Assembly: GCF_033568475.1 (NCBI RefSeq)
Contig: NC_133120.1
Coordinates: 168,733,991 to 168,797,990 of the forward strand
Direction of reading: 5' to 3'
Source: Henckelia pumila
Taxonomy: Eukaryota > Streptophyta > Magnoliopsida > Lamiales > Gesneriaceae
Length of the DNA stretch: 64,000 bases
Shown: positions 1 to 64,000 of the stretch, one piece after another
Layout of the letters: the number at the start of each line of letters is the position of its first letter
How positions within the stretch are numbered: the stretch's first letter is position 1
The notes under the pieces: model-generated
Database searches by the model: none
Told to the model about the DNA's origin: nothing
Seen by the model: only the letters and a program-made list of their open reading frames with translations
Translations under genes and position numbers: made by a program

Positions 1-1090
1 ACTCTACACACTTTGGGGTGATTTTGACCAATCTTCCAAAATTATTTTGACAAAACTCAAAACATGAAAGTTGTAGATAAATAAGCTAGCTTTAAAATAA
101 AATTGGCCTCATATCATTTAAATCACTACCCTGATTGTTATCCTCAAAATCATAACAATTATAGGTAATTCGGTGCCACCGAACACAACTTCAACACTTC
201 AAACTTCAAACATAAACTTCTTTTAATCAAAATCCTAACTACATAAATCATCAAAGCTCATTTTCTTGTAATTGAACATGGTTTAACTAACTTCAAAACA
301 TTAAAATCTTAAATGAACATGAACCTCTTGAATCAACTCAAGTACTTGACAAGAACAACCTGCGCTTCACGATCTCGTAAAATCATAACTTCATGCTCTT
401 GAAATTCATGAAAATCATGCATACATATTTCAACACACAACAATTCATATCAAAATACATAATAGCTTGAATGAGTTTCAAAATCTTTTAAATTTGTACT
501 TGCCTTGAAATGAAGACGAAGTTGATTTGGATTCTTGGCAATGAGCTAATCACACCAAGAACGAGATTTGGAACTTTGGCTTGTGACTTTCTTGAAGAAC
601 CATGAAGGTTCAATAAAGAAACAAGAAGGAGAAGATGATAGAATGGAGAGAAGGGGAAAGAATCGTGTAGAGGATAGGGAAGAAGAGAGAGTCAAGGGAA
701 CAAGGGGACATGGGAAGTAATGGGGTGGGGAACCAGGTAGATAGATAGGATAATGATCATTCAATACATAATGTGTGTTCATCTCTAAAATGCAGTCAGT
801 CACCCGTCCCGACTCGTCTGATAAAAGTACCATCCCCCGACTCATACATCAAAAACATATCAATATTATACTTAAAACGTTCGTAAAAATACGCTCTATC
901 ATCTCGTTCGTAGGTTAGCCTCGTCCCATGATTCCAAAATCAAAATCGACCTGAAACCATTAACTTAATCGAAAGCGTTAAACATAAAATAATTATATCA
1001 TGAAATCATAACTTAAACAATTTATGGCATAAAATCATAAAAATTATTTTAAAATCATCGTAAGTGAGTTTAGTGGATTTGGACCTTACA
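1..1090 (-). mobile_element. Partial LTR of a Tekay-like Ty3/gypsy element (truncated by window edge)
   Basis: Read on the minus strand, this stretch begins at 1090 with TGTAAGGTCCAAATCC, the kind of LTR start common in plant Tekay/Del elements. It abuts an interrupted copy of another LTR: homology to the 5' LTR of element A begins exactly at 1091. It is therefore a later insertion into element A's 3' LTR. No coding domain is visible; the only ORF of note (546-845, minus) is low-complexity. The other end, the target duplication and the internal region lie outside the window. Family assignment is inferred from the terminus alone. Confidence 0.6.
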
Positions 1091-1792
1091 ATATTAATCA
1101 TAGTAGCTTCACAAATTAGAGGGATCAAACAATTACGAATTTGATATCTAATTTAGCTCTAGATTGTATGATAAAATTATGAGGTTATCAAACCAATAAT
1201 TAAACACACAAGCATATCAATCAATTTGAAACAACTCTTGATATTCAAATATAAATCAAACGATGAAAATCAAATCTCACAAGATAAATAAACTTCAAGG
1301 GTTTGTCTTCCTCAACCAAGAATTAAAACTTAAGAAAGAAATTAATTCAAAGGAGAAAAGATGAAAACCTAGCCGCGAAGAGTATTCTTTCATGTTCAGC
1401 CATCCAAGTCTGATTACAATTCGAGTTCTAGATGATATTTAAAGTATAGAGTCCTTCTCAAGAAAGTTTCCTCATTAAAATATAATTTCTCAAATTTCAA
1501 GTCTTGCTCGATCGGTAAAAAGCTGCAGATCGAGCAAGAATTTCTCTGATCCGCGTCATTTTGCCTTTTCTTTTCCCGCTCGATCGGTAAAAAGTTATCG
1601 ATCGATCGGGAATTTTTCTGCCTCGCACTTCACTTATCTCGGCTCTTTCTTTCCATTCTTTAGCTTCATTTCTTCTCTTTTCCTATATCAAATCACATAC
1701 AATGATTAAGAACTATAAAATAAATTTAATCAATAAAAATACACATAATCATAACAATTTAATTTAAATAAATATAAGAAAATATAACTACA
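1091..1792 (-). repeat. Truncated 3' LTR of element A
   Basis: This matches 5948-6686 closely, including the pair of CGATCG-rich inverted motifs. On the minus strand it begins TGTAGTTATATT directly after the PPT. Its far end is replaced at 1090 by another LTR, so about 550 bp are missing from view. Confidence 0.85.
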
Positions 1793-1804
1793 TAAAACTC
1801 CCCC
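1793..1804 (-). other. Polypurine tract of element A
   Basis: On the minus strand GGGGGAGTTTTA sits immediately before the LTR start TGTAG, as expected for the plus-strand primer of reverse transcription. Confidence 0.75.
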
Positions 1805-2892
1805 ATAATTAAACCTTTGCTCACCCTCGAGCAACACAAAACCAAGAATAAGTTCGAGCTCATATCTCATATTGAAAAATAACCATGATCTACACATGTG
1901 TGCCTCAGAAATTAACTCAATGCATGATCAATAAAGGCGTTAAAATGCTAATAACGGACAAGTTCAATATCCAGACATTTCAACTAGAGATATAGCCCCG
2001 AACGTGTGTGTGTGTGTGTGTATGGTCATTAAATATCATGCACACTTCACAGACCCATTCAATGTAAAATCCCATAACAGCTCAAGTTGCACACTAACAA
2101 ATCAAGTTGAACCATTGAGAAATTCTCTTCTTTTTTTTTTCATATTGCCGAATAATTGCACCCGGTTGTCCTCAACTCCATGCATTCTCCATATTTTGCT
2201 CTTGGAATTGGTAGGATTAGAATTTCAATCCTCATTCCAATTCCTCCCCTCACCTTACTACTCCATTCTTTTCTCTCTTTTTTCCGATTAAGATCAAAAG
2301 GGAGGTTGATAGGCCAACGACTTCCTAAGACTATCACAAGGCTCACACGACCTTCACTATGTCATATACAATTCACAAGTCATGACTCATGCGTGCTCAA
2401 AAATATTCAACAACCATATCAAAGTCTAATTTGTATTGGAAATTAAAGTGTTTTAAGGTTAAAAAATCATCTATTTTCAAAAGCATGCATGTCATCAATT
2501 AGATATCATCATGGGCTAGTGAATTTCAATAGTCATATTTATCACTAACTATGAGCTCTAATTTTTTTTTCGAAGTTGGCTAAATCCTATACTTGAATGG
2601 CTAAGTTCTCTCCCCCATACTTAAATCTTACATTGTCCCCAATGTAAGTAAAAATGCAAAAAAAAATTAATAAAAAAAATAAAATTGAAAAGAAAATACT
2701 CCCCTTGGGTTGCCTCCCAACAGCGCCTCTTTTTATTGTCGTTGTCCCGACTACATGCTTCAATTTCTCATGGTGGTTCATATCTGGTTCCTTTGTCCAC
2801 CTTTATCCATTTTAACATTTTCATAATTAATTTTTTCTATGCTTGCTCTGCTTTGATTTCTTTGATATCCCCATCTCTGGATGATTTCTTCC
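1805..2892 (-). other. Non-coding 3' internal region of element A
   Basis: AT-rich sequence between the protease ORF and the PPT. It holds a short (GT)n run at about 2004-2022. At 2700-2720 there is a copy of the post-integrase motif (a GGGAGGCAACCCAAG-like string on the minus strand). No RT, RNase H or integrase is recognisable. ORFs in both strands here have no family resemblance and look fortuitous. Confidence 0.6.
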
Positions 2893-5160
2893 TTATCCCA
2901 TGGGTATTCTTTTTGATCGATCCGGAGGAAGTTTTGGTTCAGTTTTAGATGCCTGCAAATAAAAAAGAAAAATTTTAGAATTAGACTTCTCAGCAGGTCT
3001 TGCAATAACCTTCTTCAACTTATCCTCATTCACAACATTCTTGTTTTCTTGTGACAAGTGATCATTGATATCAAGAGTATTAACAACACTTTCACAACAA
3101 GAAATTTTCAAGGTATCTAAAATATTAAACTTAACTATCTCCCCATCAAATTTTATAGTGAGAGTACCATTATTAACATCTATGATAGATTTTGAAGTTT
3201 TTATAAATGGTCTTCCTAGCAAAATTGGACTATTCAAATCATTATTTTTCATGTCAACCACATAAAAGTCCGCCGGAAAAACCAAATTATCAACTTTCAC
3301 AAGAACATCCTCGAGCAGACCCCTAGGATAAATAGTAGATCTATCAATCATCTGAATTACAATTGCAGTTTCCTTCAAGGGCCCTAGTTTTAAGGAAGCA
3401 TAAGTAGAATATGACATTACATTAATCGATGCTCTTAAATCTAACATGGTTGTATCCAGCTGAACATCTCCTATTTTACAAGGAGTCAAAAACATACCTG
3501 GATCCTTGCATTTTGCGGGTATATTTTTCTGAATCACAGCAGAGACCTGTTCTCCTAATTCTATTTTATGGCATCCCTTCAATTTTTGTTTTCTTTTCGC
3601 AGTACATAACTCTTTAAAAAATTTAGCATAACGAGGTACTTGTTTGATAGCATCTAATAAAGGGATATTTACCTCACATCTACAAAAGGTATCATACAGC
3701 TCCTTGATACCTTCATCTTTCCTAGACTCCTTCAACACTAAGGGAAAAGGGGCTACATGTTTATACTCAGAAAGGGGAGGAAACTTACCTTTTGGTGTGT
3801 CTTTTTGAACGATCTCATCCTCCTCCACCTTGGATTCCTTGTCATCTTCGTTCTTTACTGGCGCTTGCACTACTTCTTCACGAACCTTCAACTCCTTTCC
3901 ACTCCTCAAAGTGATTTCACTTACATTATCTTTTGGATCTGGCACTGTCTGAGATGGTAAACTGTTAGAATGTTGTGCTTCCAATTTGTTGATTGCGGTT
4001 TCCAACTACCCCACCTGAGTGTTCAATTTTTGGATACTTGCTTTCGTCTCATGTTGAAAATTCAAAGTATTAGTGGCAAAATCCTTAACAATATTTTCTA
4101 AAAACTCACCAGGGGTTGAAATTTGAGGGCGCTGCGGTTGTGGAGGGTATGGCGGCCTATATGCTAGATTATTTGGCTGCACTTGAGGTGGGGGATGGTT
4201 CACCGCAGTAATTACATATCTGAGATTTGGATAATCCCTCCAACCTGGATTGTACGTGTACGAATAAGGATAATAATTTCGCTGTGGTGACCCCGGAAAT
4301 CCTCCTGTTGCATTGACTTGTTCGACTATTTCCTCTTGAAGAGTGGGGCACATCTCAGTTGAATGCCCCATCGCAACACAAATTCTACACTTTTTCACAT
4401 TTTGTCCATTCCCTACAGCAAGTTGACGCACAAGAGACTTCAGATCAATCAGTTGTTGTTCAAGAGAAGAAATATTTACCTCATTATTCCTTCTGGGTGC
4501 TGGATCACTTCTGTTGGTGCCAAATTGCTGAGAATTTGTAGCCATTTTCTCGATTAAGTTCCTAGCATCTCGTGGTGTTTTGTCCACAAAAACTCCTCCA
4601 TTGGCCGCATCCACCATGCTCCTGTCATGAGGCAACAAACATTCATAGCAATATTGAATCAAAAGGTTTTCACTTATATGATGTTGCGAACAGCTAGCAC
4701 AAAGCTTCTTGAACCGCTCCCAATACTCATGAAGTGATTCCCCCATATGTTGCTTGATGCCGTAGATTTCTTTTTTTATATTCGCCGCTCTCGAAGCTGG
4801 GAAATAATTTTCCAAAAATATTCTCTTCATCTCCGTCCAGGTTGCGATAGATCCAGGGGGTAGATAATATAGTCAATCCTTTGCAGCATTCTTCAAGGAA
4901 AAAGGAAAAGATCTCAATTGAATCTGCTCCTCTGTTACTCCCTGTGGTTTCATGCTTGTGCATACCACATGGAACTTCATCAGATGTTTGTGGGGATCCT
5001 CACCTGTAAGACCATGAAAAGAAGACAACAAGTTTATTAGCCCAGATTTTAGCTCAAAAGTAGCATTATCTTTTAAAGTAGGGAAAATAATGCATAAGAG
5101 CTGCTGATTCAGATCGGGGGTTCCAAGCTGTCTCAAGCTTATATTTGCGTTTGCAACCAT
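2893..5160 (-). pseudogene. Element A gag-protease polyprotein, with two in-frame stops
   Basis: One reading frame of about 755 codons carries a retroviral-type gag (capsid) domain. It is followed by a CX2CX4HX4C zinc knuckle (CRICVAMGHSTEMC, around 4375-4330), the Athila/Tat-type linker ITLRSGKEL, and an aspartic protease. The frame is broken by TGA at about 4870 (a Trp position, TGG to TGA) and TAG at about 4006 (a Gln position, CAG to TAG). The protease active site reads DLR where the family has DLG, so it is probably inactive. The start at 5160 (MVANANISL) is the first Met after the trinucleotide run. Gag would pack RNA and the protease would process the polyprotein; with pol missing the copy could move only in trans. 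Confidence 0.85.
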
Positions 5161-5216
5161 CTCTTCTTCTTCTTCTTCTTCTTCTTCTTCTTCTTCTTCT
5201 TCTTCTTCTTCTTCGA
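5161..5216. repeat. (TCT/CTT)n trinucleotide microsatellite
   Basis: About 18 units of CTT/TCT directly upstream of the element A gag start. It encodes only low-complexity Leu or Ser runs in fortuitous frames. Confidence 0.95.
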
Positions 5217-5375
5217 GCCTCCTTCTTTCTTTTATGGAGCGTTCTCTCTATCTCCGGATCTTCGGAAAATTATTCTTCTTCTGAAGATTCATCTGCAAGA
5301 ATGAACAAACCAGAGAAGCACTGTGGGAAAGAATAAAAATAAAATAAAACAAGAACACAAATAAATTAAACGCCT

Positions 5376-5393
5376 TCCCCAACAACGACGCCA
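5376..5393 (-). other. Element A primer-binding site, tRNA-Asp type
   Basis: On the minus strand TGGCGTCGTTGTTGGGGA differs at three positions from TGGCGCCGTTGCCGGGGA, the PBS of element F (33191). All three are C-to-T changes. It lies a few bases inside the 5' LTR end, as in Athila-type elements. Confidence 0.8.
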
Positions 5394-5398
5394 AAATT

Positions 5399-6686
5399 TG
5401 GTAGCACTTAGTCGTATCGTACCCAAATTAACCCAAGTCAACTCAAACAAATAAATATGTAGTAGCAAGAGTAGGGATCGTTCCCACGAGAAAAGTGAAT
5501 TTCATTGTATTCTTAAAATTATTAAAAATAAATAAAGGGTGGTTTTTAGATTTTGAAAAATTAAAAGCAAATTAAAATAAATTTCACCAACTAGCATGCA
5601 AGAATTAAAATTATAACGAAATAATCAATTAAAACAAGCCTTGGTATCGGTCGACTACACCCTTGAAGTTATTCACTCGATCATTGATTCTCTAAAATTA
5701 ATTAATTCTCATTGAATATTCATCTTTGAAAATTTAATTCCTATCTCATCTTAATTTTAGTTAATTAGACACAAGCGTTCTAAATCAACCTTTACCAATG
5801 AATTAACCCAAATACAAGAGATTAAGGTTTAAATCCAAGATAACATTCAAGCTAGTGAAATTGATGAAGCTAAACAATACAAACACAAGCGGTTGTATTT
5901 AATCTAGTTAATTTTTGTTCCTACAAATTAACAAATTCACAAGAGAAAAATATTAATCATAGTTGCTTCACAATTTAGAGGGATCAAACAATTACGGATT
6001 TGATATCTAATTTAGCTCTAGATTGTATGAGAAAATTATTAGGTGATCAAGCCAATAATTAAACACACAAGAATATCAATCAATTCCAAACAACTCTTGA
6101 TATATAAATATAAATCAAACGATGAAAATAAATCTCACAAGATAAATAAACTTCAAGGGTTTGTCTAACTCAACCAAGAATTAAAACTTAGCCGCTAAAA
6201 TTCATGAAATCCTAAGAAAAATTGAAGAAAGAAATTAATTCTAAGGAGAAAAAATGAAAATCTAGCCGCCAAGAGTATTCTTTCGTGTTCAGCCGTCCAA
6301 GTCTGATTACAATTAGATTTCTAGATGATATTTAAAGTATAGAGTCCTTCCCAAGAAAGTTTCCTAATTAAAATATAATTTCCCGAATTTCACGTCTTGC
6401 TCAATCGGTAAAAAGATGCAGATCGAGCGAGACTTTCTCTGATCCACATAATTTTTTCCTTTTCTTCTCCCGCTCGATCGGTAAAAAGTTACCGATCGAT
6501 CGGGAATTTTTCTGCCTCGCACTTCACTTATCTCGGCTCTTTCCTTCCATTCTTTAGCTCCATTTCTTCTCTTTTCCTATATCAAATCACATATAATGAT
6601 TAAGAACTATAAAATGAATTTAATCAATCAAAATACACCTAATCATCACAATTTAATTTAAATAAATATAGGAAAATATAACTACA
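5399..6686 (-). repeat. 5' LTR of element A (about 1,288 bp)
   Basis: On the minus strand it runs from TGTAGTTATA at 6686 to a CA end at 5399, next to the PBS. It shares 5948-6686 with the truncated 3' LTR. The U3 part has CGATCG-rich inverted motifs (about 6395-6510), followed on the minus strand by a TATA-like CTTTAAATATC (about 6325-6345). Confidence 0.85.
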
Positions 6687-9264
6687 TCACCACTGGAGGC
6701 GTAATCGTTGTAATATCCGGAGCTTCAGCATGCGGTGATTCGAATAGGGCAAGGGAAACCTTGATCCATGTGGCAACGGAGGATTTTCCTTCATAGTATA
6801 GAGCCCAGACGCATATCATATTTGAGGTAAGTGCAGCAAAGGAAGAATTAGCGTTTAGCAACCTTGACCTGGAGGCCCCTCGTGGAGAACATAATGACGC
6901 CCTAGTCATTTCCACCATATTTTATAATTTTTGGGTAAAAAATATATTGGTGGATTCGAGAAGTTCCTCAGATATAATATTTCATAACGCTTTGGTGAAA
7001 TTGGGGATTGACAATGCCTCATTAACTCCAGTAAACACACCACTAGTCAGGTTCGCAAGAGAAGTCGTCTAAGCATTTGGAGAAGTCACTCTCCCACTTT
7101 CGTTGGATTCTTACCCACGAAGGGTTGCCAAAATGGTGAAATTTCTTGTTGTGAAATCTCCATCGGCATACAACATTATTTTAGGGTGCCCTAGATTGAA
7201 TCTGTTTAGAGCAGTGGGTTCTACATACCATATGAAACTCAAGTTACCCACACCCGAAGGAGTTGGCGATGCTACGAGCGACACCAATTTGGCAACGGAG
7301 TGCCATGCAATCACTTTGCAGGAAACTGCAAGTGATCGGAAGAGAAGCTCCTTCATAAAAATCTTCGCAGAAAAGAAAGAAAAAAATAGAACATCGGACA
7401 AATCGCAGCAAAGTTCATGTCAATGAGAATGATTTCGGGGAGAATGAAAGAATCAAGGCCAACAAAATGCTCACGAATATAGTAGTGTTACCAGAAGATC
7501 CTCAAAAGATGGTCAAAATTGGGTCTGATTTGCCAATCCTACTAGAAGAAGCCCTAACAACCTTTCTGGAAAAAAAACATGGATGTGTTTGCTTTGAAAG
7601 ATGAAGCATTACCCGGTATACCGCCAGAATATGCATTTTACCAACTCAAGGAAGATCCAAAAATTAAACCAGTGAAGTAGAAGAAAAGAACATTCGGCCT
7701 GGAGAAGAGCAGACACATCGGTGAAGAAGTAGAATTATTGATAACTAAGTATATTTGAGCAGTCGTGTACCCAGAATGGCTATCAAACGTGGTACTAGTT
7801 CCAAAACCAGGCGTGAAGTGGCGCTTGTGCATAGACTAAACCAATTTAAACAAAGCATGTCCTAAAGACCCATTCTCACTACCAAGAATTGATGTGTTGG
7901 TTGACTCCACAGCTGGGTGTGAGATGTTCAGCTTCTTGGATGCCTACCAAGCCTATAATCAAATACGGTTGGTACCTAAAGATCAAGGACAAGCTTCGTG
8001 ACTAACCGAGGGATTTATTGCTTCAAAGTAATGCAATTCGAGCTAAGAAAATGCAGGAGCGACTTACCATAGACTAGTAAACAAGATATTTGAGAAGACA
8101 ATTGAGCGCAACATGGAAATATATATAGATGACATGCTTGTAAAGAGCATGCAAGATTCAACCCACATTGGAGACCTCCAAGAGTTTTTTAACATTCTGA
8201 GGAAGTATAAGATGAAGTTGAACCCAGAAAAATGCACATTCGGGGTCGGAGGAGGAAAATTCCTGGGTTACATGGTCTCGGTAAGAGGGATAGAAGCTAA
8301 CTCATAGAAGATCAAAGCCGTTTTGAACATGTCTCCTCCAAAAACAATAAATGTGGTGCAGAAACTAACGGGACGAATTGTCTCCCTTAATAGATTTATA
8401 TTCCTATCAGCAGACAAAGTCTTGCCATTTTTTAATGTGTTAAGACAAGGAAAGAGGTTCAAGTAGACACTTGATTGTCAGCAAGCTTTCGATGATTTGA
8501 AGTAGTATTTAATCACACCTCCCCTGCTTGTAAAACCACATGAAGGTGATACCTTATTTCTTTATCTAACATTTCAGTTGAAGTAGTTAGTGTCGTGCTA
8601 GCATTAGAGGAAGGACACAAGCATAAACCAGTATATTCTGTGAGCAAATTGTTGCAGGGAGCAGAGTTTTTTTACACTAAGATTGAAAAATTAGCTCTGG
8701 CAGTCGTCATCGCAGGTATAAAGTTACTCCCATATCTCTAATCTCATCAAGTAGTGGTGTTAAGTAATCATCCTCTGAAGAAAATACTCTCCAGCCTGGA
8801 GGCGTCCGACAGAATGGTAAAGGGACAGTAGATTAAGCGAGTATGGATTGGAATTCCAATCACGTCCAGCAATCAAGGCCCAAGTTCTCGCATATTTCAT
8901 ATTAGAAATGGAAACAATCGATGCAGAAAGTTCCACCCCACCTGGACAGTTTTTGTCGATGCATCTTCAACCACATCAGGGAGTGGAGCTGGGATTTTAT
9001 TAGGGAACATCTTCAACCACATTAGGGAGTGGAGCTGGGATTTTATTAGGGAACCCACAGGGAAACAAATTCCAGTATTCCATAAAATTCCAGTTTGCAG
9101 CATAAAATAACGAAGTAGATTATGAAGCTATAATAACAGGTATCAAGCTGGCTTTAGCTGTCGGAGCCAAAAGACTAGTAGAACACAGTGACTCCCATCT
9201 TGTTGTTAATCAACTTCGAGGAAATTATTCGGCTAAAGAAGAGAAGATGGCAAGTTCTAGCAAA
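6687..9264 (+). pseudogene. Decayed Tat-lineage Ty3/gypsy pol fragment (protease, RT, RNase H, aRNH)
   Basis: Conceptual translation with many stops and shifts gives, in order: a Tat-type protease (VDSRSSSDIIF near 6950, altered from DSGSS; then VKFLVVKSPSAYNIILG at about 7130-7190); RT (CPKDPFSLPRID near 7860 and the catalytic YIDDML near 8122); an RNase H remnant (about 8570-8850); and a second RNase H, the archaeal-type aRNH diagnostic of the Tat/Ogre lineage (VFVDASSTTSGSGAG near 8950, NEVDYEAIITGIKLAL, HLVVNQLRGNYSAKEEKMA). It has no LTRs of its own in view. Element A inserted at its left edge and another LTR starts at its right edge. Confidence 0.85.
8962..9053 (+). repeat. 46-bp tandem duplication inside the aRNH domain
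   Basis: A 46-bp unit starting CATCTTCAACCACAT (8962-9007) is repeated at 9008-9053 with one or two differences. Since 46 is not a multiple of three, it shifts the frame in the middle of the aRNH active-site region. Confidence 0.85.
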
Positions 9265-9770
9265 TGATGGTGTCGTTTTTACATGATTTATTGAATTTTT
9301 TTGCATTTTTTGCATGATTATGTGTATTTAGGATCATTTATGTTTTATTTCTCTATTATTCGTGCATTTGGTTTACTCCCTTGGTTTCATTGGCTAAATT
9401 ATAGGACTAATGAAGGAATTTGGTGCTTGAAGCAGTCTACCAGCGCGCTCGAGCGGCTACTTTATGCGATCGAGCGCAAGAAGTGAAGAAACTTTCATCG
9501 GGGCAGAGCAGAGGCGCGCTCGAGTGGCTAATTTATGCGCTCGAGCACGTTAGAGAAGAAAAACATACTCAAAGGCAGCGAAGGAGCGCTCTCGAGCGGT
9601 CACTTTCTGCGCTCAAGTGTGCTTGCAAATCAAATTTCCCTTGAGACAGAGCAATAACGCGCTCGAGCGGCCACTTTTTGCGCTCGATTGCGATCGCGAA
9701 AAAGAAAACAATAGATTTGGTTGAGTTTCAAAAAGGAAAGAGACTTGGGCCATATAAATAGGAAAAGAAC
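9265..9770 (+). repeat. 5' part (U3) of an unassigned LTR, interrupted by LTR C
   Basis: Homology to aRNH stops at 9264 and TGATGGTGTCG begins, resembling the LTR start of element E (TGATGTGG). A cluster of CGCTCGAGCG-type inverted motifs (about 9445-9695) is followed by a TATA-like CCATATAAATAGG at about 9750. LTR C starts right after, at 9771. No coding signal is seen; ORFs here run through the repeats. The remainder of this LTR was not recognised downstream of 18428. Confidence 0.5.
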
Positions 9771-10859
9771 TGTAGTAGCCCGGTTTCATTTTACAAGATT
9801 AAGGGACTTAAACATGATTAAGGAATTGATTAAGGGACTAAATTGCAAAATGAGTTCAGACAGGATCGGACCGTCCGATCCAAGAACGAAGCATCCGAAC
9901 ACGTTGCTAGGTGTCCAACGAGGTGTCAAGTTGGAGTTGACATGTGACGGAGATCGGACCGTCCGACCTAGAGATCGGACCGCCCAATGTGTTTGCGGGA
10001 CATATGTCACAAGATTTTGACACGTGGCCAGTCATGCAAATCGGACCATCCGATCCGGCCGATCGGAGCGTTTGACCGTGCCCTATAAATAAGGGTTCCG
10101 AGGGCCACATTTCTCACACCTTTTCCAACCTTCTCTCTCTGTATTTAGTGTATTATATGCATTTTGGGGTGATTCCAACCTTCTTAGGCTTGGTTCGGAG
10201 CTTGGCGAGGCGCTCCGAGGTTGCTGCGGAGCGGTGCCCAAGTTTTGGGGCAGTCATCATCAGTTGGCTGACGATGGACGCAGGTATAGCTCTGGATCCT
10301 TATAGTAGATAGAGAGTATTCTATAGCATAGTTAAGGCTTTTAGAATAAAATTATAATGCATGAGTACTTTGCATTGTAGTGCAAACTATAGGCTTGGAC
10401 ATAGAGCTGGTTTAGCTTTCCTAGATATGAGGTACGGAAGTATTATTCGAGATATCCAGATTGAGTATGCATGTATTATGTGTTTGCATGGGTTATGTGA
10501 TTGCATGTTTTATATGCCTTTATATATACAACATGTCACGACTGTATGTTGCATACATGAGCATATTGAGCCTATACCTTATAGGTATCCTGTAGTAGGA
10601 CGCTCACCCTACGAGTTTGTGGATGGTTGAATACATAAGTCTTGTGCCAGGTCACCGTGATGGTTGGAAACTTGTACTAGTATCAGGCCACCAATATCCA
10701 CTAGGTATATGAGCCGCCTCCTGAGGCAACGGCACATCGTGCTATATAACCTGGGCCCAGGTTTATGAGCTAGTTTCTTGACCTGAGTGTCTTGGTACCC
10801 AGTTCATTTGCATTCATGCGCATATAATAGTGTATACTCATACTCTAGTACTGAGCTTA
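9771..10859 (+). repeat. LTR C, 5' part (chromovirus-type LTR, split by element B)
   Basis: It begins TGTAGTAGCCCGG, like the TGTAGTAGCCCGTGCC start of element B's LTRs. It has GATCGGACCGTCCGATC-type palindromes (about 9855-10075) just upstream of a TATA box (10084-10090). It continues after element B at 18135. The whole reconstructed length is about 1.38 kb. I see no matching target duplication around it (AGAAC versus TTTAT) and no clear internal region, so solo LTR or decayed element remains open. Confidence 0.75.
10084..10090 (+). promoter_or_regulatory. TATA box of LTR C
   Basis: CCCTATAAATAAGG directly downstream of the palindrome cluster; the position in the LTR fits the U3/R border. 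Confidence 0.6.
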
Positions 10860-12198
10860 TGTAGTAGCCCGTGCCCTAATTGAGTAATTAAAGGATTAAT
10901 GCTAATTAAATAAATTGGGAATTGGACGGATCGGAAGCTCTGAAGGGACGATCGGAAGCTCCGATCGGGATCGGAAGCTCCGATGAGGATCGGAGGCACC
11001 GATGATATTACGTCATCCATGACGTGTGGCTGGATCGGAAGCTCCGATCAGGACCGGAGGCTCCGATCACCCCTATCCGAAGTCATCAAGTGATATTTTG
11101 ACACGTGACAGATCAGGATCTTCGGAAGCTCCGATGGCAGGATCGGACGTTCCGATCCAGGTTCGGACGTTCCGATCGAGGATCGGAGGCTCCGATCGTT
11201 GTCTATAAATAGAAGGCCGAGACTTCATTTCTCCTTGCCAATTCCGGATTTCCTCTCTATTTCTAGTCATATTCGAGCTGTTCTAGTCTTCTTAGGCTTG
11301 GTCCGGAGGTCGGAGATGCGTTCGATAGTCGTAGCGGAGTTGTGCCAAAGTTCTGGAGGCATCGACATCAAAGGGCTAACGACGGACGAAGGTATAGCCT
11401 TTGCTTCCTATAAATATTTAGGAGTATGCAATAGCTTAGTTAAGGCTTTTAGGGCGCTATAATGATAGTAGTATCATTTCGCTGTGTAGGCGGACTTTAG
11501 GCTTGGACTTAGAGCTGGTAGTGCCTACCTGGTATTTGAGGTACGAAAGTACTGTTCGAGATATCCTGACTGAGCATGCATGTATTATGTGACTGCATGA
11601 TTTATATGCCATGATATTATGCTGCATTCATTTGCATCTTGCTGTATCTCCTTCGAGATGTCTGTTAGTAGGGTTGTACCCTATCCTGTTAGTGGATGGG
11701 CTTCCATCGATTTGGGTCCGGTGTTTCCACGGTTATCTCGGTATGGGAGCCACCTCCTGAAGCGACGGCACAGCGTGCTACATACCAGGGCCCGGTCTGT
11801 CTCTGTTATCTGATCCTTGACCTCGAGTCTATAGGGAGTTCACTTTGCATGCATGTATACTCATACTCTCGCACTGAGCGTTTTATGCTCACGTCTCGTA
11901 CTCTGTATTTTCTGGACACCCTATTCCATGGGGCAGGTTTGCGATTGGACGAGGAGGGTGGATCCAGGAGGGGCTAGTCAGTGGTTGGCCAGCTGGAGCT
12001 TCGTCTAGGCTTTATTACTGTTGTTTGGGTTTATACAGCTATTCGATTTGGTTGTATATTATTGGATAATTACAGATTCCTTTTCTTGGGATTGTATAAT
12101 GTTATTGGTTTCCGCAGTTTTATTCTGATATCTGTTTTATTAAGTTAATTGCATGCCTAAGTTCTGTTTAGTAGGTGATCTGGGTAAGGGTCACTACA
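10860..12198 (+). repeat. 5' LTR of element B
   Basis: 1,339 bp with TG..CA ends. The U3 has a run of about eight ATCGGAAGCTCCGAT-like near-palindromes (10915-11200) directly followed by a TATA box. ORFs such as 11199-11462 repeat exactly in the 3' LTR and are not coding evidence. Confidence 0.95.
11204..11211 (+). promoter_or_regulatory. TATA box of element B 5' LTR
   Basis: GTCTATAAATAGAAGG immediately downstream of the palindrome array; the same sequence is at 17135-17142 in the 3' LTR. Confidence 0.7.
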
Positions 12199-12202
12199 TT
12201 TA

Positions 12203-12214
12203 TGGTATCAGAGC
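12203..12214 (+). other. Element B primer-binding site, tRNA-iMet type
   Basis: TGGTATCAGAGC four bases after the LTR end, the usual PBS of plant chromoviruses. Confidence 0.9.
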
Positions 12215-12263
12215 ATGCAAAAGATTTCTTGGGATTTAGTCTCATCTTGAGGTATTTTTGTAG

Positions 12264-13202
12264 ATGTCAAATCGTGACGACCAGAGTTCTCATGGCAGTG
12301 TTGGTGGGCGTTGGGGTGATGCCGACCGGGAGCCTCGTCGAGAACGGCGTCATCGTCACCATGACGACGAGCGTTTCACTGTGCGCCGATTCTTAGCTAT
12401 GGGTCCTAAGCCCTTAGTTGGAGGTGAGTCTCCGGAGGATGCGGAGAACTGGTTAGACCGCATGGAGACGACTTTTCAGACTTTCCAATGCACCGATGAG
12501 CAGAAGGTGGAGACCCTTGGCTATCTTCTGGATGGGCGTGCGCGCAGGTGGTGGAGGTTTACTTCTGCACCTTTTGTTGCGGCGAGAGGAGTGGCCACCT
12601 GGGCCGAGTTTCGTACAGCTTTCCAAAAGCGGTATTTTCCTCCTGCACTCCGACAGTCGAAGGCAGGCGAGCTACTGAGTCTGCGACAGGGAACTATGTC
12701 TATCGATGAGTATCAGCAGAGGTTCTTTGATCTGCTATCCTATTGCCCCGAGATTGCTGATAGCTCAGAGATGAAGTATAATCTGTTCCTTCAGGGCCTT
12801 AACCCTGAGATCCATGACCGTGTGGCGGTTGGTGATGACATGTCCTACGAGGGTTTGGTGAGCCGTTGTCACCAGGCGGAGGACAGCATTCGGCGGAACA
12901 GGTCTTTCTCTCAGTCGAGACCTGCTAGTTCTTTGGCCCCCCGTGCCCAGTCATTCAAGAAGTCCGGGTCTACTTCTTCCTCTGGTTCGGGAGGTGTTGT
13001 CCGTTTCGGTAAGAAGGACAAGTGTGATCACTGTGGGAAGAACCATCCATCCGACACGTGCCGCAGAGCTTCTGGAGCTTGTTTCCGTTGTGGAGAGACT
13101 GGTCATATCCGGAGGGATTGTCCACTGTCTGGGGGAGGCGGTTCTGGTTCTGGTTCAGGATCGGGTTCTCAGGCCACCGTTCAGCAGAGGTCGCAGGGAT
13201 AG
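12264..13202 (+). CDS. Element B gag
   Basis: 312 aa. The retrotransposon gag (capsid) domain covers about residues 50-215 (WLDRMETTF, GRARRWW, YFPPALRQSKAGELLSLRQG). It is followed by a basic/Ser-rich linker, a Cys/His cluster (CDHCGKNH) and a classic CX2CX4HX4C zinc knuckle (CFRCGETGHIRRDC) near residue 275. The Gly/Ser tail ends at a TAG. Downstream protease sequence lies in the same frame, so the stop most likely replaces a Gln codon (CAG to TAG) in what was one gag-pol ORF; programmed readthrough is a less likely alternative. The start is the first Met after the PBS. Confidence 0.85.
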   Translation: MSNRDDQSSHGSVGGRWGDADREPRRERRHRHHDDERFTVRRFLAMGPKPLVGGESPEDAENWLDRMETTFQTFQCTDEQKVETLGYLLDGRARRWWRFTSAPFVAARGVATWAEFRTAFQKRYFPPALRQSKAGELLSLRQGTMSIDEYQQRFFDLLSYCPEIADSSEMKYNLFLQGLNPEIHDRVAVGDDMSYEGLVSRCHQAEDSIRRNRSFSQSRPASSLAPRAQSFKKSGSTSSSGSGGVVRFGKKDKCDHCGKNHPSDTCRRASGACFRCGETGHIRRDCPLSGGGGSGSGSGSGSQATVQQRSQG

Positions 13203-16200
13203 TCTGCTGGGAGTTCTCATTTGAGGCCACGAGCTTCTGGCCAGGTGTTTGCCCTGAGACATGATCAGGCTGTGGAGGAGAATGAGAAAGTCATCGCAGG
13301 TACATTTATGCTTTATGGTATACCTGCTCTTGTACTTATTAACACTGGTGCATCTCATTCCTTCATTTCTGCACGTTTTGTTAAGAGGCATAAGTTACCA
13401 TGCATTGCACTAGACGTAGTGATGTCTGTTTTTACTCCGACGGGCCAATCTGCTTTGGCTAAGCGTCTAGTGATGGGTTGCCCTTTAGAGTTCGAAGGGA
13501 ACATTCTGTTAGCGAATCTCATGGTCCTGGCAATGGACGACTTTGATTGCATTCTGGGAATAGATGTGCTGACTACCTATCGAGCTTCAGTGGACTGCTA
13601 TCAGAGATTAGTACGCTTTCATCCGGAAGGGAGTGAGAGTTGGTTTTTCTATGGTGAGGGAGCGCGACCCCCGATGCCTTTGGTATCAGCTTTGAGAGCC
13701 TGTCGAGCTCTGGAGTCTGGCGGGGAAGGCTACCTTATCTATGCAGTTGATTTGTCCGCTGAGAGTATTGGGATAGAGAGCATTCCTGTTGTGGATGAAT
13801 TTCCAGATGTGTTTCCTGATGAGATTCCGGGTTTTCCTCCTGCTAGGGAAGTCGAGTTTGGCATAGAGTTGATGCCGGGTACTTCGCCTATTTCTAGAGC
13901 ACCGTATCGTCTGGCTCCGTCAGAGATGCGTGAGTTGAATAATCAGCTACAGGATCTTTTGGACAAGGGGTACATTCGTCCTAGTGTATCTTTTTGGGGA
14001 GCTCCTGTTCTCTTCGTGAAGAAGAAGGATGGGTCGATGCGGCTGTGCATTGACTATCGGCAGCTGAATTGAGTCACTGTGAAGAACAAGTATCCGTTGC
14101 CTCGTATTGATGACTTGTTTTATCAGCTGCAGGGTACTTCTATTTACTCCAAGATTGACTTGAGATCTGGGTATCATCAGTTGAGAGTCCGTGATCAGGA
14201 CGTAGCCAAGACTGCATTCCGTACTCGCTATGGGCATTACGAGTTCCTAGTGATGCCATTTGGTTTGACCAATGCGCCGGCTATATTCATGGATCTGATG
14301 AACCGTGTCTTCAGGGAGTATTTGGACAAGTTTGTCGTGGTCTTCATTGACGACATCTTGGTGTATTCGCGTAATACGGAAGAGCATGTTTCTCACTTGC
14401 GGTTGGTACTGCAGACTCTTCGAGATGAGCAATTGTACGCCAAGCTGAGCAAGTGTGAGTTCTGGATGGATAGAGTGGTCTTTCTTGGCCATATCATATC
14501 CAGGGAGGGGATTTCTGTTGATCCAAGAAAGATTGAAGCGGTACTTAATTGGTCGCGTCCGACGACAGTTGCTGAGATCCGTAGTTTTCTGGGTCTAGCA
14601 GGGTATTATCGTCGCTTCATTCTGAACTTATCTCAGTTAGCTCGACCGTTGACGCAGCTTACCCGCAAGGGTGTGGATTTCGAGTGGTCCTCCGAGTGTG
14701 AGGAGAATTTCCGTGAGCTTCGACGGCGGTTGACTTTTGCGCCGGTGTTAGCATTACCGTCAGGATCTGGAGGGTATGTAGTTTACACGGATGATTCTCT
14801 TCAGGGGTTAGGTTGTGTCCTGACTCAGAATGGGCATGTGATCGCATACGCTTCTAGACAACTGAAGCTTCACGAGGACAACTACCCAGTCCATGATTTG
14901 GAGTTAGCAGCCATTGTGTTCGCTTTGAAGATCTGGCGTCATTATCTGTATGGCGAGAAATTTGAGATCTTCACCGACCATAAGAGTCTCAAGTATTTGT
15001 TCACTCAGGCAGAATTGAACATGAGACAGAGACGTTGGATGGACTTGCTTAAGGACTATGATTGCGAGATTAAGTACCATCCGGGAGCTGCTAATCTCAC
15101 CGCTGATGCCTTGAGTCGCAAGGTGCGACTATCCGCACTTCAGACTTGTTCGATGTCTAGTGCGATCAGTGACTGTTGTACTTCAGGTTATACCTTCAAG
15201 CATAAGAAAGGTATGCAGAGTATCCAGATGTTTGCGATATTATCTGAGCCAGCTTTGTACTCGCGGATCCGAGATGCTCAGATGTCTGATTCAAAGACCC
15301 AGCGTTTAGCTCGTCTAGCTAACGAGGGTAGCTTGTCTGGATTTCATTATCAGTCAGATGGCTTCCTGTGTTTGTCTGGTAGGCTTGTGATTCCACAGGA
15401 TGAAGAGTTGCGAGAGGAGATTTTATCTCAGGCACATCGCACTAAGTTGAGTATTCATCCTGGGAGCAACTCGTTTCTGGTGGAAGGGAATGAAACGCAG
15501 TGTTTATCAGTTTGTTTCCAGATGTTTGGTGTGTCAACAGGTCAAGGCAGAGCACCGACGACCTGGAGGATTGCTTCACAGTCTGCCTATTCCTGAATGG
15601 AAATGGGAGTTTATCACTATGGACTTTGTGACCCATTTGCCGGTATCCCCGAGGAACTGTGATGCTATCTGGGTTGTGGTGGACCGACTCACCAAGTCAG
15701 CGCATTTCATTGCCTATAGCCGAGAGTACTCTGTGGATCGCATGGCACGGATATACATTCAGGAGATCGTTCGACTTCATGGAGTGCCTGTGAGCATTGT
15801 CAGCGATCGGGACCCCAGGTTTACTTCTAGATTCTGGGGGAGTGTTCAGCATGCGATGGGTACTACTCTCAGTTTGAGTACAGCCTATCATCCAGAGACT
15901 GATGGTCAGTCAGAGCGCACTATCCGTACGTTAGAGGATATGCTTAGAGCATGCGTCATGGGTTTTGGTTCAGCCTGGCAGGATCATTTGCCGTTGATCG
16001 AGTTCGCTTACAACAACAGCTATCACACTAGTATTGGGATGGCACCTTTTGAGGCATTGTATGGGCGACGTTGTCGTACTCCCCTCTTCTGGGAAGAAGT
16101 GGGGGAGAGACAGGCTGAGGGACCGGAGTTTATCCAGCAGGCGATAGACATTGTTGATCAGATCAAGAAACGGATTAAGACTGCCCAGGATCGTCAGGCC

Positions 16201-16656
16201 AGCTATGCTAATATCAAGCGTAGGCCTTTGCAGTTCGTGGTCGGAGAGAAAGTGTTCCTGAGAGTGTCACCTTTCCGCAAGATTCTCAGATTTGGCCTTA
16301 AGGGCAAGTTGTCTCCCAGATTTATCGGTCCGTTTGAGATCTTGGAGAGCATTGGCGATTTGGCTTATCGACTAGCTTTGCCACCGCATCTATCCAGTAT
16401 TCACGATGTGTTCCATGTATCTCTGTTGCGACGGTATGTGGCGGATGAATCTCATATTCTGCAGCGGTCTGAGGTTCAGGTAGACAAGGATTTGACTTAT
16501 GTTGAGAAACCTCTTCGCATCCTTGATTTTAAGGATAAGGTTTTACGGAACAAAGTCATTCCTTTGGTTTTAGTTCAGTGGCAGCGCCGAGGCACTGAGG
16601 AAGCTACTTGGGAGCTTGAGGACAGGATGCGTAAAGACCATCCTGAGTTGTTTTGA
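13203..16656 (+). pseudogene. Element B pol (protease, RT, RNase H, integrase, chromodomain), broken
   Basis: In frame with gag to about 15460. The protease reads [10 protein letters not shown] (13340) where DTG is needed, so the catalytic Asp is lost. RT has [12 protein letters not shown] and FIDDIL (about 14345). A TGA at about 14070 falls between RQLN and [10 protein letters not shown]. RNase H follows ([20 protein letters not shown]). Within the integrase zinc-binding region, after SIHPGS, about 30 bp are deleted and the frame shifts; the rest reads from 15490 in another frame ([37 protein letters not shown]). The C-terminus carries a chromodomain-like tail (VQWQRRGTEEATWE, near residue 360 of the last ORF). 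It cannot be active as it stands. Confidence 0.9.
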
Positions 16657-16777
16657 TTTCATTCTTTAAGTTGTATTCAGTTGCAAACTCTGTAAACGTT
16701 TGATTGAATAAAGAATGTTTCTGATTTCTGTATTTGCATTCGGTACTTAAGATCTGATTTCGAGGACGAAATATCTT

Positions 16778-16790
16778 AAGTGGGGGAGAA
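16778..16790 (+). other. Polypurine tract of element B
   Basis: AAGTGGGGGAGAA immediately before the 3' LTR start. Confidence 0.85.
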
Positions 16791-18129
16791 TGTAGTAGCC
16801 CGTGCCCTAATTGAGTAATTAAAGGATTAATGCTAATTAAATAAATTGGGGATTGGACGGATCGGAAGCTCCGAAGGGACGATCGGAAGCTCCGATCGGG
16901 ATCGGAAGCTCCGATGAGGATCGGAGGCACCGATGATATTACGTCATCCATGACGTGTGGCTGGATCGGAAGCTCCGATCAGGACCGGAGGCTCCGATCA
17001 CCCCTATCCGGAGTCATCAAGTGATATTTTGACACGTGGCAGATCAGGATCTTCGGAAGCTCCGATGGCAGGATCGGACGTTCCGATCCAGGTTCGGACG
17101 TTCCGATCGAGGATCGGAGGCTCCGATCGTTGTCTATAAATAGAAGGCCGAGACTTCATTTCTCCTTGCCAATTCCGGATTTCCTCTTTATTTCTAGTCA
17201 TATTCGAGCTGTTCTAGTCTTCTTAGGCTTGGTCCGGAGGTCGGAGAGGCGTTCGATAGTCGTAGCGGAGTTGTGCCCAAGTTCTGGAGGCATCGACATC
17301 AAAGGGCTAACGACGGACGAAGGTATAGCTTTTGCTTCCTATAAATATTTAGGAGTATGCAATAGCTTAGTTAAGGCTTTTAGGGCGCTATAATGATAGT
17401 AGTATCATTTCGCTGTGTAGGCGGACTTTAGGCTTGGACTTAGAGCTGGTAGTGCCTACCTGGTATTTGAGGTACGAAAGTACTGTTCGAGATATCCTGA
17501 CTGAGTATGCATGTATTATGTGACTGCATGATTTATATGCCATGATATTATGCTGCATTCATTTGCATCTTGCTGTATCTCCTTCGAGATGTCTGTTAGT
17601 AGGGTTGTACCCTATCCTGTTAGTGGATGGACTTCCATCGATTTGGGTCCGGTGTTTCCACGGTTATCTCGGTATGGGAGCCACCTCCTGAAGCGACGGC
17701 ACAGCGTGCTACATACCAGGGCCCGGTCTGTCTCTGTTATCTGATCCTTGACCTCGAGTCTATAGGGAGTTCACTTTGCATGCATGTATACTCATACTCT
17801 CGCACTGAGCGTTTTATGCTCACGTCTCGTACTCTGTATTTTCTGGACACCCTATTCCATGGGGCAGGTTTGCGATTGGACGAGGAGGGTGGATCCAGGA
17901 GGGGCTAGTCAGTGGTTGGCCAGCTGGAGCTTCGTCTAGGCTTTATTACTGTTGTTTGGGTTTATACAGCTATTCGATTTGGTTGTATATTATTGGATAA
18001 TTACAGATTCCTTTTCTTGGGATTGTATAATGTTATTGGTTTCCGCAGTTTTATTCTGATATCTGTTTTATTAAGTTAATTGCATGCCTAAGTTCTGTTT
18101 AGTAGGTGATCTGGGTAAGGGTCACTACA
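16791..18129 (+). repeat. 3' LTR of element B
   Basis: Same length and ends as 10860-12198, with about ten single-base differences by eye and no indel noticed. Followed by the second GCTTA of the target duplication. Confidence 0.95.
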
Positions 18130-18134
18130 GCTTA

Positions 18135-18428
18135 TCATGCTCACGTCCCATACTTTGTTGTATCTGGACACCCTATTCCATGGGCCAGGTCTGCGACTAG
18201 ATGAGGCGGGTGGTTCCAGGAGAGCTTAGTCAGTGGATGGCCAGCAGGATTATTGTCTAAGCTTATGTTACCGTTGTTTTTGGATTGATACAGAGTTCGA
18301 TATGCTTGTATAACAATATTTTAATTGTTGTTTAAGAATTTTTTTTGTTATTTCTCTGTTTTATTTGATTAAGTTAAATGCATTCTTAAGCTTTTGATTA
18401 GTAGGTGATCACAGCGCGGGTCACTACA
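18135..18428 (+). repeat. LTR C, 3' part
   Basis: TCATGCTCACGTCCCATACT continues LTR C from 10859 and aligns with the end of element B's LTRs (TGGACACCCTATTCCATGG, then GTAGGTGATC...GGGTCACTACA). It shows that B inserted into a relative's LTR. Confidence 0.8.
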
Positions 18429-18758
18429 TTTATATATGATTATATGCATGTTTAGATCTGGTTATATGTTAATCTACATGTTCTAGACTTGAATTTGATG
18501 GGTTGGAATTGATTGAAAGGATCATAGTTGCTGACAAAAGAACAGAACAGGCTTTCTGCCCAGGAGGCGTCAGCGCGGCATAAAACTACCGCCCGTGCGC
18601 AGCCTGGTGCTCAGCCTACTGTTTTGGAAGAAAACAGGGGCGCCCGCGCGGCAGTTTTTGACCGCCCGCGCGCACCCCTTTTTGTAAAAAAAAAAATATT
18701 CTTGATCTTTATTCTTTCCTTATTAAATTAATGATGCTTATTCATTAATTGCCCCTTA
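18429..18758. other. Unassigned intergenic stretch with a GC-rich island
   Basis: AT-rich flanks surround 18545-18680, which contains several CGCCCGCGCG-like inverted motifs and ends at a poly-A run (about 18688). No ORF with family resemblance. It might be part of another LTR U3, since similar motif clusters occur there elsewhere in the window, but no LTR end was found. Confidence 0.4.
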
Positions 18759-19338
18759 AGATTTGAGATTAGCAACCCGAGGCCCCACACTATTTACCCT
18801 CTTCGTACACGTAATCAAATGATTAACGAACTACTGCATGCAACATTCATTTCACAGCTAGAGCTTAAGCACATAGATGAAGCCTTACAAGATGCTAGTT
18901 GGATTGATACAATGCAGGAGGAATTAAATCAGTTCACTAGAAACAAAGTTTGGAATCTAGTTCCTCGACCGGAAATCCAAAACATCATAGGCACCAGATG
19001 GGTGTTTTGCAACAAATTGAATGAGGATGGAACAGTGATTAGAAACAAAGCCAAACTGGTTGCTCAAGGATTTAGACAAGAGGAGGGCTTTGAATTTGAC
19101 AAATCATTCGCTCCAGTATCAAGGCTTGAAGCCATCAGGATATTTCTTGCCTATGCTGCTTACAAAAACTTCAAAGTTCATCAAATGGATGTAAAGTCAG
19201 CTTTCCTCAATGGGCTACTTCAATAGGAAGTGTGTGTTGAACAACCACCAGGTTTTATCAGTTCCTCGACTCCTAATCATGTATTCAAACTTGATAAAGC
19301 TCTTTATGGTTTAAAACAAGAACCTAGAGCTTGGTATG
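18759..19338 (+). pseudogene. Ty1/copia reverse transcriptase fragment
   Basis: A frame open from 18759 reads through copia RT landmarks: [55 protein letters not shown], and [15 protein letters not shown] at about 19224 replaces a Glu or Gln codon, after which homology continues ([25 protein letters not shown]) up to 19337. There the LTR of element E begins. The catalytic YVDD, RNase H and all upstream domains are absent. Confidence 0.9.
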
Positions 19339-20820
19339 TGATGTGGTGATATTGTCTTATATTTATTTGAGTTAATTTGTATGATTATGAGAATTTACAT
19401 TGATTAAATGCATTGTATAGTTCCTAATAATTATTTTTGGTTTGAATTAGGAGAAGAAGGAGAATGAGCAAAATGTAGATGAATTTGAGAGGAAAAGATG
19501 GAAAAACTATTGCGCAAGAATGAATTACGGAGCACCAATGATAAAAAAATCATTTTTAATTTTAGAGAGATCCAAATCCGATCTTGATCGTTCAGAATGA
19601 ATTTCAAGATGTTTTGAAGCTGCTGTCCAAATTTTAGCTCAATCCGATGGCTAGATCTTGAAATATGAATTTTTCAAAACGTTGCGCGCTGGACAGAAAC
19701 TTCCTCGCTCGATCCGTCATTTTTTACGGATCGAGCGAGACCTGTGCTGCGGGAAAAAAATATATTTGGACAGAATTTTGTCCGCTCGATCCGCCATCTT
19801 TTACCGATCGAGCGAGCCGGACTGTTCGGGAAGGAATTTGTTATTTTGGAAACTCTTTTATTAAGGACTCTAATATTTTATTAGGTTATTATTTCGTTTT
19901 TCTGAGATTATTATCAGACTTTTGGGAGATAGAACACCAAGTATTCCTTGGCGGCTAGGTTTTTATTCCCTCTTTTCTTAAAATTTTCTTCTCTTCTTTT
20001 GATTTTTCTTTCGTTTTTCATGAATCATTGTGGCTAGTTTCTAGAACTTGGTTGAGGAAGACAAGCCCTTGATTTTGTTTGTTTGTGGGATTCAAATTTT
20101 TAGTGTTTAATTATTATTGAGTATCAAAAGTTGTTCTGATTTATTTCATGCTTGTATGTGAGATTTTTGGATTGATCACCTTAGGATTTCGCTATACAAT
20201 CTACTGTTAAATTAGAATTCAAATCCGTAATTATTTGAATCAACTAATTTGCGAAGCAACTATGATTGATATTTTCCGCTTGTGAATTTATTAAATTGTA
20301 GGAACATCTCTTGACTAGATTAAATACATCCGCGTGTGCATGTGTTGTCTAGATTCATCAGTTTTACTAGTTTGCATGCTGCATTGAGTTTAAATCTAAT
20401 CGCTTGTATTAGGTTGATTCATTGGTAAGGGTTAATTTAGAACGCTTGTGTCTAGTTAACTAAGATTAAGGTGAAACATGAATTTAATTTTTAATGATGA
20501 ATATTCGATAGAATTAATTATTTTTAGATAATCAGTGACCAAATGAATAATTTTAAGGGTGTAGTCGACCGATACAAAGACTTGTTTTTAATTGATTTCT
20601 TCAGTATAATTTTTAATCTTGCATGTTAGTGATAAAATTTGAATTTAAGCGCTGTTAATTTTTATTAGTTAATTTAAAACTCAAAACCCCCTTTATTTTA
20701 TTTTAGAATACAATAAATTTCACTTTTTCTCGTGGAAACGATCCCTACTCGCACTACTACAGAATTTATTTATCTGATTTGAGTTGGGTAATTTGGACGC
20801 GACACGACTGAGCGATGCCA
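19339..20820 (+). repeat. 5' LTR of element E
   Basis: Begins near TGATGTGGTGATATTG, directly after the copia homology, and ends GATGCCA before the PBS. U3 has two CGCTCGATCC...GGATCGAGCG hairpin-like motifs (about 19708-19740 and 19783-19816). The later part matches element A's LTR in reverse orientation (TTCACAA/TTGCGAA...ACTATGATT). The left boundary could be off by two bases. Confidence 0.75.
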
Positions 20821-20825
20821 AATTT

Positions 20826-20843
20826 TGGCGCCGTTTCCGGGGA
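20826..20843 (+). other. Element E primer-binding site, tRNA-Asp type
   Basis: TGGCGCCGTTTCCGGGGA, one base different from the PBS of element F, five bases after the LTR end. Confidence 0.85.
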
Positions 20844-20846
20844 AGG

Positions 20847-21057
20847 TGCTAAACTTTAATTGTTAATCACCCAAGTGTAGGTTGTATGCAAGTAATATAC
20901 TCGTGAGTACGAGATCGATCCACAAAGAGGGTGCAGTAAGTTTAATTTTAGCAATGGTATATTATAGAAGGAAATATTATTATAAAACTTCAAATACACA
21001 AATTATAAAATTGTCAAGGCTTCAAAGGTTCATTGTTGGTTTATTTAAGATTGCTTA
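20847..21057 (-). repeat. Diverged tip of an F-like LTR inside element E
   Basis: TGCTAAACTTTAATTG...CACCCAAGTGTAGGTTGT aligns with the last about 210 bp of the F LTR in minus orientation (compare 25828-26037), with visibly more differences than F copies show among themselves. It sits directly after the PBS of element E. It is an older relative of F or a template-switch product. Confidence 0.75.
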
Positions 21058-21189
21058 TAGGTGTATTTTATACACTTAATTTATATATGATTTTAATTGT
21101 TAAATATTTGTTTCGAGCAGATTTATGTTGTCGTTTTGTTGTTTTTGTGCTTGTAGAGAATTATTGAATTATTTGGAAAAGAAGAAGAA
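21058..21189 (+). other. Element E leader remnant
   Basis: AT-rich, with no domain. It separates the fossil LTR tip from the chromovirus fragment. The last codons before 21190 read as a Lys-rich run in frame with that fragment. Confidence 0.4.
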
Positions 21190-21707
21190 AATAAACCGAA
21201 TCTTTCAACGCTTTCTAGATGATTTTGTTATTATTTTCATTGACGATATCTTAATCTATTCAAAGAATCGTGCTGATCATGTAGAGCATCTGAGGATTGT
21301 TTTGCAGATTTTGAGAACCGAACATTTGTTTGCCAAACTGTCGAAGTGCGAGTTTTGGTTGGACCAAGTCATTTTTCTTGGTCACATTATCTCTGGAGAT
21401 GGGATTTCTGTCGATTCCAGCAAGATCGAGGCAGTTATGAACTGGAGAAGGCCGACTTCTGTGCCTGAAATTCGGAGTTTTATGGGTTTAGCGGGTTACT
21501 ATCGCAGATTTATTCAGGGTTTCTCATCTATTGCGATGTCAATTACCCAGCTGACTAAGAAAAATGCGCCTTTTGTTTGGACTGAAGAGTGTGAGACCAG
21601 TTTCATTGAGTTGAAGAAGAGATTGACTAGCTCTCCGATTCTTTCCATTCCATCAGGTTCTAGAGGTTTTACGATGTATTGAGATGCTTCTCTTTCAGGT
21701 CTTGGAT
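21190..21707 (+). pseudogene. Chromovirus RT/RNase H fragment embedded in element E
   Basis: About 170 codons from the middle of a Tekay-type pol: [19 protein letters not shown] (with the catalytic IDD), [36 protein letters not shown], then RNase H up to DASLSGLGC. A TGA replaces Ser before DASLSGL. Both ends are abrupt: at about 21707 the sequence switches within a codon or two to the Athila-type MARKRKLKEF. Same orientation as element E. A template switch or insertion of a pol fragment explains it. Confidence 0.85.
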
Positions 21708-24700
21708 GTGATGGCAAGGAAGAGAAAGCTCAAAGAATTTGAAACAATGAAGTTGACCGAGGAGTGCAGTGCCATCCTGCAAAAGAAACTACCGCAAAAA
21801 TTGAAAGATCCAGGGAGTTTTACTATTCCTTGTATTATTGGTGGTGCAACTGTTAATAGAGCATTATGTGATTTAGGTGCAAGTATTAATTTAATGTCTT
21901 TGTCTATTTTTAGGTCCTTGGATATTGGCGAGGTGAAACCAACCACGATTACTCTGCAGTTGGCTGACCGTTCTCTTACTTATCCTAGAGGAGTTGTGGA
22001 GTATTTACTGGTAAAAGTCGATAAATTTATTTTTTTTGCTGATTTTATAGTGCTCGACATGGAAGAAGATCAAGATGTCCCTCTAATTTTGGGGAGACCA
22101 TTCTTTGAGGCTGGCAGAGCTTTAATTGATGTGCAGGAGGGTGAGTTCTCTACGAGTTGGTGGTGATGCGGTCACTTTCAATATCTATAAGACCATGAAG
22201 TACCAAGACGAGGTACATTCTTGTAATCGCATTGATTTATTTAATTCTTATGAGAATAATTTTGGTGCAAGAATGGAGTTGGAGGATGCATTGACGAGGT
22301 TCTTAATAAATTCTGTAGCCCAGTTTGATGGTGAAGATTGGGAACTTAGAGAGAAATTACTTTCTCTTGAAAGTTTGCCAAAGGAAAAAGAGGGCCAAGA
22401 AAAAATTGAAGAATTGCTTGAGGAGCCCATAAAAAAAGTACCAGTTTCTACTCCTAAATTAAAAAAATTTCCAGGTCATTTATGCTAGGCATTTTTGGGA
22501 GAAAATTTGACTTACCCGATAATTATATCATCCTCTCTTACTCCTAATGAAAAAGATAAATTATTAAGAATTTTGAGAAAATTTAAATCAGCTTTGGGTT
22601 GGTAAATTTCTGATATTAAGGGAATTAGTCCCAATATTTTCATGCATAAAATTTTAATGGGGGAATCATATAGTCCTTATGCTGATCATCAAAGGAGATT
22701 AAATCCTACGATGAAAGAAGTGGTAAAAACTAAGGTTTTGAAATTATTGAATGCTGGTATTATTTATGCTATTTCTGACAGTTCTTGGGTGTCGTCAGTA
22801 CAGGTTGTGCCGAAAAAGGGAGGCATGACTGTAGTTAAAAATGAGAAAAACGAGTTGATCTCGACTCGTACTGTCACTAGTTGGAGAGTTTGCATTGATT
22901 ATAGAATGTTGAATAAGGCTACTAGAAAAGATCATTTTACTCTTCCTTTTATTGATCAAATGCTTGATAGGTTGGCTGGTTCCCAACATTATTGATTTTT
23001 ATATGGTTATTCTGGATACAATCAAATTGCTATAGCGCCAGAGGATCAAGAGAAAACAACTTTCACATATCCCTATGGTACTTATGCTTTTAGGAGAATG
23101 CCATTTTGGTTGTGTAATGCACCAGCTACTTTTCAGCGGTGCATGCATGATGGCACGGACATGGTGGAGGAAGTTATGGAAATTTTTATGGATGCGTTTT
23201 CTGTGTTTAGGTCCTCTTTTGATCATTATTTGCACAATCTGACCCTTGTTTTGCAGCGCTGCCAAGAAAAGAATTTATTTCTTAATTGGAAAAAATGTAT
23301 ATTCATGGTTAAAGAGGGCATTGTACTTGGACATAAAGTGTCATCTAATGGGCTTGAGGTGGATCGAGCAAAAGTGGTTGCGATTGAAAAGCTTCCAACG
23401 CCAAATAATGTGAAAGACATTAGAAGCTTCTTGGGACACGCCGGGTTCTATCGTCGCTTTATTATAGATTTTTCTAAAATTACTAAGCCCTTATGTAATT
23501 TATTAGAAAATATACATATTTTATTTTTGATGATGCGTGTTTGCAGGAGTTTACAAAAATCAAGGAGGCATTAATTTTTGCACCTATTATATTGTGCCAG
23601 ACTGGAAAGAACCATTTGAAGTGATGTGTGATGTCAGCGATTATGCTGTTGGAGAAGTTTTGGGGCAAAGAAGAGATAAGATGTTTCGGGAAATTTACTA
23701 TGACAGCCGCACTGTTGACGGAGCACAACAGAATTACACTACTACTGAAAAAGAGATGTTGGCTGTGGTGTTCTCATTCGATAAATTCAGGTCGTATCTC
23801 ATTGGCTCAAAAGTAATTGTTTATACTGATCATGAAGAAATTCGTTATCTCTTTGCCAAGAAGGATGCCAAGTCAAGATTGATTCGGTGGATACTCTTAT
23901 TACAAGAGTTTGACTTTGAAATTAAAGACAAGAAAGGAAGCGAGAATTTAGTGGCAGATCATCTATCTTGTTTGGAGTTGGAAGGAAAGCCTGAATATGA
24001 ACTCATCAAGGAACAATTTCCTGATGATCATCTTTTTTAGGTAAATTCTAAACTTCCTTGGTTCGCTGATTTTGTTAATTTTCTTTCTTGTGGTGTTTTG
24101 CCTCCAGATCTTAATCATCACCAAAGGAAGAAATTTTTCCATGATGCCAAGTTTTATTTGTGGGATGATCCATTTGTGTACAAAAAGTGTTCGGATCAAG
24201 TGATAAGGAGATGTGTGGATGATGTCGAAGCGAAAGAAATTTTGGAACAGTGTCATTCTGCACCGTATGGTGGTCACTTTGGAGCCTCACGGACAGCCGC
24301 TAAGGTACTTCAGTCTGGTTTTTATTGGTCAACTTTATTCAAAGACAGTTATACCTTTGTAAAATCATGTGATAGATGTCAAAGGATGGGAAATATATCT
24401 AGGCGTCATAAATTACCCCTTACAAATATTTTAGAAGTTGAATTGTTTGATGTTTGGGATATCGGTTTTATGGGACCGTTTCCCATCTCCTTTGGTCAAT
24501 CTTATATTTTATTGGTTGTTGATTATGTTTTGAAATGGATGGAAGCAATCGCCACCCCCACTAATGATGCTCGTGTAATGGTGAAGTTTGTGCAGAAAAA
24601 TATTTTCACAAGATTTGGAACTCCAAGGGAAATTATCAGCGATGAAGGTACGTATTTTTGCAATAAAATTTTTAATTCATTACTGACAAAGTATGGTGTT

Positions 24701-25340
24701 AGGCATAAAGTGACATGTGCATACCATCCACAAACAAATGGACAAGATGAAATATCCAACTGGGAAATCAAGCAAATTTTGGAGAAAACTGTTAAAACTA
24801 ACCGGAAGGATTGGGCAATCAAATTGGATGATGCACTATGGGCATACCGGAACGCGTTCAAAACTCCGATTGGCATGTCGCCATATAGGTTGTTGTTTGG
24901 TAAGGCATGTCATCTACCAATGGAGTTAGAGAATCGAGCATACTGAGCGGTGAAAAATTTGAATTTTGATCTGAAGGCAGCTGGCGAAGAGCAATTGTTA
25001 TAGTTGAATGAGATAGAGGAGTTTCGCAATCATTTCTATAAAAATGCCAAGATTTACAAAGAATAGACAAAAAAGTGGCATGACAAAATATTACTGAGGA
25101 GAGAATTCGATCTTGGACAACATGTTTTATTATTTAACTCTTGTTTCAGATTTTTTCCAGGTAAGTTGAAATCGAGATGGTCTGGTCCATTCACAGTGTT
25201 AAAAGTGCACCCCTATGGTGACATTGAACTGAGTTGTCATGATGGACAAACATTTCAAGTAAATGGGCAGAGGTTGAAACAGTATTTTGGCACTGAAGTG
25301 CGGAACATTGAGAAAGTTGCATTGATCGAGCCTGTGTAAA
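21708..25340 (+). pseudogene. Element E pol (protease, RT, RNase H, integrase), decayed
   Basis: Protease CDLGASINLMSLSIF (about 21868) keeps DLG and continues to LILGRPFFEAGRALID. After a frameshift near 22140 comes the inter-domain linker. RT follows from about 22640 (YADHQRRLNPTMKEVV, SWRVCIDYRMLN), but the polymerase motif reads FMDAF at about 23188 instead of F/YMDD, so a catalytic Asp is gone. RNase H ([22 protein letters not shown]) is near 23625-23990. Integrase has the zinc-binding region (HSAPYGGHF...CDRCQR), [19 protein letters not shown] and HPQTNGQDE. There are stops at 22486, 22604, 22994, 24038, 24943 and others. The reading ends EPV-stop near 25338. Confidence 0.85.
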
Positions 25341-25827
25341 AGCAAAGGAAAGTCGGACTGATGACTATAAACCAAACGCTTCTTGGGAGGCAACTCATGT
25401 TTATTGGTTTAATTTATTTTCTGTTAGTTTATTTTGCGTATTTAATTTATTTTACAATGCTAGACATATCTTTAATATAATTTTTTATTTTATTGTAGAG
25501 GTCACAAAATTAATGGAGGCATAGCCCGCAGAAGCGGATAAACATCACGCACCAGTGCTAAAAACCAAAAAGTGAATTCCTAAGGGCATGCATCTGCGCC
25601 TACACCAATGCATATGCGAAAAATACCAGCAACAACAGGAATTAATCTCGCGCATATGCGAGAAAAATCAAAGCTTCTGTGCCAAAAGTCAATCGTGAAG
25701 AGAACAGAAACGCGCATCTGCGCCCTAGAAACGCGCATCTGCGCCAATTTGTGCACAACAAGTTAACGCATCTGCATGAATTATCCCGCTTATGCGCACT
25801 TTCGGTTTTTTTCCTTTAAATACAGGG
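25341..25827 (+). other. Post-pol region of element E with GCGCAT-type palindromes
   Basis: Opens with the GGGAGGCAACTCATG motif that follows Athila-type integrase. From about 25590 to 25800 at least seven motifs of the type CGCATATGCG or GCGCATCTGCGCC occur, followed by TTTCCTTTAAATACAGGG, which resembles a TATA region. The layout looks like a U3, but no LTR start was identified. No gene. Confidence 0.5.
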
Positions 25828-26291
25828 TGCTACAACTTAAATTGTAATTCACCCAAGTGTAGGTTGTCTGCAAGTAATATACTCGTGAGTACGAGATCGA
25901 TCCACGGAGAGGATGTTGTAAGTTTAATTTTAGCAATAATATATTATAGATGAAAATATTATTATAAAACTTCAAATACACAAATTATAAAATTGTCAAG
26001 GTTTCAAAGGTTCATTGTTGGTTTATTTAAGATTGTTTAATAAAAATAAATAAAAGAAACTAAAATAAGAATAAACATAAAAGAACAATGAAATATTTAA
26101 ACAAGTATATCATATAATATAGTTCCCACTATATTAATATCAGTCGATATTTAATACATGGTACCCATAATATATATATAAATGCATAAATATAAATTGA
26201 CATAAAAGTAAATGTTAGATCAAATCACAATATTTCATTTAGAACAACCGGCAGAGCCATGCTATCGTCAAAATAAAATATATGACTTTAT

Positions 26292-26417
26292 GTTAGATGC
26301 AATAAAGTAAATGTTAGTTGCGGAAAAGTAAATGTTATATGCGAGAAAGTAAATGTTAGTTGCGGAAAAGTAAATGTTAGTTGCGATAAAGTAAAAGTTA
26401 GATGCGAGAAAGTAAAT
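26292..26417 (-). repeat. 21-bp tandem repeat in the F LTR, six units
   Basis: Six units of GTTAG(A/T)TGCG(G/A)(A/T)AAAGTAAAT-type sequence, flanked by two near-identical blocks containing CACGCTATCGTC. The same array occurs at about 29034-29159, 32588-32715 and 52495-52622 in the other F LTRs. Relative to the TATA box it lies downstream, in the transcribed R/U5 part. Confidence 0.85.
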
Positions 26418-26913
26418 GTTAGTTCAAATCACAATATATTATTTAGAACAACCGACAGTGTCACGCTATCGTCTAAATAATATATATGACTTTATTATAA
26501 ATAGATACATATATTTATAGTATATAATTATTGTAGTATTTATTGTATCATATTGACAACAAATCAAGGTAACCACATTCAAGGTACCAAGCATTTGATG
26601 TAAATAGATAACAACAAATCATCCAAAATTATACCTACAAATAAAGATCAATTAGTAAAAATAAAAATAGAAAAGAAAAGAATATACAAAATATAAAAAA
26701 TCTTACTTGACCAACAATGAAACCTTTTCACCTTGACATAAATAGATTTAGCTTTCCATGAACATGAAACTCAAGAATAAAGATAAAAGAAATTTCATAC
26801 TTGAACTTGAGAAACTTGCACACTCAAACTTTTATTCTCACACACACAATATTTATTTTACAAATGAAGAATTCTCTACACTCTTGCACACTACAAAGCT
26901 TATACAACACATC

Positions 26914-26921
26914 TATTTATA
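26914..26921 (-). promoter_or_regulatory. TATA box of F LTR (F1)
   Basis: TATTTATA on plus, that is TATAAATA in the element's direction. Found at the matching position of the other full LTRs (51992-51999 on plus for F2). Confidence 0.65.
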
Positions 26922-28444
26922 GGCCAAATGAGAGCAAGAGTCCAAGGCTCATTAAATGTGAAATAGTAAAGTTGGTGGGTGCTTGTCTCCTTGAATGTCA
27001 ATACCATGACCTAACTTTAATTGGCATGTTTGATGCCTTAGGCCACCGATTCAGCCTTTCTTTTCAACATAGAACACGTAGGATATTTTGTGTAGATGTG
27101 TTTGGACAACTCATTCACCCCTTTTGGATAAAATATGAAATACTTATGATATTTTTACTCCAAGCTGGTCATAGTAAAAGTAAATCTATCTCCATTTTGA
27201 TGTTTGATTATTTTGATCATCTTAATGAAGTTTTTGGAATTTCTTGTCTTCTACAAAGTTGAAGATGCCTCTTTTGTGATTCTACAGGTTTTGAGATTAC
27301 TCCATTATGACCTCTGTAGCTTGAGTAATTTTATTTTTACCAAACCTGCGCAAACCGTAAAATACAACATTTTAGTAAAACATTTAAATATAAACACATA
27401 ACACTAAAATAATACAACTTCATAATTTTAATTAAACTTAAAATTTAAAACACACTTTTTAACATATAAATAATTACAAATTTTAAGTTCATCACACCCC
27501 CAAACCGGCTAATTACTAGTCCCTTAGTAATAAAATATCATAAAATATCATAAAATCACAAGTTAGATTTTTATTCCTTAATATATATATTCAAATTTGC
27601 AAACTTTGAAATTTTAAAAACACACTTGTGAGGAGATCATATGTTTATTTATAAATCTCATTATCAACCAATATATTAATATGTAATTGGATGGGCTATA
27701 CATATATTTCACACAATATCAAAATATTAAATATATATAATTTTTTTTTTACATAAATATTTTCTAAAAACTTTGAGAATAATATAATTAAAAGGATAAT
27801 AGAAATCATTTTCATAACATGTATATCATCAGGAATATTAATGTAAAAGTCTCAACTCCATATTCTCTCGGGTTAAAGTATTTCATATAGCTGTTTTTCA
27901 CTCATGGAGTTGGAAGAAAATTATACACTCTTTGAAAATGGCTAGTAAAGCAGACAATCAAATAACTTAATATTGAAAATAAGATAAGATGATTTACAAA
28001 GAATAAACCCATTTTTTTTTTGTTTTTTTTGTTTTTTTTTGTTTTTTTGTTTTTTTGTTTTTTTGCTTGGCTGCAAAATTGTTTTTACATAATCAAATAC
28101 CTCCAATAAACTTTGAAAATGTAACATTTTTTTTTCAAAGTTTATTTATTTTTTTTATTTTTTATGAGGTAAATCTATTACATTAATAATTATAGTAGAG
28201 ATATTAATACTCTACATCTTTACAATCAAACTTCAAACAACTTTGCAGCCAATTTTCATTTTTCTTTTTTTTTTTCTTTTTTTTTTCAAAATGGGTTTAA
28301 TCTAGTAATCAACCATTTCTTAATAATCAATAAAAGCTTATAAGTTGTTTTCTCAATTCTTACCCCTCACTCACAAAATTTATGTGAGTAACTATTGCAC
28401 TTTTACAAATTAATTCCCTCAATTATACATGTTATTATTTATTC

Positions 28445-28561
28445 AATTAATATATTATTGCTAAAATTAAACTTACAACATCCTCTCCGTGGATCGATCT
28501 CGTACTCACGAGTATATTACTTGCAGACAACCTACACTTGGGTGAATTACAATTTAAGTTG
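28445..28561 (+). repeat. Inverted 117-bp tip of an F LTR
   Basis: TAATATATTATTGCTAAAATT...AATTTAAGTTG matches the last bases of the plus-oriented F LTR (33067-33179), lacking the terminal TAGCA. It sits head to head against a minus LTR tip at 28570, so the two tips form a near-perfect 100-bp inverted repeat with an 8-nt spacer. Confidence 0.85.
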
Positions 28562-28569
28562 CAAAAACT

Positions 28570-30237
28570 TGCTACAACTTAAATTGTAATTCACCCAAGT
28601 GTAGGTTGTCTGCAAGTAATATACTCGTGAGTACGAGATCGATCCACGGAGAGGATGTTTTAAGTTTAATTTTAGCAATAATATATTATAGATGAAAATA
28701 TTATTATAAAACTTCAAATACACAAATTATAAAATTGTCAAGGTTTCAAAGGTTCATTTTTGGTTTATTTAAGATTGTTTAATAAAAATAAATAAAAAAA
28801 ACTAAAATAAGAATAAACATAAAAGAACAATGAAATATTTAAACAAGTATATCATATAATATAGTTCCCACTATATTAATATCAGTCGATATTTAATACA
28901 TGGTACCCATAATATATATATAAATGCATAAATATAAATTGACATAAAAGTAAATGTTAGATCAAATCACAATATTTCATTTAGAACAACCGGCAGAGCC
29001 ACGCTATCGTCAAAATAAAATATATGACTTTATGTTAGATGCGATAAAGTAAATGTTAGTTGCGGAAAAGTAAATGTTATATGCGAGAAAGTAAATGTTA
29101 GTTGCGGAAAAGTAAATGTTAGTTGCGATAAAGTAAAAGTTAGATGCGAGAAAGTAAATGTTAGTTCAAATCACAATATATTATTTAGAACAACCGACAG
29201 TGTCACGCTATCGTCTAAATAATATATATGACTTTATTATAAATAGATACATATATTTATAGTATATAATTATTGTAGTATTTATTGTATCATATTGACA
29301 ACAAATCAAGGTAACCACATTCAAGGTACCAAGCATTTGATGTAAATAGATAACAACTAATCATCCAAAATTATACCTACAAATAAAGATCAATTAGTAA
29401 AAATAAAAATAGAAAAGAAAAGAATATACAAAATATAAAAAATCTTACTTGACCAACAATGAAACCTTTTCACCTTGACATAAATAGATTTAGCTTTCCA
29501 TGAACATGAAACTCAAGAATAAAGATAAAAGAAATTTCATACTTGAACTTGAGAAACTTGCACACTCAAACTTTTATTCTCACACACACAATATTTATTT
29601 TACAAATGAAGAATTCTCTACACTCTTGCACACTACAAAGCTTATACAACACATCTATTTATAGGCCAAATGAGAGCAAGAGTCCAAGGCTCATTAAATG
29701 TGAAATAGTAAAGTTGGTGGGTGCTTGTCTCCTTGAATGTCAATACCATGACCTAACTTTAATTGGCATGTTTGATGCCTTAGACTACCGATTCAGCCTT
29801 TCTTTTCAACATAGAACACGTAGGATATTTTGTGTAGATGTGTTTGGACAACTCATTCACCCCTTTTGGATAAAATATGAAATACTTATGATATTTTTAC
29901 TCCAAGCTGGTCATAGTAAAAGTAAATCTATCTCCATTTTGATGTTTGATTATTTTGATCATTTTAATGAAGTTTTTGGAATTTCTTGTCTTCTACAAAG
30001 TTGAAGATGCCTCTTTTGTGATTCTACAAGTTTTGAGATTACTCCATTATGACCTCTGTAGCTTGAGTAATTTTATTTTTACCAAACCTGCGCAAACCGT
30101 AAAATACAACATTTTAGTAAAACATTTAAATATAAACACATAACACTAAAATAATACAACTTCATAATTTTAATTAAACTTAAAATTTAAAACACACTTT
30201 TTAACATATAAATAATTACAAATTTTAAGTTTCATCA
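28570..30237 (-). repeat. F-family LTR, F5 (about 1,668 bp), shared between tandem copies
   Basis: Nearly identical to 25828-27494. On one side it has the element's PPT (30238-30252); on the other it has the linker that normally precedes the PBS. The LTR is thus a 3' LTR for F5 and a 5' LTR for a lost tandem copy. Confidence 0.8.
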
Positions 30238-31691
30238 CACCCCCAAACCGGCTAATTACTAGTCCCTTAGTAATAAAATATCATAAAATATCATAAAATC
30301 ACAAGTTAGATTTTTATTCCTTAATATATATATTCAAATTTGCAAACTTTGAAATTTTAAAAACACACTTGTGAGGAGATCATATGTTTATTTATAAATC
30401 TCATTATCAACCAATATATTAATATGTAATTGGATGGGCTATACATATATATTTCACACAATATCAAAATATTAAATATATATAATTTTTTTTTTACATA
30501 AATATTTTCTAAAAACTTTGAGAATAATATAATTAAAAGGATAATAGAAATCATTTTCATAACATGTATATCATCAGGAATATTAATGTAAAAGTCTCAA
30601 CTCCATATTCTCTCGGGTTAAAGTATTTCATATATAGCTGTTTTTCACTCATGGAGTTGGAAGAAAATTATACACTCTTTGAAAATGGCTAGTAAAGCAG
30701 ACAATCAAATAACTTAATATTGAAAATAAGATAAGATGATTTACAAAGAATAAACCCATTTTTTTTTTTGTTTTTTTTGTTTTTTTTTGTTTTTTTGTTT
30801 TTTTGTTTTTTTGCTTGGCTGCAAAATTGTTTTTACATAATCAAATACCTCCAATAAACTTTGAAAATGTAACATTTTTTTTTCAAAGTTTATTTATTTT
30901 TTTTATTTTTTATGAGGTAAATCTATTACATTAATAATTATAGTAGAGATATTAATACTCTACATCTTTACAATCAAACTTCAAACAACTTTGCAGCCAA
31001 TTTTCATTTTTCTTTTTTTTTTCTTTTTTTTTTTTTCAAAATGGGTTTAATCTAGTAATCAACCATTTCTTAATAATCAATAAAAGCTTATAAGTTGTTT
31101 TCTCAATTCTTACCCCTCACTCACAAAATTTATGTGAGTAACTATTGCACTTTTACAAATTAATTCCCTCAATTATACATGTTATTATTTATTCAATCAA
31201 TATCACTTTAATTATATACTCATAAAAGTTTTAGAAAATATGTATTTGAAAACACACAATTATATATTATTTATAACTTATATCCCATCAATTATATATT
31301 TTCTATTAAATTGATAAAAAGAAGAATAAATAAACATCTATACAAAAAGACTTCATTTTCTTAGTAGTTTGCAATTTAAATATATACGGAATATTAAAAT
31401 CTAATCTATTGTGATAAGATGATAAATAAAAACTAATGCGTGTCAGGAGTTTTTTACTCCTTACTCTGCCATTGAAAAAGAAAAATAAATATTATTATAG
31501 AAATATATTTTTTTAAAAAAATTTTAAATTTTTTTTTTTTTTTTAGAGATAAACCCTCCCCCAAACCTGAATATGACATTGTTTTTAATTTTTTTTTTTT
31601 TAAGAAAAATAAAGAGTACATGATGAAAGAGATATCACCTGGAATTATTGAAGATGAGGAACAAACACAAACCATTTCATGACATGTTGAA
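30238..31691 (-). other. F5 post-LOG untranslated region
   Basis: About 1.45 kb between the LOG stop and the LTR. AT-rich, with long T/A runs (30757-30815, 31010-31036, 31531-31545) and a second purine-rich motif, GTTTGGGGGAGGG on minus (about 31555). No convincing ORF. The same region is at 49954-51417, 55480-56046 and 56077-56641. Confidence 0.7.
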
Positions 31692-32330
31692 TCAATGATC
31701 CAGTTTTCTTTTCTTACTGGTTGGTTGAGACCAATTGATCTTTGTTATAGCTGAATCAGGTTGATGAACAAAAGCTTGGAGATCATCAATTAATTGGTCT
31801 TCATTCGAAGCAGAGATGAGCATCCTTCGTGAATTTTCTGAAATAAAATTTTGTTCCACGGCTACATCGAGAAAAGTCAACAAACCATCATAATAGTTAT
31901 TGATATTCAACAAGCCAACAGGTTTATTATGGATATTAAGTTGTGCCCAAGAAACAACATGAAAAATTTCTTCTAAAGTACCAAAACCACCAGGTAAGGC
32001 AATAAAAGCATCAGAATTTTCTATCATTTTAGTTATTCTCTCGTACATTGATGAAACTTTCAACTCTTCCCCAACCGTAACACCTGTAATATTTCCTTCA
32101 GCTAAAGCTGTAGGAATAATACCCAAAACCTGACTACCTCCAAGATGAGCTGCTGTTGAAATAGATCCCATTAACCCAATATTGCCTCCTCCGTAAACCA
32201 AGTGAATTTTTCTCTCTGCTAAATTTTTTCCAAGATTAATTGCTGCATCAACAAATATTTCATTCTTTCCAGTATTAGAACCACAAAAGACACAAATATT
32301 TTTCAATTTTTGTGAAGAAGATCCTGTCAT
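31692..32330 (-). CDS. LOG-type cytokinin riboside 5'-monophosphate phosphoribohydrolase (copy LOG-1), retrotransposon cargo
   Basis: 212 aa, close to the usual length of plant LOG proteins. LOG enzymes cleave ribose 5'-phosphate from cytokinin nucleotides to give active cytokinin bases. Visible: Rossmann-type start NICVFCGSNTG (11-21), LVYGGGNIGLMG (44-55), R98 in SSMYERITKM, and the signature PGGFGTLEE (113-121, E121 at the catalytic Glu position). WAQLNIHNKPVGLLN (128-142) is also typical. The C-terminal SKKRKL (205-210) resembles a monopartite nuclear localisation signal. Intronless, while plant LOG genes normally have several introns, which suggests capture from mRNA. Intact. It lies in the 3' part of element F5, with TATAAAA (plus 32374-32380) about 45 bp upstream of the ATG. 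The family call is firm; activity and transcription are inferred. Confidence 0.92.
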   Translation of the reverse strand: MTGSSSQKLKNICVFCGSNTGKNEIFVDAAINLGKNLAERKIHLVYGGGNIGLMGSISTAAHLGGSQVLGIIPTALAEGNITGVTVGEELKVSSMYERITKMIENSDAFIALPGGFGTLEEIFHVVSWAQLNIHNKPVGLLNINNYYDGLLTFLDVAVEQNFISENSRRMLISASNEDQLIDDLQAFVHQPDSAITKINWSQPTSKKRKLDH

Positions 32331-32373
32331 GTTTTTTTCTTTTCTTTTAAAAAATATAGAGAGAGTTGAGTGA

Positions 32374-32380
32374 TTTTATA
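32374..32380 (-). promoter_or_regulatory. Putative core promoter TATA of LOG-1
   Basis: TTTTATA on plus (TATAAAA on minus), followed towards LOG by CAACTCTCTCTATA, a pyrimidine-rich patch of the kind seen in plant core promoters. Conserved before all four LOG copies. Confidence 0.5.
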
Positions 32381-32484
32381 AGGAAAACAAGGAATAAGAC
32401 AGAAATAGGAATACAGATGTGAACAAAATGATGAAAATAGTAAAAAAAAAATAATATATAATAATAACATGCATGCGTATAAAC

Positions 32485-33184
32485 AGATATACTATAAATA
32501 TATGTATCTATTTATAATAAAGTCATATATATTATTTAGACGATAGCGTGACACTGTCGGTTGTTCTAAATAATATATTGTGATTTGAACTAACATTTAC
32601 TTTCTCGCATCTAACTTTTACTTTATCGCAACTAACATTTACTTTTCCGCAACTAACATTTACTTTCTCGCATATAACATTTACTTTTCCGCAACTAACA
32701 TTTACTTTATCGCATCTAACATAAAGTCATATATTTTATTTTGACGATAGCGTGGCTCTGCCGGTTGTTCTAAATGAAATATTGTGATTTGATCTAACAT
32801 TTACTTTTATGTCAATTTATATTTATGCATTTATATATATATTATGGGTACCATGTATTAAATATCGACTGATATTAATATAGTGAGAACTATATTATAT
32901 GATATACTTGTTTAAATATTTCATTGTTCTTTTATGTTTATTCTTATTTTAGTTTCTTTTATTTATTTTTATTAAACAATCTTAAATAAACCAACAATGA
33001 ACCTTTGAAACCTTGACAATTTTATAATTTGTGTATTTGAAGTTTTATAATAATATTTTCATCTATAATATATTATTGCTAAAATTAAACTTACAACATC
33101 CTCTCCGTGGATCGATCTCGTACTCACGAGTATATTACTTGCAGACAACCTACACTTGGGTGAATTACAATTTAAGTTGTAGCA
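32485..33184 (+). repeat. Truncated 5' LTR of F2 (last 700 bp)
   Basis: Starts inside the LTR at ATATACTATAAATATATG (compare 52388) and ends GTTGTAGCA. The U3 and TATA box are missing, so F2 has lost its own promoter. It contains the 21-bp array. Confidence 0.85.
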
Positions 33185-33190
33185 AGTTTT

Positions 33191-33208
33191 TGGCGCCGTT
33201 GCCGGGGA
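33191..33208 (+). other. F2 primer-binding site, tRNA-Asp type
   Basis: TGGCGCCGTTGCCGGGGA, six bases after the LTR end. It is the intact form of the sites in elements A and E. Confidence 0.9.
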
Positions 33209-33264
33209 GGTATAAATTAAGTTTAATTTTGTTATTATGTAAATAGTATGTTGTTTTTTATTGT

Positions 33265-34527
33265 ATGATTGTTTGGAGTCGTAAACAAAGTGGTAGACTT
33301 GTTCGAGTAACTGAAAATATTTTAAACATGGACGATAATTCTAATAATCAAGATGATAATAATAATAATCATCATCATCAAGAACATGAACAACCAAGAA
33401 CACTTAGGCACCATATGAATCCAATAAGAACTAGTACACCATCTTGTTTAGTTTTTCCTCCTGATGCATCTAATTTCAATTTTAAGCCACAAGTCATTCA
33501 ACTTTTACCAAATTTTCATGGCTTAGATTCTGAAAATCCATATTTGCATTTAAGAGAATTTGAGGAGGTTTGCAACACTTATAATGATCAAAATTGTAGC
33601 ATGGATACTGTTCGATTAAAGCTTTTCCCTTTTTCCTTAAAAGATAAAGCTAAAACATGGTTGCAAAATTTGAGATCAAGTTCAATAAGATCATGGGAAG
33701 AAATGCAACAACAATTTCTAAAAAAGTTTTTTCCTTCCCATAGAACAAACTCTTTTAAAAGACAAATTACAACTTTTTCTCAAAAACAAGGGGAAACATT
33801 TTATCAATGTTGGGATAGATATAAAGAGTTACTTAATACATGCCCACATCATGGTTTTGAAATATGGAGAATAGTTTCTCACTTTTATGAAGGTTTAATA
33901 CCTAAAGATAGGCAAATGATAGAATTCATGTGTAATGGAACTTTTGAAGATAAAAACCCAAATGAAGCTATGGAATATTTGGAGTCATTAGCAGAAAATG
34001 CTCAAAATTGGGATAATATAGGCTCAATTGAACCACCAAGTAAAACCAATAATTCAACAAATGGGGGTGGTATTTATCATCTTAAAGATGATGTAGATGT
34101 TCAAGCTAAACTTGCATCTTTAGCAAGAAAAATTGAGTCATTAGAAATGAAAAAGAGTGATCAATTAAAAAGTGTTCAAGAAATTGTTTGTCATATATGT
34201 GACACACATGATCATCTTACAAAAAATTGTCCTACTTTGCCTTCATTTAAAGAATGTCTCCATGAACAAGCCAATTATGTTAACAATTTTAAAAAACCAA
34301 CATTAGATCCTTTTTCACAAACATACAATCCTGGTTGGAGAAATCATCCCAATTTTAGTTGGAGGAACGATAATAATGCACAACCTTCACAACAACCTTT
34401 TCAAAATAACCAAAATCATCAAGGTTATGCTCCTTATATCCCACCTCCAAGAAAAAATTTTGAAGATGAAATTCATGCATACATTCAAAAGCAAGAGTCA
34501 TCAATATTCAAAACATTCAATCTATGA
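33265..34527 (+). CDS. F2 gag (frameshifted off its pol)
   Basis: 420 aa. Asn/His-rich N-terminus, capsid-type domain at about 75-240 ([39 protein letters not shown]), and zinc knuckle [14 protein letters not shown] near 310-323. A Pro/Asn-rich part follows ([12 protein letters not shown], a motif shared with element A gag). In F4 the same region runs without a stop into pol. Here one base is missing near 34499 (GAGTCATC versus GAGTCTATC), so the last residues are out of frame. Gag would assemble the particle and bind RNA. Confidence 0.9.
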
Positions 34528-37500
34528 ATGATTTGAAAGAAACTCTTGCAAAATTTGCATCTGCACTTAATATTCATGAAAAAGGAAAATTTCCATCTCA
34601 ACCACAACCTAATCCTAAAAATCAAAATCAAGAAAAATTTGATCAAGTAAAATCTGTTATTACTCTTAGAAGTGGTAAAATAGTTAATGATCCATATAGT
34701 GATGAAAACAAAGATCAGTCAAACTCAAAGAGTAAGGATGAAAATCTTGATACTTTCGAGAAAGATGATACTTTGAGTCCTAAGATTAAGAAAGTTGATG
34801 ATAAATTATCTGAAATAATATGTGAGTCAAATAAACATGTTCCTTTCCCTCATGCATTAGTTAATAATAAAAAACAAAAAAATGATTCTGATATTTATGA
34901 AGTTTTTAAACAAGTAAAAATAAATATTCCATTATTAGATGCTATTAAACAAGTGCCTTCTTATGCAAAGTTTTTAAAAGATTTATGTACTGTAAAAAGA
35001 CAATTGCATGTAAAGAAGAAAGCATTCTTAACGGAGCAAGTAAGTTCTATTATTCAAAATAATTCTACTTTGAAATATAAAGATCCCGGTTGTCCAACAA
35101 TTTCATGTATTATTGGAAAAAATAAAATTAAAAAAGCTTTGTTAGATTTGGGAGCAAGTGTGAATTTAATTCCTTATTCAGTTTATGAAAAGCTTAAGTT
35201 GGGAGATTTAAAACCTACATCTGTTACTCTTTTACTAGCCGATAGGTCAATCAAAATACCTAGAGGTATCGTAGAAGATGTGTTAGTTCAAGTCGATAAA
35301 TTCATATATCCTGTGGATTTTATTGTCTTGGATACACAACCAATAGAAGTACATAACGAAATTCCAGTAATATTGGGACGTCCATTTCTAGCAACTTCAA
35401 ATGCTTTAATTAATTGTCGAAATGGAATAATGAAATTGTCTTTTGGAAATATGACTTTAGAACTTAATGTGTTCAATTTATGTAAACAACCAAGTATTAA
35501 TGAAGATGAAGATGATAATGCAATAGAAACAATTGTGGAAGAAAATATACACCAAGAAAACTTAAATCAACAATCTGAAGTTTGTTTAGTGGAAAGTTTT
35601 GATTCAAAAAATGTTTTTAAATCAAAGTTATTTGAAGAAATTAATGAACTTGAAGAAGTAAAAGAAAATGATCATCCAAAACTTGAATTAAAACCCTTGC
35701 CAATAGAACTAAAATATGCTTTTCTTGGTGAAAATCAAACATATCCTATTGTAATATCTTCTACCCTCTTACCAAAACAAGAAGAAGATTTAATAACACT
35801 ACTTAAAAAACACAAAAATGCAATTGGATGGACTTTGCAAGATATAAAAGGTATAAATCCTTTAATCTGCACACATAGAATTCATTTGGAAGAAAATGCT
35901 AAAACATATCAACAACCACAAAGAAGATTAAATCCACACATGAAAGAAGTTGTTAAAAATGAAGTTTTAAAACTATTAGATGCCGGAATTATTTATCCAA
36001 TCTCGGATAGTAAATGGGTAAGTCCAACACAAGTAGTACCAAAAAAATCAGGCATCACTGTTATAAAAAATGAAAAGGGAGAATTATTACAAGCTAGGAT
36101 TCCATCTAGTTGGCGTATGTGCATTGATTATAGAAAATTAAATGATGCAACTAGAAAAGATCACTTTCCGTTACCATTTTTAGATCAAATTTTAGAGAAA
36201 GTGGCAGGTAATCCTTATTATTGTTTTCTTGATGAGTATTCGGGGTATTATCAAATACCAATATCATTAGAAGATCAAGAAAAAACTACTTTCACTTGTC
36301 CGTTCGGAACTTTTGCTTTTAAAAGAATGCCATTTGGTTTATGTAATGCCCCGGCTACTTTTCAAAGATGCATGCTAAGTATTTTTAGTGACATGATTGA
36401 AGAATTTGTGGAAGTTTTTATGGATGATATAACTGTTTTTGGAAACTCATTTGAAAACTGTCTTAAAAATTTGGAAGAAGTTTTAAAAAGATGTGAAGAA
36501 AAAAATCTTGTTTTAAATTGGGAAAAATGTCACTACATGGTTAAATCCGGAATTGTGTTAGGGCATGTCATATCTGAAAAAGGAATTGAAGTTGATAAAG
36601 CTAAGGTTGATGTTATTGCTAATCTACCATCACCAAACACGATCAAAGAAATTCGATCATTTTTGGGTCATGCGGGATTTTATAGAAGATTTATAAAAAA
36701 TTTTAGCATAATATCGAAACCAATTTCAAATCTTTTAACAAAAGATGCACAATTTGAATGGACTCAAGAATGTGAAACTGCTTTTAAAAAAATAATTAAT
36801 CTTTTAACTACATCACCTATTTTACAACCTCCTGATTGGTCTTTACCATTTGAATTAATGTGTGATGCAAGTGATTATGCTGTAGGAGCCGTGTTAGGAC
36901 AAAGAAAAGAAGGTAAACCTTATGTGATCTATTATGCAAGTAGAACCTTAAATAGTGCTCAAATCAATTATTCAACAACTGAAAAAGAATTACTTTCAGT
37001 AGTGTTTGCATTAGATAAATTTCGATCCTATTTAATTGGTTCTACTACTATTGTTTACACTGATCATTCTGCCATAAAATATTTATCAAATAAACAAGAT
37101 GCTAAGCCGAGATTAATAAGATGGATTTTGTTGTTACAAGAATTTGATCTTGTAATAAAAGATAAAAAAGGAAAAGAAAATGTAGTAGCCGATCATTTAT
37201 CAAGAATAATTTCTAAATCATCTCAAAATGAAATACCAATAAATGAAAATTTTCCGGATGATCAACTATTTTATGCTACTACTATGCCTTGGTTTGCTAA
37301 TATTGTAAATTTTCTTGTGACAAATAAAATGCCTTCTCATTGGAGTTCACAAGATAAAAATAAATTCTTGAAAGAGGTCAAAAAATTTTATTGGGATGAT
37401 CCTTATTTGTTTAAGTATTGTCCTGATCAAATTTTTCGACGATGCATAACCGACAATGAGGTAAGTAGTGTCATTAAATTTTGTCATTCTGAGGCATGTG

Positions 37501-38573
37501 GAGGTCATTTTTCGTCAAAGAAAACAGCTGCAAAAATCTTTCAATGTGGATTTTATTGGCCTTCTTTATTCAAAGATACACATTCATTTTGCAAATCTTG
37601 TGAAAATTGTCAGAAAATAGGTTCAATTTCAAAACGAAACATGATGCCTTTAAATCCAATCATGATTATTGAAATATTTGACAGTTGGGGAATAGATTTT
37701 ATGGGTCCATTTCCATTATCTTTTGGATTCACTTATATTTTAGTAGCTGTCGATTATGTTTCAAAATGGATTGAAGCAATTGCATGTAGAACTAATGATC
37801 ATAAAGTTGTGATAAAATTTTTGAAAGAAAATATTTTTAGTCGATTTGGAATACCTAGAGCTATAATAAGTGATGGGGGAAGTCATTTTATAAATAAATC
37901 ATTTTCTTCGTTGTTAAGAAAATATGGTATTACACATAAAGTTTCTACTCCATATCACCCTCAAACGAATGGTCAGGTTGAACTTGCAAATAAAGAAATA
38001 AAACAAATTTTGGAAAAAACAGTCAATCCAAATCGAAAAGATTGGTCTTTAAGATTAAGTGATGCATTATGGACATATAGAACTGCATTTAAAACATCAT
38101 TGGGGATGTCACCATATAGATTAGTTTTTGGAAAGCATTGTCATTTACCTGTTGAAATTGAACATAAAGCTTATTGGGCAATTAAAGCATTTAATACTAA
38201 TTTAGATGATGCATGTAAATCAAGAAAATTGCAATTAAATGAACTAGAAGAATTAAGAAATGATGCATATGAAAATGCAAAGATTTATAAAGATAAAACA
38301 AAAGCATTTCATGATAAAAATATTATGAGAAAATCTTTTGAAATCGGACAAAAAGTTTTACTTTATAATTCTCGCTTGCATTTGTTTCCAGGAAAACTTA
38401 GATCGCGATGGTCTGGACCATTTATTGTTAAATTTGTCTATCCTCATGGTGTTGTTGATGTTGAAAATCCTAAAAATAATAATGTATTTAAAGTTAATGG
38501 GCAAAGACTTAAACCGTTTATAGAAAATGAAGTTCTTAATGAAGAGTTTATGCCTTTATATGATCCAACTTAA
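34524..38573 (+). CDS. F2 pol: protease, RT, RNase H, integrase
   Basis: 1,349 aa ORF that opens at a Met near the frameshift. Order: ITLRSGKIV linker; protease with intact [10 protein letters not shown] (about 35142) and [17 protein letters not shown] with [11 protein letters not shown] and catalytic VFMDDITVF (about 36416); RNase H with [30 protein letters not shown] and TDHSAIKYL; integrase zinc-binding HSEACGGH...CENCQK (about 37484-37615), then [19 protein letters not shown] and [11 protein letters not shown], giving the D, D, E triad. No chromodomain. All catalytic motifs look intact in this copy; only the gag-pol frameshift and missing 5' U3 would stop it. It could in principle supply enzymes in trans if expressed. 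Confidence 0.92.
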
Positions 38574-38719
38574 TTGTTACTTATATTTTTATTTTATTTT
38601 TGCAGAATTGAGTTCACTTCCCGGTTAAGTGGCGGATAACGGTACTCCGTGACTACTTTCAGTCGGTTTTATTTCAATTTCCCAAAATAATTGAATATAT
38701 ATATATATAAATATATATT
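38574..38719 (+). promoter_or_regulatory. Pol to NABP-like spacer with TATA-rich stretch
   Basis: 146 bp. A stem-prone GGTTAAGTGGCGGATAACG / ACTCCGTGACTACTTTCAGT part is followed by a (TA)n run (38696-38717) that abuts the next ATG. The same spacer occurs at 53953-54098 and 58022-58165. It may drive or lead the downstream gene; no experimental cue is in the sequence. Confidence 0.35.
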
Positions 38720-39106
38720 ATGGATGAAGCTATCAAAAAACTTGGTAAATATTTTCCATCTGTTTCTAAAAAAGTTCTGAGAATGATTTATGAAGGCAGA
38801 TGTGAAAGATTGAGAATGCTTATACAAAAAGGAATCCCGGAGGATATTCGTCTTATAATTGAAGCCAAGGTTCGATTAGGTGGTGAAGTTCCAAAATTCT
38901 TACTTGTTCGAAATATGTCTGGACTAGGAAAAAGTACCTATGCGAAGAAAAGAAGGGCTAAAAGGTTAGATGTTTGTCATAATTGTGCCAGATGGACTTG
39001 TAATAGACAATGCAGATCTTTGGGATATGTTTCCACAAATAGAGAAGATAAAATTGATTTCATTAAGAATGGGCTGAGTAAAGAGTCATTGGATGATATC
39101 TCATTG
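38720..39106 (+). pseudogene. NABP-like cargo gene of F2, 5' part (split by element D)
   Basis: Residues 1-129 of the 183-aa protein found intact at 54099-54650 and 57470-58021. It contains the basic motif GKSTYAKKRRAKR (70-82) and the cysteine cluster C86, C89, C94, C98. Element D inserted after codon 128-129; the ORF then runs six codons into D's LTR and stops. The 3' part is at 48960-49124. See the intact copy for the family discussion. Confidence 0.85.
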
Positions 39107-41610
39107 TGTAACACCCGGTATTTTTAATTACATAAATCCGCCTGCATAATTAGGATAATTAATTATTTAAATTTTATGATTTATGGGTTAAATAATTATG
39201 TGAATTATTTATGCATGATTTAATTCATTTTTAAGCATTTAACCCATAATTAGTAATTTTTATGATTTTTAGTATTTTTATTATTTGATCGCGTAGACGG
39301 GACCGTGGACGGACGAGATGACGACTTTCCACCCAAATTATTTTATGAACCTTTTTAGAGCCTTAAAATATTATTTTGAGTTTTATTATCTCAAAATTTT
39401 AAGTATTTAATTTTATTTAATTTTAGGGGTCATTTTTATCCAAAATTAGTCAAAATACTGACTTTTTAGTATTTTTAAAATTCCCCTAAATTAATATTTC
39501 GAGATTTATTTTATGTTATCTTATTTTTTTAGTTTAATTAGGGGTTTAAGTTGTATATTAATTATTTAAAACCTTTTTATATTTAATTATTTAACCTATA
39601 TTTTAATTAACACCAAAAATAAAACCTATTCTACCTAAAACCCTATTCTAGCCGATCACTCCAAGCTCCCAGCCGTCACCCCACTGTTCATCATCTTCTC
39701 CAATCGGTCTTCAGCCCTAAAACTCCATAGGAGGTCGGTTTTCGAAGGTTCCAAGCAAGCCAAGGCATCCCGTCGTCGTCCCGTCGTCCCGAAGCCCGTC
39801 GTACACGCTTTTAGCTCTATAAATCGGTATTAAGGCATGTTTCTATTCACTTTTTAATCCTATATCAGTGTATGTATGTGTGTGGGTGTGTAGTACCGAG
39901 ACTCATCTTTTTGACAGCACGTTTCTTTCAAAATTTGTTCTCTCAAGCACTCGGTTTTGGTTTGTGATTGCATGCTCACGTTTTTCATGTCCATGGCTAG
40001 GTGGGCTGCTGGTCCATGGTTAGAAAGGTTCTTTGGGGTCCCTAGGGTCGAGTGGCAGGGTCAGACACGGGTTGGAACGGGCTAGGACCGGTCTGGTTCG
40101 AGATGAACCATGACTGCCCGTTTTCTGCTGCGCAGGCTAGGGTTCGTGGAAGAGGTTTCGGTGTAGGCTAAGGGGACAGCATGGGGTTCGGGCCAGGGTA
40201 TGGTTCGAACCGGCAGGACCCTGGGGAGGTCCTGCCGACGGGGCTCCGGCCACGGTGGCCAGAGCTGGGCTACAGCAGGCCGTGAAGGCCTGCTGCTCGT
40301 GCGGCCGAGACAAGGAGGGAAAGGTAAGGTAGGGTTTCGGGTTCTAGGGTTTGACTTGGATCCGGGTCGGGTCAGGTGGTCCGGGTCGGGTCTAAAATAA
40401 GATGGGTTAAGTTAAGTGGGTCCGGGTCCGGGTTATTTTAATTGGGCTCGGGTATTTTTATTTTTAAGTCTTTAAGTTAATTAGGAATTAAATGGACTAA
40501 TTAAATTCCCAAAAATTTAATTAGTACCATTTAATTTATTTGGGTTCCATTAAATTATTTTGGGTTATTTTAGTTATTTTTGGGCTTTTAATAATTTTTA
40601 TTTAAGTTTTTAAGTTGGCCAGAAATTTTTATGGGCTTGGGAGCCCATGAAAGTTATTGGGCCTATTATTGGGCTTTTGGGCCCATTGGGCCAGGGACAG
40701 TGTTATTGGGCCTAATTTAGTCTTAATGGGCTTTGGTTGATTTATGGGCCAAGTCTTAAGTTAATGGGCTTGCAGGTCTAGGGCCAGTAGATGTATCAAA
40801 CCATGAGAAATTTGCGTGTGTCCCGAGTTTATATTTAATTATTTTTATGCATGAAAAGTTATTTGAATATTTATATGATATTAAAAAATAAATTAAATAT
40901 AAATGAAGGACACACAATTTATTTAAGTACATGCATTCATGAAATCAATTTTTATGCTATGATTGAATTTCTATGGTTGAGCAAATAAAATATTTCAGGT
41001 GGAAATTGAAGTAGTGTGGCCATTTATGTATGAGCAGTTTCTGCCATTTATGTATGGGCAGTTTTCTGCCATTTATGTATGGGTGGTTCGCCACCAGCCT
41101 CGTACGATGGTTTCTTAGACTGATCAGTCGCACTATGGGTCACACTTACGGATAGGACCATTCGATGTTAAGAAAATAAATGCTCAACAACTCTAGTATG
41201 TATGATATTATGTATGTTATGTATGTTTATTTATGTAAGTTATGTTATGTAATTTTTAAGCATGCTCATTCATGTATATGTATGTATTAGTATTAAATTG
41301 ATTTAAATTATTTTTAAACCCTTGTTAGTATGCATGTTGGGCCTCTAGGCTCACTACACTGTTATGGTGCAGGTGAGTACGTAGAGGAGCAGGTTACTCC
41401 TACCGGTGGTGAGGATGTATGAGCAGCGCTGCAGTAGCCCCGTGACCGTGACAGCTTCTGAGTCACCGTGCATGTTGTCATGATACATTTTAATTATTTT
41501 ATTTATGCATTATATTTTTAATTATTGTTTTGACTCAGATGGTTATTTAAAAGAATGCATTTTTCTTAAGTATTTAAATATTTATTTATTAGAGAGTTAG
41601 GGTCGTTTCA
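39107..41610 (+). repeat. 5' LTR of element D
   Basis: 2,504 bp. TATA box CTCTATAAATCGG at 39818-39824. Contains a (GTCGTCC)-type short repeat (about 39771-39800) that differs in copy number between the LTRs, and a triplicated CCATTTATGTATGGGCAG unit at about 41020-41090. ORF 40200-40400 recurs in the 3' LTR and shows no domain. Confidence 0.95.
39818..39824 (+). promoter_or_regulatory. TATA box of element D 5' LTR
   Basis: CTCTATAAATCGGTATT; the same at 47162-47168 in the 3' LTR. Confidence 0.6.
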
Positions 41611-41612
41611 GT

Positions 41613-41624
41613 TGGTATCAGAGC
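41613..41624 (+). other. Element D primer-binding site, tRNA-iMet type
   Basis: TGGTATCAGAGC two bases after the 5' LTR end. Confidence 0.9.
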
Positions 41625-41795
41625 ACGGTCCTTGGAGGGGTCACTACTGCTATGCTAGCTCAGAAATCCACGCTACCGGTCTGTAAGTTTTAATGTTTAT
41701 AGTATGATTTAATTTCTAGAATTTAAAGTTAGCCTTAATTTTAAACACTTAGTTATGCATGGCGATTTACGTAAATAAATATGTGGTGGTGCAGA

Positions 41796-42860
41796 ATGCC
41801 TCCCAGACAAGTGAACCGACGTGGGAGACCTCCACATCCACCTCCACCTCCACCGCCACCTCAGCAGCACCCCATGACAGCACTGGAGCAGGCCAGTGCC
41901 ACGATGATGGCGGGTATTACTGCTCTGTTGGAGCAGCAGGCTGCCCGTCCCAGAATGTCCCATGAGGAGGACGTCGCAGAGAGGTTCCAGAAGAAGGGGC
42001 CTAAGGAGTTTTTGGGGACCACCGATCCTTTGGTGGCTGAGGGATGAATTCGCTCTCTTGAGTCCATCTTCGACTATATGGGGATCACAGACATCGACAG
42101 GGTGAGCTGTGTGACGTACATGATGCGAGGCGATGCAGCCCTTTGGTGGGAGGGTGCAGTTAGAGGGGTCCATCTACCTACACTGACGTGGGCTGAGTTC
42201 AGGCGTATCTTCTACGCCAAGTATTTCACTGAGGATGTGCGCAGTCGCATGATCCGGGAGTTCATGAGTCTCCGTCAGGGGGACAGATCTGTTGTGGAGT
42301 ACGTGAGCCAGTTTGAGAGGGGCTGTCACTTTGTGCCCATGATTGCTGATAGTCCGCAGGAGAAGCTGCGACAGTTTGTGGAGGGCCTGAAGGCTGAGAT
42401 CAGGCATGACGTGCGTATGGCAGACGTCTTTACATATGAGTCTGCAGTCAGCAGGGCCTTGCGTTCCGAGGAGGGACGGAGAGAGATACATAGAGAGCAG
42501 CAGGGTAAGAGGCAGTTTATGCAGACAGGGTATCAGCGACCATCTTCGCAGCCACCTGCGAAGAAGCAGTCTACAGGGCCATCTAAGGGCCCGAATCAGC
42601 AGAGGCCTCAGGGGAAGCCACAGCAGCAGACTAGGGGCGGGGCCCCTACTCCAGGGAGATATCCAGTATGTCCGAAGTGCCAGAAGATGCATTCCGGGCA
42701 GTGTCTATTTGGAGCAGGAGTCTGCTATCGCTGCAAGGAGCCAGGGCATCAGATTGCCAACTGCCCGCAGAGGCAGAACGTCAGTGGGCGAGTGTATGTG
42801 ATGCAGGCAGAGGAGGCAGACCCAGATACCTCCTTGATCACCGGTATACCTAACCCCTAG
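41796..42860 (+). pseudogene. Element D gag, one in-frame stop
   Basis: The start chosen is MPPRQVNRRGRP at 41796, just after the upstream Met at 41781 in the same frame. A proline run is followed by the capsid domain (FLGTTDPLVAEG, then YMMRGDAALWWEGAV, WAEFRRIFYAKYFTEDVR, FMSLRQGDRSVVEYV), a Gln-rich linker, and zinc knuckle CYRCKEPGHQIANC near 42724-42765. TGA at 42045 replaces the Trp expected after VAEG (TGG to TGA). The frame ends at TAG 42858, but a GT at 42844 probably starts an intron that would remove that stop and join gag to protease. Confidence 0.88.
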
Positions 42861-43039
42861 AACTTTTTCAATTCTTTGCTTTTGTTTAATTTCGATTATA
42901 TCTGAATGCCTGTTACATGAGTTTAATTATCAGCATGCTAGAATAAGAATTTTGTTTCTTTGTGATTAGAATTAAGGATTTTAGTGTTTTAACCTTGGGA
43001 GCATAGTGGTGTGAATTGTTGGGAATCTTCTGCGTGCAG
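42844..43039 (+). other. Putative spliceosomal intron between gag and protease of element D (196 nt)
   Basis: Starts G|GTATACC, ends CTGCGTGCAG|GG, is AT-rich, and sits in otherwise contiguous coding sequence. Joining 42843 to 43040 (phase 1) gives ITGRILVGGNSTFALLD, a smooth gag-protease junction, and shifts from frame 0 to frame 1, where pol lies. Element B, a relative, reads gag to protease without such a gap. Confidence 0.6.
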
Positions 43040-46000
43040 GGAGAATTCTAGTTGGAGGCAACTCCACGTTTGCGTTGCTAGATTCAAGAGCCACGCATTC
43101 GTTTATCTCCCGGGATTTTATCAGACGGATAGGCATTTCACCAGAGGTTGTAGACAGTGGTTACGATGTTACCATGCCATCCGGACAGATTATCACTACC
43201 ACTAGTGTCATCAGGGACCTGGAATTGGAGTTGCAGGGACACTCCATTCGAGCAGATCTAGTGGTTCTTCCATTGACTGGGTTTGACTTGATTCTGGGTA
43301 TGGACTGGCTATCAGTTAATGGAGCTTCGATTGATTTCCGACGTAGGACAGTGTCAGTGAAGCCAGCAGGAGGTGAGATGTTTACTTTCTTTGCATCTCA
43401 GTCTAGCAGTATTCCTCAGATGATATCACTTGTTCGTGCGAGGAAACTGTTGCGCCATGGATGTTAGGGTTTCCTTGCTAGTGTGGTCACTACCTCAGAT
43501 GTTTCTAGCAGATCTTTATCAGATATAGATGTGGTACGTGACTATCCAGATGTTTTTCCTGACGATGTTGCAGGAGTTCCACCAGTGAGAGAGGTGGAGT
43601 TCAGTATTGAGTTGTTGCCGGATACTGTGCCTATCTCTAAGGCACCGTATCGACTTGCTCCTACAGAGATGAGAGAGTTGAAGGAGCAGATTCAGGAGCT
43701 GTTGGAGAAGGGTTTTGTTCGTCCTAGCTTTTCTCCATGGGGAGCTCCAGTGTTGTTCGTGAAGAAGAAGGACGGCAGCATGAGATTGTGCATCGACTAC
43801 CGGGAACTCAACAGAGTCACAGTGAAGAATAAGTATCCACTACCGAGGATAGAGGATTTATTCGATCAGTTGCAGGGAGCTTCGGTATTCTCCAAGATCG
43901 ATCTGCGATCTGGTTACCATCAGCTGAGAGTCAGGGATTCAGACGTGTCTAAGACTGCCTTTAGGACACGATATGGGCATTACGAGTTCTTAGTGATGCC
44001 CTTTGGGTTGACCAATGCTCCAGCAGTTTTTATGGATCTCATGCATCGTGTCTTCCAGCCGTATCTAGATCAGTTTGTCATTGTATTCATTGATGACATA
44101 TTGATCTACTCGAGGAGCATTGAGGAGCATACACAGCATTTGCATACAGCCTTGCAGACTTTGAGAGAGCATCGACTGTTTGCAAAGTTCAGTAAGTGTG
44201 AGTTTTGGTTGGAGCAAGTGGCGTTTCTAGGCCACATTATTTCTAGGGATTGGATTGCAGTGGATCAGTCCAAGGTGCAGGCAGTGAAGGATTGGGGGAT
44301 TCCAAAGAATGCTTCGGAGATTCGTAGCTTCTTGGGTTTGGCAGGATACTATAGGAAGTTCATCAAGGGTTTTTCCTCTATTGCAGTACCCTTGACTTCC
44401 TTAACCAAGAAGAACGCGAAGTATAGTTGGAGTCCAGATTGTCAGAGGAGCTTTGATCAGCTGAAGGATGCACTTACTTCAGCACCTGTGTTAGCTATGA
44501 CAGTGCCACATGAGGAGTTAGTGGTGTACACCGACGCGTCCAAGCTTGGTTTGGGCGCAGTACTTATGCAGAGTGGCAGAGTTATCGCATATGCGTCGCG
44601 ACAGTTGAAGATTCATGAGCAGAACTATCCGACGCATGATTTGGAGCTTGCAGCAGTGGTATTTGCGTTGAAAATCTGGAGGCACTATCTTTACGGCGAG
44701 AAGTGCAAGATTTTCACCGACCACAAGAGCCTCAAGTACTTCTTCACCCAGAAGGAGTTGAACATGAGGCAGCGCAGATGGCTTGAGCTTGTTAAGGACT
44801 ATGACTGTGACATTAGCTACCATCCGGGTAAGGCTAATGTAGTGGCAGATGCTTTGAGTCGGAAGTCGTCAGTGGTATCATGTTTGACTGTACAGTTACC
44901 ACTACAGACCGAGATTCAGAGATTTGGTTTGGAGTGCTATCCGAGTGGCCATGCACCGAGCTTGTCAGTGTTGACGGTGCAGCCAGTTCTGCGAGATCGG
45001 ATTAGAGAGGGACAGTCCACTGATGAGGAGCTACAGCGATGGAGACAGAGAGATGAGGCCAGAGGTAATCTCTTGTATACAGTGGAGGATGGCATCGTTC
45101 AGTACCGTGGGAGGATGTGGGTACCGAACGTTGATCAGTTGAGAGCCGAGATTCTAGCAGAGGCTCATGCATCTCCGTACTCCATTCACCCCGGAAGTAC
45201 GAAGATGTACCGAGACTTGCAGTTATTGTATTGGTGGCCTGGGATGAAGAGTGACATCGGGAGAGTGGTGTCAGAGTGCTTGACTTGTCAGCAAGTCAAA
45301 GCAGAGCATCAGCGTCCAGCAGGACTTCTTAGACCTCTCCCTATTCCGGAATGGAAGTGGGAGAATATTACGATGGACTTTGTGGTTGGCTTACCGAGGA
45401 GTACCAGAGGGTGTACAGCGATTTGGGTGATTGTGGATAGACTCACCAAGTCAGCTCATTTCTTGCCGGTAAGAACTACTTACACTTTGACACAGTATGC
45501 AGAGCTTTACATCAGAGAGATTGTTAGACTGCATGGCATACCAGTGTCTATCGTGTCAGACAGAGATCCGAGGTTCACCTCAGCGTTTTGGAAGAGTCTG
45601 CACACAGCTTTGGGGACTAGACTTTTGTTCAGTACAGCATTTCATCCCCAGACAGATGGTCAGTCCGAGAGAGTGATCCAGGTTCTCGAGGATCTTTTGA
45701 GAGCTTGTGTCATCGATTTTCAAGGATCTTGGGAGACTAGACTGCCATTAGTGGAGTTTACCTATAACAACAGCTTTCAGTCGTCTATAGGCATGGCTCC
45801 TTATGCAGCACTTTATGGGAGGAGATGCAGATCTCCTGTGCATTGGGATGAGGTTGGTGAGAGGATTTTGTTGGGTCCAGATATTGTGCAGCAGACATCT
45901 GACATCGTGACGCAGATCCGAGCGAGGATGAGGACTGCGCAGAGTTGGCAGAAGAGTTATGCAGATGACAGACGACGCGATTTGGAGTTTGCTGTAGGTG

Positions 46001-46413
46001 ATCACGTATTCTTGAAGGTGTCACCTATGAAGGGAGTAGCGCGTTTTGGACGGAGAGGCAAGCTTAATCCGAGATATATAGGGCCATTCGAGATCTTGGA
46101 GCGAGTTGGCACGTTGGCCTATCGTTTAGCTCTACCTCCAGGGCTAGCGGCAGTGCACAACGTTTTCCATGTATCCATGCTTCGGAGATATGTCTCCAAC
46201 CCGTCGCATGTGTTGGATTTCGAGCCCTTACAGTTGCCACCAGATCTTGTTTACGAGGAGAGACCAGTGCGGATTTTGGCTAGAGAGGAGCGGAGGCTTA
46301 GGACGCGGGTCATACCGATGGTCAGAGTCCAGTGGCTGAATCACTCGGAGGAGGAAGCTACTTGGGAGACCGAGGAGGATATGAGGACTCGCTACCCGGA
46401 GTTGTTCGGGTAA
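43040..46413 (+). pseudogene. Element D pol: protease, RT, RNase H, integrase, chromodomain; one stop
   Basis: Exon-2 frame from 43042. The protease reads LLDSRATHSFIS (about 43070) where DSG is expected, so the active-site loop is altered. A TAG at about 43465 replaces Gln (CAG to TAG). From there a 976-aa ORF holds RT ([43 protein letters not shown] at about 44080), RNase H ([24 protein letters not shown]), and integrase ([63 protein letters not shown]). A C-terminal chromodomain ([19 protein letters not shown]) ends at 46413. Chromodomains target integration to marked chromatin. Confidence 0.92.
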
Positions 46414-46444
46414 GTACTTTAATTTCGAGGACGAAATTCAATTT

Positions 46445-46458
46445 AAGAGGGGGAGAAT
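46445..46458 (+). other. Polypurine tract of element D
   Basis: AAGAGGGGGAGAAT directly before the 3' LTR. Confidence 0.85.
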
Positions 46459-48954
46459 TGTAACACCCGGTATTTTTAATTACATAAATCCGCCTGCATA
46501 ATTAGGATAATTAATTATTTAAATTTTATGATTTATGGGTTAAATAATTATGTGAATTATTTATGCATGATTTAATTCATTTTTAAGCATTTAACCCATA
46601 ATTAGTAATTTTTATGATTTTTAGTATTTTTATTATTTGATCGCGTAGACGGGACCGTGGACGGACGAGATGACGACTTTCCACCCAAATTATTTTATGA
46701 GCCTTTTTAGAGCCTTAAAATATTATTTTGAGTTTTATTATCTCAAAATTTTAAGTATTTAATTTTATTTAATTTTAGGGGTCATTTTTATCCAAAATTA
46801 GTCAAAATACTGACTTTTTAGTATTTTTAAAATTCCCCTAAATTAATATTTCGAGATTTATTTTATGTTATCTTATTTTTTTAGTTTAATTAGGGGTTTA
46901 AGTTGTATATTAATTATTTAAAACCTTTTTATATTTAATTATTTAACCTATATTTTAATTAACACCAAAAATAAAACCTATTCTACCTAAAACCCTATTC
47001 TAGCCGATCACTCCAAGCTCCCAGCCGTCACCCCACTGTTCATCATCTTCTCCAATCGGTCTTCAGCCCTAAAACTCCATAGGAGGTCGGTTTTCGAAGG
47101 TTCCAAGCAAGCCAAGGCATCCCGTCGTCGTCCCGAAGCCCGTCGTACACGCTTTTAGCTCTATAAATCGGTATTAAGGCATGTTTCTATTCACTTTTTA
47201 ATCCTATATCAGTGTATGTATGTGTGTGGGTGTGTAGTACCGAGACTCATCTTTTTGACAGCACGTTTCTTTCAAAATTTGTTCTCTCAAGCACTCGGTT
47301 TTGGTTTGTGATTGCATGCTCACGTTTTTCATGTCCATGGCGAGGTGGGCTGCTGGTCCATGGTTAGAAAGGTTCTTTGGGGTCCCTAGGGTCGAGTGGC
47401 AGGGTCAGACACGGGTTGGAACGGGCTAGGACCGGTCTGGTTCGAGATGAACCATGACTGCCCGTTTTCTGCTGCGCAGGCTAGGGTTCGTGGAAGAGGT
47501 TTCGGTGTAGGCTAAGGGGACAGCATGGGGTTCGGGCCAGGGTATGGTTCGAACCGGCAGGACCCTGGGGAGGTCCTGCCGGCGGGGCTCCGGCCACGGT
47601 GGCCGGAGCTGGGCTACAGCAGGCCGTGAAGGCCTGCTGCTCGTGCGGCCGAGACAAGGAGGGAAAGGTAAGGTAGGGTTTCGGGTTCTATGGTTTGACT
47701 TGGATCCGGGTCGGGTCAGGTGGTCCGGGTCGGGTCTAAAATAAGATGGGTTAAGTTAAGTGGGTTCGGGTCCGGGTTATTTTAATTGGGCTCGGGTATT
47801 TTTATTTTTAAGTCTTTAAGTTAATTAGGAATTAAATGGACTAATTAAATTCCCAAAAATTTAATTAGTACCATTTAATTTATTTGGGTTCCATTAAATT
47901 ATTTTGGGTTATTTTAGTTATTTTTGGGCTTTTAATAATTTTTATTTAAGTTTTTAAGTTGGCCAGAAATTTTTATGGGCTTGGGAGCCCATGAAAGTTA
48001 TTGGGCCTATTATTGGGCTTTTGGGCCCATTGGGCCAGGGACAGTGTTATTGGGCCTAATTTAGTCTTAATGGGCTTTGGTTGATTTATGGGCCAAGTCT
48101 TAAGTTAATGGGCTTGCAGGTCTAGGGCCAGTAGATGTATCAAACCATGAGAAATTTGCGTGTGTCCCGAGTTTATATTTAATTATTTTTATGCATGAAA
48201 AGTTATTTGAATATTTATATGATATTAAAAAATAAATTAAATATAAATGAAGGACACACAATTTATTTAAGTACATGCATTCATGAAATCAATTTTTATG
48301 CTATGATTGAATTTCTATGGTTGAGCAAATAAAATATTTCAGGTGGAAATTGAAGTAGTGTGGCCATTTATGTATGGGCAGTTTCTGCCATTTATGTATG
48401 GGCAGTTTTCTGCCATTTATGTATGGGTGGTTCGCCACCAGCCTCGTACGATGGTTTCTTAGACTGATCAGTCGCACTATGGGTCACACTTACGGATAGG
48501 ACCATTCGATGTTAAGAAAATAAATGCTCAACAACTCTAGTATGTATGATATTATGTATGTTATGTATGTTTATTTATGTAAGTTATGTTATGTAATTTT
48601 TAAGCATGCTCATTCATGTATATGTATGTATTAGTATTAAATTGATTTAAATTATTTTTAAACCCTTGTTAGTATGCATGTTGGGCCTCTAGGCTCACTA
48701 CACTGTTATGGTGCAGGTGAGTACGTAGAGGAGCAGGTTACTCCTACCGGTGGTGAGGATGTATGAGCAGCGCTGCAGTAGCCCCGTGACCGTGACAGCT
48801 TCTGAGTCACCGTGCATGTTGTCATGATACATTTTAATTATTTTATTTATGCAGTATATTTTTAATTATTGTTTTGACTCAGATGGTTATTTAAAAGAAT
48901 GCATTTTTCTTAAGTATTTAAATATTTATTTATTAGAGAGTTAGGGTCGTTTCA
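46459..48954 (+). repeat. 3' LTR of element D
   Basis: 2,496 bp, same ends as the 5' LTR, 8 bp shorter. Followed by the second CATTG of the target duplication. Confidence 0.95.
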
Positions 48955-48959
48955 CATTG

Positions 48960-49124
48960 ACTCTTGAGACGCATTCTAGTGGAGATGTACAAGGTCAACT
49001 TCTCCGTTTATGGAAACTATTCCAAGCGCAGCGTCATGGTGATGGTCTTGGGAATCTGACTAAAAAAGACCCTATTTGCCAATTTATAAGAAAATTGGAT
49101 GGTAAGCCAACCCTCGACTCATAA
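48960..49124 (+). pseudogene. NABP-like cargo gene of F2, 3' part
   Basis: Resumes after the second CATTG in the frame expected from 39106 and encodes the C-terminal about 54 residues (ETHSSGDVQGQLLRLW ... KPTLDS, stop 49122-49124). The sequence matches the intact copies, with an Ala for Val difference near QAQRHGDG. Excision of D with one target copy would restore the frame, so D is the only lesion seen here. Confidence 0.85.
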
Positions 49125-49314
49125 ATATTGAAGGAACACTGTGAGCCACAATCACATCACTGTTTATACGCATGCATGTTATTATTATATATTATTTTTT
49201 TTTACTATTTTCATCATTTTGTTCACATCTGTATTCCTATTTCTGTCTTATTCCTTGTTTTCCTTATAAAATCAATCAACTCTCTCTATATTTTTTAAAA
49301 GAAAAGAAAAAAAC
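49125..49314 (+). promoter_or_regulatory. NABP-LOG spacer with putative LOG core promoter (F2)
   Basis: 190 bp ending at the LOG ATG. TATAAAA lies at 49265-49271, followed by CAACTCTCTCTATA and an A-rich leader AAAGAAAAGAAAAAAAC before the ATG. Layout and spacing (TATA about 50 bp before the ATG) fit a compact plant promoter. The alternative is that it is just a leader in a long element transcript. Confidence 0.5.
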
Positions 49315-49953
49315 ATGACAGGATCTTCTTCACAAAAATTGAAAAATATTTGTATCTTTTGTGGTTCTAATACTGGAAAAAATGAAATATTTGTTGATGC
49401 AGCAATTAATCTTGGAAAAAATTTAGCAGAGAGAAAAATTCACTTGGTTTACGGAGGAGGCAATATTGGGTTAATGGGATCTATTTCAACAGCAGCTCAT
49501 CTTGGAGGTAGTCAGGTTTTGGGTATTATTCCTACAGCTTTAGCTAAAGGAAATATTACAGGTGTTACGGTTGGGGAAGAGTTGAAAGTTTCATCAATGT
49601 ACGAGAGAATAACTAAAATGATAGAAAATTCTGATGCTTTTATTGCCTTACCTGGTGGTTTTGGTACTTTAGAAGAAATTTTTCATGTTGTTTCTTGGGC
49701 ACAACTTAATATCCATAATAAACCTGTTGGCTTGTTGAATATCAATAACTATTATGATGGTTTGTTGACTTTTCTCGATGTAGCCGTGGAACAAAATTTT
49801 ATTTCAGAAAATTCACGAAGGATGCTCATCTCTGCTTCGAATGAAGACCAATTAATTGATGATCTCCAAGCTTTTGTTCATCAACCTGATTCAGCTATAA
49901 CAAAGATCAATTGGTCTCAACCAACCAGTAAGAAAAGAAAACTGGATCATTGA
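49315..49953 (+). CDS. LOG-type cytokinin-activating phosphoribohydrolase (copy LOG-2)
   Basis: 212 aa, intact. It differs from LOG-1 at two residues (V14I in NICIFCGS and E78K in TALAKGN), outside the catalytic signature. PGGFGTLEE (113-121), R98 and the SKKRKL tail are unchanged. It occupies the last coding position of F2, downstream of the split NABP-like gene, with its own TATA-like box at 49265. Because D sits upstream, any long transcript from F2's 5' LTR would be cut by D's signals; expression would need the local promoter. Confidence 0.92.
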   Translation: MTGSSSQKLKNICIFCGSNTGKNEIFVDAAINLGKNLAERKIHLVYGGGNIGLMGSISTAAHLGGSQVLGIIPTALAKGNITGVTVGEELKVSSMYERITKMIENSDAFIALPGGFGTLEEIFHVVSWAQLNIHNKPVGLLNINNYYDGLLTFLDVAVEQNFISENSRRMLISASNEDQLIDDLQAFVHQPDSAITKINWSQPTSKKRKLDH

Positions 49954-51417
49954 TTCAACATGTCATGAAATGGTTTGTGTTTGTTCCTCATCTTCAATAA
50001 TTCCAGGTGATATCTATTTCATCATGTACTCTTTATTTTTCTTATAAAAAAAAAAATTAAAAACAATGTCATATTCAGGTTTGGGGGAGGGTTTATCTCT
50101 AAAAAAAAAAAAAAAATTTAAAATTTTTTTAAAAAAATATATTTCTATAATAATATTTATTTTTCTTTTTCAATGGCAGAGTAAGGAGTCAAAAACTCCT
50201 GACACGCATTAGTTTTTATTTATCATCTTATCACAATAGATTAGATTTTAATATTTCGTATATATTTAAATTGCAAACTACTAAGAAAATGAAGTCTTTT
50301 TGTATAGATGTTTATTTATTCTTCTTTTTATCAATTTAATAGAAAATATATAATTGATGGGATATAAGTTATAAATAATATATAATTGTGTGTTTTCAAA
50401 TACATATTTTCTAAAACTTTTATGAGTATATAATTAAAGTGATATTGATTGAATAAATAATAACATGTATAATTGAGGGAATTAATTTGTAAAAGTGCAA
50501 TAGTTACTCACATAAATTTTGTGAGTGAGGGGTAAGAATTGAGAAAACAACTTATAAGCTTTTATTCATTATTAAGAAATGGTTGATTACTAGATTAAAC
50601 CCATTTTGAAAAAAAAAAAGAAAAAAAAAAGAAAAATGAAAATTGGCTGCAAAGTTGTTTGAAGTTTGATTGTAAAGATGTAGAGTATTAATATCTCTAC
50701 TATAATTATTAATGTAATAGATTTACCTCATAAAAAATAAAAAAAATAAATAAACTTTGAAAAAAAAATGTTACAATTTCAAAGTTTATTGGAGGTATTT
50801 GATTATGTAAAAAAATTTTTGCAGCCAAGCAAAAAAACAAAAAAACAAAAAAACAAAAAAAAAACAAAACAAAAAAAAAAAAAAAAACCAAAAAAAATGG
50901 GTTTATTCTTTGTAAATCATCTTATCTTATTTTCAATATTAAGTTATTTGATTGTCTGCTTTACTAGCCATTTTCAAAGAGTGTATAATTTTCTTCCAAC
51001 TCCATGAGTGAAAAACAGCTATATATGAAATACTTTAACCCGAGAGAATATGGAGTTGAGACTTTTACATTAATATTCCTGATGATATACATGTTATGAA
51101 AATGATTTCTATTATCCTTTTAATTATATTATTCTCAAAGTTTTTAGAAAATATTTATGTAAAAAAAAATTATATATATTTAATATTTTGATATTGTGTG
51201 AAATATATATGTATAGCCCATCCAATTACATATTAATATATTGGTTGATAATGAGATTTATAAATAAACATATGATCTCCTCACAAGTGTGTTTTTAAAA
51301 TTTCAAAGTTTGCAAATTTGAATATATATATTAAGGAATAAAAATCTAACTTGTGATTTTATGATATTTTATGATATTTTATTACTAAGGGACTAGTAAT
51401 TAGCCGATTTGGGGGTG
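49954..51417 (+). other. F2 post-LOG untranslated region and PPT
   Basis: AT-rich, with poly-A/T tracts (50045-50055, 50101-50116, 50608-50632, 50832-50897), an internal GTTTGGGGGAGGG motif (50087-50099), and ends at the PPT GATTTGGGGGTG (51406-51417). The first purine motif might be a second PPT or a relic of it. No supported gene. Confidence 0.65.
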
Positions 51418-53087
51418 TGATGAAACTTAAAATTTGTAATTATTTATATGTTAAAAAGTGTGTTTTAAATTTTAAGTTTAATTAAAATTATGAAGTTGTA
51501 TTATTTTAGTGTTATGTGTTTATATTTAAATGTTTTACTAAAATGTTGTATTTTACGGTTTGCGCAGGTTTGGTAAAAATAAAATTACTCAAGCTACAGA
51601 GGTCATAATGGAGTAATCTCAAAACCTGTAGAATCACAAAAGAGGCATCTTCAACTTTGTAGAAGACAAGAAATTCCAAAAACTTCATTAAGATGATCAA
51701 AATAATCAAATATCAAAATGGAGATAGATTTACTTTTACTATGACCAGCTTGGAGTAAAAATATCATAAGTATTTCATATTTTACCCAAAAGGGGTGAAT
51801 GAGTTGTCCAAACACATCTACACAAAATATCCTACGTGTTCTATGTTGAAAAGAAAGGCTGAATCGGTGGTCTAAGACATCAAACATGCCAATTAAAGTT
51901 GGGTCATGGTATTGACATTCAAGGAGACAAGCACCCACCAACTTTACTATTTCACATTTAATGAGCCTTGGACTCTTGCTCTCATTTGGCCTATAAATAG
52001 ATGTGTTGTATAAGCTTTGTAGTGTGCAAGAGTGTAGAGAATTCTTCATTTGTAAAATAAATATTGTGTGTGTGAGAATAAAAGTTTGAGTGTGCAAGTT
52101 TCTCAAGTTCAAGTATGAAATTTCTTTTATCTTTATTCTTGAGTTTCATGTTCATGGAAAGCTAAATCTATTTATGTCAAGGTGAAAAGGTTTCATTGTT
52201 GGTCAAGTAAGATTTTTTATATTTTGTATATTCTTTTCTTTTCTATTTTTATTTTTACTAATTGATCTTTATTTGTAGGTATAATTTTGGATGATTTGTT
52301 GTTATCTATTTACATCAAATGCTTGGTACCTTGAATGTGGTTACCTTGATTTGTTGTCAATATGATACAATAAATACTACAATAATTATATACTATAAAT
52401 ATATGTATCTATTTATAATAAAGTCATATATATTATTTAGACGATAGCGTGACACTGTCGGTTGTTCTAAATAATATATTGTGATTTGAACTAACATTTA
52501 CTTTCTCGCATCTAACTTTTACTTTATCGCAACTAACATTTACTTTTTCGCAACTAACATTTACTTTCTCGCATATAACATTTACTTTTCCGCAACTAAC
52601 ATTTACTTTATCGCATCTAACATAAAGTCATATATTTTATTTTGACGATAGCGTGGCTCTGCCGGTTGTTCTAAATGAAATATTGTGATTTGATCTAACA
52701 TTTACTTTTATGTCAATTTATATTTATGCATTTATATATATATATTATGGGTACCATGTATTAAATATCGACTGATATTAATATAGTGGGAACTATATTA
52801 TATGATATACTTGTTTAAATATTTCATTGTTCTTTTATGTTTATTCTTATTTTAGTTTCTTTTATTTATTTTTATTAAACAATCTTAAATAAACCAACAA
52901 TGAACCTTTGAAACCTTGACAATTTTATAATTTGTGTATTTGAAGTTTTATAATAATATTTTCATCTATAATATATTATTGCTAAAATTAAACTTACAAC
53001 ATCCTCTCCGTGGATCGATCTCGTACTCACGAGTATATTACTTGCAGACAACCTACACTTGGGTGAATTACAATTTAAGTTGTAGCA
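51418..53087 (+). repeat. 3' LTR of F2, shared with F3 (about 1,670 bp)
   Basis: Begins TGATGAAACTTAAAATT after the PPT and ends GTTGTAGCA. TATA box at 51992-51999 and 21-bp array at about 52495-52622. The six bases after it, AGTTTT, are the linker that normally separates the 5' LTR from the PBS, so the same LTR also heads F3. Confidence 0.85.
51992..51999 (+). promoter_or_regulatory. TATA box of the F2/F3 LTR
   Basis: GGCCTATAAATAGATG. Since F3's internal part begins at 53094, this promoter could drive F3 and read across the F3/F4 palindrome. Confidence 0.6.
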
Positions 53088-53094
53088 AGTTTTA

Positions 53095-53952
53095 TTATCT
53101 TTTGGATTCACTTATATTTTAGTAGCTGTCGATTATGTTTCAAAATGGATTGAAGCAATTGCATGTAGAACTAATGATCATAAAGTTGTGATAAAATTTT
53201 TGAAAGAAAATATTTTTAGTCGATTTGGAATACCTAGAGCTATAATAAGTGATGGGGGAAGTCATTTTATAAATAAATCATTTTCTTCGTTGTTAAGAAA
53301 ATATGGTATTACACATAAAGTTTCTACTCCATATCACCCTCAAACGAATGGTCAGGTTGAACTTGAAAATAAAGAAATAAAACAAATTTTTGAAAAAACA
53401 GTCAATCCAAATCGAAAAGATTGGTCTTTAAGATTAAGTGATGCATTATGGGCATATAGAACTGCATTTAAAACATCATTGGGGATGTCACCATATAGAT
53501 TAGTTTTTGGAAAGCATTGTCATTTACCTGTTGAAATTGAACATAAAGCTTATTGGGCAATTAAAGCGTTTAATACTAATTTAGATGATGCATCTAAATC
53601 AAGAAAATTGCAATTAAATGAACTAGAAGAATTAAGAAATGATGCATATGAAAATACAAAGATTTATAAAGATAAAACAAAAGCATTTCATGAAAAAAAT
53701 ATTATGAGAAAATCTTTTGAAATCGGACAAAAAGTTTTACTTTATAATTCTCGCTTGCATTTGTTTCCAGGAAAACTTAGATCGCGATGGTGTGGACCAT
53801 TTATTGTTAAATTTGTCTATCCTCATGGTGCTGTTGATGTTGAAAATCCTAAAAATAATAATGTATTTAAAGTTAATGGGCAAAGACTTAAACCGTTTAT
53901 AGAAAATGAAGTTCTTAATGAAGAGTTTATGCCTTTATATGATCCAACTTAA
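53095..53952 (+). pseudogene. F3 integrase C-terminal part
   Basis: Open frame of about 285 codons starting [15 protein letters not shown]. It contains ISDGGSHF and [11 protein letters not shown], and ends MPLYDPT like F2 pol. The zinc-binding domain and the first catalytic Asp are missing. One change falls next to the catalytic Glu (ELANK to ELENK). Confidence 0.9.
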
Positions 53953-54098
53953 TTGTTACTTATATTTTTATTTTATTTTTGCAGAATTGAGTTCACTTCC
54001 CGGTTAAGTGGCGGATAACGGTACTCCGTGACTACTTTCAGTCGGTTTTATTTCAATTTCCCAAAATAATTGAATATATATATATATAAATATATATT

Positions 54099-54650
54099 AT
54101 GGATGAAGCTATCAAAAAACTTGGTAAATATTTTCCATCTGTTTCTAAAAAAGTTCTGAGAATGATTTATGAAGGCAGATGTGAAAGATTGAGAATGCTT
54201 ATGCAAAAAGGAATCCCGGAGGATATTCGTCTTATAATTGAAGCCAAGGTTCGATTAGGTGGTGAAGTTCCAAAATTCTTACTTGTTCGAAATATGTCTG
54301 GACTAGGAAAAAGTACCTATGCGAAGAAAAGAAGGGCTAAAAGGTTAGATGTTTGTCATAATTGTGCCAGATGGACTTGTAATAGACAATGCAGATCTTT
54401 GGGATATGTTTCCACAAATAGAGAAGATAAAATTGATTTCATTAAGAATGGGCTGAGTAAAGAGTCATTGGATGATATCTCATTGACTCTTGAGACGCAT
54501 TCTAGTGGAGATGTACAAGGTCAACTTCTCCGTTTATGGAAACTATTCCAAGTGCAGCGTCATGGTGATGGTCTTGGGAATCTGACTAAAAAAGACCCTA
54601 TTTGCCAATTTATAAGAAAATTGGATGGTAAGCCAACCCTCGACTCATAA
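54099..54650 (+). CDS. NABP-like cargo protein (flexivirus nucleic-acid-binding-protein type), intact copy in F3
   Basis: 183 aa. N-terminal helix-forming region (1-60) with YEGRCERLRML and GIPEDIRLIIEAKVRLGG. Then VRNMSGLGKSTYAKKRRAKR (63-82), very basic, and a cysteine cluster CX2CX4CX3C (C86, C89, C94, C98). After this, REDKIDFIKNGLS and a C-terminal tail of about 60 residues without known motif. The basic-plus-Cys arrangement and the GxSTYAxxRRA-like string resemble the small Cys-rich nucleic-acid-binding proteins of carla-, viti- and allexiviruses, several of which suppress RNA silencing. The resemblance is judged from memory, without a search. A host-derived zinc-finger gene is the alternative. 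No known Athila protein fits this position; env-like ORFs differ. Confidence 0.75.
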   Translation: MDEAIKKLGKYFPSVSKKVLRMIYEGRCERLRMLMQKGIPEDIRLIIEAKVRLGGEVPKFLLVRNMSGLGKSTYAKKRRAKRLDVCHNCARWTCNRQCRSLGYVSTNREDKIDFIKNGLSKESLDDISLTLETHSSGDVQGQLLRLWKLFQVQRHGDGLGNLTKKDPICQFIRKLDGKPTLDS

Positions 54651-54788
54651 ATATTGAAGGAACACTGTGAGCCACAATCACATCACTGTTTATACGCATG
54701 CATGTTATTATTATATTATTTTTTTTTACTATTTTCATCATTTTGTTCACATCTGTATTCCTATTTATGTCTTATTCCTTGTTTTCCT

Positions 54789-54795
54789 TATAAAA
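54789..54795 (+). promoter_or_regulatory. Putative core promoter TATA of LOG-3
   Basis: TATAAAA followed by CACTCAACTCTCTCTATA, as before the other LOG copies. Confidence 0.5.
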
Positions 54796-54838
54796 TCACT
54801 CAACTCTCTCTATATTTTTTAAAAGAAAAGAAAAAAAC

Positions 54839-55479
54839 ATGACAGGATCTTCTTCACAAAAATTGAAAAATATTTGTGTCTTTTGTGGTTCTAATACTGG
54901 AAAGAATGAAATATTTGTTGATGCAGCAATTAATCTTGGAAAAAATTTAGCAGAGAGAAAAATTCACTTGGTTTACGGAGGAGGCAATATTGGGTTAATG
55001 GGATCTATTTCAACAGCAGCTCATCTTGGAGGTAGTCAGGTTTTGGGTATTATTCCTACAGCTTTAGCTGAAGGAAATATTACAGGTGTTACGGTTGGAG
55101 AAGAGTTGAAAGTTTCATCAATGTACGAGAGAATAACTAAAATGATAGAAAATTCTGATGCTTTTATTGCCTTACCTGGTGGTTTTGGTACTTTAGAAGA
55201 AATTTTTCATGTTGTTTCTTGGGCACAACTTAATATCCATAATAAACCTGTGTTGGCTTGTTGAATATCAATAACTATTATGATGGTTTGTTGACTTTTC
55301 TCGATGTAGCCGTGGAACAAAATTTTATTTCAGAAAATTCACGAAGGATGCTCATCTCTGCTTCGAATGAAGACCAATTAATTGATGATCTCCAAGCTTT
55401 TGTTCATCAACCTGATTCAGCTATAACAAAGATCAATTGGTCTCAACCAACCAGTAAGAAAAGAAAACTGGATCATTGA
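54839..55479 (+). pseudogene. LOG copy LOG-3, frameshifted
   Basis: Identical in layout to LOG-1 up to NKPV. There two extra bases (CTGTGTTGG for CTGTTGG, about 55251) shift the frame; the first ORF ends at 55264 and the remaining 70 codons, including SKKRKL, continue from 55258 in another frame. The catalytic signature PGGFGTLEE lies before the break, but the C-terminal third would be lost. It is the only LOG copy of four that is broken. Confidence 0.9.
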
Positions 55480-56046
55480 TTCAACATGTCATGAAATGGT
55501 TTGTGTTTGTTCCTCATCTTCAATAATTCCAGGTGATATCTCTTTCATCATGTACTCTTTATTTTTCTTAAAAAAAAAAAAATTAAAAACAATGTCATAT
55601 TCAGGTTTGGGGGAGGGTTTATCTCTAAAAAAAAAAAAAAAAAAAATTTAAAATTTTTTTAAAAAAATATATTTCTATAATAATATTTATTTTTCTTTTT
55701 CAATGGCAGAGTAAGGAGTAAAAAACTCCTGACACGCATTAGTTTTTATTTATCATCTTATCACAATAGATTAGATTTTAATATTCCGTATATATTTAAA
55801 TTGCAAACTACTAAGAAAATGAAGTCTTTTTGTATAGATGTTTATTTATTCTTCTTTTTATCAATTTAATAGAAAATATATAATTGATGGGATATAAGTT
55901 ATAAATAATATATAATTGTGTGTTTTCAAATACATATTTTCTAAAACTTTTATGTGTATATAATTAAAGTGATATTGATTGAATAAATAATAACATGTAT
56001 AATTGAGGGAATTAATTTGTAAAAGTGCAATAGTTACTCACATAAA
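55480..56046 (+). other. F3 post-LOG untranslated region (left arm end of the palindrome)
   Basis: Matches 49954-50521. Ends ACTCACATAAA at 56046, followed by a 30-nt spacer TTTTGTGAGTGAGG... that is the continuation of the plus copy. Confidence 0.8.
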
Positions 56047-56076
56047 TTTTGTGAGTGAGGGGTAAGAATTGAGAAA

Positions 56077-56641
56077 TTTATGTGAGTAACTATTGCACTT
56101 TTACAAATTAATTCCCTCAATTATACATGTTATTATTTATTCAATCAATATCACTTTAATTATATACTCATAAAAGTTTTAGAAAATATGTATTTGAAAA
56201 CACACAATTATATATTATTTATAACTTATATCCCATCAATTATATATTTTCTATTAAATTGATAAAAAGAAGAATAAATAAACATCTATACAAAAAGACT
56301 TCATTTTCTTAGTAGTTTGCAATTTAAATATATACGAAATATTAAAATCTAATCTATTGTGATAAGATGATAAATAAAAACTAATGCGTGTCAGGAGTTT
56401 TTGACTCCTTACTCTGCCATTGAAAAAGAAAAATAAATATTATTATAGAAATATATTTTTTAAAAAAAATTTTAAATTTTTTTTTTTTTTTTTTAGAGAT
56501 AAACCCTCCCCCAAACCTGAATATGACATTGTTTTTAATTTTTTTTTTTTTAAGAAAAATAAAGAGTACATGATGAAAGAGATATCACCTGAAATTATTG
56601 AAGATGAGGAACAAACACAAACCATTTCATGACATGTTGAA
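56077..56641 (-). other. F4 post-LOG untranslated region, truncated
   Basis: Matches 31137-31691. Contains T/A runs (56471-56494, 56541-56552) and the GGGGGAGGG motif (about 56507). ORF 56420-56632 is low-complexity and antisense. Confidence 0.7.
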
Positions 56642-57280
56642 TCAATGATCCAGTTTTCTTTTCTTACTGGTTGGTTGAGACCAATTGATCTTTGTTATAG
56701 CTGAATCAGGTTGATGAACAAAAGCTTGGAGATCATCAATTAATTGGTCTTCATTCGAAGCAGAAATGAGCATCCTTCGTGAATTTTCTGAAATAAAATT
56801 TTGTTCCACGGCTACATCAAGAAAAGTCAACAAACCATCATAATAGTTATTGGTATTCAACAAGCCAACAGGTTTATTATGGATATTAAGTTGTGCCCAA
56901 GAAACAAAATGAAAAATTTCTTCTAAAGTACCAAAACCACCAGGTAAGGCAATAAAAGCATCAGAATTTTCTATCATTTTAGTTATTCTCTCGTACATTG
57001 ATGAAACTTTCAACTCTTCCCCAACCGTAACACCTGTAATATTTCCTTCAGCTAAAGCTGTAGGAATAATACCCAAAACCTGACTACCTCCAAGATGAGC
57101 TGCTGTTGAAATAGATCCCATTAACCCAATATTGCCTCCTCCGTAAACCAAGTGAATTTTTCTCTCTGCTAAATTTTTTCCAAGATTAATTGCTGCATCA
57201 ACAAATATTTCATTCTTTCCAGTATTAGAACCACAAAAGACACAAATATTTTTCAATTTTTGTGAAGAAGATCCTGTCAT
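56642..57280 (-). CDS. LOG-type cytokinin-activating phosphoribohydrolase (copy LOG-4)
   Basis: 212 aa, intact. Two residue differences from LOG-1: V125F (FHFVSWAQ) and I143T or nearby (LLNTNNYY). PGGFGTLEE, R98 and SKKRKL are kept. V125F is four residues after the signature, so a mild effect is possible. TATAAAA on the minus strand at plus 57324-57330. Lies in the right arm of the F3/F4 palindrome, so a transcript through both arms would pair it with LOG-3. Confidence 0.92.
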   Translation of the reverse strand: MTGSSSQKLKNICVFCGSNTGKNEIFVDAAINLGKNLAERKIHLVYGGGNIGLMGSISTAAHLGGSQVLGIIPTALAEGNITGVTVGEELKVSSMYERITKMIENSDAFIALPGGFGTLEEIFHFVSWAQLNIHNKPVGLLNTNNYYDGLLTFLDVAVEQNFISENSRRMLISASNEDQLIDDLQAFVHQPDSAITKINWSQPTSKKRKLDH

Positions 57281-57323
57281 GTTTTTTTCTTTTCTTTTAA
57301 AAAATATAGAGAGAGTTGAGTGA

Positions 57324-57330
57324 TTTTATA
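57324..57330 (-). promoter_or_regulatory. Putative core promoter TATA of LOG-4
   Basis: TTTTATA on plus, followed on minus by CACTCAACTCTCTCTATA; conserved with the other copies. Confidence 0.5.
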
Positions 57331-57469
57331 AGGAAAAAAAGGAATAAGACAGAAATAGGAATACAGATGTGAACAAAATGATGAAAATAGTAAAAAAAAT
57401 AATATATAATAATAACATGCATGCGTATAAACAGTGATGTGATTGTGGCTCACAGTGTTCCTTCAATAT

Positions 57470-58021
57470 TTATGAGTCGAGGGTTGGCTTACCATCCAAT
57501 TTTCTTATAAATTGGCAAATAGGGTCTTTTTTAGTCAGATTCCCAAGACCATCACCATGACGCTGCGCTTGGAATAGTTTCCATAAACGGAGAAGTTGAC
57601 CTTGTACATCTCCACTAGAATGCGTCTCAAGAGTCAATGAGATATCATCCAATGACTCTTTACTCAGCCCATTCTTAATGAAATCAATTTTATCTTCTCT
57701 ATTTGTGGAAACATATCCCAAAGATCTGCATTGTCTATTACAAGTCCATCTGGCACAATTATGACAAACATCTAACCTTTTAGCCCTTCTTTTCTTCGCA
57801 TAGGTACTTTTTCCTAGTCCAGACACATTTCGAACAAGTAAGAATTTTGGAACTTCACCACCTAATCGAACCTTGGCTTCAATTATAAGACGAATATCCT
57901 CCGGGATTCCTTTTTGCATAAGCATTCTCAATCTTTCACATCTGCCTTCATAAATCATTCTCAGAACTTTTTTAGAAACAGATGGAAAATATTTACCAAG
58001 TTTTTTGATAGCTTCATCCAT
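57470..58021 (-). CDS. NABP-like cargo protein, intact copy in F4
   Basis: 183 aa, the same length as at 54099-54650, with only a few residue differences (for example NMSG to NVSG near 65, QVQ to QAQ near 152). The basic motif GKSTYAKKRRAKR and C86, C89, C94 and C98 are unchanged. It lies 148 bp after the pol stop and 189 bp before LOG-4. The (TA)n run directly precedes the ATG. Two intact, nearly identical copies in inverted orientation support a real gene and not chance. Confidence 0.78.
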   Translation of the reverse strand: MDEAIKKLGKYFPSVSKKVLRMIYEGRCERLRMLMQKGIPEDIRLIIEAKVRLGGEVPKFLLVRNVSGLGKSTYAKKRRAKRLDVCHNCARWTCNRQCRSLGYVSTNREDKIDFIKNGLSKESLDDISLTLETHSSGDVQGQLLRLWKLFQAQRHGDGLGNLTKKDPICQFIRKLDGKPTLDS

Positions 58022-58165
58022 AATATATATTTATATATATATATTCAATTATTTTGGGAAATTGAAATAAAACCGACTGAAAGTAGTCACGGAGTACCGT
58101 TATCCGCCACTTAATCGGGAAGTGAACTCAATTCTGCAAAAATAAAATAAAAATATAAGTAACAA

Positions 58166-61100
58166 TTAAGTTGGATCATATAAAGGCATAAACTCTTCAT
58201 TAAGAACTTCATTTTCTATAAACGGTTTAAGTCTTTGCCCATTAACTTTAAATACATTATTATTTTTAGGATTTTCAACATCAACAGCACCATGAGGATA
58301 GACAAATTTAACAATAAATGGTCCAGACCATCGCAATCTAAGTTTTTCTGGAAACAAATGCAAGAGAGAATTATAAAGTAAAACTTTTTGTCCGATTTCA
58401 AAAGATTTTCTCATAATATTTTTATCATGAAATGCTTTTGTTTTATCTTTATAAATCTTTGCATTTTCATATGCATCATTTCTTAATTCTTCTAGTTCAT
58501 TTAATTGCAATTTTTTTGATTTAGATGCATCATCTAAATTAGTATTAAACGCTTTAATTGCCCAATAAGCTTTATGTTCAATTTCAACAGGTAAATGACA
58601 ATGCTTTCCAAAAACTAATCTATATGGTGACATCCCCAATGATGTTTTAAATGCAGTTCTATATGCCCATAATGCATCACTTAATCTTAAAGACCAATCT
58701 TTTCGATTTGGATTGACTGTTTTTTCCAAAATTTGTTTTATTTCTTTATTTGCAAGTTCAACCTGACCATTCGTTTGAGGGTGATATGGAGTAGAAACTT
58801 TATGTGTAATACCATATTTTCTTAACAACGAAGAAAATGATTTATTTATAAAATGACTTCCCCCATCACTTATTATAGCTCTAGGTATTCCAAATCGACT
58901 AAAAATATTTTCTTTCAAAAATTAATTATCACAACTTTATGATCATTAGTTCTACATGCAATTGCTTCAATCCATTTTGAAACATAATCGACAGCTACTA
59001 AAATATAAGTGAATCCAAAAGATAATGGAAATGGACCCATAAAATCTATTCCCCAACTGTCAAATATTTCAATAATCATGATTGGATTTAAAGGCATCAT
59101 GTTTCGTTTTGAAATTGAACCCATTTTCTGACAATTTTCACAAGATTTGCAAAATGAATGTGTATCTTTGAATAAAGAAGGCCAATAAAATCCACATTGA
59201 AAGATTTTTGCAGCTGTTTTCTTTGACGAAAAATGACCTCCACATGCCTCAGAATGACAAAATTTAATGACACTACTTACCTCATTGTCGGGTATGCATC
59301 GTCGAAAAATTTGATCAGGACAATACTTAAACAAATAAGGATCATCCCAATAAAATTTTTTGACCTCTTTCAAGAATTTATTTTTATCTTGTGAACTCCA
59401 ATGAGAAGGCATTTTATTTGTCACAAGAAAATTTACAATATTAGCAAACCAAGGCATAGTAGTAGCATAAAATAGTTGATCATCCGGAAAATTTTCATTT
59501 ATTGGTATTTCATTTTGAGATGATTTAGAAATTATTCTTGATAAATGATCGGCTACTACATTTTCTTTTCCTTTTTTATCTTTTATTACAAGATCAAATT
59601 CTTGTAACAACAAAATCCATCTTATTAATCTCGGCTTAGCATCTTGTTTATTTGATAAATATTTTATGGCAGAATGATCAGTGTAAACAATAGTAGTAGA
59701 ACCAATTAAATAGGATCGAAATTTATCTAATGCAAACACTACTGAAAGTAATTCTTTTTCAGTTGTTGAATAATTGATTTGAGCACTATTTAAGGTTCTA
59801 CTTGCATAATAGATCACATAAGGTTTACCTTCTTTTCTTTGTCCTAACACGGCTCCTACAGCATAATCACTTGCATCACACATTAATTCAAATGGTAAAG
59901 ACCAATCAGGAGGTTGTAAAATAGGTGATGTAGTTAAAAGATTAATTATTTTTTTAAAAGCAGTTTCACATTCTTGAGTCCATTCAAATTGTGCATCTTT
60001 TGTTAAAAGATTTGAAATTGGTTTCGATATTATGCTAAAATTTTTTATAAATCTTCTATAAAATCCCGCATGACCCAAAAATGATCGAATTTCTTTGATC
60101 GTGTTTGGTGATGGTAGATTAGCAATAACATCAACCTTAGCTTTATCAACTTCAATTCCTTTTTCAGATATGACATGCCCTAACACAATTCCGGATTTAA
60201 CCATGTAGTGACATTTTTCCCAATTTAAAACAAGATTTTTTTCTTCACATCTTTTTAAAACTTCTTCCAAATTTTTAAGACAGTTTTCAAATGAGTTTCC
60301 AAAAACAGTTATATCATCCATAAAAACTTCCACAAATTCTTCAATCATGTCACTAAAAATACTTAGCATGCATCTTTGAAAAGTAGCCGGGGCATTACAT
60401 AAACCAAATGGCATTCTTTTAAAAGCAAAAGTTCCGAACGAACAAGTGAAAGTAGTTTTTTCTTGATCTTCTAATGATATTGGTATTTGATAATACCCCG
60501 AATACTCATCAAGAAAACAATAATAAGGATTACCTGCCACTTTCTCTAAAATTTGATCTAAAAATGGTAACGGAAAGTGATCTTTTCTAGTTGCATCATT
60601 TAATTTTCTATAATCAATGCACATACGCCAACTAGATGGAATCCTAGCTTGTAATAATTCTCCCTTTTCATTTTTTATAACAGTGATGCCTGATTTTTTT
60701 GGTACTACTTGTGTTGGACTTACCCATTTACTATCCGAGATTGGATAAATAATTCCGGCATCTAATAGTTTTAAAACTTCATTTTTAACAACTTCTTTCA
60801 TGTGTGGATTTAATCTTCTTTGTGGTTGTTGATATGTTTTAGCATTTTCTTCCAAATGAATTCTATGTGTGCAGATTAAAGGATTTATACCTTTTATATC
60901 TTGCAAAGTCCATCCAATTGCATTTTTGTGTTTTTTAAGTAGTGTTATTAAATCTTCTTCTTGTTTTGGTAAGAGGGTAGAAGATATTACAATAGGATAT
61001 GTTTGATTTTCACCAAGAAAAGCATATTTTAGTTCTATTGGCAAGGGTTTTAATTCAAGTTTTGGATGATCATTTTCTTTTACTTCTTCAAGTTCATTAA

Positions 61101-63477
61101 TTTCTTCAAATAACTTTGATTTAAAAACATTTTTTGAATCAAAACTTTCCACTAAACAAACTTCAGATTGTTGATTTAAGTTTTCTTGGTGTATATTTTC
61201 TTCCACAATTGTTTCTATTGCATTATCATCTTCATCTTCATTAATACTTGGTTGTTTACATAAATTGAACACATTAAGTTCTAAAGTCATATTTCCAAAA
61301 GACAATTTCATTATTCCATTTCGACAATTAATTAAAGCATTTGAAGTTGCTAGAAATGGACGTCCCAATATTACTGGAATTTCGTTATGTACTTCTATTG
61401 GTTGTGTATCCAAGACAATAAAATCCACAGGATATATGAATTTATCGACTTGAACTAACACATCTTCTACGATACCTCTAGGTATTTTGATTGACCTATC
61501 GGCTAGTAAAAGAGTAACAGATGTAGGTTTTAAATCTCCCAACTTAAGCTTTTCATAAACTGAATAAGGAATTAAATTCACACTTGCTCCCAAATCTAAC
61601 AAAGCTTTTTTAATTTTATTTTTTCCAATAATACATGAAATTGTTGGACAACCGGGATCTTTATATTTCAAAGTAGAATTATTTTGAATAATAGAACTTA
61701 CTTGCTCCGTTAAGAATGCTTTCTTCTTTACATGCAATTGTCTTTTTACAGTACATAAATCTTTTAAAAACTTTGCATAAGAAGGCACTTGTTTAATAGC
61801 ATCTAATAATGGAATATTTATTTTTACTTGTTTAAAAACTTCATAAATATCAGAATCATTTTTTTGTTTTTTATTATTAACTAATGCATGAGGGAAAGGA
61901 ACATGTTTATTTGACTCACATATTATTTCAGATAATTTATCATCAACTTTCTTAATCTTAGGACTCAAAGTATCATCTTTCTCGAAAGTATCAAGATTTT
62001 CATCCTTACTCTTTGAGTTTGACTGATCTTTGTTTTCATCACTATATGGATCATTAACTATTTTACCACTTCTAAGAGTAATAACAGATTTTACTTGATC
62101 AAATTTTTCTTGATTTTGATTTTTAGGATTAGGTTGTGGTTGAGATGGAAATTTTCCTTTTTCATGAATATTAAGTGCAGATGCAAATTTTGCAAGAGTT
62201 TCTTTCAAATCATTCATAGATTGAATGTTTTGAATATTGATAGACTCTTGCTTTTGAATGTATGCATGAATTTCATCTTCAAAATTTTTTCTTGGAGGTG
62301 GGATATAAGGAGCATAACCTTGATGATTTTGGTTATTTTGAAAAGGTTGTTGTGAAGGTTGTGCATTATTATCGTTCCTCCAACTAAAATTGGGATGATT
62401 TCTCCAACCAGGATTGTATGTTTGTGAAAAAGGATCTAATGTTGGTTTTTTAAAATTGTTAACATAATTGGCTTGTTCATGGAGACATTCTTTAAATGAA
62501 GGCAAAGTAGGACAATTTTTTGTAAGATGATCATGTGTGTCACATATATGACAAACAATTTCTTGAACACTTTTTAATTGATCACTCTTTTTCATTTCTA
62601 ATGACTCGATTTTTCTTGCTAAAGATGCAAGTTTAGCTTGAACATCTACATCATCTTTAAGATGATAAATACCACCCCCATTTGTTGAATTATTGGTTTT
62701 ACTTGGTGGTTCAATTGAGCCTATATTATCCCAATTTTGAGCATTTTCTGCTAATGACTCCAAATATTCCATAGCTTCATTTGGGTTTTTATCTTCAAAA
62801 GTTCCATTACACATGAATTCTATCATTTGCCTATCTTTAGGTATTAAACCTTCATAAAATTGAGAAACTATTCTCCATATTTCAAAACCATGATGTGGGC
62901 ATGTATTAAGTAACTCTTTATATCTATCCCAACATTGATAAAATGTTTCCCCTTGTTTTTGAGAAAAAGTTGTAATTTGTCTTTTAAAAGAGTTTGTTCT
63001 ATGGGAAGGAAAAAATTTTTTTAGAAATTGTTGTTGCATTTCTTCCCATGATCTTATTGAACTTGATCTCAAATTTTGCAACCATGTTTTAGCTTTATCT
63101 TTTAAGGAAAAAGGGAAAAGCTTTAATCGAACAGTATCCATGCTACAATTTTGATCATTATAAGTGTTGCAAACCTCCTCAAATTCTCTTAAATGCAAAT
63201 ATGGATTTTCAGAATCTAAGCCATGAAAATTTGGTAAAAGTTGAATGACTTGTGGCTTAAAATTGAAATTAGATGCATCAGGAGAAAAAACTAAACAAGA
63301 TGGTGTACTAGTTCTTATTGGATTCATATGGTGCCTAAGTGTTCTTGGTTGTTCATGTTCTTGATGATGATTATTATTATTATTATCATCTTGATTATTA
63401 GAATTATCGTCCATGTTTAAAATATTTTCAGTTACTCGAACAAGTCTACCACTTTGTTTACGACTCCAAACAATCAT
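58166..63477 (-). pseudogene. F4 gag-pol fusion polyprotein, frameshifted in integrase
   Basis: A single 1,520-codon ORF (63477-58915) joins gag to pol without a stop, showing the family's native layout: capsid-type gag, zinc knuckle [14 protein letters not shown] (near residue 310), ITLRSGK linker, protease LLDLGAS (near 628), RT with FMDDITVF (near 1053), RNase [10 protein letters not shown] (near 1200), and integrase zinc-binding HSEACGGH (near 1408) plus DFMGPFPLS. Two extra bases at about 58918-58928 shift the frame between the first and second catalytic Asp of integrase. The remainder is the ORF 58918-58166, which holds [19 protein letters not shown] and the C-terminus MPLYDPT. Integrase is therefore inactive; RT and RNase H appear intact. 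Confidence 0.92.
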
Positions 63478-63533
63478 ACAATAAAAAACAACATACTATT
63501 TACATAATAACAAAATTAAACTTAATTTATACC

Positions 63534-63551
63534 TCCCTGGTAACGGCGCCA
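63534..63551 (-). other. F4 primer-binding site, tRNA-Asp type
   Basis: On minus TGGCGCCGTTACCAGGGA, two changes from the F2 site. It lies six bases from the LTR end at 63558. Confidence 0.85.
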
Positions 63552-63557
63552 AAAACT

Positions 63558-64000
63558 TGCTACAACTTAAATTGTAATTCACCCAAGTGTAGGTTGTCTG
63601 CAAGTAATATACTCGTGAGTACGAGATCGATCCACGGAGAGGATGTTGTAAGTTTAATTTTAGCAATAATATATTATAGATGAAAATATTATTATAAAAC
63701 TTCAAATACACAAATTATAAAATTGTCAAGGTTTCAAAGGTTCATTGTTGGTTTATTTAAGATTGTTTAATAAAAATAAATAAAAGAAACTAAAATAAGA
63801 ATAAACATAAAAGAACAATGAAATATTTAAACAAGTATATCATATAATATAGTTCCCACTATATTAATATCAGTCGATATTTAATACATGGTACCCATAA
63901 TATATATATAAATGCATAAATATAAATTGACATAAAAGTAAATGTTAGATCAAATCACAATATTTCATTTAGAACAACCGGCAGAGCCACGCTATCGTCA
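63558..64000 (-). repeat. 5' LTR of F4, partial (window edge)
   Basis: Only the last about 443 bp of the LTR, nearly identical to 25828-26270. The ORF at 63496-63711 also appears in other LTR copies and is not a gene. Confidence 0.85.

Follow-up and report, generated by a model that had tools for sequence, protein, structure and literature searches.

A NABP-like gene and a LOG gene are carried together by an Athila-like retrotransposon of Henckelia pumila

The window analyzed here, a stretch of 64,000 nucleotides from Henckelia pumila, contains Athila-like copies in which gag-pol is followed by two further genes, and it raises the question of whether these genes belong to the element and what they might do for it. 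The copy F2, on the plus strand, begins with a 5' LTR remnant (32487-33184) that ends TTGTAGCA directly before the primer binding site TGGCGCCGTTGCCGGGGA (33191-33208), presumably of the tRNA-Asp type. A gag ORF (33265-34527; Retrotrans_gag, 7e-21) is followed by a pol ORF with protease-like, RT, RNase H and integrase regions (34524-38573), a T-rich tract with a terminal TTGCAG, a candidate splice acceptor (38590-38605), and a conserved 28-nt non-coding block (38627-38654). The NABP-like ORF comes next, its 5' part (38720-39106) separated from its 3' part (48960-49124) by a nested chromovirus-like Gypsy element on the same strand (39107-48954; LTRs 39107-41610 and 46459-48954; target duplication CATTG). 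A LOG gene of 212 aa (49315-49953), a non-coding internal region (49954-51417) and a whole 3' LTR (51418-53087), preceded by the purine tract GGTTTGGGGGTG, complete the copy.

The same genes recur in the neighboring copies. F3 (53094-56076, plus strand) is broken and retains the end of pol, an open NABP frame (54099-54650) and a LOG gene frameshifted near 55252 (54839-55476). F4 (56074-64000, minus strand) carries gag-pol (63477-58166), NABP (58021-57470), LOG (57280-56642) and a 5' LTR remnant (63558-64000). F5, another broken copy (28570-32486, minus strand), has LOG (32330-31692) and a whole LTR (28570-30237), and a further minus-strand copy (25828-28453) consists of a whole LTR (25828-27494) and a post-LOG remnant. 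The 28-nt block is found again at 54006-54033 (plus) and 58085-58112 (minus), and the stretch 53094-59026 forms a 98.5% palindrome. The ORFs and their order, gag-pol, NABP and LOG in F2, F3 and F4 with LOG in F5, are thus as an earlier note on this sequence had described them. Within the window, none of the Athila-like copies is bounded by a whole LTR at both ends, the 5' LTRs there being remnants, so the question of whether the genes lie within an LTR pair was put to the rest of the genome.

Hundreds of copies of the element with both genes are present in the 885-Mb genome; the cargo is therefore no peculiarity of one locus. In all ten copies fetched, gag-pol-NABP-LOG is flanked on both sides by LTR sequence (two with an LTR match of only 355 or 801 bp, one in tandem), and seven have a perfect 5-bp target site duplication (TSD), with LTR pairs 99.2-100% identical. 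The earlier claim that the cargo belongs to the element thus holds, although its paired-LTR form is borne out by the genome copies and not by the window. The LTRs measure about 1.67-1.8 kb, less than the ~2.6 kb that repeats inside the window might suggest, and they start ~1.45 kb past the end of LOG, so that LOG lies neither inside the LTR nor outside the element. An assembly artefact can be rejected because TSDs and LTR pairs occur in independent copies. Both genes were scored at the best-ranked 150 matches each (at least 150 exist per gene; ranking by protein score). LOG follows NABP at 182-209 bp in 116 of the 150 NABP matches listed; a LOG partner was present in 19 of 20 sampled NABP copies that had no listed LOG, and all 20 LOG copies sampled from those lacking a listed NABP proved to have a NABP partner. 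Loci chosen by motif had NABP in 15/15 cases and LOG in 12/15. Linkage elsewhere, as judged from coinciding matches of two protein searches, was dropped, since we estimate that several would be expected by chance. The NABP-like and LOG genes are parts of one Athila-like element that recurs in many independent insertions.

The LTR pair, primer binding site, purine tract, TSDs and RT-RH-INT order of gag-pol are those of a Ty3/gypsy LTR retrotransposon. Athila, Calypso and Cyclops elements share with it an extra sense-strand ORF between pol and the 3' LTR and the absence of a second RNase H, and they have a tRNA-Asp-type primer binding site, to which the one seen here may correspond. Their third ORF, however, is env-like, whereas here a NABP-like gene takes the third place and LOG the fourth, and no env-like or ATHILA ORF-1 Pfam match was found in the proteins scanned. 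By Pfam, the pol ORF contains a single RNase H region and lacks a chromodomain, which agrees with Athila as characterized in passages of PMC6317226 (neither a chromodomain nor the additional RNase H that marks Tat), where Asp is also listed among the primer tRNAs of non-chromovirus elements.

Pfam gives matches to the families behind both gene names proposed in the note, each above its curated cut-off. The LOG protein matches Lysine_decarbox (E=6.4e-39), contains the PGGxGTxxE motif and gives an AlphaFold2 model (pLDDT 87.7) whose closest structure is At2g37210 (rmsd 0.9, TM 0.95 on target). It shares fold, length, motif and Arg98 with the plant LOG enzymes At2g37210 and At5g11950, but differs from them in being multicopy within an element, in an extra C-terminal tail, in the loss of Lys99 and in its place in a tree of sampled sequences, where the element-type LOGs group together and separately from host LOGs (100/100). 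The window LOG has R98 and E121, and these residues, which we take to be catalytic, are conserved in 112 and 114 of 120 element-type LOGs, respectively. Lys99, beside Arg98, is Ile in the window; it is retained in 8/120 element-type LOGs versus 120/120 host LOGs, and the substrate or activity may therefore have changed. An EAR-like LxLxL end within the last 12 residues is present in 87 of 120 element-type and none of 120 host LOGs, and 82 of the 87 also have a basic cluster. No confirmed match to LOG was found in IMG/VR contigs.

The tail and the missing Lys99 (112/120) are what might be expected if LOG had been repurposed as a nuclear protein that recruits TOPLESS-type corepressors via LxLxL, in which the enzyme fold would be no more than a scaffold or would have a changed activity. 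We regard this as rather unlikely: LxLxL is a short motif, most active-site residues are retained, and neither the window LOG nor its nearest relatives (P0121, P0124, P0129) end in LxLxL. The window LOG ends in KKRKLDH, identical in 37 of 40 readable tails of the fetched loci, and to judge from these sequences the Henckelia pumila element has lost the LxLxL tail.

The NABP-like protein (183 aa) has a conserved CX2CX4CX3C finger and a KKRRAK patch, and it matches Viral_NABP (E=1.2e-5; 25.9 bits, cut-off 23) and Carla_C4 (E=7.2e-5; 23.1 bits, cut-off 20.9) over ~84 residues that include the basic patch. It thus resembles the NABPs of carlaviruses and allexiviruses in patch and Cys finger, but it sits in a retrotransposon, and the similarity shown is that of the matched part. 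Searches with the NABP-like protein returned no confirmed match in IMG/VR viral contigs (as single sequence or as alignment), none in plasmids and two chance-level matches in PDB. It could instead be a plain nucleocapsid-type RNA chaperone of the element that shares no ancestry with flexivirus NABPs, the Pfam match reflecting a basic patch plus a zinc finger. The E-values are weak throughout (1e-5 to 1e-8), the structure model is poor (pLDDT 57), and zf-CCHC found no match in the gag ORF that was scanned, so that NABP could supply a nucleocapsid-type function. Against this, 22 of 25 NABP relatives match both viral families at E<=0.01 over the same region. We put the chaperone at somewhat under an even chance; a viral relation would rest on weak but repeated Pfam matches.

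The TTGCAG-ended tract ahead of NABP is present in L001 too and is likely a splice acceptor. The 28-nt block is identical in another plant's element; searches for the 28-mer found none in IMG/VR and none in Rfam. RNA folding of the leader gave z-scores of -0.79 (window) and 0.05 (L001), and therefore no structure beyond that of shuffled sequences; in a second hairpin the two sequences compared differ by a single compensatory pair, which does not suffice for a claim.

Have the two genes been kept for a function? Gene capture by retrotransposons does occur, as parts of PMC7264820 document, and NABP and LOG might be neutral passengers, pieces of host genes caught once. Many copies have indels or stops, as this would predict, and three of the 15 motif-chosen loci have no LOG inside the fetched stretch. 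Among 20 low-ranked LOG copies chosen via NABP the overall ratio of nonsynonymous to synonymous variants is 0.96, with indels in 13/19, and NABP across 15 LOG-chosen copies gives 0.95. Variants common to at least two copies, however, are nonsynonymous-poor (0.41 for LOG, 0.58 for NABP), with ratios of 1.05 and 0.71 for private variants, and dN/dS between NABP and L001 is 0.36. Among the matches listed, 138/150 LOG and 127/150 NABP copies are stop-free, a count biased towards open frames by the ranking on protein score. Relatives of both genes are present in many other plants; across rosids and asterids, protein identity is 55-87% at the same length, which passengers would not be expected to show, and the catalytic residues and the finger are conserved among relatives from several plant families. 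We therefore consider neutral carriage very improbable. Here, we show that the four genes are arranged between LTRs as gag, pol, NABP-like and LOG, are copied jointly and have coding sequences conserved between families, and that NABP and LOG diverge independently of each other between subfamilies.

Our preferred reading, which we hold to be on balance probable as a whole, is a stable two-gene 3' accessory module of an Athila-like lineage, with spliced expression of both genes, a nucleic-acid-binding NABP and a nucleotide-hydrolase LOG. Retroviral env is made from a subgenomic spliced mRNA; by analogy, splicing to the TTGCAG acceptor just 5' of the 28-nt block may yield a subgenomic mRNA for NABP, and LOG may be translated from the same spliced RNA or another one. 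NABP, through its finger and KKRRAK patch, would bind nucleic acid, either the element's own RNA/cDNA or RNA in a way that counters silencing. LOG was probably taken from a plant long ago and retained since; as a nucleotide phosphoribohydrolase it would, most simply, release free cytokinin in the element-expressing cell, which could favor dividing tissue, where new insertions would be inherited. Cytokinin activation by LOG and silencing suppression by NABP are both activities that we infer from sequence. A bolder version can be imagined: a clade spanning rosids and asterids in which a captured LOG was remade into a nuclear host-manipulator (altered active site, basic-LxLxL tail, TOPLESS recruitment) and, with an RNA-binding NABP-like partner, shared acceptor and conserved RNA leader, forms a viral-style cassette. 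This we offer as speculation and think doubtful.

How new is such an element? Steinbauerova et al. 2011 (Genetica) reportedly noted two Athila-like elements resembling LOGL4. The earlier note was aware of no published element with such a cargo; LOG (YgdH) domains in Gypsy elements of Citrus and Populus, however, are already in print in sections of PMC9289625, which credits Steinbauerova 2011. Those sections are silent on a NABP-like gene, tail motif, non-coding block or function. They also describe Phalaenopsis Gypsy elements that likewise carry an active-looking enzyme gene, but a different one, an AlkB (2-ODD) m6A demethylase assayed in vitro and found only in Phalaenopsis among the genomes screened. 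A search of the open-access literature found no publication on the NABP-like gene, or the NABP-LOG pair, in plant retrotransposons. Novelty is thus partial: LOG in plant Gypsy elements was known, and what is new here, besides (as far as that search reaches) the NABP-like gene and its pairing, is the separate clade, the loss of Lys99, the LxLxL tail, the acceptor with its 28-nt block and the independent divergence of the two genes.

The extra genes of plant Gypsy elements have long been unexplained, and here the members of one such set can be recognized: a protein with the fold of a hormone-pathway enzyme and a tail of the repression type, and a zinc-finger protein resembling those of viruses. 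The set has been kept over several plant families. The role of plant retrotransposon accessory genes thereby becomes testable with single proteins. Finally, many plant genes annotated as LOG or LOGL10 may be transposon copies.

Several copies of a single Athila-like retrotransposon family, family F, are found in the right half of the window. On the + strand, copy F2 comprises a 5' LTR remnant (32487-33184), the PBS TGGCGCCGTTGCCGGGGA (from 33191), gag (33265-34527), pol (34524-38573), an NABP-like gene (start 38720), LOG (49315-49953), a non-coding stretch of ~1.46 kb and a whole 3' LTR (51418-53087); its NABP is split by a nested chromovirus-like element (39107-48954, target duplication CATTG). 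F4, on the - strand, occupies 56074-64000, up to the right edge of the window, and contains gag and pol as well as NABP (58021-57470) and LOG (57280-56642). In a third copy (53094-56076) NABP is open and LOG frameshifted, and the LOG of a fourth lies at 32330-31692 (-). The stretch 53094-59026 forms a palindrome (arms 98.5% identical, at most 24 nt between them), which may be a true inverted pair or an assembly effect. Pieces of another Gypsy element at 20845-25336 encode a pol protein ~49-61% identical to that of family F, and tblastn found neither NABP nor LOG in them. Since no copy within the window has two whole LTRs, the window by itself does not prove that the cargo sits inside the element.

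The structure, linkage, recency and conservation of the gag-pol-NABP-LOG element were observed directly in the genome. Ten LOG copies, with ranks chosen in the first 75 of the list, were taken with 10 kb upstream and ~5.5 kb downstream; NABP, gag and pol matches and LTR sequence on both sides were present in all ten (two with only 355 and 801 bp of LTR matching), and one is part of a tandem. Seven have perfect 5-bp target duplications (GTTAC, CATGT, CATAG, CCCCC, ATAGT, GCGGG, ACTGA), LTRs that start with TGATGAAACTT and end with TTGTAGCA, and a 3' LTR preceded by the tract GGTTTGGGGGTG. The proposal of the earlier note that NABP and LOG are parts of the element is thus borne out by these flanking LTRs and target duplications. 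Identity between the paired LTRs of these seven copies is 99.2-100% over 1.66-1.8 kb, which, assuming 1.3e-8 substitutions per site per year, places the insertions at about 0-0.3 million years.

Linkage of the two genes was surveyed over 884,658,702 bases in 133 contigs. First-look candidates numbered 467 for LOG and 506 for NABP, and the best 150 of each by protein score were examined; 138 LOG and 127 NABP matches lacked a stop, and in 116 of the 150 NABP matches a listed LOG follows downstream after 182-209 bp, in the same orientation. Among the listed matches 34 of each gene were unpaired, and 20 of each were fetched: LOG lay downstream of NABP in 19/20 (at the remaining locus, L044, it was not found within the fetched stretch) and NABP upstream of LOG in 20/20. 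A sample independent of the protein-score lists, 15 places chosen by a 28-nt block outside the earlier samples, had NABP downstream in 15/15 and LOG in 12/15.

This non-coding block, AAGTGGCGGATAACGGTACTCCGTGACT, lies in the pol-NABP gap behind a T-rich tract and TTGCAG (38600-38605), at 38627-38654 (+), and again at 54006-54033 (+) and 58085-58112 (-). An NABP-bearing contig, L001 (DAIEQH010000041.1), likewise carries a T-rich tract, together with CTGCAG and the identical 28 letters (1675-1702), the longest exact match between it and window 36501-39106; synonymous sites differ at 43% in NABP and 63% in integrase. The block occurs exactly 228 times in the genome, against 0 in a reversed control, and upstream in nine of the ten sampled copies, being absent from L010. 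RNA folding of the NABP leader gave no signal over shuffles. At 38673-38695 a hairpin-like TTCAATT/AATTGAA differs from TTCAGTT/AACTGAA in L001 by one compensatory pair, and folds no better than shuffles.

Compared with L001, dN/dS is 0.36 for NABP and 0.14 for integrase. Within the genome, we took nonsynonymous plus stop over synonymous variants per site (54/55 copies per gene, window copy as reference) in small, partly biased samples: for LOG the ratio was 0.72 over all variants, 0.41 among shared and 1.05 among private ones (0.26 in LOG-chosen copies, 0.96 in low-ranked NABP-chosen ones), and for NABP 0.66, 0.58 and 0.71 (0.95 in 15 LOG-chosen copies, 0.72 in low-ranked ones). These values fit constraint in the transposing lineage, then decay after insertion.

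The structure model of the window LOG (pLDDT 87.7) is nearest to At2g37210 (rmsd 0.9). In a tree of 63 rows, a 100/100 branch parts it and 48 relatives from 14 host LOGs; it joins P0121 and P0124, then P0129 (Primulina) and P0133. As the host sample comprised LOG1/LOG3 types and one LOG8-type, a host LOG of another type may be a closer relative. Among the 120 element-type matches listed, Arg98 is retained in 112 and Glu121 in 114; position 99 is K in 8 (vs 120/120 host LOGs), position 123 is F in all (vs L in 120/120), and LxLxL, given as the EAR repression consensus in published abstracts, occurs within the last 12 residues of 87 (82 also with a basic cluster) vs 0/120. The window family carries the tail KKRKLDH without LxLxL, identical in 37 of 40 readable tails of fetched loci. 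NABP has 26 positions invariant over 25 relatives, including C94 and C98, with C86 and C89 near-invariant; these cysteines (C86-C98) come after a KKRRAK patch, 22/25 relatives match both Viral_NABP and Carla_C4, and the protein is poorly modelled (pLDDT 57). In five loci (L075, L076, L079 and L083 from the block-chosen sample, and L066) NABP is 47-54% and LOG 80-97% identical to the window's, so the two cargo genes diverged independently, likely through exchange between subfamilies.

Related proteins occur in other plants. NABP had 229 relatives at E<=1, the named sources among the best 120 being Populus, Xanthoceras, Rhamnella, Acer and Orobanche; in Rhamnella P0086 the end of an Athila-type integrase, which shares 79% identity with window pol, is fused to NABP. 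In L001 NABP likewise follows integrase, and no LOG was found in ~1 kb downstream; NABP therefore occurs also without LOG. L001 is plant-like, carrying a plant-type Gypsy integrase and NABP, yet its record belongs to the MAG of a bacterium (Candidatus Nomurabacteria), probably through contamination. The 120 LOG matches listed include at least 33 from Reevesia, 10 from Diplodiscus, 8 from Xanthoceras, 4 from Populus, 2 from Paulownia and at least one each from Primulina, Melia and Parasponia, the others carrying no species name. The multicopy LOGs of Reevesia and Diplodiscus, judged from proteins rather than flanking DNA, are consistent with elements, and in Xanthoceras gene model P0122 two LOG parts flank pol sequence that shares 55% identity with that of the window. 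Populus P0155, P0176 and P0200, annotated LOGL10, appear among the element-LOG matches; P0155 and P0176 fall in the element-type clade, and LOGL10-type annotations may thus be transposon copies.

The view that no element of this kind had been described must be given up for LOG: the available text of PMC9289625 reports that consensus sequences of Gypsy elements from two Citrus species contain YgdH (LOG), as do those from Populus trichocarpa once the filter was relaxed, citing Steinbauerova 2011 for YgdH in Gypsy elements. According to the available text of PMC6317226, extra ORFs were counted only at >=250 codons, so NABP and LOG would both escape its count. No published link between an NABP-like gene and a retrotransposon was found in the literature searched; LOG in Gypsy is therefore known, and an NABP-like gene in a retrotransposon is new in that literature. 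As to how the element works, we infer every functional step: the accessory proteins would most likely be made from spliced RNA, NABP most likely acting on nucleic acid and LOG on nucleotides, while the tailed LOG relatives would perhaps act on host repression instead.
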